32,834 nucleotides of DNA, taken from NCBI GenBank assembly GCA_017308215.1, contig JAFKFQ010000446.1, positions 1-32,834 on the forward strand, read 5' to 3'. The stretch comes from a bacterium (GTDB lineage: Bacteria > Planctomycetota > Planctomycetia > Gemmatales > Gemmataceae). The position numbers were made by a program, and so were the translations under genes. The notes beneath the pieces are model-generated. The model did not search any database. It saw only the letters and a program-made list of their open reading frames with translations, and had not been told where the DNA came from. This document shows positions 1-32,834 of the stretch, piece after piece (positions within the stretch are counted from its first letter, which is position 1; the number at the start of each line of letters is the position of its first letter).

Positions 1-603
1 GGCCGCGACGCCCCGCTTCCGCAGCCGGTCGGCGAGGAGCTTCCGCCCCTTCGCCAGCCGGCTCGAAATCGTGCCCTCCGGCACCCCGAGCCGCCCGGCC
101 GCGTCCCGCCGGCTGACGCCGTCGAGCTCGCACAGCACCACCGCGGCGCGGACGTGGTCCGGCAGGGCGGCGACCTCCTCGTCGAGCGCCCGGAGGGCGT
201 CGGCGTCGGGGGGCTGGTACGACTCGGCGGCGCGATCGGGGACGGTGGGCACGGGCGCCTCGCGGGCGCGGCGGCGGGCGGACACGGCGCGGGCCTCCCG
301 GGCGACCCGGACGGCCACCCCGTACATCCACCCGCGGACACCCTCGGCCGGGTTCACGTCGGCGGCGCGGCGGGCGAGCACCAGGAACGCCGCCTGGAAG
401 GCGTCGTCCGCGAGGTGGGAATCGCCGGTGACGCGCCGGCAGACGCCGAGGACCATCGGCCCGACACGGCGGACCAGTTCCGCGAAGGCGTCGGGGTCGC
501 GGGTGCGGGCGAACCGGGCGACGAGCCGGCCGTCGGCCGGCGGGTCGGGGTCGGCGGCCCGGGCGAGGCGGCCGAGGGCGGCGGACAGGGCGGGGCGAGA
601 CAT
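1..603 (-). CDS. ECF sigma factor with propeller architecture, 3'-truncated by window edge
   Basis: This is the N-terminal 201 codons of another array member; the gene runs off the left edge. Sigma region 2 lies at about residues 30-105, with the DDAFQAAFLVLARRA and GWMYGVAVRVARE motifs. The region 4 helix-turn-helix is at about 140-195, with CELDGVSRRDAAGRLGVPEGTISSRLAKGRK. The start is ATG at 603, preceded by GGAGG. The whole segment aligns without any indel to the sigma part of the gene at 19235-21052 (constant offset 20449). By hand comparison roughly nine in ten bases are identical, and the similarity continues into the 5' flank. The transmembrane helix and propeller are inferred from that paralogue and are not visible here. 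The array therefore continues beyond the window. Confidence 0.9.
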   Translation of the reverse strand, partial: MSRPALSAALGRLARAADPDPPADGRLVARFARTRDPDAFAELVRRVGPMVLGVCRRVTGDSHLADDAFQAAFLVLARRAADVNPAEGVRGWMYGVAVRVAREARAVSARRRAREAPVPTVPDRAAESYQPPDADALRALDEEVAALPDHVRAAVVLCELDGVSRRDAAGRLGVPEGTISSRLAKGRKLLADRLRKRGVAA

Positions 604-660
604 CGGAACCTCCGCGGCGGGCCACCGCGGCCCGCCACCCCACTTGGGGCACAGCGGCCG

Positions 661-668
661 GGCGCGTC
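661..668 (-). promoter_or_regulatory. Array upstream block GACGCGCC (for the gene at 1-603)
   Basis: The plus strand reads GGCGCGTC here, so GACGCGCC in the direction of the genes. It lies 57 nt upstream of the ATG at 603. The same octamer recurs at 54-61 nt before most other array genes. A role in promoter recognition or autoregulation is inference. Confidence 0.45.
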
Positions 669-682
669 GCGGGAAAAGCGAA

Positions 683-710
683 AACCGGTCGGGCAGGCAC
701 CCGTCCGGTT
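683..710 (-). terminator. Terminator hairpin of the gene at 732-2534
   Basis: Two 11-base arms (683-693 and 700-710, one central T:T mismatch) flank a 6-nt loop just after the stop at 732. In minus-strand direction a short T-rich run follows (TTCGCTTTT). This fits a rho-independent terminator. Confidence 0.55.
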
Positions 711-731
711 CAGAATCGCATGCGGGTCGCG

Positions 732-2534
732 TTACCGCCAGTCGATCTGGCTGGGGAGCCGCCACGCCCACTCGGGGGTCGTGGTTTCGGACAGGATCGT
801 CCGCGGGTTCCGCCCGTCCGCGTCGCAGAGGATCACGCGGCTGAACCGCTCCTGGTCGAACGTCTTTCCGCTCGGAGCCCCTTCCAGAATGTAGGCCACG
901 CGCCGCCCGTCCGGGGACCAGCAGAAGAAGTGTATCGCGGCGCCCGGCGGTGCATCGGCCAGGTGCGTAGCCGCACCCGTCGCCACGTCGATCGAGACCA
1001 GCCGGATCGTCTGCGGTCGGATCGCCCGCGGTGTGGTCTCTGCCGGCACGTTGACGCGGGGGAGCACCAAGGCCATGCCCGCGGAGGGCCGGCTGGCCTG
1101 GACCGTGGTCTCCGCCGACCCGTCGACACGGGCGAGTACCCGCCGCCCGTCCGGGGAGAACCGGGCACAGTAACTCGTAACGCCTCCCGTCAGCGACTTG
1201 TGCGCCGTTCCGTCCCGCCTCATCATCCACAACCACTGGCCGTATCTCGCCTCGTTCTGGACGGTCAGGAAGTACCGGCCGTCCCGGGACCAGTCGGCCA
1301 GGAGGTGGTCTTCTGGCAGTTTGAGTGGAGTCTGCGCCCGGGTCTCTACGTTCATGATGACGTGACGGGCACTCCCCTGCCCGCCGATGAAGGGGAGAAC
1401 ATGGAACGCCGTCACGGCAAGCTCGGTCCCGTCCCTGGACCAGATGACATGCCCCCAGCCGGGGAATTCGGTGGTGCCGCCCTCGGGGCCGTCCGCCGCG
1501 AGTGACCGGACATTGACCCGGAACCCGGGCCGGTTGTCGGGCGTGTCCTTCCCTTGCACCACCGCCACCCTCTTCCCGTTCGGGGTCACCGCGAGCCACT
1601 GAGGGAACCAGACGTCTCTTCCGGTATGAAGACTCCGCTCGTTGCGCCCGTCCGGGTCGATGCCGACGAGTTCCCGACCCCGGCTGAACACGATGCGGCC
1701 GGGTCTCGCCGCTTCTTCTGGAAGGGGGGCGGCCGCACGCGCGGCGGGCGCGACCGTGGTCGCGGGTGCGGGCGAAAGCAAGCCGGTCGCCAACGCAATT
1801 GTGACGACCGCGAGGAAGCCCGGTGCGAGGATGCGGGGGACCATGGCGCGGCAGGCTCCGTGAGCAAGAGCGACGACCACGGGCGAAGCGGGCGCGCCGG
1901 AACCGAGTGCGGAGGCGGCGGACGCGAGCGCCGGTGGAACGGCGACCGGGGCGAGCCGCGCCGGGGCGAACCCACGGGCGGCGAGCCGCGCCGCCAGGCG
2001 CTTGCGGGCGAGGGCAAGCCGGCTACTGAGCGTGCCTTCCGCGATACCGAGTTCCCGCGCCGCGGCGGCGCGCGGGCGGCCTTCGAGCTCGCACAGCACG
2101 ACCGCCGCGCGAAAGATGCTCGGCAGTCGCTCGACCTCCTCGACCACCGCCCGCGCCGCGTCCGGGTCAAACGGCTCCGCCGTTCGCTCGGGCACGTCGG
2201 GGACAGCCGCGACCAGGGCCTCGCGGCCGCGCCGCTCGCACGCCTTTCGCGCGGTCCGCAGCGCGACGCCGTACAGCCACGCCGCCACCCGGTCGCGCGG
2301 GCCGAGCCGGTCGGCCTTCCGCGCGAGCACCAGAAACGCTGCCTGAAAAGCGTCGTCGGCGTCGTGGGCGTGGCGGGTGATGCGGCGGCACACGGCCAGC
2401 ACCATCGGCCCGTGCCGGCGGACGAGCTCGGCGAACGTGTCTCCGTCCCGCGCCGCGGCGAAGCGGGCAAGTAACTCGGTGTCGGTGGTGGGGTCGGCCA
2501 GCCGGGCGAGGCGGGCGGACAGGGCGGCGGACAT
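732..2534 (-). CDS. ECF sigma factor fused to TM helix and PD40-like propeller
   Basis: The 600-residue protein has sigma region 2 at about residues 20-92 (DDAFQAAFLVLARKA, AAWLYGVALRTARKA) and region 4 at about 130-185 (CELEGRPRAAAARELGIAEGTLSSRL). An Ala/Pro linker follows, then one hydrophobic helix at about 235-254. From residue 278 on there are blades with WSRDGTELAV, DWSRDGRYFLT, FSPDGRRVLA and WSPDGRRVAY motifs, ending in IDWR. The expected topology is sigma inside and propeller in the periplasm, which would make it a one-protein sensor and transcription factor; that is inference. No separate anti-sigma gene is adjacent. The start is ATG after GGAGG with a 5-nt spacer. Its last third has an insertion of about 25 residues between two blades that the closest paralogues lack. 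Confidence 0.93.
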   Translation of the reverse strand: MSAALSARLARLADPTTDTELLARFAAARDGDTFAELVRRHGPMVLAVCRRITRHAHDADDAFQAAFLVLARKADRLGPRDRVAAWLYGVALRTARKACERRGREALVAAVPDVPERTAEPFDPDAARAVVEEVERLPSIFRAAVVLCELEGRPRAAAARELGIAEGTLSSRLALARKRLAARLAARGFAPARLAPVAVPPALASAASALGSGAPASPVVVALAHGACRAMVPRILAPGFLAVVTIALATGLLSPAPATTVAPAARAAAPLPEEAARPGRIVFSRGRELVGIDPDGRNERSLHTGRDVWFPQWLAVTPNGKRVAVVQGKDTPDNRPGFRVNVRSLAADGPEGGTTEFPGWGHVIWSRDGTELAVTAFHVLPFIGGQGSARHVIMNVETRAQTPLKLPEDHLLADWSRDGRYFLTVQNEARYGQWLWMMRRDGTAHKSLTGGVTSYCARFSPDGRRVLARVDGSAETTVQASRPSAGMALVLPRVNVPAETTPRAIRPQTIRLVSIDVATGAATHLADAPPGAAIHFFCWSPDGRRVAYILEGAPSGKTFDQERFSRVILCDADGRNPRTILSETTTPEWAWRLPSQIDWR

Positions 2535-2588
2535 CCGAACCTCCGCGGGCGGCGACGGCCGCCCACCAGTAACCCCGCCCGGCGGTCC

Positions 2589-2596
2589 GGCGCGTC
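2589..2596 (-). promoter_or_regulatory. Array upstream block GACGCGCC (for the gene at 732-2534)
   Basis: The octamer lies 54 nt upstream of the ATG at 2534 and is followed on the plus strand by ACGGAAAA, as in several other array spacers. Confidence 0.45.
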
Positions 2597-2617
2597 ACGG
2601 AAAACGAAGAAATCGGG

Positions 2618-3655
2618 CTACCGCCAATCGAGTTCGCCGTAGGCCCAGTCGGCGATGAAGTTCCCCCGCCCGGACGCGAGTGTCTTCGGGTTCCGCCCGT
2701 CGGCGCCGGCGACGATCAGGTGCGTCTGCGTTTCGGGCGTCGTGTCGAGTTGGTCCTTGGCGAGAATGTGCGGGTAGAGGCGGAGCCAGGTGTAGGCAAC
2801 CCGCTTACCGTCCGGGGACCACGCCACTCCGATCGCCCGGGCGTTTTCGGGAAAGCCGGCCAGCGGCTCGCGCTTCCCGGTCGCCACGTCGAGCCGGTAC
2901 GGGCGGTGGCTCAGCTCCCACTTGTGGGCGTCCTTCTTCACCGGGTCACCGTCGGTAAACAGGACCGCCTTCCCGTCCGGGGAGAACCGCCCGACGATCG
3001 TACCGGCGGTGACCTGCAAGTCGGCGAGCGGCCGAACCTCGGCCGCCCCCGCCGCCGTCAGCCCGAGCTTCGCGGCCCGCCCCTTGCCCGTCCGGTGCTC
3101 GACCAGGAACGTCTTCCCGTCACGGGTCACGTCGAGCACCCGGCACCCGACCGGCAGGGCGAGCGGGGTCGTCTCGCCGGTGTCGGGGTCGAGCCGCACG
3201 GTGTCGTAGGCAGTCCGCCAGTGAGACGTGGCGATCCCCAGGATGATGCTCTTCCCGTCGGGCATCCACAGCGGTTCGAGGGCGAACCCGGAAACGTCGC
3301 GCACCTCGCGCAAGGCGAGTTCCCGGTCCACGCGGTTGAAAAGGATGCGCGCGGGCTCGGGCCGGGCAAGGACCGCCGGGCGGACGAGCAGCCGCACCTC
3401 GTCGTCCTTGCAGACGGTGAGCAGGAGTTGTCGGCCGTCCGGAGACACGGCGGCGCGGCCGCCGACCCACTTGATCCGCGCCTCTTTGAACTCGCCGCGC
3501 TTCGTGCCGTCCGGGTCGAACGCCGCGCACCCCAACGGCCGGGTGGCGACGATCACCCCCGGGCCGGCGGGCGCCCGAGGGGCTTTCTGTGCATCGGCCG
3601 TGGAGGCAACGGCGAGGGCCGCGAGCACGACCAGTGCGGGGGTGCGAAGCGACAT
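2618..3655 (-). CDS. Secreted PD40-like propeller protein without sigma domain
   Basis: This 345-residue protein is the odd member of the array. It has no sigma regions and starts with a signal peptide: a hydrophobic stretch at residues 5-17, then ASTADAQ as a probable cleavage region. Propeller blades follow, with FDPDGTKRGEF, SPDGRQLLLT, MPDGKSIILG, FSPDGKAVLF and WSPDGKRVAYTW motifs, and the same C-terminal LDWR as the sigma-fused members. ATG at 3655 has a GGAG eight bases upstream. The longer open frame upstream to 4387 only shadows the next gene. It starts 50 nt after the stop of the gene at 3706-5508 and its spacer lacks both the GACGCGCC block and a terminator, so co-transcription with that gene is likely. 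It might act as a soluble periplasmic partner or decoy for the membrane-bound paralogues (inference). Confidence 0.85.
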   Translation of the reverse strand: MSLRTPALVVLAALAVASTADAQKAPRAPAGPGVIVATRPLGCAAFDPDGTKRGEFKEARIKWVGGRAAVSPDGRQLLLTVCKDDEVRLLVRPAVLARPEPARILFNRVDRELALREVRDVSGFALEPLWMPDGKSIILGIATSHWRTAYDTVRLDPDTGETTPLALPVGCRVLDVTRDGKTFLVEHRTGKGRAAKLGLTAAGAAEVRPLADLQVTAGTIVGRFSPDGKAVLFTDGDPVKKDAHKWELSHRPYRLDVATGKREPLAGFPENARAIGVAWSPDGKRVAYTWLRLYPHILAKDQLDTTPETQTHLIVAGADGRNPKTLASGRGNFIADWAYGELDWR

Positions 3656-3705
3656 GCGACGGCTCCGGGGGCGGCGGCCCGCCCCATCGTCGCACGCGGG
3701 TCGCG

Positions 3706-5508
3706 CTACCGCCAGTCCACGCCGTCGAGTGCGACCACGCTCTCGGACGCGCCGCGCTCCGTCAGGATCGTGAGTTGGTTGCCGCCGTCGGCGTCGCAGA
3801 CGGTGAGGTGACTCTGCGTCTCCCGGGCGGCGCCGTCCACCGCCGGCGGGTGGCGCTCCCGCCAGGTGTAGGCGATCCGCTTCCCGTCCGGCGACCAGCA
3901 GAAGCCCATGTAGTCGACGTTCAGCGGCACGTCCTTGAGCGGGGTCGCCGTCGAGGTCGCGGCGTCGATCACCACGAGTTGAACCCGCAGGAGTCGCGTG
4001 TCCAGGCCCAGGTTGTCCAGCCGGTCGTTCTCCTTCTCGTCCTCGTCGGGGGCGACGAGGCGCGCCGCCAGCACCCGCGTGCCGTCGGGCGAGAACTTCG
4101 ACGGGTGCCAGGACGTGTTCGCCGCGACCAGCCGCTTGCGCGGCGTGCCGTCGCGGTTCATCACCCAGACCCCGGCGGGCGGTCGGGGCTCGCCGAACCG
4201 GAACTCGGTGGTGAGGAAGAACCGGCCGTCGCGGGACCAGTCGGCGATGACGTGGTTGGCGGGGAGCTTGACCGGGGTGCGGGCCTTCGTCGCCGGCGTG
4301 TACAGGAAGTGGGTGATCGTCGTGTCCTTCGGGGTGGCGCCCTCGGCGACCGCGCTCACGGCTAGCTGCGTGCCGTCCCCGGACCACGCGACAGTGTGCT
4401 CACTCTCCCCCTCGCCCTCCACAGCCGTCAGGCGACCGCCTTCACCGAATTCGTGGATGAACACCCAGACCCCCGGGTGCTTGTCGTAGATGCCGTCGAC
4501 GGAGGACTTCGGACCCGCGACCCGCTTCCCGTCCGGCGAAACGACGAACATCCTCGTGCGATACCGCAGTGTCTCGGGCAGCACGGTCGCCTCGTTCTTC
4601 CCGGTCGGGTCGAGCGCGATAAGTCCCCAGTTGCGTGAGACGACGATCCGGTTCGGCCCGACGGGCGCCGGCGCGGCCTTCGGCGGGTCGGCCGCTACCC
4701 GAACGGCCGGAGGAGCGGGCGCCGGCGCGGGCGGCCCGGCGGACAGTCCGACGGCCAGCGCCGCCGACGCGACTACCGTCAGGACGAGCGACGCGAGCGG
4801 GATGCGATGGGAGATCATGGCGCGGCCGACTCCGTGTGCGAGGGCGGCGACCGCGGGCGAGACCCGTGCGCCGGAACCGAGGGCGGAGGCCGCCGATGCC
4901 AGCGCCGGCGGGACGGCGATCGGGGCGAGCAGTGCCGGGCCGAACCCGCGGGCCGCCAGCCGTTCGGCCAGCCGCTTCCGGGCCGCCCCGAGACGGCTGC
5001 TGAGCGTCCCTTCGGCGATGCCCAACTCTCGCGCCGCCGCGGCCCGCGACCGACCTTCGAGCTCGCACAGCACGACGGCGGCCCGGTACCACGGCGGCAG
5101 CCGCTCGACCTCCTCGACTACCGCCCGGGCCGCGTCCGGGTCGACCGGCTCCGCCGTCCGTTCCGGTACGTCCGGCACCGCCGCGACGAGGGTTTCCCGC
5201 TCCCGCCGCCGCCAGCCGCGGGCCGCGGCCTTCCGCGCCGCCCGCACCGCGACCCCGTACAGCCACCCGCCCACCGGGTCACCCGAACCAAGCCGGTCGG
5301 CCTTGCGGGCGAGTACCAGGAAGGCCGCCTGGAAGGCGTCCTCGGCGTCGTGGGCGTGGGCGGTGACGCGGCGGCAGACGGCCAGCACCATCGGCCCGTG
5401 GCGGCGCACCAGCTCGGCGAACGCCGCCCCGTCCCGCGCCGCGGCGAAGCGGGCGAGCAGGTCGGCGTCGGGCGTCGGGAGGACGAGTTTCGTCAGGGCG
5501 GCGAGAAT
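3706..5508 (-). CDS. ECF sigma factor with TM helix and propeller; probable ATT start
   Basis: The protein has 600 residues if it starts at ATT 5508: region 2 about 18-92, region 4 about 130-187, transmembrane helix about 236-255, then a propeller ending in VDWR. An in-frame TGA lies 14 codons upstream of the ATT, and no ATG, GTG or TTG lies between them. The first in-frame GTG (5409) sits inside the conserved ELVRRHGP motif and would remove 33 residues that every paralogue keeps. ATT is seven bases after a perfect GGAGG, exactly where the paralogues have ATG. A gene finder would probably call the shorter GTG form. The propeller contains an acidic insertion with DEDEKEND between blades. Its sigma half and 5' flank most resemble the gene at 5637-7424. 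Confidence 0.88.
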   Translation of the reverse strand: MLAALTKLVLPTPDADLLARFAAARDGAAFAELVRRHGPMVLAVCRRVTAHAHDAEDAFQAAFLVLARKADRLGSGDPVGGWLYGVAVRAARKAAARGWRRRERETLVAAVPDVPERTAEPVDPDAARAVVEEVERLPPWYRAAVVLCELEGRSRAAAARELGIAEGTLSSRLGAARKRLAERLAARGFGPALLAPIAVPPALASAASALGSGARVSPAVAALAHGVGRAMISHRIPLASLVLTVVASAALAVGLSAGPPAPAPAPPAVRVAADPPKAAPAPVGPNRIVVSRNWGLIALDPTGKNEATVLPETLRYRTRMFVVSPDGKRVAGPKSSVDGIYDKHPGVWVFIHEFGEGGRLTAVEGEGESEHTVAWSGDGTQLAVSAVAEGATPKDTTITHFLYTPATKARTPVKLPANHVIADWSRDGRFFLTTEFRFGEPRPPAGVWVMNRDGTPRKRLVAANTSWHPSKFSPDGTRVLAARLVAPDEDEKENDRLDNLGLDTRLLRVQLVVIDAATSTATPLKDVPLNVDYMGFCWSPDGKRIAYTWRERHPPAVDGAARETQSHLTVCDADGGNQLTILTERGASESVVALDGVDWR

Positions 5509-5515
5509 CGTCGGG

Positions 5516-5520
5516 CCTCC
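5516..5520 (-). promoter_or_regulatory. Shine-Dalgarno GGAGG preceding an ATT start
   Basis: GGAGG is separated by seven bases from ATT at 5508. It supports initiation at the ATT and not at the downstream GTG (5409), which has no comparable site. Confidence 0.65.
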
Positions 5521-5566
5521 GGGGCGGCACCGCGCCGCCCACCCCGCTCACTCCCCGGGGCGGCCC

Positions 5567-5574
5567 GGCGCGTC
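5567..5574 (-). promoter_or_regulatory. Array upstream block GACGCGCC (for the gene at 3706-5508)
   Basis: The octamer lies 58 nt upstream of the ATT at 5508. This matching distance independently supports the ATT as the true start. Confidence 0.45.
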
Positions 5575-5587
5575 GCGGAAAATGAAA

Positions 5588-5615
5588 AACCGGCCGGGGT
5601 CGGCCCCGACCGGCT
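5588..5615 (-). terminator. Terminator hairpin of the gene at 5637-7424
   Basis: Two 12-base GC-rich arms (5588-5599 and 5604-5615, two mismatches) flank a 4-nt loop. TTTCATTTTCC follows in the minus-strand direction. It lies 21 nt after the stop at 5637. Confidence 0.55.
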
Positions 5616-5636
5616 CAGCATCGCACGAGCGCGTGG

Positions 5637-7424
5637 TCACCGCCAGTCGATCCCCCACATGAGATCATCGTTGGTCCACTGCCCACTGACGGACAGAATC
5701 GACCGCGGGTTCTGCCCGTCGGCGTCGGCGACGACGAGCCAGTAGTGGCGCACCGGGCCGTTCGGCCCCCGCCCCTCGGGGAGGGCGGGGCTGACCGGGT
5801 GGTACGACTTGACGTAGGCGACCTGCCGCCCGTCCGGGGACCAACAGCACCAGGGGGCGCCGCCACCCGCGCGCGGCCACCCAGGCAGCCGAGTCGCCTG
5901 GCCCGTCCCCAGATCGAGTACCTCCAGCGTCCCCGGCACGGGCGCCGCGCCCCGGCGGACCCAGGCCAGCGCCCGAGTCCCGTCCGGGCTGAACCGGGCG
6001 TGCCGGCACCAGTCGTCCGCCCCGGTCAGCAGCCGGGCGCCGGTCCCGTCCCGGTTCACCAACCCGAGCCGGGTCACCTGACCGTTGCGGTTGTCGCCGC
6101 GGACGTTGACCGTGTGGGCGGTGAGGAACCGCCGCCCGTCGCGGGACCAGTCGATGACGACGTGGTTGTCCGGGAGCTTCAACTCGGTCCGGGCCTTGGT
6201 CCCGGTGTGGACCAGGAAGTGCCGGCTGTGGGGGCCGGTGGGCCGGTCCTCGTCCCCGGTGGCCACGAGGAGTTCCAGCCCCGTGGGCGACCAGACCGCG
6301 GTGGTCGGGTGCTCGAACACGCCCAGCTCGACGGGTTCGTGCTCCGCCCTCAGCCCGCGGACGAAGAGCCGGTAGAACCCGGCCCGGACGAGCCTGCCGT
6401 CTTCCGTGTCGGGGATGAAGACCGCGGGATTCAGTTCCACCACCGCCACCTGGTGCCCGTTCGGGGACACGGCGAACGGCGACACGAAATGGCCCGGCCG
6501 GGCCGGAAGGATGGTAGCGAGGTTCCGCCCGTCCGGGTCGACGCCGACGAGTTCGCCCTTCCGCATCACCACGATCCGGTTCGGCCCGACCGCCGCCCTC
6601 GGGGCAGGCCCGGCGGCCCGCACGGCCGGCGGCGCGGGCGGCCCGGAGGGCAAACCGACGGTCAGCGCCGCCGACGCGATTACCGTCAGGACGAGTGACG
6701 CGACCGGGATGCGACAGGGGATCATGGCGCGACCGACTCCGTGTGCGAGGGCAGCGACCGCGGGCGAGACCGGGGCGCCGGAACCGAGGACGGAGGCCGC
6801 GGCGGTCAGCCCAAGCGGGACGGCGACGCCGACGAGCGCCGCCAGCGCGGCCGGGCCGTACCCGCGGGCACGCAGTCGCGTCGCCAGTCGTTTCCGCGCC
6901 GCGGCGAGTCGGCTGCTGAGCGTCCCCTCGGCGACGCCGAGCTCCCGTGCCGCCGCGGCGCGCGGCCGGCCTTCCAGTTCGCACAGCACCACCGCGCCGC
7001 GGAGCACGTCGGGCAGCCGCCCGACCTCCTCGATGACAGCGCGGGCCGCCTCCGGGTCAACCGGCTCCGCCAGCCGTGCCGGTACGCCGTCGAGCTCGCC
7101 GCCGACGGCCTCGCGGCCGCGCCTCCGCCACGCCCGGCCCGCGGCCTTGCGGGCCACCCGCCCCGCCACCCCGACCAGCCAACCGCCCACCGAGTCGGCC
7201 GGGCTGAGCCGGTCGGCCTTGCGGGCGAGGACGACGAAGACCGCCTGGAAGGCGTCCTCGGCGTCCTGCGCGTGGCGGGTGAGCCGGCGGCACACGGCGA
7301 GCACGGCAGGCCCGTGGCGGCGGACGAGCTCGGCGAACGCCGCCCCGTCCCGCTCGGCGGCGAAGCGGACGAGCAGGTCCGCGTCGGTCGGCGGGGGAGC
7401 GAGCTTCGTCAGGACGGCGAGAAT
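5637..7424 (-). CDS. ECF sigma factor with TM helix and propeller; probable ATT start
   Basis: The protein has 595 residues from ATT 7424. Region 2 lies at about 18-95 (DAFQAVFVVLARKA, with GWLVGVAGRVARK in place of the usual GWLYGVAVR), region 4 at about 130-187, the transmembrane helix at about 240-258, and a propeller ends in IDWR. As in its neighbour, an in-frame TGA lies 14 codons upstream and no ATG, GTG or TTG intervenes. The next GTG (7304) would delete 40 conserved residues. The bases around the ATT (GGAGG, seven bases, ATT CTC GCC) match those of the gene at 3706-5508. Only 63 nt separate it from the stop of the gene at 7488-9266, with no terminator or GACGCGCC block, so those two may form one transcript. 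Confidence 0.87.
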   Translation of the reverse strand: MLAVLTKLAPPPTDADLLVRFAAERDGAAFAELVRRHGPAVLAVCRRLTRHAQDAEDAFQAVFVVLARKADRLSPADSVGGWLVGVAGRVARKAAGRAWRRRGREAVGGELDGVPARLAEPVDPEAARAVIEEVGRLPDVLRGAVVLCELEGRPRAAAARELGVAEGTLSSRLAAARKRLATRLRARGYGPAALAALVGVAVPLGLTAAASVLGSGAPVSPAVAALAHGVGRAMIPCRIPVASLVLTVIASAALTVGLPSGPPAPPAVRAAGPAPRAAVGPNRIVVMRKGELVGVDPDGRNLATILPARPGHFVSPFAVSPNGHQVAVVELNPAVFIPDTEDGRLVRAGFYRLFVRGLRAEHEPVELGVFEHPTTAVWSPTGLELLVATGDEDRPTGPHSRHFLVHTGTKARTELKLPDNHVVIDWSRDGRRFLTAHTVNVRGDNRNGQVTRLGLVNRDGTGARLLTGADDWCRHARFSPDGTRALAWVRRGAAPVPGTLEVLDLGTGQATRLPGWPRAGGGAPWCCWSPDGRQVAYVKSYHPVSPALPEGRGPNGPVRHYWLVVADADGQNPRSILSVSGQWTNDDLMWGIDWR

Positions 7425-7431
7425 CGTTGGG

Positions 7432-7436
7432 CCTCC
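7432..7436 (-). promoter_or_regulatory. Shine-Dalgarno GGAGG preceding a second ATT start
   Basis: GGAGG is seven bases upstream of ATT 7424. The arrangement is the same as at 5516-5520. Confidence 0.65.
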
Positions 7437-7487
7437 GGGGCGGCACCGCGCCGCCCGCCCGGGTCATGCCCCGGCACGCGGGCGGCG

Positions 7488-9266
7488 CTACCGCCAGTCG
7501 ATCGTCCCGAACGACCAGTTCGCCGCGGTGGACCGGTTGGAGGCGATCTCCGTCGCGTTCCGCCCGTCCGGGTCGCACACGATCGCCCGCAGCTCGATCT
7601 TCTGGTTCGGGTCCAGGTGGCCCGGCTTCGACTCGACCCTGTTCGACTGCCAGGTGTACGCGACCCGTCGGCCGTCCGGCGACCAGCAGCACCCGGCCAG
7701 GTGCCCGCCGGGCGGGATGCCTGCCACCGGCGTCGAGGTGCCGGTGACCAGGTCGAGCACCATCAGCGTGTCGGGGAGCCCGGCGGCGCCCGGCCGGTGG
7801 ACGTCGTAGAGCACGCGCCGGCCGTCGGGCGAGAACCGCCCGCCGCCGGCCTCCATCTTCGCCGGCGCGACGATCTCGCGCACCGTTTTCCCGTGCCGGT
7901 CGAGAATCCAGGTGCGAACTGCCTCGGGACCGTTCGGGCCGTAGGTGAACTGGGCCGTGAGGAACCGCTTCCCGTCGCGCGACCAGTCGGTGAGGTGGTG
8001 ACCGGCCGGGATCGGCAGCCGCGTGCGGCGGCCGGTCGCCACGTCCACGGCCTCGTGGCGGAGTTCGGCCGTTGCCAGCGCCTCGGCCTTCGGATCGGCG
8101 GTCGTCACCGCCAGGCGGGTGCCGTCGCCGGCCCAGAGGAAATCGAGGATCGCCCGCCCGTCGCCGAGGTCGGTCGCCGGGCCGGTGCCGTCGGCCGCGA
8201 ACACGAGCAGCTTGAACTCGCGGCGGTGCCGGTCGTCGGTGTTCCGCGCGTAGGCGACCGTCTTCCCGTCCGGCGAGAGCGCGCACGAGGTCGGGTGCGG
8301 GTCGCGGCAGTCCGGGTGCGTCACGACCCGGCTGTTGCGGCCGTCCGGGTCGCAGAGGTAGAAGTGGTCGCCCTGGCAGAAGAACAGCTTGTTCGGCCCC
8401 GCCACCGGCGCCGCAGCCCGCGGCGCCACGGGCCGCGGGACCACGGCCCGCGGCATAGGGACGGGCGGGGACGGCGATTCGGGTTGCGGGGCGGCGAGCG
8501 CGGCGGCCGCGGCCAGCGCGGCGAGAACGGGGGCGATCGAGAGTCGGGACACGTCCATGATCGGTAGCGCTCCACGGGCCAGGGTGCGGACCGCCGGGGG
8601 AACCCGGTCGGTGGAGGCGAGGAGGGCCGCCGCCGCGAGCCGGCGCGGGACGACGACCGGCGCCAGCGCCACGAGCGCGGCCGGGCCGAACCCGCGGGCG
8701 GTCAGACGGCGGGCGAGGTGCCTGCGCGCCGCGGCGAGCCGGCTGCTGAGCGTCCCCTCGGCGATCCCGAGCTCCCGCGCCGCGGCGGCGCGGGACCGGC
8801 CTTCGAGTTCGCACAGCACCACCGCCGCCCGGTACGCCGCCGACAGCCGCCCGACCTCCTCCAGCACCGCCCGCACCGCGTCCGGGTCGAACGGTTCCGT
8901 CGGTCGGTCCGGTACGTCGGGCACGTCGGCGGCCAGCGTTTCGTGGGCGCCGCGTCGCCACGCCCGGGCGGCGGCCTTGCGGGCGGTGCGGACCGCCGCG
9001 CCGAACAGCCACGACCCGAGCGGCACGCCCGGGCCGAGCCGGTCGGCCTTGCGGGCGAGGACAACGAAGACCGCCTGGAAGGCGTCCTCGGCGTCGTGGG
9101 CGTGACCGGTCAGGCGCCGACAGACCGCGAGTACGGCGGGACCGTGGCGGCGGACCAGTTCGGCGAACGCGCCGTCGTCCCGCTCGCGCGAATACCGCGC
9201 GAGCAGATCGGCGTCGGCCGGCGGGGTGAGCCGCCGGGCCAGTGCGGCGAGGGGTGCGGGTGCCAT
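7488..9266 (-). CDS. ECF sigma factor with TM helix and PD40-like propeller
   Basis: The 592-residue protein has region 2 at about 20-97 (DAFQAVFVVLARKA, SWLFGAAVRTARKA), region 4 at about 130-190, a short Ala-rich transmembrane helix at about 242-259, and a propeller from about 285. Blades carry LSPDGKTVAY, DWSRDGKRFLTA, FSPDGRRVLY and WSPDGRRVAYTW, and the chain ends in IDWR. The linker before the helix is more divergent than elsewhere (LLASTDRVPPAVRTLARG). The ATG start sits at the array-typical position. The first residues RYSRERD are shared with the gene at 9621-11669, so the sigma halves of these two are close relatives. Confidence 0.92.
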   Translation of the reverse strand: MAPAPLAALARRLTPPADADLLARYSRERDDGAFAELVRRHGPAVLAVCRRLTGHAHDAEDAFQAVFVVLARKADRLGPGVPLGSWLFGAAVRTARKAAARAWRRGAHETLAADVPDVPDRPTEPFDPDAVRAVLEEVGRLSAAYRAAVVLCELEGRSRAAAARELGIAEGTLSSRLAAARRHLARRLTARGFGPAALVALAPVVVPRRLAAAALLASTDRVPPAVRTLARGALPIMDVSRLSIAPVLAALAAAAALAAPQPESPSPPVPMPRAVVPRPVAPRAAAPVAGPNKLFFCQGDHFYLCDPDGRNSRVVTHPDCRDPHPTSCALSPDGKTVAYARNTDDRHRREFKLLVFAADGTGPATDLGDGRAILDFLWAGDGTRLAVTTADPKAEALATAELRHEAVDVATGRRTRLPIPAGHHLTDWSRDGKRFLTAQFTYGPNGPEAVRTWILDRHGKTVREIVAPAKMEAGGGRFSPDGRRVLYDVHRPGAAGLPDTLMVLDLVTGTSTPVAGIPPGGHLAGCCWSPDGRRVAYTWQSNRVESKPGHLDPNQKIELRAIVCDPDGRNATEIASNRSTAANWSFGTIDWR

Positions 9267-9303
9267 CCGTTGCCTCCGCCCGGTTAACGCCCCCGACCGG
9301 CCC

Positions 9304-9311
9304 GGCGCGTC
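9304..9311 (-). promoter_or_regulatory. Array upstream block GACGCGCC, short-spacing type
   Basis: The octamer lies 37 nt upstream of the ATG at 9266. This shorter spacing is shared only with the gene at 9621-11669. Confidence 0.4.
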
Positions 9312-9321
9312 GGTCGAAAAA

Positions 9322-9357
9322 ATGACGCCGGCCGGGGGGCGCCCCGGCCGGCGTCAT
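9322..9357 (-). terminator. Strong rho-independent terminator after the remnant gene
   Basis: A perfect 16-bp stem (9322-9337 with 9342-9357) with a 4-nt loop is followed in minus-strand direction by TTTTTCG. It is the best terminator of the array. It lies 19 nt after the stop of the remnant at 9376, which shows that a full gene once ended here. Confidence 0.75.
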
Positions 9358-9375
9358 CGTCGCATTCGGCAGACG

Positions 9376-9549
9376 TTACCGCCAGTTCACGTTCCCGAGC
9401 TGGTCGGCGGTGGACAGAACGGTCCGCGCGTTCGATCCGTCCGCGTCGCAGATGACCAGGTGGTGTGGCAAGCGCCGAATCCACGCCCGCCAAATGTAGG
9501 CGATGCGCCGGCCGTCCGGTGACCAGTCCTTCGCCTTGCGCGCCGCCCG
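9376..9549 (-). pseudogene. Deletion remnant of a sigma-propeller gene
   Basis: About 50 codons of a last propeller blade survive (9376-9528), from DWSPDGRRIAYIW to DADGSNARTVL and a terminal VNWR. They are joined in frame to seven codons, RAARKAK (9529-9549), that match the end of sigma region 2 in the gene at 9621-11669. Directly upstream lies the array GACGCGCC block, without ATG or Shine-Dalgarno. Everything else (start, region 4, transmembrane helix, most blades) is gone. The structure is explained by two internal deletions in a former full-length member, probably through short homologies such as the shared run CTTCGCCTTGCGCGCCGCCC. Confidence 0.8.
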
Positions 9550-9556
9550 GCGCGTC
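9549..9556 (-). promoter_or_regulatory. Array upstream block GACGCGCC at the remnant
   Basis: The octamer survives at the upstream edge of the remnant, but now abuts coding debris and is not at its usual distance from a start codon. Confidence 0.35.
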
Positions 9557-9571
9557 GCGGGGAAACGAGGA

Positions 9572-9599
9572 AACCGGCCGGGAGCGCTCCCGGCCGGTT
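9572..9599 (-). terminator. Terminator palindrome of the gene at 9621-11669
   Basis: A perfect palindrome with 12-bp arms (9572-9583 and 9588-9599) and a GCGC loop lies 21 nt after the stop. It is followed in minus-strand direction by TCCTCGTTTCC. Confidence 0.55.
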
Positions 9600-9620
9600 C
9601 AGCATCGCACCCGTAGCGGG

Positions 9621-11669
9621 TTACCGCCAGTCTACGCCGTGCAGCGCCACGTTCGTCCCGACCCGTCTCCGGGCCGAAAGAATCGTCCGCGCGTTCCCGC
9701 CGTCCGGGTCGCACACGGTCAGGCGGTCATCGACCTCGGCGGCCGAATCGGGGGACGGCCGCCCGACCCAGGTGTACGCGACCCGCCGCCCGTCGGGCGA
9801 CCAGCAGAACAGGAGCACGGCCCGGTCGGTCCCCGCGACCGGCGTCACCTCCCCGGTGGCGAGCCGGATCACTACCAGCGTCCGCTTTCCGCCCGGCCCC
9901 GTACCCCGGGTCCACGCCAACACGGCCCGGCCGTCCGGGGAGAACCGGCCGTAGTCGGGCGAATGCTTCTCGCCGGCCAGGCGCCGGCCCGCGGTGCCGT
10001 CGCGGTTCATCAACCATAGTTCCGACGTCGGGCCGCTGGGCCGCGTGTAAAGCAGGTCGCCGACCGTGGTCGCGTCACTGATCGGGTCGTACTCGCCGGT
10101 GATCCGCGCCCGCGACAGCGCCGGTCCGAGTACCTCGGTGACCTCGACCGTCGCCTTCGGCACGAACTCGACCTTCGTCCGCATGACCCCGCGCCCGTCC
10201 GGCACGCGGAACTCGCGCAGGCGCGACGCGCGGCCGGCCTTCGGGAAATCGGCCGGGAGCACGGTGTATGTCTGCCCCGGTTTCACCGCCGAACGCGACC
10301 CACGATCGATCTCGACGACGTTTTTGGCGAGTCGGCGGAGGATCTTCCCCTGCGGCTCGTCGCCCGGTAGCGGAGCCTTCTCGTCGGGTAGGGAGTCGCG
10401 GACGGTGAGGAACGAACGCCCGTCGCGCGCCCAGTCGATGAGGAGGTGGTCCTCGGGGAGGGCGACCGGGGTGCGTGCCTTTGTCGCCACAGTGACGACT
10501 TCGGTGGTCGCCTTCCGCCGCGGCCCATCGATCGTCACCCGGCAGACGGCCAACTCGGTACCGTCCCCCGACCAGGCGAACGTGGTCTGGGTGTCCTCGG
10601 CCTCTTGAAGCGTCGTGACGGGCATGTCCGGCCCGAGCTCCCGGACGAGCAGCCGGCCCGTGCCGTCTTGCGACTGGATGAACGCTGCCCGCTTCCCGCC
10701 GGGCGACACCGCGAACGCATACGGAGAGATTTCGGTCCGCCCCACCAGGGCTGACGCCTCGTTCCCCCCGGTCGGATCGAGGCCGATCAGCTCGCCCCGC
10801 CGCCAGACGTAGATCCGCCCCGTGCCGGCCGCGGCGGGCGGGGTGGCACCCGGCGCAGCCGCCGCGGGCGGTGTGGGGGGCTGCCCGGTAAGAATGCCGG
10901 CGACCAGGGCCGCGGCCCCGATCGCACCGAGAACGAGCGGGACGGATCGGAGGTGGCGGACCATCATGGTGCGACGGACTCCGGTGGCAAGAGTGATGAC
11001 CGCGGCGCCGGGCGCCAGCGCGGCGGCTGCGGCCGACAGATCGCGCGGGACCACGACACCGGCGAGCGCCGCGAGCGCCGCCGGGCCGAACCCGCGGGCG
11101 GCGAGGCGCGCCGCCAGGCGCTTCCGCGCCGCCGCGAGTCGGCTGCTGAGCGTCCCCTCGGCGATGCCCAACTCCCGCGCCGCCTCGGCCCGCGACCGGC
11201 CTTCGAGTTCGCACAGGACCACCGCCGCCCGCAGGAAGTCGGGCAGCTGCTCGACTTCTTCGATCACCGCCCGCGCGGCGTCCGGGTCGCACGGCTCCGC
11301 CGTTCGCTCGGGTACGTCGGGGACGGCCCCGCTCACCTCGCGCCGCCGCCAGCTGCGCTCCTTCGCCTTGCGCGCCGCCCGCACCGCGACGCCGTACAGC
11401 CACCCGCCGAGCGGCGGCCCGGGGCGGAGGTGGTGGGCCTTCCGGGCCAGCACCAGGAATGTCGCCTGGAAGGCGTCCTCGGCGTCGTGGGCGTGGCCGG
11501 TCAGCCGGCGGCACGCGGCCAGGACGGCGGGGCCGTGGCGGCGCACCAGCTCGGTGAACGCCCCCTCATCCCGTTCGCGCGAATACCGGGCGAGCAGGTC
11601 GGCGTCGGTGGTGTCGCCGGCCAGCCGGGCGAGGCGGGCGGCGAGGGTCGCGGGGTCGGCGGTCGGCAT
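9621..11669 (-). CDS. ECF sigma factor with TM helix and propeller carrying an inserted domain
   Basis: At 682 residues this is the longest member. Region 2 lies at about 22-105, region 4 at about 135-190, the transmembrane helix at about 242-261, and the propeller ends in VDWR. Between the blade ending DWARDGRSFLTV and the blade starting LWLMNRDGT there are about 120 extra residues (425-545). Their pattern (KNVVEIDRGSRSAVKPGQTYTV, later KATVEVTEVLGPALSRARIT and GDLLYT) resembles the small beta-domain of many planctomycetal hypothetical proteins that read INLGS..V.PG..F. The start is ATG 11669; the open frame further upstream shadows the next gene. Confidence 0.92.
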   Translation of the reverse strand: MPTADPATLAARLARLAGDTTDADLLARYSRERDEGAFTELVRRHGPAVLAACRRLTGHAHDAEDAFQATFLVLARKAHHLRPGPPLGGWLYGVAVRAARKAKERSWRRREVSGAVPDVPERTAEPCDPDAARAVIEEVEQLPDFLRAAVVLCELEGRSRAEAARELGIAEGTLSSRLAAARKRLAARLAARGFGPAALAALAGVVVPRDLSAAAAALAPGAAVITLATGVRRTMMVRHLRSVPLVLGAIGAAALVAGILTGQPPTPPAAAAPGATPPAAAGTGRIYVWRRGELIGLDPTGGNEASALVGRTEISPYAFAVSPGGKRAAFIQSQDGTGRLLVRELGPDMPVTTLQEAEDTQTTFAWSGDGTELAVCRVTIDGPRRKATTEVVTVATKARTPVALPEDHLLIDWARDGRSFLTVRDSLPDEKAPLPGDEPQGKILRRLAKNVVEIDRGSRSAVKPGQTYTVLPADFPKAGRASRLREFRVPDGRGVMRTKVEFVPKATVEVTEVLGPALSRARITGEYDPISDATTVGDLLYTRPSGPTSELWLMNRDGTAGRRLAGEKHSPDYGRFSPDGRAVLAWTRGTGPGGKRTLVVIRLATGEVTPVAGTDRAVLLFCWSPDGRRVAYTWVGRPSPDSAAEVDDRLTVCDPDGGNARTILSARRRVGTNVALHGVDWR

Positions 11670-11703
11670 CCGGCCCTCCACCCCTTCCCCTGCCGACCCG
11701 CCC

Positions 11704-11711
11704 GGCGCGTC
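11704..11711 (-). promoter_or_regulatory. Array upstream block GACGCGCC, short-spacing type
   Basis: The octamer lies 34 nt upstream of the ATG at 11669, close to the 37-nt spacing of the gene at 7488-9266. The sigma domains of these two genes are also related. Confidence 0.4.
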
Positions 11712-11726
11712 GCGGGAAAAACGAAA

Positions 11727-11752
11727 AACCGGCCGGGGCGCCCCGGCCGGTT
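11727..11752 (-). terminator. Terminator hairpin of the split gene (11774-13496)
   Basis: A perfect 12-bp stem (11727-11738 with 11741-11752) is followed in minus-strand direction by TTTCGTTTTTCCC. It lies 21 nt after the stop at 11774. Confidence 0.65.
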
Positions 11753-11773
11753 CAGCATCGCACCGGTCGCGGG

Positions 11774-12880
11774 TCACCGCCAGTCCACGCCGGCGACCGT
11801 GACCGCCCCCGCGGTCGGGCTCGTACCGGTAGCGAGCGTCCGCGGGTTCCCCCCGTCCGGGTCGCACGCCACCAGCGCTGACTCCGACCCACCGCCCCGC
11901 GCCGGCCGCGTCCGGGCGTAGGCGACTCGTCGGCCGTCCGGCGACCAGCAGTAGCCGTGGATGCCCACGTCGTCCGGCACGCTCGCCACCCGGGTGGTCT
12001 GGCCGGTCGCCACGTCCGCCACGACCAGCCGGTACGGCTCCGCCCCGACCCGCTTCGCCAGGGGTTCGAGCTTCAGACACAGCACCCGCCGGTCGTCGGG
12101 TGAGAGCCGGCCGTCGATCAGCATCTCGCCCGGCGGGTTGACCCGCGCGTGCCGCGTCCCGTCCGGGCGCCACAGTGCCAGCCGTAGAAACTCGTCCGGC
12201 TCTCGGGCGGCGGACACCACCGACTGGGTGAGGTACAGTGTCCCGTCGCGGGTCCGGTCGGTGAGGAGTTGATCGGCCGGCAGGCGGAGCGGCGCCGCGG
12301 CGGCGTCGGCCACGGTCACGACGGCGTGCTCGAAGCCGAACTCCGGCCGACCCGCGGCGGGTGGGGTGAGCGTCGAGACGGCGAGGGCCGTCCCGTCCGG
12401 GGTCCAGGTGTAGGACTCGGCGGTGCGGCCGAGGTCGGTCCGCGACCCGGTCCCGTCGGTGCGGCGGACGTACAGCCGCAGGTTGGAGGGGTCGTCCGGG
12501 TCGTTCGCCCGGGCGCCGGGCGGGCGGACGCGGTACGCCACCCGCGACCCGTCCGGCGACAGCCGCGGGCGGGCGTCGTGGCCCACGGTCTCGCCGGCGG
12601 GGGTAATCGGGGTAGAGTTCTTACCGTCCGGGTCCAACCGAACGAGCCGATTGTTCACGACGGCAACAATGCGGGGCGCGGCGGCCGGCAGCGGGTCGGC
12701 CTTCGGGGGCGGGGCGGCAGGGGCAGACTGCAACGCTGCGGACAGACCGACGGTGACCCCGATAACCGCGGCGACCGCCAGCGCGACCGGCAGGAGTTTG
12801 CGGAGGAGCATGGTGCGAAGAACCTCGTGGGCCAGGGCCGCGACCGCGGCCGGTTGCGCTTCACCGGAGGCAGGTGCCAC
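11774..12880 (-). CDS. TM helix and propeller half of a frameshifted array member
   Basis: These 368 codons begin at a GTG and encode an Ala-rich linker, one transmembrane helix at about residues 29-50, and a propeller with LSPDGSRVAYR, TPDGTALAVS, LSPDDRRVLC and WSPDGRRVAY blades ending in VDWR. The frame differs from that of the sigma half at 12861-13496, which it overlaps by 20 bases. Compared with paralogues, about ten codons of the linker are missing at the junction and the frame is lost. No Shine-Dalgarno precedes the GTG. It is either the downstream part of a pseudogene or, less likely, a separately initiated or frameshifted membrane propeller. A sequencing error is also possible. Confidence 0.7.
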   Translation of the reverse strand: MAPASGEAQPAAVAALAHEVLRTMLLRKLLPVALAVAAVIGVTVGLSAALQSAPAAPPPKADPLPAAAPRIVAVVNNRLVRLDPDGKNSTPITPAGETVGHDARPRLSPDGSRVAYRVRPPGARANDPDDPSNLRLYVRRTDGTGSRTDLGRTAESYTWTPDGTALAVSTLTPPAAGRPEFGFEHAVVTVADAAAAPLRLPADQLLTDRTRDGTLYLTQSVVSAAREPDEFLRLALWRPDGTRHARVNPPGEMLIDGRLSPDDRRVLCLKLEPLAKRVGAEPYRLVVADVATGQTTRVASVPDDVGIHGYCWSPDGRRVAYARTRPARGGGSESALVACDPDGGNPRTLATGTSPTAGAVTVAGVDWR

Positions 12881-13496
12881 GGCGCTCGACGCCGACGAGT
12901 GCTGCCAGCGCCGCCGGGCCGAACCCGCGGGCGCTCAATCGCCGGGCGAGGTGCTTGCGCGCCTCGGCGAGTCGGCTGCTGAGCGTCCCTTCGGCGATGC
13001 CCAGCTCTCGCGCCGCCGCCGCGCGCGAGCGGCCTTCGAGCTCGCACAGCACGACCGCGGCGCGGTACTTCGCCGACAGGCGATTCACTTCCTCCATCAC
13101 CACCCGGGACGCGTCCGGGTCGACCGGCTCCGCCGGTCGGTCGGGCACATCGGGAAGGTCGGCCATCAGTGTCTCGCGCTCGTGGCGGCGGAACGTCCGC
13201 ACCGCGGCCTTGCGGGCGGCGCGGACGGCGACGCCGTACAGCCACGCAGCCAGCGGCTCACCGGCGCGGACGCGGTGCGCCTTGCGGGCGAGCACCAGGA
13301 ACGCCGCCTGGAAGGCGTCCTCGGCGTCGTGGGTGCGGGTGGGGACGCGGCGGCACACGGCGAGGACGGCCGGGCCGTGGCGGCGGACGAGTTCGGCGAA
13401 CGCCGCCTCGTCGCGCGCCGCGACGAACCGCCCGAGCAGGTCGGCGTCGGCCGGCGCATCGGGGGCGACGGCTCGGAGGAGCCGGGCGGCGGGCAT
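12861..13496 (-). CDS. ECF sigma half of a frameshifted array member
   Basis: The frame encodes 211 residues with region 2 at about 18-90 (DAFQAAFLVLARKA, AAWLYGVAVRAARKA) and region 4 at about 128-185 (CELEGRSRAAAARELGIAEGTLSSRL). It then reads LAALVGV like its paralogues, shifts to ERRGTCLR and stops. The ATG at 13496 is at the normal place. As it stands, the product would be a soluble ECF sigma factor freed from membrane helix and propeller. If expressed, it could be constitutively active (inference). Confidence 0.8.
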   Translation of the reverse strand: MPAARLLRAVAPDAPADADLLGRFVAARDEAAFAELVRRHGPAVLAVCRRVPTRTHDAEDAFQAAFLVLARKAHRVRAGEPLAAWLYGVAVRAARKAAVRTFRRHERETLMADLPDVPDRPAEPVDPDASRVVMEEVNRLSAKYRAAVVLCELEGRSRAAAARELGIAEGTLSSRLAEARKHLARRLSARGFGPAALAALVGVERRGTCLR

Positions 13497-13557
13497 CCGG
13501 TGGTCTCCGCGGGACGACCGCCGGGCCGCCCACCGGGGTATCCCCCGTGACCAGCCC

Positions 13558-13565
13558 CGCGCGTC
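13558..13565 (-). promoter_or_regulatory. Variant array block GACGCGCG
   Basis: The plus strand reads CGCGCGTC, one base off the consensus, 61 nt upstream of the ATG at 13496. Confidence 0.35.
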
Positions 13566-13598
13566 GGTCGGGCACCGGATTTTCGCCCGCCGCCGGCG

Positions 13599-15302
13599 TC
13601 ACCGCCAGTCGAACACCGCGAACCCGGCGGTGCGGTCGCCGGGGGTGGTGTCGAGCGTGAACGCCTCGCGCCGGTCGCCGCCGGCGGCCGCACACGTCAC
13701 CACCCGCATCCCGAACCCGGGCCGGTCGCCCGCCGTCAGGACGCCGAAGGCGTAGCCGATGCGCGTGCCGTCCGGCGACCAGCGGACGCAGGCCGGGCTC
13801 AGTACGCGGTTCACCCCGCCCGGCTCCGCGGCCGCGACGCGCCGGGCGCCGGCGTCGAGTACCACCACCTCGATCCCGCCGTCGGCCGTTGGGCGGACGT
13901 ACGCCACCCGCTTCCCGTCCGGGGCGAACGCCGCCTGCTGCACGCCCTCGGTCTTCGGGGCGAGCTCCTCGACCGTCTTCCCGTCGCGCGACACGCGGTA
14001 CAGCGTCGCGTACGACTCGAACCCCTTCAGGAGGCGAAGCCGCCGCTCGGACTTCCACGTCAGGAACCACGCACCGTCGGCCGACCAGTCGACGACGTTG
14101 TGGCCCGCCGGGAGTGACAGGCGCTCGGTGGCGCCGGTGGGGGCGATCTCATCCACGGTGTGGATGATGAGGTCGCCCCCGAACACCGACCCGTGGTTAT
14201 GGCGGGCGATCGCCCGCTTGCCGTCCGGGGACCACACGACCAGATACGGCGGGGGAACGTTTGGCGAATACCCCAGGCGCGTCGGCTCGAACGCGACCGG
14301 CGTTCCCGGGCGGACGAGCCACACCTGCCCGAGGTGGCAAATCGGCAGCCGGCCGTCGGGCGTGGGGCGGCCGGCGAAGTTGAGTTGTGCCTGCTCGGCC
14401 GCTTCTCGGGGCGGCACGACGAACGGACCGGAGCGGGCGACGGCGTCGTTCGTCAGCCGCGTCACCTCTTTACCGGCCGGCGTCAGATACCGCACCTCGC
14501 CCATCATCCCGACGATCAGCTGTGACCGGTCGGCCGCGGCCGGCGCCCGCACCGGTGCGGGTGGCGGTGCCGGTTGCGGCACCGGCCGTTCCTGCCCCGA
14601 CACCAGCCCGGCCGCAACGACCACCGCCGTCGCGGCACCGATCCCACACCACCACGCATGTCCGCTCCGCATTGCCGCCTCCGCCAGTTCCCTGGCCCGG
14701 GGGGTGAACGAGACGGGGGTTCGGACGACCGCCGCCGCCCGCTCGGCCGCGACTGCCGCGAGTACCTTCCGCGCCGCCGCCAGCCGGCTGCTGAGCGTAC
14801 CCTCCGCGATGCCGAGTTCCCGCGCCGCGGCGGCCCGCGACCGGCCTTCGAGCTCGCACAGCACGACCGCGGCGCGGTACCTCGCCGACAGCCGGTCGAC
14901 CTCCTCCAGCACGGCTAGGGCCGCGTCCGGGTCGAACGGCTCCGCCGGTCGGGCCGGCACGTCGGTGGCGACGCGCACCTCGCGCCGCCGCGCCGCACGG
15001 GCCGCGGCCTTGCGGGCGGTGCGCACGGCGACGCCGTACAGCCACGCCGCCAGCGGTTCCCCGCGGCGGACGTGGGTGGCCCGGCGGGCGAGCACCAGGA
15101 ACACCGCCTGGAAGGCGTCGTCGGCCAGGTGCCGGTCGCGGGTGAGGCGGCGGCACACCGCGAGGACCGCGGGGCCGTGGCGGCGGACGAGGGTGGAAAA
15201 GGCGTCGTCGTCGCGGGACGCGACGAACCGCGCGAGCAGGTCGGTGTCGGATTCGGCGAGGCGGGCGAGCCGCGGCCGGAGCCGGGCGGCGAGGGCGGTC
15301 AT
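13599..15302 (-). CDS. ECF sigma factor with TM helix and divergent propeller
   Basis: The 567-residue protein has region 2 at about 20-100, with RHLADDAFQAVFLVLARRA where most members read HDAEDAF. Region 4 lies at about 130-182 and the transmembrane helix at about 219-236. The linker from region 4 to the helix is shorter and different (VSFTPRARELAEAAMRSG). The propeller is also the most divergent: the blade order is recognisable from WSPDGKRAIARH, DWSADGAWFLTW, FAPDGKRVAYVR and WSPDGTRIGYAF, but the usual DPDGRNPRT tail segment is replaced by CAAAGGDRREAF before the terminal FDWR. ATG 15302 is chosen by alignment; the open frame upstream shadows the next gene. Confidence 0.9.
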   Translation of the reverse strand: MTALAARLRPRLARLAESDTDLLARFVASRDDDAFSTLVRRHGPAVLAVCRRLTRDRHLADDAFQAVFLVLARRATHVRRGEPLAAWLYGVAVRTARKAAARAARRREVRVATDVPARPAEPFDPDAALAVLEEVDRLSARYRAAVVLCELEGRSRAAAARELGIAEGTLSSRLAAARKVLAAVAAERAAAVVRTPVSFTPRARELAEAAMRSGHAWWCGIGAATAVVVAAGLVSGQERPVPQPAPPPAPVRAPAAADRSQLIVGMMGEVRYLTPAGKEVTRLTNDAVARSGPFVVPPREAAEQAQLNFAGRPTPDGRLPICHLGQVWLVRPGTPVAFEPTRLGYSPNVPPPYLVVWSPDGKRAIARHNHGSVFGGDLIIHTVDEIAPTGATERLSLPAGHNVVDWSADGAWFLTWKSERRLRLLKGFESYATLYRVSRDGKTVEELAPKTEGVQQAAFAPDGKRVAYVRPTADGGIEVVVLDAGARRVAAAEPGGVNRVLSPACVRWSPDGTRIGYAFGVLTAGDRPGFGMRVVTCAAAGGDRREAFTLDTTPGDRTAGFAVFDWR

Positions 15303-15361
15303 CCGTGAACCTCCGGGGCGGCCACCGTGCCGCCCGCCCCACACTTGCCCGGCGGCGGCCG

Positions 15362-15369
15362 GGCGCGTC
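15362..15369 (-). promoter_or_regulatory. Array upstream block GACGCGCC (for the gene at 13599-15302)
   Basis: The octamer lies 59 nt upstream of the ATG at 15302. Just before it the minus strand reads GGGAACCCGACC, which contains the GGAAC typical of ECF -35 elements. Confidence 0.45.
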
Positions 15370-15409
15370 GGTCGGGTTCCCGGAATTCTCGCCCGCCGGC
15401 CGACCGGCG

Positions 15410-17224
15410 TCAGCGCCAGTCCGGCCCGGCAATGGTGACGAGTCCGGGGCCGTCCCCCTTCGCGGTAGCAATCATGCGAGCGTTCCGCCGGTCGGCGTCG
15501 CACACCACCAGGAACGACTCGAACTCGACGCCGGGGAGGGGTGCCGCTTCGCGGGGCTGCTTCCCCCGCCACGCATAGGCAACCCGTCGGCCGTCCGGCG
15601 ACCAGCAGTAGCCTTGAAGTTCCGAGTCCGGCGGGTAGTCGACGAGGGGGGCGACCGCCCCGGTCGTCAGGTCGAGAACGACGGGAACCCGGATCACCCG
15701 CTTGCCGTCCGCGTCCGGCAACAGGTACTGTTCGCACAGCACCCGTTTGCCGTCCGGCGACAGCCGGCCGTTCAGGAGCAGGTCGGTCGGGGCGTTCGCC
15801 ACCTTGTGCTCGGTCCCGTCCCGGTTCAGGAGCCGGAGGCGGAAGCCCGCCCGCCCGCCGCCCTCCCGGGGCATCACGACTTGCTGAGTGACGAAGAGCC
15901 GGCCGTCGTGCGACCAGTCGGTGAGGACGTGGTCGGCCGGAATCGGGAGAGGGGCGACCGCCTTCGTGGCCACGGCCACCAGCTTGTGAACCCCTGTCAG
16001 ATCCTTCCCCTTGCTCGTGCAGCTGGTGGTGGCGATTCGGGTTCCATCCCCGGACCAGGCGAACGTCACGAACGGCGAGCCCCTGACGCCGAGGTCGGTC
16101 GGCGGGTCGTTGCCGGCCGTCTTGCGGACGAACAGCCGGAACTCCGGCGCGGGGAGGGGAACAATCGGGTCGCCGGGCATGGGGAGTCGCGACGCATCGG
16201 TCTGCACGAGGTAGGCGACCATCGACCCGTCCGGGGAGAGCCGCGGTGACGGGAGCGGGCTGTGCTCGTCGTTGTCCTCCGTAACCGGAACGGCGTTCTT
16301 CCCGTCCGGATCGATCATCGTGAGCCGGCCGTTCAGGTAGAACACGATCCGGTTCGGCCCCGTCGGTAGCGGCGCAGCCTTCGGCGCCGGCGGCTGCGCG
16401 ACCGCGACGCGAACCGGCGGGGCGGGCGGGTCGGCGGGGGCGGGCTGAGACCCGAGCAGACCGGTCACCAGCGCCGCCGACGCGACCACGGCGACGGCGG
16501 ACGGGATCAGTTTCTTGAGGGTCATGGCGCGACCGACTCCGTGGGCGAGGGCGGCGACCGCGGCCGGGGCCGGGGCGCCGGTGGCGAGGGCGGAAGTCGC
16601 GGACGCCAGCGCGGGCGGGACACCCGCCCCGGCGAGGGCGGCGAGGACGGCAGGGGCGAACCCGCGGGCGGTCAGCCGGGCGGCGAGCTGCTCCCGGGCG
16701 GCGGCGAGCCGGCTGCTGAGCGTCCCCTCGGCGATGCCGAGTTCCCGCGCCACCGCGGCGCGGGATCGGCCCTCCAGCTCGCACAGCACCACCGCCGCCC
16801 GGTACGCGACCGACAGCCGCCCCACCTCGTCGAGTACGGCGCGAGCCGCGTCCGGGTCGACCGGCTCCGCCGCCCGGGCCGGCACGTCCGGCACGTCCCC
16901 CGTCGCCTCGCGCCTTCGCCACGGCCGCTCCGCAGCCCGCCGCGCGACCCGCACCGCGACCCCGTACAACCACGCGCCCAGCGGGTTACCGGGGCGGACT
17001 TCCCTGGCCCGGCGGGCGAGCACGAGGAAGACCGCCTGGAAGGCGTCTTCCGCGTCGTGGGTGTGGCGGGTGAGACGGCGACACACGGCCAGGACGGCCG
17101 GGCCGTGGCGGCGGACGAGGTCGGCGAACGCGGCGTCGTCGCGGCCGGCGACGAACCGGCCGAGCAACTCGGCGTCGGTCGGCGCCACGACGAGCGGGCC
17201 GAGCCGGGCGGCGAGGCGGGACAT
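15410..17224 (-). CDS. ECF sigma factor with TM helix and PD40-like propeller
   Basis: The 604-residue protein has region 2 at about 20-98, region 4 at about 130-186 (with AAVARELGIAEGTLSSRL), the transmembrane helix at about 239-258, and a propeller from about 285 ending in PDWR. Its sigma half is almost the same as that of the gene at 17331-19133; the first codons and 5' flank share 112 consecutive identical bases. The propeller is closer to other members, with WSGDGTRIATTS, DWSHDGRLFVTQ, LSPDGKRVLCEQ and WSPDGRRVAYAW blades. The start is ATG 17224 after GGAGG. Confidence 0.92.
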   Translation of the reverse strand: MSRLAARLGPLVVAPTDAELLGRFVAGRDDAAFADLVRRHGPAVLAVCRRLTRHTHDAEDAFQAVFLVLARRAREVRPGNPLGAWLYGVAVRVARRAAERPWRRREATGDVPDVPARAAEPVDPDAARAVLDEVGRLSVAYRAAVVLCELEGRSRAAVARELGIAEGTLSSRLAAAREQLAARLTARGFAPAVLAALAGAGVPPALASATSALATGAPAPAAVAALAHGVGRAMTLKKLIPSAVAVVASAALVTGLLGSQPAPADPPAPPVRVAVAQPPAPKAAPLPTGPNRIVFYLNGRLTMIDPDGKNAVPVTEDNDEHSPLPSPRLSPDGSMVAYLVQTDASRLPMPGDPIVPLPAPEFRLFVRKTAGNDPPTDLGVRGSPFVTFAWSGDGTRIATTSCTSKGKDLTGVHKLVAVATKAVAPLPIPADHVLTDWSHDGRLFVTQQVVMPREGGGRAGFRLRLLNRDGTEHKVANAPTDLLLNGRLSPDGKRVLCEQYLLPDADGKRVIRVPVVLDLTTGAVAPLVDYPPDSELQGYCWSPDGRRVAYAWRGKQPREAAPLPGVEFESFLVVCDADRRNARMIATAKGDGPGLVTIAGPDWR

Positions 17225-17253
17225 CCGGGAACCTCCGGGCGGCCACCGCGGCC
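17142..17253. repeat. 112-bp direct repeat, copy 1 (copy 2 at 19051-19162)
   Basis: Positions 17142-17253 and 19051-19162 are identical base for base (offset 1909). They cover the first codons and ribosome-binding region of two neighbouring array genes. This points to recent duplication or gene conversion. Confidence 0.85.
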
Positions 17254-17283
17254 GCCCACCCGATTTTTCCGGGCGGGCGGACC

Positions 17284-17291
17284 GGCGCGTC
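17284..17291 (-). promoter_or_regulatory. Array upstream block GACGCGCC (for the gene at 15410-17224)
   Basis: The octamer lies 59 nt upstream of the ATG at 17224. The preceding minus-strand bases GGGAACCCGACC contain GGAAC, as at 15362. Confidence 0.45.
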
Positions 17292-17330
17292 GGTCGGGTT
17301 CCCGAATTCTCGTCACCCCGGCCGTCGGCG

Positions 17331-19133
17331 TCAGCGCCAGTCCGGGATGCCGAGGGTGAGGATCCACTGGCCCTGGCCCTTCTCGGTCAGGACCGTGCGC
17401 GGGTTCCGCCCGTCCGGGTCGGCCACGATCAGATGCGACTCGGTCTCCTTCATCAGCCGGTCTTCCTGCGTCCCCTCGTGGATCTGGCGCCAAGTGTAGG
17501 CGATCTTCGTCCCGTCCGGGGACCAGCAGAACCCCTGGAGCTCGGCGTTGAGCGGGATCCCGTCGACCGGCGCCCGCTTGCCGGTGGCCGTGTCCAGCAG
17601 CACGAGCGTCCGCCGCCCGTTGGGCAGGGCGTTCCTCGTCGGCCGCGGCACGTCGCAGCACAGCACCCGCTTCCCGTCCGGCGACGGGAGCCCGAACCCG
17701 GTCAGCGTCTTCTCGTCGGTCAGCGCCTTGTGCTCGGTCCCGTCCACGTTCATCAGGTGGAGGCGGATCCGCGGCGCTTCTTCGGTACCGCCCAGACTGG
17801 TCGTCAGGAGCTTGTCGCCGGGAACCCAGCCGGTGATCACGTGGTCCGACGGGAGCTTCAGCGTGGTCGTCTTCCCCGTGCCGGCGTCCACCAGCAGGTG
17901 CGTCGCCTCGGGCGGGCCGTTCCCCCTATTGGCGACCGCGCACGCGGCCAACTTCGTGCCGTCCGGCGACCAGGCGTACACCTCGCACTCGGCCTCGGTC
18001 TCGACCACCGGCCCCTTCCCGCCGACCGGGCGGATGACCAGCTTTCGCCGCTGCTGCTGCCCGGGCGGGGTGTCCTCGATCTTCCCGACGAGCTGGAGGA
18101 ACGCGACCCGCGTCCCGTCCGGGGAGAGCTTGGCGTCGAGGGACGGGAGGGACGCGGGCGACCCCTCGAAGGCGACCGTCTCGTTCTTCCCGTCCGGGTC
18201 GAGGAGGACGAGCTTGCGGTTCTTGTAGACGAGAATCTTGTTCGGCCCCTTCGGGAGCGGCCGCGGCGCGGCCTTCGCCGCGGGAGGCTGAACCGCGACG
18301 GAGGCCGCGGGGATCGCCGAGGCGGCGGGAATCGGCGGCGCGTCAGCGGCCGGCGGCGCCGCGAAGAGGCCGGCGGCGAGCGCCGCTGACGCGACCGCGG
18401 CGAGCGGGATGAGGAGCAGTTTCGGACGGATCATGGCGTGACCGACTCCGCGTGCGAGGGCGGCGACCGCGGCGGGAGCCGGGGCGCCGGAACCGAGAGC
18501 GGAGGTCGCGGACGCCAGCCCGGGCGGGACAGCGACGCCGGCGAAGATCGCCAGCGCGGCTGGGGCGAGTCCGCGGGCGGCGAGGCGGTCGGCGAGCTGC
18601 TTGCGGGCGGCGGCGAGGCGGCTGCTGAGCGTCCCCTCGGCGATCCCGAGCTCCCGCGCCGCCGCCGCCCGCGACCGCCCCTCCAACTCGCACAGCACCA
18701 CCGCCGCCCGGTACGCCGCCGACAGCTGCCCCACCTCGTCGAGTACGGCGCGGGCCGCGTCCGGGTCGAACGGGTCCGCCGCTCGGGCCGGCACGTCCGG
18801 CACGTCCCCCGTCGCCTCGCGCCGCCGCCACGGCCGCTCCGCCGCCCGCCGCGAGACGCGCACCGCCACCCCGTACAACCACGCCCCGAGCGGGTCGCCG
18901 GGGCGGACCGACCCGGCGCGGCGGGCGAGCACGAGGAACGCCGACTGGAAGGCGTCTTCCGCGTCGTGGGTGTGGCGGGTGACGCTCCGGCACACCGCGA
19001 GGACCGCGGGGCCGTGGCGGCGGACGAGTTCGGCGAACGCCGCCTCGTCACGGCCGGCGACGAACCGGCCGAGCAACTCGGCGTCGGTCGGCGCCACGAC
19101 GAGCGGGCCGAGCCGGGCGGCGAGGCGGGACAT
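17331..19133 (-). CDS. ECF sigma factor with TM helix and PD40-like propeller
   Basis: The 600-residue protein has region 2 at about 20-98 (DAFQSAFLVLARRA), region 4 at about 130-186, the transmembrane helix at about 237-256, and a propeller ending in PDWR. The sigma half pairs with the gene at 15410-17224. The propeller half pairs instead with the genes at 19235-21052 and 21184-23034: all three share KGPNKIL or KGPSKIL at the first strand, WSPDGTKIAYTWRQ or close variants, and the KETES or KETEW segment. It is therefore a mosaic. In one blade, GWVPGDKLLTTS replaces the usual DWSRDGRFLT. Confidence 0.92.
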   Translation of the reverse strand: MSRLAARLGPLVVAPTDAELLGRFVAGRDEAAFAELVRRHGPAVLAVCRSVTRHTHDAEDAFQSAFLVLARRAGSVRPGDPLGAWLYGVAVRVSRRAAERPWRRREATGDVPDVPARAADPFDPDAARAVLDEVGQLSAAYRAAVVLCELEGRSRAAAARELGIAEGTLSSRLAAARKQLADRLAARGLAPAALAIFAGVAVPPGLASATSALGSGAPAPAAVAALARGVGHAMIRPKLLLIPLAAVASAALAAGLFAAPPAADAPPIPAASAIPAASVAVQPPAAKAAPRPLPKGPNKILVYKNRKLVLLDPDGKNETVAFEGSPASLPSLDAKLSPDGTRVAFLQLVGKIEDTPPGQQQRRKLVIRPVGGKGPVVETEAECEVYAWSPDGTKLAACAVANRGNGPPEATHLLVDAGTGKTTTLKLPSDHVITGWVPGDKLLTTSLGGTEEAPRIRLHLMNVDGTEHKALTDEKTLTGFGLPSPDGKRVLCCDVPRPTRNALPNGRRTLVLLDTATGKRAPVDGIPLNAELQGFCWSPDGTKIAYTWRQIHEGTQEDRLMKETESHLIVADPDGRNPRTVLTEKGQGQWILTLGIPDWR

Positions 19134-19162
19134 CCGGGAACCTCCGGGCGGCCACCGCGGCC
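19051..19162. repeat. 112-bp direct repeat, copy 2 (copy 1 at 17142-17253)
   Basis: This is the second identical copy, spanning the 5' end and ribosome-binding region of the gene at 17331-19133. Confidence 0.85.
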
Positions 19163-19191
19163 ACCCACCCGGTCTTCACGGCGGGCGGGCC

Positions 19192-19199
19192 GGCGCGTC
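19192..19199 (-). promoter_or_regulatory. Array upstream block GACGCGCC (for the gene at 17331-19133)
   Basis: The octamer lies 58 nt upstream of the ATG at 19133. The minus strand before it reads GGAAATCCGACC, a weaker match to GGAAC than at 15362 and 17284. Confidence 0.45.
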
Positions 19200-19234
19200 G
19201 GTCGGATTTCCGGAATTCTCGCCGTCCGGCCGCG

Positions 19235-21052
19235 CTACCGCCAGTCCGGGGCGCCGAGGGTGAAGATCCACTGGCCCGGGCCCTTCGCGGTCAGGACCGT
19301 GCGCGGGTTCCGGCCGTCCGCGTCGGCGACCACCAGACGCCACTCCGTTTCCTTCCGGCCTCGCTCGTCGTCCGTGCCCGGGTGGATCTGGCGCCAGGTG
19401 TAGGCGATCCTCGTCCCGTCTGGGGACCAGCACACGCCCTGGAGGTCGCCGTCCGGGGCGATGTCCGCGACCGGCGTGCCGCGGCCGGTCGCCACGTCGA
19501 TCAGTACGAGGGCGTACCGCCCCGAGTCGACCTTCCCGCCGACCCGCGTGAGGGCGGGGCGCAGGCCGAGCAGCCGCGCCCCGTCCGGGGACGGGACGCT
19601 GGAGACGACGACGTCCGTCCCGTCGGTCACTGCCTTCGACTCGGTGCCGTCGCGGTTCATCAGGTAGACGCGCCCCTTCGGCTCGGTGGTCGTGAACGAC
19701 AACTGCGTCGTCGCGAACCGCCCGTCGGCCAGCCAGCCGGTGACGACGTGTTCCTCCGGCAGCCGAACCCGCGTCGCCTTCCCGGTCTGCGCGTCCACGA
19801 TGCGGTGGTCGAACCCCGCCCACTCATGCATGCCCGGACGCCCGGCGGCCCGACCAGCGACCAGTTCGGACCCGTCGGCCGACCAGTGCACCCTCTCGCA
19901 GTCGATCCCGAGGTCCACCGGCCCCGCCTTCGCACCGAGGGTGTGGATGAAGAGCGACCGCCGCGGCACCTGCTCCCCCGGGGCCGAGGCGACCGAGCAG
20001 ACGACCGCCACGCGCTTGCCGTCGGGCGACAGCTTGGCGTCGAACGCGAACCCGGTTTTCGGGTCGTGCGAGGCGAGGGGCGTCTCGTCCTTCCCGTCCG
20101 GGTCGATGAGGACGAGCGTGCGGTTCTTGTTGATCAGGATCTTGCTCGGCCCCTTCGGCACCGGCCGGGCCGCGGCCGGCTGCACCGCGGTGACGGTGAC
20201 AGCGGCCGGCGGCGCGGGCGGCGCATCGGAAGCGGGCGGTGCGGCAAGCAGGCTGGCGGCGAACACCGCCGCGGCGACCGCGGCGACGGCCAGCGGGGCG
20301 AGCTTGAGTTTCTGGACGACCATGGCGCGGACCACTCCGTGCGCGAGGGCGGCGACTGTGGCCGAGGCCGGTTCGCCGGAAGCGAGGGCGGAGGCCGCGG
20401 CCGACAGCCGCGGGGGGACGGCCGCCGGCGCCAGTGCCGCCAGCCCGAGGGCCGCGACGCCCCGCTTCCGCAGCCGGTCGGTGAGGAGCTTTCGCCCCTT
20501 CGCCAGCCGGCTCGAAATCGTGCCCTCCGGCACCCCGAGCCGCCCGGCCGCGTCCCGCCGGCTGACGCCGTCGAGTTCGCACAGCACGACCGCTGCCCGG
20601 ATGTGGTCCGGCAGGGCGGCAACCTCCTCGTCGAGCGCCCGCAGGGCGTCGGCGTCGGGGGGCTGGTGCGACTCGGCGGGGCGGTCGGGGAGCGTGGGCA
20701 CGGGCGCCTCGCGGGCGCGGCGGCGGGCAGACACGGCGCGGGCCTCCCGGGCGACCCGGACGGCCACCCCGTACATCCACCCCCGGATCTCGTCCGGCCG
20801 CTCCACCCGCCCCGCCCGGCGGGCGAGGACCAGGAACGCCGCCTGGAAGGCGTCGTCCGCGAGGTGGGAATCACCGGTGACGCGCCGGCACACGCCGAGC
20901 ACCATCGGGCCGACGCGGCGGACGAGTTCGGCGAAGGCGTCGGGGTCGCGGGTGCGGGCGAACCGAGCGACGAGCCGGCCGTCGGCCGGGGGGTCGTGGT
21001 CGGCGGCCCGGGCGAGCCGGCCCAGGGACGCGGACAGTGCGGGGCGGGACAT
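19235..21052 (-). CDS. ECF sigma factor with TM helix and PD40-like propeller
   Basis: The 605-residue protein has region 2 at about 30-105 (HLADDAFQAAFLVLARRA, GWMYGVAVRVAREA), region 4 at about 140-195 (CELDGVSRRDAAGRLGVPEGTISSRLAKGRK), the transmembrane helix at about 250-270, and a propeller ending in PDWR. The sigma half belongs with the truncated gene at 1-603 and differs clearly from the other members. The propeller belongs with the genes on either side (17331-19133, 21184-23034). The start is ATG after GGAGG with a 5-nt spacer. Confidence 0.93.
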   Translation of the reverse strand: MSRPALSASLGRLARAADHDPPADGRLVARFARTRDPDAFAELVRRVGPMVLGVCRRVTGDSHLADDAFQAAFLVLARRAGRVERPDEIRGWMYGVAVRVAREARAVSARRRAREAPVPTLPDRPAESHQPPDADALRALDEEVAALPDHIRAAVVLCELDGVSRRDAAGRLGVPEGTISSRLAKGRKLLTDRLRKRGVAALGLAALAPAAVPPRLSAAASALASGEPASATVAALAHGVVRAMVVQKLKLAPLAVAAVAAAVFAASLLAAPPASDAPPAPPAAVTVTAVQPAAARPVPKGPSKILINKNRTLVLIDPDGKDETPLASHDPKTGFAFDAKLSPDGKRVAVVCSVASAPGEQVPRRSLFIHTLGAKAGPVDLGIDCERVHWSADGSELVAGRAAGRPGMHEWAGFDHRIVDAQTGKATRVRLPEEHVVTGWLADGRFATTQLSFTTTEPKGRVYLMNRDGTESKAVTDGTDVVVSSVPSPDGARLLGLRPALTRVGGKVDSGRYALVLIDVATGRGTPVADIAPDGDLQGVCWSPDGTRIAYTWRQIHPGTDDERGRKETEWRLVVADADGRNPRTVLTAKGPGQWIFTLGAPDWR

Positions 21053-21109
21053 CGGAACCTCCGCGGCGGGCCACCGCGGCCCGCCACCCCACCTGGGGCG
21101 GCGCCGCCG

Positions 21110-21117
21110 GGCGCGTC
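21110..21117 (-). promoter_or_regulatory. Array upstream block GACGCGCC (for the gene at 19235-21052)
   Basis: The octamer lies 57 nt upstream of the ATG at 21052, the same distance as for its sigma-half twin at 1-603. Confidence 0.45.
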
Positions 21118-21133
21118 GCGGGAAAATCGAAGA

Positions 21134-21161
21134 AAGCCGGCCGGGTTCGCCCGGCCGGCTT
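21134..21161 (-). terminator. Terminator hairpin of the gene at 21184-23034
   Basis: A perfect 12-bp stem (21134-21145 with 21150-21161) encloses a TTCG-type tetraloop and is followed in minus-strand direction by TCTTCGATTTTCC. It lies 22 nt after the stop. Confidence 0.65.
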
Positions 21162-21183
21162 CATCCTCGCACGCCCGGCGGTG

Positions 21184-23034
21184 TCACCGCCAGTCCGGGG
21201 CGCCGAGAGTGAAGGCCCACTGGCTCGCGCCGGTCGTGGTCAGGACGGTGCGGGCGTTCCGCCCGTCCGCGTCGGCGACCACCAGGCGCGACTCCGTTTC
21301 CTTCCGGGCGCGCTCGTCGTCCGTGCCCGGGTGGACCTGGCGCCAGGTGTAGGCGATCTTCGTCCCGTCCGGGGACCAGCACACACCCTGGAGGTCGCCG
21401 CCGGACGGTACCCCCCCGACCGGCGTGACGCGGCCGGTCGCCACGTCGATCAGCACGAGTTCGTCCCGCTCAGACTCGGCCTGCCCGTCGACGATCTTGA
21501 GGGTGGGGCGCAGGCCGAACAGCCGCTTCCCGTCCGGAGACGGGACGCTGGACGCGACGACGTCCGTCCCGTCGGTCACGACCTTCGACTCGGTGCCGTC
21601 GCGGTTCATCAGGTAGATGCGGGCCTTCGGCACGGCCGGCGTGCCGGACAGCTTGGTCGTCACGAACCGGCCGTCGGCCAGCCAGCCGGAGACGACGTGG
21701 CCGGCCGGTAGCCGGACCGGCGTCGTCTTCCCGGTCCGCGGGTCCACGGCCGTGTGGGCGAACACCGGGGCGGTGCGGTCGCCAGTGACCCGGCCGGCGA
21801 CCAGTTCGGACCCGTCGGCCGACCAGAACACCGTCTCGCACTCGACCCCGGTGTCCGTACCCGGCCCCGGCTCGCCGAGCGCGCGGACGAATAGCCGGTG
21901 CTCCCCCTGCTGGGCGGCCGGGGGCGCGCCCCGCTTCTGGACCTCGACGACGAGGGCGACGCGCTTCCCGTCCGGCGACAGTTTGGCCTCGGCCCCCGGC
22001 CCGAAGGTGTCCTTCTCACTCACGCGCGTCTCGTTCTTCCCGTCCGGGTCGATGAGAACGAGCTGACCGTTCTTGGCGATCAGGATTTTGTTCGGCCCCT
22101 TCGGCACCGGCCGCGGCGCAGCCTTCGGCGCCGGCGGCTGCGCGGTGACGAGCGCGACGGGGACCGGCGGCGCGGGCGGCGCATCGGGGGCGGGTGGCGC
22201 CGCGAGCAGGCCGGCGGCGAGCGCGGCAGACGCGGCGACCACTGCGATTGAGAGCAGCGTGGGCTTGAGCTTGTGAAGGAACATGGCGCGCAAGACTCCG
22301 TTCGACAGGGCCGCGACCGCGGCCGGTGCGTGCTCCGGGGCCAGCGCCGATGCGACCGCCCGCGCCGGCAAGTCAGCCGGGACCGCGGCGTGGGCCGCGT
22401 CCCCGAGTGCGACCGCCAGCCCGCCCGCACCGAGCGTCACGCCGCGCGCCGCCAGCCGTGCGGCGAGGCGCTGGCGCGCGACCGCCAGCCGGCTGTACAC
22501 AGTCCCAACCGGCACCCCGAGCGCGGCCGCCACCTCGACCTGGGGTTCGTCGCGGAGGTCGCACCGCACCAGCAGCGTGCGGTACTTCTCCGGCAGCGTC
22601 GCAAGTTCGGCGTCGATCACGGCGGCGAGGTCGGGGTCGGGGGTGGCAACGCTACTCGCGGCGTCGGGGAGGTGCGAGCACGGGGTTTCGCGGGCGGAGC
22701 GGCGGGCGGCCATCGCGCGGGCCTCGCGGGCGGTGCGGACCGCCACCCCGTACAGCCACCCGCCCACCGCCTCGCGCGGCACCACCGCCGCGGCCTTGCG
22801 GGCGAGGACGACGAAGACCGCCTGGAAGGCGTCCTCGGCGTCCTGGTGGTGGCCGGTGACCCGGCGGCAGACGGCGAACACCATCGGCCCGAACCGCTCG
22901 ACGAGCGCGGCAAACGCCGCCCCGTCGCGGGCGGCGACGAAGGCGGCGAGCAGGGCGCCGTCGGAGCGCGGGTCGGCGGGGGCGACGGCCCGGCGGGCGC
23001 GGGCAACGACGGCGGACAGCCCGGGTAGGGGCAT
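21184..23034 (-). CDS. ECF sigma factor with TM helix and propeller; first array gene
   Basis: The 616-residue protein has region 2 at about 30-108 (HHQDAEDAFQAVFVVLARKA, GWLYGVAVRTAREA). Region 4 at about 138-195 is distinct, with LPEKYRTLLVRCDL and QVEVAAALGVPVGTVYSRL in place of the array-typical CELEGRSRAAAARELG. The transmembrane helix is at about 258-279 and the propeller ends in PDWR. The propeller closely resembles the gene at 19235-21052 despite the different sigma half. ATG 23034 is chosen by alignment; the longer frame upstream shadows the divergent gene at 23194. As the 5'-most member it shares a divergent intergenic region and lacks the GACGCGCC block. Confidence 0.92.
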   Translation of the reverse strand: MPLPGLSAVVARARRAVAPADPRSDGALLAAFVAARDGAAFAALVERFGPMVFAVCRRVTGHHQDAEDAFQAVFVVLARKAAAVVPREAVGGWLYGVAVRTAREARAMAARRSARETPCSHLPDAASSVATPDPDLAAVIDAELATLPEKYRTLLVRCDLRDEPQVEVAAALGVPVGTVYSRLAVARQRLAARLAARGVTLGAGGLAVALGDAAHAAVPADLPARAVASALAPEHAPAAVAALSNGVLRAMFLHKLKPTLLSIAVVAASAALAAGLLAAPPAPDAPPAPPVPVALVTAQPPAPKAAPRPVPKGPNKILIAKNGQLVLIDPDGKNETRVSEKDTFGPGAEAKLSPDGKRVALVVEVQKRGAPPAAQQGEHRLFVRALGEPGPGTDTGVECETVFWSADGSELVAGRVTGDRTAPVFAHTAVDPRTGKTTPVRLPAGHVVSGWLADGRFVTTKLSGTPAVPKARIYLMNRDGTESKVVTDGTDVVASSVPSPDGKRLFGLRPTLKIVDGQAESERDELVLIDVATGRVTPVGGVPSGGDLQGVCWSPDGTKIAYTWRQVHPGTDDERARKETESRLVVADADGRNARTVLTTTGASQWAFTLGAPDWR

Positions 23035-23105
23035 CGGTCGGACTCCGGTCGGCCGGCACCGCGCCGGCCTACGTATATTGGGGCGCCGGCGGTCGGCCCT
23101 TCGGT

Positions 23106-23134
23106 CGGGGCGCGGAATTATTTCCCGCGCCCCG
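23106..23134. promoter_or_regulatory. Palindrome in the divergent intergenic region
   Basis: Ten-base arms (23106-23115 and 23125-23134) flank an AT-rich 9-base centre, AATTATTTC, unusual in this GC-rich DNA. It lies between the array (start 23034) and the divergent gene (start 23194). It could be an operator or the overlap of two promoters, or a hairpin in either leader. The function is inferred from position only. Confidence 0.4.
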
Positions 23135-23193
23135 GGCGCTTGCCCCGCGGGCGGTTCTCGGCGATGCTCACGGTCCCCGGCCGGAGACTCCTC

Positions 23194-24366
23194 ATGCCCC
23201 CGAAGAAGGTCGCCGCGGTCGTCACCGAGTACCGCCGCTGGTCGCACGCCGACGTGATCCTCCGCAACCTCCTCGGCGGCTACCCGGACGGCACCCGCCC
23301 CGACCTGCAACTCGTCTCGCTCGTTACCGACCAGGTGCCCGAGACCGACATGAGCCGCGCCCTGGCGCGGGCGCACGACTTCCGCATCTGCGACACCGTC
23401 GCCGAGGCGCTGACGCTCGGGACGAACGACCTGGCGGTCGATGCGGTGCTGTCGATCGGCGAGCACGGCCAGTACCCGGACAACGAGAAGGGGCAGAAGC
23501 TCTACCCGCGCCGCCGCTTCTTCGCCGACATCGCCGCGGTGTTCGAGCGCACGAAAAAGTCCGTCCCGGTGTTCAACGACAAGCACCTGGCGGCGACGTG
23601 GGACGACGCGAAGTGGATGTACGACACCGCCCGCCGCCTCATGGTGCCGTTCCTGGCCGGGTCGAGCATCCCGGTGACGTGGCGCAAGCCCGACCTGACA
23701 CTGCCGCGCGGGTGCGAACTCGTCGGCGCCGTCCAGATCGGCTACGGGCCGTTCGAGGGCTACGGCTTCCACGCGCTGGAAGGGTTGCAGTGTATGGTCG
23801 AGCGCCGCGGCCGCGAGGAGACCGGCGTCGCCGCGGTGACGTGCCACAGCGGGGCGGCGATGTGGACGGCGCTCGACCGCCAGCCCTGGGCGGGGCCGGT
23901 GCTCGACGCGGCGCTGAAGCTCGTGCCGGCGCACGCCAACGGGAACATGCGCGAGATTACCGCCCGCACCGCCGACGCCGGCACGTTCGAGGTCGAGTAC
24001 CGCGACGGCTTCCGGGCGTTCGTGGTGATGCCGAACGGGTGGATCCACGAGGGCGACGGCGGCGGGTTCGTCTTCGGCGGGCAGGTGCGCGGCCGCGACC
24101 CGGTGGCGTGCCAGTTCTACCTCCAGCAGCCCGACCCGTTCGCGCACTTCGCCGAGCTCACGAAAGCGATCGAATCGCTGGTGCGCACCGGCCACGCCCC
24201 GTACCCGGTCGAGCGTACGCTGCTGACGACGGGTATCCTCGACGCGGTGATGACGAGTAAATTCCGCCGCGGGGTGCGAATCGAGACGCCGCACCTCGAC
24301 GTCCGCTACCGCCCGACCGACTGGGGCGGCGCCCGCGGCGCTATCCCGCCGGTGCAGAAGAAGTGA
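23194..24366 (+). CDS. Conserved protein of unknown function, Rossmann-like N-terminus
   Basis: This 390-residue soluble protein has no signal peptide or membrane segment. It starts KKVAAVVTEYRRWSHADVI, a beta-alpha pattern like that of oxidoreductase nucleotide folds. Conserved-looking blocks are LSIGEHGQYP, YPRRRFF, VFNDKHLA, WMYDTAR, MVPFLAGSS and GYGFHALEGLQCMVERR. I recognise it as a family found in planctomycetes and related bacteria without an assigned reaction; a sugar-oxidoreductase-like role is possible but unproven. ATG 23194 is preferred over two upstream in-frame ATGs because GGAGA lies eight bases before it and the conserved sequence begins there. It is transcribed divergently from the sigma array. 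Confidence 0.85.
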   Translation: MPPKKVAAVVTEYRRWSHADVILRNLLGGYPDGTRPDLQLVSLVTDQVPETDMSRALARAHDFRICDTVAEALTLGTNDLAVDAVLSIGEHGQYPDNEKGQKLYPRRRFFADIAAVFERTKKSVPVFNDKHLAATWDDAKWMYDTARRLMVPFLAGSSIPVTWRKPDLTLPRGCELVGAVQIGYGPFEGYGFHALEGLQCMVERRGREETGVAAVTCHSGAAMWTALDRQPWAGPVLDAALKLVPAHANGNMREITARTADAGTFEVEYRDGFRAFVVMPNGWIHEGDGGGFVFGGQVRGRDPVACQFYLQQPDPFAHFAELTKAIESLVRTGHAPYPVERTLLTTGILDAVMTSKFRRGVRIETPHLDVRYRPTDWGGARGAIPPVQKK

Positions 24367-24420
24367 CCGCAACGTCGTTCGGACCGGCTCCGCTGCATGC
24401 CGGTGTCAGGCCGCAATCGG

Positions 24421-24867
24421 TCATTCCCGCTCGACCGCGGACTTAATATCGTTCAGATCTTGCAGAATGGCCTTTTTGATCACGCCCTTGAACAGGAACA
24501 GTGGGATCGACTTGAATCTCGCAACGAGACTCTGCGGCTTGGTTTCGTGAGAACTCAACAACGTAATGCCGCTACTGCTCTCGGAAATCCTCATGGTGGT
24601 TAAGAATACAAACCCATTATCTTCCGCTCGGGTCTTGTAGAACTCATTCTCGGCGGCATCGGTGATCCGCTTTTCCGCGGTCGCCGGTTCGCCGAATAGC
24701 ATTCGGGTCTCTCGCCACTTGAGCCCCACGAGCCCGGTCGTCGGCTTTTCGAGAACCTCAATCTTCTCGATTCCGCGGATGATTGCCGCGGCGTTCTCGA
24801 TGTTGGTGAGCACGGCCCAGACCGCCGCCTTGGGTCCGTTGACGGCCACCTGTGCTTCAACGATCAC
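24421..24867 (-). CDS. SRPBCC-family protein (polyketide cyclase/START-like fold)
   Basis: The 148-residue product starts at GTG 24867. The sequence VEAQVAVNGPKAAVWAVLTNIENAAAIIRGIEKIEVLE is the typical first strand and helix pair of the SRPBCC hydrophobic-pocket fold. Later strands (LKWRETRMLFGEPATAEKRIT, FVFLTTMRIS) and a long C-terminal helix complete it. The ligand is unknown. The frame stays open upstream to 25023, but that part reads through a GC-rich intergenic inverted repeat. GTG is therefore taken as the start, with AAAGAGAAA just upstream. Base composition is clearly less GC-rich than its neighbours, with many A- and T-ending codons, which suggests more recent acquisition. Confidence 0.8.
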   Translation of the reverse strand: MIVEAQVAVNGPKAAVWAVLTNIENAAAIIRGIEKIEVLEKPTTGLVGLKWRETRMLFGEPATAEKRITDAAENEFYKTRAEDNGFVFLTTMRISESSSGITLLSSHETKPQSLVARFKSIPLFLFKGVIKKAILQDLNDIKSAVERE

Positions 24868-24921
24868 GGTGTTTCTCTTTGGGTTCGAGCGATGGTCGGT
24901 CGCTCGCGGGCACCACGGGAC

Positions 24922-24966
24922 GCCGAACTCCGCGGAGCCGCGGTCTGGCGCAGCGCGGAGTTCGGC
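24922..24966. repeat. Inverted repeat, 13-bp arms
   Basis: Perfect arms at 24922-24934 and 24954-24966 enclose a 19-base loop. It begins 8 bases after the stop of the gene at 24974-25588, so it could act as a terminator, though no T-run follows. Positions 24938-24966 resemble 29679-29706, which also sits just after a minus-strand stop codon. Confidence 0.55.
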
Positions 24967-24973
24967 TGACCGC

Positions 24974-25588
24974 TCACGGGGCGAACACGATCTCCGGGAA
25001 CTCAGCCCCGGACACGCCCTCAACCCCGGTCCCCTGGAGGGTCGCCAGCAGCCGCTCGGTGATGACCAACACCACCGGGTACTCGGCCAGGTAGAACAGA
25101 TCGAAGCCCTCGATGACCGGCCGCCGCAGGGCGAGTTTGTACGCGAGCTGGATCTGGCCCGACAGGTGGACCAGCGGGTGCCGGGGCGGGTACGTCGGGT
25201 GCCAGTCCAGCCGTGACCCGGCCGGGTCGATGGCCCCTCGGAGGGGCGGCGCCCGTACCACGAACAGCTCGTCCCCGGCCGAGGTCGTGGCCGGGCTGAA
25301 CCACACCCCGGCCGGGGCCGCCCGGGCGACGGCGTCCCGCCCGGCTGGGGTAGCCGCGTACGCCTGCCAGTAAAAGAACGTCAGTCCGGTCCGGCGGCCG
25401 GACCGGCCGATCGGGAAGATCAGCTGTTCGTCGGCAAAGTCGGCGGTGTCGATCAGCCGGGCGGCCGCGAACGGCTCGCCGTCCGGTCGGGTCGGCGGGA
25501 AGAGCCCCCAGGTGTCCGGGTCGTCGCTCCCGGCGGCTACGTAGAGGCGCATCCCGGTGCCCCAGGCCACAAGACGACTCCACAACAT
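24974..25588 (-). CDS. Protein of unknown function
   Basis: The product has up to 204 residues and no signal peptide or membrane segment. A second possible start is ATG 25552 (192 residues, MRLYVAAGSDDPDTW); neither start has a good Shine-Dalgarno. The C-terminal third (VIEGFDLFYLAEYPVVLVITERLLATL, then TGVEGVSGAEFPEIVF) loosely recalls the end of DUF1629/Imm11-type immunity proteins, which read S-E-R-L then a G-V-x-F segment. This is a faint resemblance and no toxin gene is adjacent. Its strongly biased third positions (G or C) fit a real coding frame. Confidence 0.65.
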   Translation of the reverse strand: MLWSRLVAWGTGMRLYVAAGSDDPDTWGLFPPTRPDGEPFAAARLIDTADFADEQLIFPIGRSGRRTGLTFFYWQAYAATPAGRDAVARAAPAGVWFSPATTSAGDELFVVRAPPLRGAIDPAGSRLDWHPTYPPRHPLVHLSGQIQLAYKLALRRPVIEGFDLFYLAEYPVVLVITERLLATLQGTGVEGVSGAEFPEIVFAP

Positions 25589-25613
25589 CCCCGCGGCCGA
25601 ACTGAAAACTCAC

Positions 25614-25635
25614 CCGCGCCGGCCGCCCGGCGCGG
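25614..25635 (-). terminator. Possible terminator of the thioredoxin gene
   Basis: A perfect 9-bp stem (25614-25622 with 25627-25635) with a 4-nt loop is followed in minus-strand direction by GTGAGTTTTCAG. It lies about 70 nt after the stop at 25708. Confidence 0.4.
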
Positions 25636-25707
25636 TGGGCATGGCAAGCGTATCAGTGGTCGGTGTCACGTGCAGCGCGGGTTTGGCGGAGCGGCCGGCT
25701 CTGGGCG

Positions 25708-26940
25708 TCAGCGCGGCGGCGGCGGCTTGCTGTCCCGCTCCGCAGTCGCGATCAGCCGGTCCACCGCGGCGTCCAGCACCGCCGCCCCCGGGGGGCCGGC
25801 CCACTTGTGGCGGATCACCCCCGCGTGATCGAGCAGGTAGAACGTCGGCGTGGCGGCCAGGTTCCACTTCGCCGCGATCGGCCCCGCGCCCGCGTCGCCC
25901 GGGTCCACGAACGACCGCCACGGCAGCCGGTGCTCCGCCATCAACGCCTTGAGGTCCTTCGCGCTGCCGCCGCCGACGTGGACGCCGACCAGCGCGAACG
26001 GCCGGTCCTTCAGGTTCGTCACGAGCGACCGCTCGTGTGGCCACTGGGCCCGTCAGGTCAGTCAGACGTGGCTCCAGAAATCGAGCAGCACTACCTTTCC
26101 GCGGTAGTCGCTCAGCTTGAACCGCCGGCCGTCCTGGTCCTCGCCCGCGATGTCCGGCGCGACCTTGCCGACGCTCAGGTTGCGGACCTCGTAAAGCGCG
26201 GCCTTGGCCCGGTCCGCGACGGCCTCACCGCCGGGGAGTTTCTCGCCGGCGTACACCCCCTCGGCCCGCGCGTAGAGGGTTTCGACCTCCTTCGCGGCCG
26301 CGTCGCGGTCCCGTCGGAGCAGCCCCGCGAGGTACTCCTTGCCGTAGAGCCCCGCGAACTCCGCCGCCAGCTCCGGCTGCTCCCGGCACAGGTCGGTCCG
26401 CTGGAGGCGGTTGTTCAGGAAGTGGGCGAGCGACACGGTGGCGGCGGCCCGCACGGACTGGTGCGGGCTGTCCGCCGCCGCGGCACGGAGGAAGTCCTCG
26501 TACTCCCGGGCGAACCCGTAGGAGACGCGTTGGCACAGCGGGCCGAGCTTGTCGCTGCGGATGTGGTCGCGGCGGATGAGCTCGAACGCCCGCGCGCGGG
26601 CGGGGTCGTCGCCCACGAGCTCGACCGGCCAGGGGACCGTGTTCACTTGCCAGACGGCCTGGGTGAGGGCGTCGAGCGCGACCGGGTCGGCCGGGTACTT
26701 CTCGGCCAGCGCCAGGAACTTCTGGGCGACCGCGCTGTGGTGCTTGTACACCCCGCCGACGAACTTCAGCCGCTCCGCGTCGGTCCGTAAGGTGCCCCCA
26801 CCCGGTACCCGGTCGTATTCCTTGCGCAACACCCGGTACTGTTCCGCCGGCGTGCCCGGCGCGTCCTGGGAGCCGCCCTCGCCCGCCAACACCGACAGGG
26901 TCAGCACCAGAACCAGCGCTCGTCCGGTGGCGGGTTGCAT
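25708..26940 (-). CDS. TlpA-like thioredoxin, probable double-selenocysteine (UxxU) protein
   Basis: Read through two in-frame TGA codons (26062-26064 and 26053-26055), this is one 410-residue protein. ATG 26940 follows AGGGG and begins a signal peptide (RALVLVLTLSVLAGEGGS). A helical region spans about 30-250. The thioredoxin domain starts at about 256 (VGKVAPDIAGEDQDGRRF, LSDYRGKVVLLDFW). Residues 289-302 read W-S-H-V-U-L-T-U-R-A-Q-W-P-H, where family members read FWATWCGPCRAMVPH. Both catalytic cysteines are thus TGA and all else stays in frame. The cis-proline motif ATPTFYLLD follows at about 363-371. A SECIS-like hairpin lies at 26020-26037. The expected role is a periplasmic thiol or selenol redox enzyme. 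The alternative is a pseudogene or two fragments (26062-26940 and 25708-26022), which would need two chance stops exactly at the two cysteines. Confidence 0.82.
26020..26037 (-). promoter_or_regulatory. SECIS-like hairpin with GGUC loop
   Basis: In the mRNA sense the sequence is CACGAGC-GGUC-GCUCGUG, a perfect 7-bp stem with a GGUC loop. It starts 15 nt after the second UGA and 24 nt after the first; the loop begins 22 nt after the second UGA. Bacterial SECIS elements lie in the coding region just after UGA, and that of E. coli fdhF has a GGUC apical loop contacted by SelB. The bulged U of the E. coli stem is not evident here. Confidence 0.7.
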
Positions 26941-26971
26941 GTCACACCCCTGTGGTCTGTCGTCGAACAGT

Positions 26972-27001
26972 GTTGAGGCGCACTCGCGGGTACGCCTCAA
27001 C
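26972..27001. other. Hairpin upstream of the thioredoxin gene
   Basis: A perfect 9-bp stem (26972-26980 with 26993-27001) with a 12-nt loop lies 31 nt upstream of ATG 26940. It may be a leader structure. No T-run adjoins it on either side, so a terminator is less likely. Confidence 0.4.
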
Positions 27002-27145
27002 GGGACGATCACGTGGGACTACGACCGGCCCACGGGCTGATCGTAACCGGGGCTTACCGTCCGTCCAACACAAACTCATGAGCGGGAAGCGTGTCCGGCG
27101 AAGGGGCCGCGTGAGGTGTCGTCGTGTCGAGGTTGAGACGTCGGC

Positions 27146-27181
27146 CGGCGGGCCGGGCGCCGGTTCGGGTCCGGCCCGCCG
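27146..27181 (-). terminator. GC-rich hairpin after the CAP-domain gene
   Basis: A perfect 11-bp stem (27146-27156 with 27171-27181) with a 14-nt loop begins 7 nt after the stop at 27189. No T-run follows, so termination is plausible but not certain. Confidence 0.45.
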
Positions 27182-27188
27182 CCGGGGA

Positions 27189-27731
27189 TCAGCGCACGAA
27201 CAGGAGCATGTACAGCTTGCCGTCGGCGCCCGTGACCCACGCGGCGCCGCCGTAGGTGTAGCCGTCGTACACGCAGCAGCTCATCCACCCGTAGGACGCC
27301 GGGTAGGCCGCGCACCCGGCCGACCGGGCCGACGCCCCCGCCGGGACGAACGCGAAGTCGTTGGCGGTGTGGCCGAACAGTCGGTGCTGGGCGCGGAACG
27401 CCGCGCACCCGTGGGCGGCTTGCGTCAGCGCCTCGTCGCGGACGAACGGCCGCAGCCCGCGGGCGGCGCGCTGGGCGTTCACCTCGTCGAGCCCGTCACC
27501 GGCCGCGGCCGAGGCCGTGGTGATGTCCGGGGCGACGGTGGTCGTCACGGGGGTGTAGTCGGCGGTGTAGCTGACGGGGGTGATGGTGGGGGTGGGTTGC
27601 GCGTAACTCGGAGCGCGATAGGTGGTGGTGGGTTGGGCGCGCCGCCGGAGGGGTCCGGCGTCCGAGTCGAGCGCGGTAGTGGTGAGGGCGAGGAGGGCGA
27701 CCAGGGAGCGATACGTCATCAGTGGGCTCAT
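27189..27731 (-). CDS. Secreted CAP-superfamily (SCP-like) protein
   Basis: The 180-residue product has a signal peptide (hydrophobic stretch about 8-20). A Thr/Pro-rich low-complexity spacer follows at about 33-75, then a CAP-like domain: VNAQRAARGLRPFVRDEALTQAAHGCAAFRAQHRLFGHT (about 84-122) matches the first helix and the two metal-site histidines (H107, H121). The domain ends GGAAWVTGADGKLYMLLFVR, like the final CAP strand. It has four cysteines, with a CC pair near the end. The role is unknown; in bacteria CAP proteins are exported. ATG 27731 or ATG 27719 may be the start. Confidence 0.8.
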   Translation of the reverse strand: MSPLMTYRSLVALLALTTTALDSDAGPLRRRAQPTTTYRAPSYAQPTPTITPVSYTADYTPVTTTVAPDITTASAAAGDGLDEVNAQRAARGLRPFVRDEALTQAAHGCAAFRAQHRLFGHTANDFAFVPAGASARSAGCAAYPASYGWMSCCVYDGYTYGGAAWVTGADGKLYMLLFVR

Positions 27732-27904
27732 CCGTGGTGAGGGCGATCGGGCGACCCCACCTTGTTATCAGACACTTTCGGATCGGGAACCCTTTCCACT
27801 AGAAAAATCCGCCCGTGTAATCGCCCAATTTTGTCCAAAAAAGACAGATGAACGTGCTCAATTCTACCCGGATCGTGCAACCTATTGGGGTCAATTCGGT
27901 CGAG

Positions 27905-28441
27905 TCACGGCTGGCCACTGCCACTGCGGTCGGTGACCCTGGCCGCGTCAGGCCCGCCTCGACCCACGGCTCGCCCGGCGACCCATCCGGCCGCGACGCC
28001 GAGCGGCACCCCGAGGGACATCGGGATCAGCAGAACCAGCGGAGACTTCGGCGCCCCCCGCCACACCGCCCACCCGGCTGCGGCGCCGACCGCCGCTGCC
28101 AACACCCCGCCCAGTCCCCCGCCGATCAGCGAGCTGCCGACGACCGGGTAGCGCCGCCGCGTCGGGCCGACGGCCATCGGCCCGACGGTGCCCCCGGCCC
28201 AACTCCCCGCTACCGACCCGAAGTACGCGGCCATCGCCAGCGGCGCCCACGCCTCGTCCTTGAGCCGCGACAGCCCCTCGTCGAGCCCCCCGTACCCGGC
28301 GGCCAGCGCCCCCAGCCAAGCCAGACTCCCGGCCGAACTCCAGACCCAGCCGAGGCAGAACCCCAAGAGACCGCGCGCGAGGCGTACCGCGACGGACACC
28401 CTCCGCGGGGGCGGCGGGACCGCCGGCGTCATTCGACCCAT
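27905..28441 (-). CDS. Small integral membrane protein of unknown function
   Basis: The 178-residue product has a basic N-terminus and four hydrophobic segments, at about 22-52, 65-89, 98-127 and 133-159, rich in Gly and Ala. GxxxG-type spacing (GGGLGGVLAAAVGAAAG) suggests tight helix packing. I do not recognise a family. A GGAG lies about nine bases before ATG 28441; a second ATG lies three codons later. An open frame on the plus strand over the same DNA is Pro/Arg-rich and looks like a shadow. It is transcribed divergently from the gene at 28552. The AT-richer spacer downstream (27732-27904) shows no gene. Confidence 0.65.
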   Translation of the reverse strand: MGRMTPAVPPPPRRVSVAVRLARGLLGFCLGWVWSSAGSLAWLGALAAGYGGLDEGLSRLKDEAWAPLAMAAYFGSVAGSWAGGTVGPMAVGPTRRRYPVVGSSLIGGGLGGVLAAAVGAAAGWAVWRGAPKSPLVLLIPMSLGVPLGVAAGWVAGRAVGRGGPDAARVTDRSGSGQP

Positions 28442-28551
28442 TCACCCATCTCCGTCGACGAACGAGGATCGAGCATCGGACACCACATGTTTGCCAACGC
28501 CCGCGCTCCGCGCCGCGTTCTGCCCTCACCTGCGGCACCGGGAGGCGGGTC

Positions 28552-29067
28552 ATGCCCACGACGGTTCTGGTGGCGAGTCTGCTCACCGTCTGGGCCGCCG
28601 ATGGGCCACCACTCGAACACACCCGTCGGATCACGTTCCCGTGGCCGGGCGACGACTCCAGGAAGGTCCGCACCCAGGTCATCGAGTCCCGCGAGCAGTT
28701 GAACGCCCTGCTGAAGTCGCTCAACCGCCGCAACGACTTCGACCGCGGCGGCGGGAAGGACGACTACCCGGAGTTCGCCAAGGCGCTCGCCGCCGCCAAG
28801 GTCGACTTCGAGCGAGAAATGCTGGTGATCATCCGACACGACGAGCCGTCCGGGTCGATCCGGGTCCGGTTCCACCTCACTGAAGAGGCGGACGGCACGC
28901 TCTGCGCCACGATCTGCCGAGAAATCCCCTTCCACCAAACGGCCGATGTGAGAAGGTACTGCTTCGCCTTCGTTGTCCGCAAGGACTGGGTGAAGCAACT
29001 GGTGCACTGGCAGGTCACCCGCACCAGGTCTACCCCCCTACCCCCGCCCCGCCGACCGAACCCGTGA
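28552..29067 (+). CDS. Secreted protein of unknown function
   Basis: The 171-residue product has a short signal-like N-terminus (TTVLVASLLTVWAADG). The mature part alternates strands and charged helices (VIESREQLNALLKSL, FDRGGGKDDYPEFAKALAAAKVDF, MLVIIRHDEPSGSIRVRF) and has cysteines at CATIC and RRYCF. The arrangement (a helix, then a strand of type DFEREMLVIIRH, then a final positively charged strand) resembles small PrcB-like protease-complex proteins. That similarity is weak and I assign no function. ATG 28552 has GGGAGG six bases upstream. It converges with the gene at 29075, with only seven bases between stops. Confidence 0.75.
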   Translation: MPTTVLVASLLTVWAADGPPLEHTRRITFPWPGDDSRKVRTQVIESREQLNALLKSLNRRNDFDRGGGKDDYPEFAKALAAAKVDFEREMLVIIRHDEPSGSIRVRFHLTEEADGTLCATICREIPFHQTADVRRYCFAFVVRKDWVKQLVHWQVTRTRSTPLPPPRRPNP

Positions 29068-29074
29068 TTCGGCG

Positions 29075-29524
29075 TCACGGGGTTTCCCCCGCGAGCACCG
29101 CCTGGAGTCGGTCGAGGTTCTGCTCGTTGGCGGTCTTGCTCAAGGGGCGGAACTTCTCAGCGACCTCGGGGCTCTCGAACTCCTGGACCCAGGCCAGGTG
29201 CGTCTGGGCGCCGCGGGTGGTCAGCGTCACCGTGAGCGTGAAGTGCGGCAGCGAGAGGTGCTCGATCACGACCCGGGTGTCGGGCTGGATCTCCCGGAAG
29301 ACGCTCTCGTTGGCGTAGTCGGCGCCGTTCGGGCCGTGCATCGTGAACACCCACCGCCCGCCGGGCGTGAACTCGAACTGCTCGAACGAGTTCGTGAACC
29401 CCTTCGGCCCCCACCACCGGGCGAGCTGGTCAGGCTGCTCGAACGCGGCAAACACCGCCCGCGGGCTGGCGGAGAAGACCCGCTCAGTGAAGAGGGCCGC
29501 GCTCGAGTCATTCGCCTGGGGCAT
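29075..29524 (-). CDS. SRPBCC-domain protein of the AHSA1 type
   Basis: The 149-residue product has the hallmark start of AHSA1/CalC-type SRPBCC proteins: FTERVFSASPRAVFAAFEQPDQLARWWGPKGFT, followed by FEFTPGGRWVFTMHGPNGADY, FREIQPDTRVVIEHL and the C-terminal helix NEQNLDRLQAVLAGE. Such proteins form a hydrophobic pocket and are often mis-annotated as ATPase activators; the ligand is unknown. GGAG lies seven bases before ATG 29524. It is cytoplasmic, with no signal peptide. The frame upstream to 30190 is not coding in character. Confidence 0.9.
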   Translation of the reverse strand: MPQANDSSAALFTERVFSASPRAVFAAFEQPDQLARWWGPKGFTNSFEQFEFTPGGRWVFTMHGPNGADYANESVFREIQPDTRVVIEHLSLPHFTLTVTLTTRGAQTHLAWVQEFESPEVAEKFRPLSKTANEQNLDRLQAVLAGETP

Positions 29525-29658
29525 CGGCCACTCCTTCGAAGAATCGAACCCCGCGCCGGACTCGGCGCTACAGCCCGAACCCGTGCGTGAATCCCCACGA
29601 CCACCGGCGAGCGTTGCGCGGCAGATGCGGCAGCGGTCGATCACCCCCGCACTTCCAC

Positions 29659-29706
29659 CGACGACCAGCGATCGTCGGCCGCGGTCTGGTGCAGGCCGGG
29701 TTCGGC
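29659..29706. repeat. Intergenic element related to 24886-24966
   Basis: A 7-bp hairpin (29658-29664 with 29672-29678) adjoins a 28-base stretch (29679-29706) that resembles 24938-24966. Both stretches sit 8-10 bases after a minus-strand stop codon. The 24886-24906 region likewise holds a 7-bp hairpin with a 7-base loop. It may be a degenerate dispersed intergenic repeat. The rest of 29525-29715 shows no gene. Confidence 0.35.
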
Positions 29707-29715
29707 GTACTGACC

Positions 29716-30198
29716 CTACTCGACGACGAACGGCACGCTGGCGTCGAAGTCCGCCCGCTCGGCCGGCGTCAGCGCGTCGCGCAGCACCCGGAGCGTGTGC
29801 CCGCCGACCAGCCTGCGGTTCTCCACGTACATCCAGTCGCTGATCTTGGCCGGCGCGACCGTCACCCGCTGGCCCATCCTGACCGACCGGATCTTCTCCG
29901 GCACGTTGTTGACGGTGCCCTGGAAGTTGGTCCCGTCGTAGCTGACCGGCGAGAGCCACATGTGTTCGGTGTTGCCGCCGTCGGCGAACGCCGCCTTGAC
30001 CGAGAAGGCGGACTGGCCCGGCCTCGGCGCCTTCAGGGCGGCGATGAAGGTGCCGACCGCGGCCCGCGCCTTCGCCACCGCCGCGTTCATGCGGGGGTCG
30101 TCGTCGGCCACGTACGTCACCTTGTCGGCCGGGTGCCGCTTGCCGCACCCGGCGAGGGCCACCGCGACCGCCGCCACGATGCCGGGCCAACGCGCCAT
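29716..30198 (-). CDS. DUF2314 lipoprotein
   Basis: The 160-residue product has a lipoprotein signal peptide with lipobox LAGC (Cys18). The DUF2314 domain spans about residues 30-155: MNAAVAKARAAVGTFIAAL, FSVKAAFADGGNTEHMWLS, YDGTNFQGTVNNVPE, VTVAPAKISDWMYVENRRLVGGHT and LRVLRDAL. The biochemical role of DUF2314 is unknown. GGAGG lies seven bases before ATG 30198, which decides the start over an in-frame ATG at 30237. Confidence 0.92.
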   Translation of the reverse strand: MARWPGIVAAVAVALAGCGKRHPADKVTYVADDDPRMNAAVAKARAAVGTFIAALKAPRPGQSAFSVKAAFADGGNTEHMWLSPVSYDGTNFQGTVNNVPEKIRSVRMGQRVTVAPAKISDWMYVENRRLVGGHTLRVLRDALTPAERADFDASVPFVVE

Positions 30199-30252
30199 CA
30201 GGTTTCCTCCTTCAAACCGGCTCCGCGGCCGCGGCATGGCTGGGCGCCACCG

Positions 30253-31206
30253 TCAGCCGTCCCAGTCGTACACGGCGAGGCCGTCGTCGCCGGCGACGGC
30301 GAAGGTGAGGCCGTCGGGGGCGACGGCGACGGCGTTCACCCCGCCCAGGCCGAAGTCGTAGCGGACCGCGAGCCCACCCGTCTCCGGGTCGTACACCTCC
30401 ACCCCCGCCGGTCGTCCGCCCACGATCACCGCCCGCCCGTCCGGCGGCGCCGCGATCGCCATCACCGTGCGGAACCCGGTCTTCACCTTCCGCGGCTTCT
30501 GCTTCGCTGTCGCGTTCACGAAGTACAGCGCGCTGTTCACCCCGACGACGGCGGTCGGCGCGCCGGGCACGAACGCCACCGCCGCCGCCCACTGCGACTG
30601 GAGCGGGTACGCTACCACGGGCTCCGGCGACTGCGGATCGGCGTAGAACGCGACCGTCGCGTCGCCGGTGACCGCGAGCCCGTCACCGGCCGGCGCGAAC
30701 CCGAGGGCGAAGGCCCGGTCGGCGGCGAGCGGGCCGTGGGCGGAGGCGTCGGCGGTGCGGAACCAGTGCCCGCCGCCGCCGTTCGGCACGCCCCCGCCGC
30801 CCATCACCCGCCCGGCGGCGGCGAGGGTGCGGCCGTCGGCGGAGTACGAGAGCGACCAGACCGAGCGCGGGATGCCGGTCGGGTAGTACGGTTCGTACCC
30901 CGGCGGCGCGGGGCGGTAAGGGCAGCGGAACGTGTAGTCCGCGACGTCGTCGGCGAGGCGGAAGGTCTGAATCGGGGTGGCGCGGGCGGTGGCGCCGGGG
31001 TGGCGGCCGGCGAAAGCAATGACGGGGTCGGTCGGCGACGCGGCGACGGCGTAGACGGGGGTGCCGGCCTTGATCGTGCGGACACACGCGCCGGCGGGCG
31101 CGTCCCAGATGCGGACGGTGCGATCCGACCCGCCGGACACCAGCCGGCCGTCGGGGCAGTAGGCGACGGCGCGGACGTCCTTCGTGTGGCCGACGAGCGG
31201 GCGCAC
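30253..31206 (-). CDS. Cytoplasmic WD40-repeat protein
   Basis: The 317-residue product starts at GTG 31206. The first repeat is canonical (GHTKDVRAVAYCPDGRLVSGGSDRTVRIWDA). About six more degenerate blades follow (VYAVAASPTDPVIAFAG, VWSLSYSADGRTLAAAG, AFALGFAPAGDGLAVTG, AVAFVPGAPTAVVG, VMAIAAPPDGRAVIVGG, VNAVAVAPDGLTFAVAG), so a single seven-bladed propeller is likely. It has no signal peptide, sigma domain or transmembrane helix, unlike the array proteins. The frame extends upstream to 31317, but that part lies inside an inverted-repeat element. GTG 31206 has AGGAG seven bases before it. The partner and function are unknown. Confidence 0.85.
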   Translation of the reverse strand: MRPLVGHTKDVRAVAYCPDGRLVSGGSDRTVRIWDAPAGACVRTIKAGTPVYAVAASPTDPVIAFAGRHPGATARATPIQTFRLADDVADYTFRCPYRPAPPGYEPYYPTGIPRSVWSLSYSADGRTLAAAGRVMGGGGVPNGGGGHWFRTADASAHGPLAADRAFALGFAPAGDGLAVTGDATVAFYADPQSPEPVVAYPLQSQWAAAVAFVPGAPTAVVGVNSALYFVNATAKQKPRKVKTGFRTVMAIAAPPDGRAVIVGGRPAGVEVYDPETGGLAVRYDFGLGGVNAVAVAPDGLTFAVAGDDGLAVYDWDG

Positions 31207-31213
31207 CGGCCGG

Positions 31214-31218
31214 CTCCT
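31214..31218 (-). promoter_or_regulatory. Shine-Dalgarno AGGAG deciding a GTG start
   Basis: AGGAG lies seven bases before GTG 31206. It favours this start over alternatives upstream in the inverted repeat. Confidence 0.6.
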
Positions 31219-31225
31219 GGGGAGT

Positions 31226-31318
31226 TGTGGTGCGGCACTCCGTGCCGCCGCCCATCGGATGCCTGCCGATTCCAGCCCCGGAGACCCGCGCTCCCGCGGC
31301 GTGGAGTGCCGCACCACA
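31226..31318. repeat. Inverted-repeat element with hairpin-forming arms
   Basis: Arms 31226-31248 and 31296-31318 are inverted copies (16 bp perfect, then 5 of 7). The left arm is itself a hairpin (GCGGCAC, three bases, GTGCCGC). The arms flank about 47 bases, so the whole can fold into a cloverleaf. It fills the space between the WD40 gene and the stop of the gene at 31330. It resembles a REP/MITE-type element. Membership in a genome-wide family is inference. Confidence 0.6.
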
Positions 31319-31329
31319 CCGGACGGGCG

Positions 31330-32532
31330 TCACGACGGCGGGTTGAAGCGGACGACGCCGCGCTGCCACAGTTCGCCGACGATCCGCTGGTATTCCGCGT
31401 CCTGGAGCTTGCGCATCAGCTTCTCGCGGATCTCGTCCTGCACCTGCTCGGTGTACGGCAGCGGGCGGGCGTCCTCGCGGGCCACCACCTTGACGATGTG
31501 GTACCCGGTCGGCGTCTCGACCAGCGGGCCGACCGTGTTGTTCGCCGTCGAGAACACCACCGGCTCCGCCTCCGCCGGCCGGATCTCGCCCTTCTTGTTC
31601 CCCGTCCCCTCGCCCTTCTGCATCGCGGCGAAGCCGTGGTCGTGCTGCTTGCACAGGGCCACGAAGTCCGCCCCGCGGGCGGCCTCGGCGCGGACCTTCT
31701 CGGCGTGCTCCCGGGCCGCGTCCGGGGTCGGGAACCGGTTCGCGCTGACGAAGATGTGCTGCCACACCGCCAGCGCCGGGCGGGTGAACTCCTCCGGGTG
31801 CTCGTCGTAGTACCGGCGGACGTCGCCGATCCCGATCGTCTTGCCGCGCTCGCGCAGGCTGTTGCGGACGTACTCGTCGGCCATGACCTGCCGCTCCAGC
31901 TGGCGGCGGATGACCGCCGGCGTGAGCCCCTGGATCGCCAGGATGGCGCGGAAGTCGTCCTCCGACTTCGCCTTCGACCGGTTCTTGAACGCCTGGACGC
32001 GGCGGTCGGCCATCGACCCGGCGTACTCCTTGATCTGGTCCATCACCGCCGCCTTGCCGGCCTTCTTCAGCTTCGCCTCCATCTCGTCGAGCACCAGCTC
32101 GCGCTCGACGATCCGCTTCAGCTCGTCGTTGTAAATCTCCTTCGCCTTGGCGTCGTCCCGGACGAGCGTCTGCTGGCCCTTCGGCCCGTCGACGATGTTG
32201 ACGTACTCCTGGACGCGTTGCCGGGCGGCCTCCCAAACTTCCTGGTCGGTGATGGTGTTGCGCAGCCCGACGATGGCGACGACCTTGATCCGCGGGTCGC
32301 CGGCGAGCGCCGCGGCGGCGGCCTTCACCGTCGGCGGGGTGAAGGACACGGGGACGGCCGTGGGGGCCTGGGGGACCGGGAGAACCGGGGCGACGGGACC
32401 GCCCGGGACTGGTTCATTCTGGGGGCTCTGGCTGCGGTACGCGGGCGAGCCGCCGCCGGACTGGCAGCCGGCGGCGACGACCAGGGGCGCGAGCAGGCCG
32501 AGCGTGCGGCGGAACGGGGTCGCGGCGTCCAT
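31330..32532 (-). CDS. Lipoprotein peptidyl-prolyl isomerase (parvulin, SurA/PpiC-like)
   Basis: The 400-residue product has a lipoprotein signal (LLAPLVVAAGC, Cys23) and a Pro/Ser/Gly-rich spacer to about 66. A SurA-like helical chaperone region follows at about 85-250, with charged amphipathic helices, RELVLDEM and LTPAVIRRQLERQVMADEYV. A parvulin domain spans about 255-353: WQHIFVSANRFPT, ADFVALCKQHD, and GPLVETPTGYHIVKVV at the end. The expected role is folding of exported proteins in the periplasm, tethered by its lipid. ATG 32532 begins the lipoprotein signal and follows GAGGAAGGG; the frame upstream is part of a repeat region. Confidence 0.92.
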   Translation of the reverse strand: MDAATPFRRTLGLLAPLVVAAGCQSGGGSPAYRSQSPQNEPVPGGPVAPVLPVPQAPTAVPVSFTPPTVKAAAAALAGDPRIKVVAIVGLRNTITDQEVWEAARQRVQEYVNIVDGPKGQQTLVRDDAKAKEIYNDELKRIVERELVLDEMEAKLKKAGKAAVMDQIKEYAGSMADRRVQAFKNRSKAKSEDDFRAILAIQGLTPAVIRRQLERQVMADEYVRNSLRERGKTIGIGDVRRYYDEHPEEFTRPALAVWQHIFVSANRFPTPDAAREHAEKVRAEAARGADFVALCKQHDHGFAAMQKGEGTGNKKGEIRPAEAEPVVFSTANNTVGPLVETPTGYHIVKVVAREDARPLPYTEQVQDEIREKLMRKLQDAEYQRIVGELWQRGVVRFNPPS

Positions 32533-32638
32533 GCCCACCCTTCCTCGGCGGCGGTACGGTCCTACCAGGGGATCGGCCCCCCCGGCGGCGTGGTTGAGGA
32601 AACCCGGGTATACCGCGCCGCCCGCGGCGTGCAAGCGG

Positions 32639-32738
32639 GAATGACGAATGCCCCACCAATGACGAAATCGCGCCGCGTCCGCCCCTTCGGCCTTCGGTTT
32701 TCGGGTTTCCTTCGTCATTGGTGGGGCATTCGTCATTC
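32639..32738. repeat. 28-bp perfect inverted repeat (MITE-like)
   Basis: Arms 32639-32666 and 32711-32738 are perfect inverted copies enclosing 44 bases. The arms contain the direct sub-repeat ATGACGAATG, and one more copy of CGTCATTC follows the right arm at 32737-32745. They are much richer in AT than the surroundings. It lies in the gene-free stretch 32533-32834, upstream of the foldase gene; I see no coding frame or other structure in the rest of that stretch. No transposase is present. Confidence 0.75.
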
Positions 32739-32834
32739 GTCATTCGGGGGCCGGTTCTCTCGCCCCCCGCCGCCCCTACAACACCCCCACCACCCGGTCC
32801 GACGAGGCACCGCCGCCGCATGGCCCCCCCGCAC

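Follow-up and report, generated by a model that had tools for sequence, protein, structure and literature searches.

How does a planctomycete come to carry, side by side on one strand, a dozen genes that join an ECF sigma factor to a beta-propeller, and what might such a row of proteins do? The window, i.e., the whole stretch of 32,834 nucleotides that was analysed, is the entire contig C175 of a draft genome (9.0 Mb in 766 contigs, 85% complete), so that local assembly faults are possible within the array; the nearest named relatives of this genome are Gemmataceae. Open reading frames with a coding-type GC3, combined with Pfam scans, confirmed a head-to-tail tandem run on the minus strand at positions 1-23034 (GC content ~74%), as a first, sequence-only reading of this DNA had described it. 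Where that reading counted eleven copies, there are twelve loci with a sigma domain: B, D, E, F, H, J, K, L, M and N (ten loci) are intact, I is split, and A is truncated at the contig edge. It also gave every locus sigma regions 2 and 4, one helix and a PD40 propeller, which holds for the intact copies but not for two array members without a sigma domain, C, an exported propeller, and G, a propeller remnant. The loci are as follows:

A, 1-603, minus strand: last gene of the array, of which the contig edge leaves the sigma domain (Sigma70_r2 match); completed to 612 aa through contig C671 (L039 1-1385) by an exact, unique 149-bp overlap and an open frame.
B, 732-2534, minus strand: intact sigma-helix-propeller gene, 600 aa (Pfam, alignment A1, hydropathy).
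C, 2618-3655, minus strand: signal peptide and propeller, 345 aa (PD40; no sigma match).
D, 3706-5508, minus strand: intact, 600 aa, with a probable ATT start after GGAGG (Pfam, start codons).
E, 5637-7424, minus strand: intact, 595 aa, also with a probable ATT start after GGAGG (Pfam, start codons).
F, 7488-9266, minus strand: intact, 592 aa (Pfam, tree, synteny).
G, 9397-9528, minus strand: propeller-only frame, remnant of a propeller C-terminus (profile match, E 5e-9).
H, 9621-11669, minus strand: intact, 682 aa (Pfam, alignment).
I, 11774-13496, minus strand: whole split locus.
I, propeller half, 11774-12811, minus strand: frame with membrane helix and propeller; an ATG at 12811 is possible (PD40, hydropathy).
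I, sigma half, 12861-13496, minus strand: free sigma frame, 211 aa (translation, deletion alignment).
J, 13599-15302, minus strand: intact, 567 aa, with the most divergent propeller (Pfam, tree).
K, 15410-17224, minus strand: intact, 604 aa (Pfam, domain identities).
L, 17331-19133, minus strand: intact, 600 aa, structure predicted (Sigma70_r2, domain identities, model).
M, 19235-21052, minus strand: intact, 605 aa (Pfam, domain identities).
N, 21184-23034, minus strand: opens the array; 616 aa, with a sigma domain orthologous to that of G004_5889 (Pfam, tree).

The array had been thought to continue past the left edge. Gene A does extend onto contig C671, whose first 149 bases are identical to the window end; genome-wide this stretch occurs at 100% at these two contig ends only, the next best match being gene M with 97%. 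C671 completes gene A within 1.2 kb, but the array stops there, and what follows is a gene in convergent orientation, which encodes DUF116 and polyprenyl synthetase domains, and then a calcineurin-like phosphoesterase. In G004, a complete genome in a single contig, the same two flank genes (93% and 78% identical) adjoin a single sigma-propeller gene, the propeller of which is the orthologue of the F propeller by tree and synteny. Hence, the array ends with A, and G004 has one copy at this place. In G004 the counterpart of the window's right flank is found ~195 kb from there; therefore the locus has been rearranged, and its history is not one of simple expansion in place. A frameshift-broken sigma-propeller gene related to A and M was also found on a separate short contig (G000:C705 2113-3907, L044), and within the window a classical WD40-repeat frame (PF00400; 30253-31317, minus strand) adjoins a PpiC/SurA-type isomerase gene (31330-32736). 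When 81 Gemmataceae genomes, many of them drafts, were compared by the best 16 candidates of each, the next longest tandem runs among the matches listed were of four genes (G002) and two (G001, G072), which bears out the exceptional run length first proposed. Several dozen other sigma-plus-helix proteins with different C-terminal parts are scattered through the genome, and the array is therefore a local expansion within a large known family.

Each of the nine intact sigma proteins scanned with Pfam gave Sigma70_r2 and Sigma70_r4_2 matches above cut-off, a profile search also matched Sigma70_r2 in L, I and A, and the sigma70-ECF profile TIGR02937 was above cut-off in L, M, N and H. The proteins have sigma-70 regions 2 and 4 only, regions 1 and 3 being absent, as in ECF factors. 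PF07638 (Sigma70_ECF) had no match in the window and was discarded as the family of these domains, which PF04542 and PF08281 detect instead. Mycobacterial SigE is the nearest sequence match of the sigma half, and a putative core-binding motif, DAEDAFQ, is kept and aligns with DAEDLTQ of SigE. An end-to-end alignment of the ten intact copies (alignment A1) has an invariant C-terminal DWR that is common to most relatives. PD40 was matched in most copies, and a TolB-like signal was obtained in H and C. In the alignment H carries ~100 extra residues inside the propeller, at about residues 400-510, for which Pfam gave no family.

In every intact copy the best hydrophobic 19-mer lies between residues 216 and 278, and the basic residues before it are at least as many as those after it; on account of this hydropathy and charge bias, the sigma domain is predicted to be inside and the propeller outside, with one membrane crossing. 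The structure prediction that the sequence-only reading had called for was made for L, and in the AlphaFold model (mean pLDDT 76) the helices of sigma2 and sigma4 are present, the linker and the membrane helix have low confidence, and the propeller, which is modelled with confidence, matches TolB (Foldseek E 1e-13; Z ~26 over ~250 residues; ~24% identity). The proposed order of ECF sigma factor, one helix and extracytoplasmic propeller is thus supported by the topology prediction and by the TolB-like fold. The likeness to TolB is one of beta-propeller fold; unlike TolB, the array proteins have no TolB N-terminal domain and attach the propeller to a sigma factor, and the full-length TolB equivalog TIGR02800 gave 30-39 bits against a cut-off of 343, only the propeller being aligned.

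Propeller extensions of planctomycete ECFs were known, as the first reading had said. ECF57 and other planctomycete ECFs have WD40-like C-terminal extensions and many young Gemmataceae paralogues (PMC8999054, PMC8567305, the latter citing Jogler 2012 and Wiegand 2020), and this literature counts paralogization and domain shuffling among the general forces at work. The array proteins are of an ECF57-like kind, with sigma regions 2 and 4, a PD40/WD40-like C-terminal extension of propeller fold, a conserved cysteine in each sigma domain (C49 in sigma2 and C148 in sigma4, both invariant in alignment A1), many young Gemmataceae paralogues and no anti-sigma gene nearby; this likeness is one of described features, with the cysteines matched by domain. 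What sets the array apart from ECF57 is its twelve tandem copies, their exchanged halves and the membrane helix between sigma and propeller. Fusion of an ECF factor to a membrane anchor is known from IutY of Pseudomonas putida (ECF243) and SCO4117 of Streptomyces (ECF52), proteolytic activation having been shown for the former and proposed for ECF52 (PMC8999054). These resemble the array proteins in combining a sigma domain, a membrane helix and an outside part in one protein; they differ in having a recognisable anti-sigma region, whereas the outside part of the array proteins is a propeller and Pfam found no anti-sigma domain, zf-HC2 or of another family, between sigma4 and the helix in the frames scanned. 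The claim that the array has no anti-sigma genes also stood, since Pfam and further profile scans found none in the frames scanned; genome-wide there are 6 zf-HC2 matches versus 133 for Sigma70_r2 (E <= 0.001).

The explanation that we favour, and consider probable for the locus as a whole, is a tandem family of membrane-anchored ECF factors that was duplicated and recombined, in which many sensors feed few outputs and the propeller controls the sigma domain. The sigma domain would be held in the cytoplasm by the single predicted membrane crossing, with the TolB-like propeller outside; binding of a ligand or protein partner to the propeller would then control the access of sigma to RNA polymerase, sigma being freed by cleavage of the anchor or permitted to act by a conformational change. 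Genes of family M50 intramembrane proteases are present in the genome, which says little because these proteases are near universal. Another way in which such a protein might work is that the tethered sigma acts in place without cleavage, the propeller being a protein-binding scaffold with conformational control as proposed for ECF57, and for WD40 ECFs protein interaction and a cysteine-linked change have indeed been put forward (PMC8999054). The invariant cysteines of sigma2 and sigma4 would suit this mode of action, but the sigma4 cysteine is also present in mycobacterial SigE and is therefore no special mark, and with a membrane helix between the halves an outside propeller cannot touch sigma directly, so that we regard action in place as possible but not as the better guess.

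Some of the copies are damaged. The linker of locus I is 23 nt shorter than that of K, L and E (deletion region at window positions 12861-12950, minus strand), which splits the locus into its free sigma frame and its anchored propeller frame; because in L the stretch deleted from I is flanked by two GGCGTC repeats, the gap appears to stem from slippage and not from a read error. In G001, too, a propeller with a signal peptide but no sigma domain, like C, lies beside sigma-propeller genes (L144 12287-13336). Could such a free propeller be a partner or a decoy of the sensors? A split copy, a remnant and a copy that has no sigma domain, in a long array known from one genome only, would also be expected if the locus were an unstable by-product of duplication, made of redundant, short-lived copies with little function. 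Among orthologues and recent copies the dN/dS was about 0.2-0.35 in the sigma half and 0.55-0.9 in the propeller, and with a GC3 near 92% the absolute values are rough, the contrast being one between sigma and propeller within the same genes. The propeller values are compatible with relaxed constraint as well, but the sigma values, the 10 of 12 frames that are intact and the retention of sigma motifs, C-terminal DWR and ribosome sites speak against decay, which we consider improbable. Sigma domains are under purifying selection and propellers much less so, in line with the diversifying sensor family that the first reading had suggested.

The favoured explanation further requires that copies were recombined, and here the two halves of the proteins give conflicting answers. 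Identity was 92% in sigma and 31% in the propeller for A/M, 90% and 38% for K/L, 57% and 51% for L/M, and 51% and 66% for M/N. The sigma tree joins K to L, A to M and N to G004_5889, whereas the propeller tree groups M, N and G004_5889, K with I, A with C and D with G004_5447; the A propeller is nearest to that of C (support 100/99). The trees disagree at well-supported nodes, and AU tests, in which the constrained groups were taken from the tree of the other half, reject congruence both ways (p from 4.5e-4 to 6e-71). At the DNA level A/M and K/L mostly have 80-98% identity over the leader and on to about nucleotide 700, a short way ahead of the membrane helix, after which identity drops to ~50%; K/L are also 93% alike in the end of the preceding gene. 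Synonymous distances within single pairs depend on the domain, as recombination predicts: dS in sigma versus propeller was 0.21 versus 0.66 for A/M, 0.27 versus 0.65 for K/L and 0.52 versus 0.26 for M/N. The four-gene array of G002 gave the same kind of conflict (C168a/b, sigma 55% and propeller 72%; C168c/d, sigma 68% and propeller 31%), with AU p values of 6e-6 and 1e-8 and rejection of a common sigma clade for C168 a, b and c. By sequence, the array grew by tandem duplication; recombination between its copies, with breaks close to where the sigma domain ends, has placed several propellers on a single sigma type and joined a single propeller type to several sigma types.

Chimeric joins of near-identical repeats could mimic such swaps, and the assembly, a 766-contig draft with A/M and K/L sigma blocks ~90% alike in DNA and with a contig break in such a block, invites the suspicion. 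These blocks nevertheless differ at many sites (M has 97% identity over the 149-bp overlap, and the sigma dS of A/M and K/L is 0.21-0.27), the mixed make-up of M recurs in named relatives and an independent genome shows swaps, which makes an artefact very unlikely. Divergence by point mutation alone, with a slow sigma and a fast propeller and no exchange of halves, would account for propellers that outpace sigma even between orthologues (N/G004_5889, sigma 88% and propeller 60%), but it is hardly credible given that M/N, and likewise L/M, depart from it, the propeller being more alike than the sigma domain in M/N, that congruence is rejected in both directions, that synonymous distances differ by domain within a pair and that the pattern is repeated in G002.

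The blocks shared by the copies include the leaders, of which one serves as an example:

604-731, minus strand: shared leader upstream of A, with the element TTTTCCCGCGACGCGCC at 661-677 and a GC hairpin directly before GGAGG.

GACGCGC occurs in 10 of 13 leaders, about 40-66 bases upstream of the start; the longer element TTTTCCSGCGACGCGCC has four genomic sites at one mismatch or fewer, all within the array, and the 17-base leader element is array-specific genome-wide. At two mismatches the short leader motif was no commoner than chance, and it was rejected as an enriched signal. A GC hairpin, mostly with a CGG loop, lies a few bases before the Shine-Dalgarno sequence in 11 of 13 leaders (e.g., 604-648 and 17225-17268, minus strand). 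Across five distinct stems both sides of four of the seven pairs vary while all pairs are kept, a count made on hand-picked gapless 19-mers for a five-base loop, a choice that favours structure; the covariance model of the leader contained no base pairs, the hairpin arms being misaligned in it. A like hairpin precedes 6 of 19 homologues, whereas among control stretches taken from these loci the share is 6%. Neither D nor E could begin with ATG, GTG or TTG and still preserve the first part of region 2; both probably start at an ATT that follows GGAGG by seven bases (5508 and 7424, minus strand). Scanning for sigma-70 promoters yielded a single site in 20 kb, so that we claim no promoter. Terminator-like sites in three gaps (9 versus 5.5 in shuffled sequence, sd 2.6) were little above expectation and were set aside as a signal.

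With regard to the outputs, ELGIAEGTLSSRL is exact in the region 4 recognition helix of eight of the nine class I sigmas, A and M sharing another version and N having a third. Because eight of these helices are identical, many sensors would probably feed few promoter classes, with the reservation that a few differences between recognition helices can be enough for different promoters to be read. A more far-reaching idea, which we put forward only tentatively, is that the shared blocks, i.e., the end of a gene followed by the next leader and sigma domain, provide homology for repeated exchange of propellers, so that recombination would drive a repertoire of sensors.

In the open-access literature searched, we met no description of a tandem ECF array whose members have swapped their sigma and sensor halves. 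The conflicting histories of sigma and propeller are the new part of these results; the architecture and the regulatory idea were already known. The locus also offers natural test material, with A/M and K/L as the same sigma on different sensors, M/N as related sensors on different sigmas, I as a free sigma frame and C as a free propeller. In Gemmataceae a great many ECF sigma factors bear fused extensions, while anti-sigma genes are few, and this locus shows a route by which such factors multiply, namely tandem growth and exchange of halves at a fixed boundary, which suggests that new sensors are wired to the same few gene-control outputs. If the idea of a recombination-driven repertoire is true, new outside sensors would keep arising, all of them feeding a few sigma outputs that they have in common, and the array would be a bacterial counterpart of a receptor-diversifying locus.

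What the first reader, a model, noticed from the sequence alone, without database searches (positions are those of the whole stretch)
5506..7424. Two paralogues with apparent ATT start codons
The genes ending at 5508 and 7424 have ATT where paralogues have ATG, each seven bases after a perfect GGAGG. In both, an in-frame TGA lies 14 codons upstream with no ATG, GTG or TTG between. The next GTG codons would delete 33 and 40 conserved residues. ATT initiation is rare and is best known from infC, where it is used for autoregulation by IF3. Here it may keep expression of two sigma factors low.
Basis: partly seen in the sequence, partly recalled or inferred. Interest (0 to 1): 0.65.

Follow-up and report, generated by a model that had tools for sequence, protein, structure and literature searches.

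The report
Two sigma genes starting at ATT
Two neighbouring bacterial regulator genes seem to begin with the rare start signal ATT instead of ATG, probably because of one local mutation shared between the two copies, which should make the cell produce little of both proteins.

Summary
Genes A (3706-5508, minus) and B (5637-7424, minus) have ATT 7 nt after GGAGG, an in-frame TGA 14 codons upstream and no ATG/GTG/TTG between; the next GTG would cost 33 and 40 residues. It is unusual: A and B are the only two of 597 gene models in 0.96 Mb of this genome with a Shine-Dalgarno-spaced near-cognate codon and no usual start, and none of 226 other scoreable family members shows this. Two corrections. 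(1) ATT matches the paralogues' ATG in spacing from GGAGG, but by residue it aligns with an internal codon 3-4 positions downstream; A and B have the shortest N-termini. (2) The cases are not independent: leaders are 34/35 identical and the genes are mosaic, so ATT is one event shared by duplication or gene conversion. Close relatives start with ATG or GTG, so this is local. Both proteins are intact at family-conserved sites, so true AUU initiation is the likeliest reading. Low, IF3-sensitive translation follows from known biology (infC; Streptomyces sigR with a GTC start); selection for it is unproven. infC of the same genus starts with ATC.

The parts
3706..5508 (-). Gene A: ECF sigma factor with hydrophobic segment and C-terminal PD40 propeller, 600 aa if started at ATT
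   Evidence: PF04542 46.3 bits, PF08281 40.5 bits, PF07676 35.4 bits, all over cut-off
5637..7424 (-). Gene B: paralogue of A, 595 aa if started at ATT
   Evidence: PF04542 44.5 bits, PF08281 32 bits, over cut-off; no PD40 match at E<=0.001
5506..5508 (-). ATT, apparent start codon of A
7422..7424 (-). ATT, apparent start codon of B
5516..5520 (-). GGAGG Shine-Dalgarno of A, 7 nt before ATT
7432..7436 (-). GGAGG Shine-Dalgarno of B, 7 nt before ATT
5522..5540 (-). Inverted repeat GGGCGGC-GCGGT-GCCGCCC, one base 5' of the Shine-Dalgarno of A
   Evidence: the minimum-energy fold of the isolated leader does not form it as a simple hairpin
7438..7456 (-). Same inverted repeat before B
5548..5550 (-). 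In-frame TGA 14 codons upstream of ATT in A
7464..7466 (-). In-frame TGA 14 codons upstream of ATT in B
5407..5409 (-). First downstream in-frame GTG in A (rival start)
7302..7304 (-). First downstream in-frame GTG in B (rival start)

Best explanation
Genes A and B are intact members of a tandem array of planctomycete ECF-sigma/PD40 genes, and both are translated from an AUU codon placed 7 nt after a perfect GGAGG. The AUU start arose once, probably when a small in-frame deletion removed the original ATG and a few codons and left an ATN codon at Shine-Dalgarno distance. It is shared by the two neighbours through duplication or gene conversion of the 5' end. Initiator fMet-tRNA mispairs with AUU at the third base, so translation should be weak and sensitive to IF3. 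Shown: the sequence, its rarity, the shared leader, the intact protein. Inferred: use of AUU, the deletion, low output, IF3 sensitivity. Not shown: that low output was selected.
For: No canonical start in either gene, while 223 of 228 scoreable family N-termini have one 20-60 codons before the reference Phe. In a homology-free scan, 2 of 597 gene models had an SD-spaced near-cognate codon and no canonical start, and they are A and B. The leader from the inverted repeat to ATT differs at 1 of 35 positions between A and B, against 94 of 241 four-fold sites in residues 20-600; Fisher p 2.6e-6. At 54 columns conserved in at least 80% of the family A deviates at 0 and B at 2, median 4 for 113 other own-plus-genus members, so neither protein is decaying. 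Mosaic: A and B are 83-92% identical in the first 40 aligned codon columns and 90-92% at columns 220-260, while A is closest to the gene starting at 2534 in parts of the middle; sigma-domain trees place A with that gene (91 and 89% support) and not with B. infC of the same genus starts with ATC in 4 of 4 genomes read, so the lineage can start at ATN codons.
Against: No other family member has an ATT start. No expression or peptide evidence. The shared leader may be recent, so persistence of ATT is not demonstrated. Open frames are weak evidence at this G+C: neutral decay over half the A-B distance would leave no stop with probability 0.16 per gene. The array holds at least one apparently broken member.
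Confidence: 0.62

Rival explanations
1. Start-loss: the original start was lost recently in one array member and copied to its neighbour; A and B are now essentially silent and on the way to pseudogenes, with ATT at Shine-Dalgarno distance by accident.
For: The ATT is local to this genome; paralogues are abundant (99 matches in this genome); a neighbouring paralogue appears frameshifted between its sigma and PD40 parts. The leader is nearly identical between A and B, so the event may be recent.
Against: A and B are at least as conserved at family sites as canonical members. ATT makes up 0.20% of trinucleotides, so an accidental ATT exactly at the spaced site is unlikely. A strong GGAGG is kept.
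Confidence: 0.2
2. Translation starts at the downstream GTG (5409 in A, 7304 in B), giving proteins 33 and 40 residues shorter.
For: GTG is a common start here (191 of 588 models given a start by the scan).
Against: It would delete family columns conserved at 0.81-0.98; the two GTGs are not at homologous positions, and SD-backed starts in own and same-genus members lie 31-50 codons before the reference Phe.
Confidence: 0.07
3. Start at another near-cognate codon, CTG four codons after ATT in both genes.
For: CTG is present at the same place in both genes.
Against: It is 19 nt from GGAGG, too far for ordinary Shine-Dalgarno pairing (recalled rule), and it would shorten the N-terminus further.
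Confidence: 0.04
4. Translation starts at GTG 5551 (A) or ATG 7467 (B) in another frame and enters the sigma frame by a +1 shift in the leader.
For: Both genes have such an overlapping frame starting at the same place and overlapping the in-frame TGA.
Against: No well-spaced Shine-Dalgarno before those codons by eye; overlapping open frames are common at 74% G+C; paralogues initiate directly with ATG after GGAGG.
Confidence: 0.04
5. Sequencing or assembly error in a fragmented assembly.
For: The genome is 766 contigs and 85% complete; the site lies beside a G+C-rich inverted repeat.
Against: Two copies with different surroundings, at distinguishable places, carry the same codon.
Confidence: 0.03

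Closest known systems
Streptomyces sigR (sigma factor with a GTC start repressed by IF3; PMC5472188)
   Same: A sigma-factor gene of ECF type (type recalled) with a strong Shine-Dalgarno followed by a start codon outside ATG/GTG/TTG, expected to lower translation.
   Different: Codon is ATT, not GTC; the proteins carry a C-terminal PD40 part in a paralogue array, whereas sigR has a separate anti-sigma factor; not conserved across species, whereas sigR GTC is in 32 of 34 Streptomyces (paper passages); no experiment here.
infC (IF3) with ATT or ATC start
   Same: ATN start behind a Shine-Dalgarno; infC of the same genus uses ATC.
   Different: infC is conserved and autoregulates; A and B are unrelated genes and local to one genome.
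Listeria rsbW ATG-to-ATT/ATA mutants (PMC13068326)
   Same: A local mutation to ATT in a sigma-factor regulatory gene lowers but does not abolish translation (passages).
   Different: Selected point mutation in an anti-sigma factor; here shared by two natural paralogues and probably involving a deletion.

Membership tests
Genes with an IF3-discriminated non-canonical start (infC/sigR type) | No ATG/GTG/TTG at a plausible start position | tested here: met
Genes with an IF3-discriminated non-canonical start (infC/sigR type) | Near-cognate codon at normal Shine-Dalgarno spacing | tested here: met
   GGAGG-N7-ATT in both
Genes with an IF3-discriminated non-canonical start (infC/sigR type) | Non-canonical start conserved in orthologues | tested here: not met
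   none of 226 other scoreable members has it (three of them also lack a canonical start but by eye show no SD-spaced ATT); closest relatives ATG or GTG
Genes with an IF3-discriminated non-canonical start (infC/sigR type) | Output falls with more IF3 and rises with ATG or IF3 fidelity mutants | not testable with these tools
   needs reporters in a host
ECF sigma factors with C-terminal PD40 propeller | Sigma-70 region 2 and region 4 domains | tested here: met
   both over cut-off in A and B; TIGR02937 over cut-off in both
ECF sigma factors with C-terminal PD40 propeller | PD40 repeats | tested here: inconclusive
   A over cut-off; B no match at E<=0.001 though alignable to A over its length

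The most novel reading that the evidence does not exclude
A planctomycete has put two array-encoded ECF sigma factors under AUU/IF3 translational control, a second and independent case, after Streptomyces sigR, of sigma-factor dose being set at the start codon, here spread between paralogues by gene conversion of the leader.
Probability: 0.22. Interest if true: 0.6.

Novelty: new member of a known kind. Interest (0 to 1): 0.36.

Why it matters
If AUU is used, annotation that allows only ATG/GTG/TTG truncates both proteins inside a conserved sigma region, and a natural pair of paralogues offers a direct test of whether weak start codons tune sigma-factor dosage. If it is a start loss spread by gene conversion, it shows how paralogue arrays can lose expression together.

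Tried and rejected
A scan of genome contigs gave no closer orthologue: the 80 loci kept are 34-58% identical over the matched segment, and the tool says records of the window's own or a very near genome may be left out. The dN/dS route was weaker than hoped: A-B sigma 0.38, rest 0.93, but pairs of ATG genes also give 0.66-1.12 outside the sigma part, and codon bias makes the estimate rough. A neutral-decay simulation gave only weak evidence because stops are rare at this composition. The idea that A and B are simple sister duplicates that have held ATT since duplication was dropped after the trees and the window comparison. Folding of the leaders was uninformative. Other SD-spaced ATT/ATC places with no canonical codon upstream in frame were listed in the sample (13 places); for several the next canonical codon lies within 11 codons; none was followed up. 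Paper searches on ATT or non-canonical starts, on sigma factors with unusual starts and on planctomycete ECF/WD40 proteins listed no planctomycete case of an ATT-started sigma gene by title and abstract start; this covers open-licence PMC papers only.

Full report
WHAT IS THERE. Both codons are exactly as described. Read on the minus strand, each gene has GGAGG, a 7-nt spacer (CCCGACG in A, CCCAACG in B), ATT, then CTC GCC. An in-frame TGA lies 14 codons upstream. The next GTG would remove 33 (A) or 40 (B) residues. The proteins are ECF sigma factors (PF04542 and PF08281 over cut-off in both) with a C-terminal PD40 propeller (over cut-off in A; no match at E<=0.001 in B). They sit in a tandem array of paralogues that fills about 24 kb of the contig; the window is the whole contig C175 of a 9.0-Mb, 766-contig genome. 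Named relatives found by protein search are Gemmataceae and other Planctomycetota.

IS IT UNUSUAL. I built a profile of the N-terminal region and scored the distance from each possible start to a reference Phe in 272 records. Of 230 distinct N-termini, 2 were cut by contig ends. Of the 228 left, 5 have no ATG/GTG/TTG 20-60 codons before the Phe: A, B, L195, L239 and L251. By eye L251 is not homologous upstream and L239 has a frame open far upstream; none of these three shows an SD-spaced ATT. Independently of homology, a codon-usage gene finder on 959,191 bases of this genome, the window included (the largest contigs I knew of plus contigs 1-20, so not a random sample), gave 597 gene models. 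Nine had no canonical start near the coding edge, and only A and B of these had an SD-spaced ATT, ATC, ATA or CTG. ATT is 0.20% of trinucleotides in the sample.

WHAT THE CODON ALIGNS WITH. The genes starting at 19133 and 17224 have GGAGG-N7-ATG, so by spacing ATT replaces ATG. Counted from the conserved Phe, however, ATT is 29 codons away, while SD-backed canonical starts in own and same-genus members lie 31-50 away. The ATGs of the array paralogues starting at 2534, 9266 and 19133 are 32 or 33 codons away. ATT therefore matches, by residue, an internal position; Leu is the commonest residue there (30 of 115). The simplest history is a small in-frame deletion that removed the ATG and left an ATN codon at Shine-Dalgarno distance. 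This is inference and the exact path cannot be fixed.

ONE EVENT, NOT TWO. From the inverted repeat to ATT, A and B differ at 1 of 35 positions; four-fold sites of the whole genes differ at 95 of 251. The match is high in the first 40 aligned codon columns and again at columns 220-260 (90-92%), but in between A is closest to the gene starting at 2534 in places and B to the gene starting at 9266. Trees of the sigma domain (32 sequences) put A with the 2534 gene (support 91 protein, 89 nucleotide) and B with a GTG-started gene of another species (75, 68), not with each other. The 5' end has thus been shared by duplication plus later conversion, or by conversion alone. In the ATG pair 19133/17224 one alignment window over the start is also identical (58 of 58), so a conserved leader is not special to ATT.

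ARE THE GENES ALIVE. At columns conserved in at least 80% of the family (224 sequences aligned), A deviates at 0 of 54 and B at 2 of 54; the median of 113 other own-plus-genus members is 4. Sigma-part dN/dS for A-B is 0.38 by a simple count. Against this, lack of stops is weak evidence at this base composition, the shared leader may be recent, and the paralogue at 12861-13598 appears frameshifted against its PD40 part. So decay is not visible in A and B, but it cannot be excluded that initiation was lost recently.

CAN THIS LINEAGE START AT ATN. Searching IF3_N in 29 genomes gave matches in 25; the own genome has none, probably because it is incomplete. Of 25 infC loci, 22 could be read with my motif. 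By eye 19 of 22 have ATC or ATT as the evident start, one has TTG, two are unclear. All four same-genus loci read have ATC. So ATN initiation of infC is normal in this group.

CLOSEST PRECEDENT. Streptomyces sigR has a GTC start repressed by IF3, and changing it to a canonical codon overproduces SigR (PMC5472188: abstract, passages and one section read). In Listeria, rsbW with ATT is translated less than with ATA or ATG (PMC13068326: passages). By analogy A and B should be made at a low, IF3-sensitive level. Unlike sigR, the codon is not conserved: none of 226 other scoreable members has it. The case is therefore a candidate new member of a known kind, with regulation unproven.

Noticed in passing
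window 11774-13598, minus: A paralogue whose sigma part (12861-13598) and PD40 part (11774-12934) lie in different frames: a broken array member or an assembly indel.
   Followed up: partly
window array, minus-strand leaders before 2534, 17224, 19133, 21052: A GGGCGGC-loop-GCCGCCC type inverted repeat sits directly 5' of the Shine-Dalgarno in several array members, with variants that keep pairing (by eye).
   Followed up: partly
window 732-24405, minus: 12 of the 13 minus-strand gene models here end in the same residues, DWR, before the stop; the exception is the broken sigma part at 12861.
   Followed up: no
window array: Outside the sigma domain, dN/dS between seven array paralogues is 0.65-1.13 against 0.19-0.68 in the sigma part: the propeller is diversifying or relaxed.
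   Followed up: partly
window 5585-5615, minus: Terminator-like G+C-rich inverted repeat followed by a T-run between the end of B and the start of A (by eye).
   Followed up: no
L107-L131 (infC loci of relatives): infC in planctomycete relatives starts with ATC or ATT in 19 of 22 loci read, by eye; one has TTG.
   Followed up: partly
window 2618-3625, minus: A PD40 protein without sigma domain and with a signal-like N-terminus inside the array.
   Followed up: no
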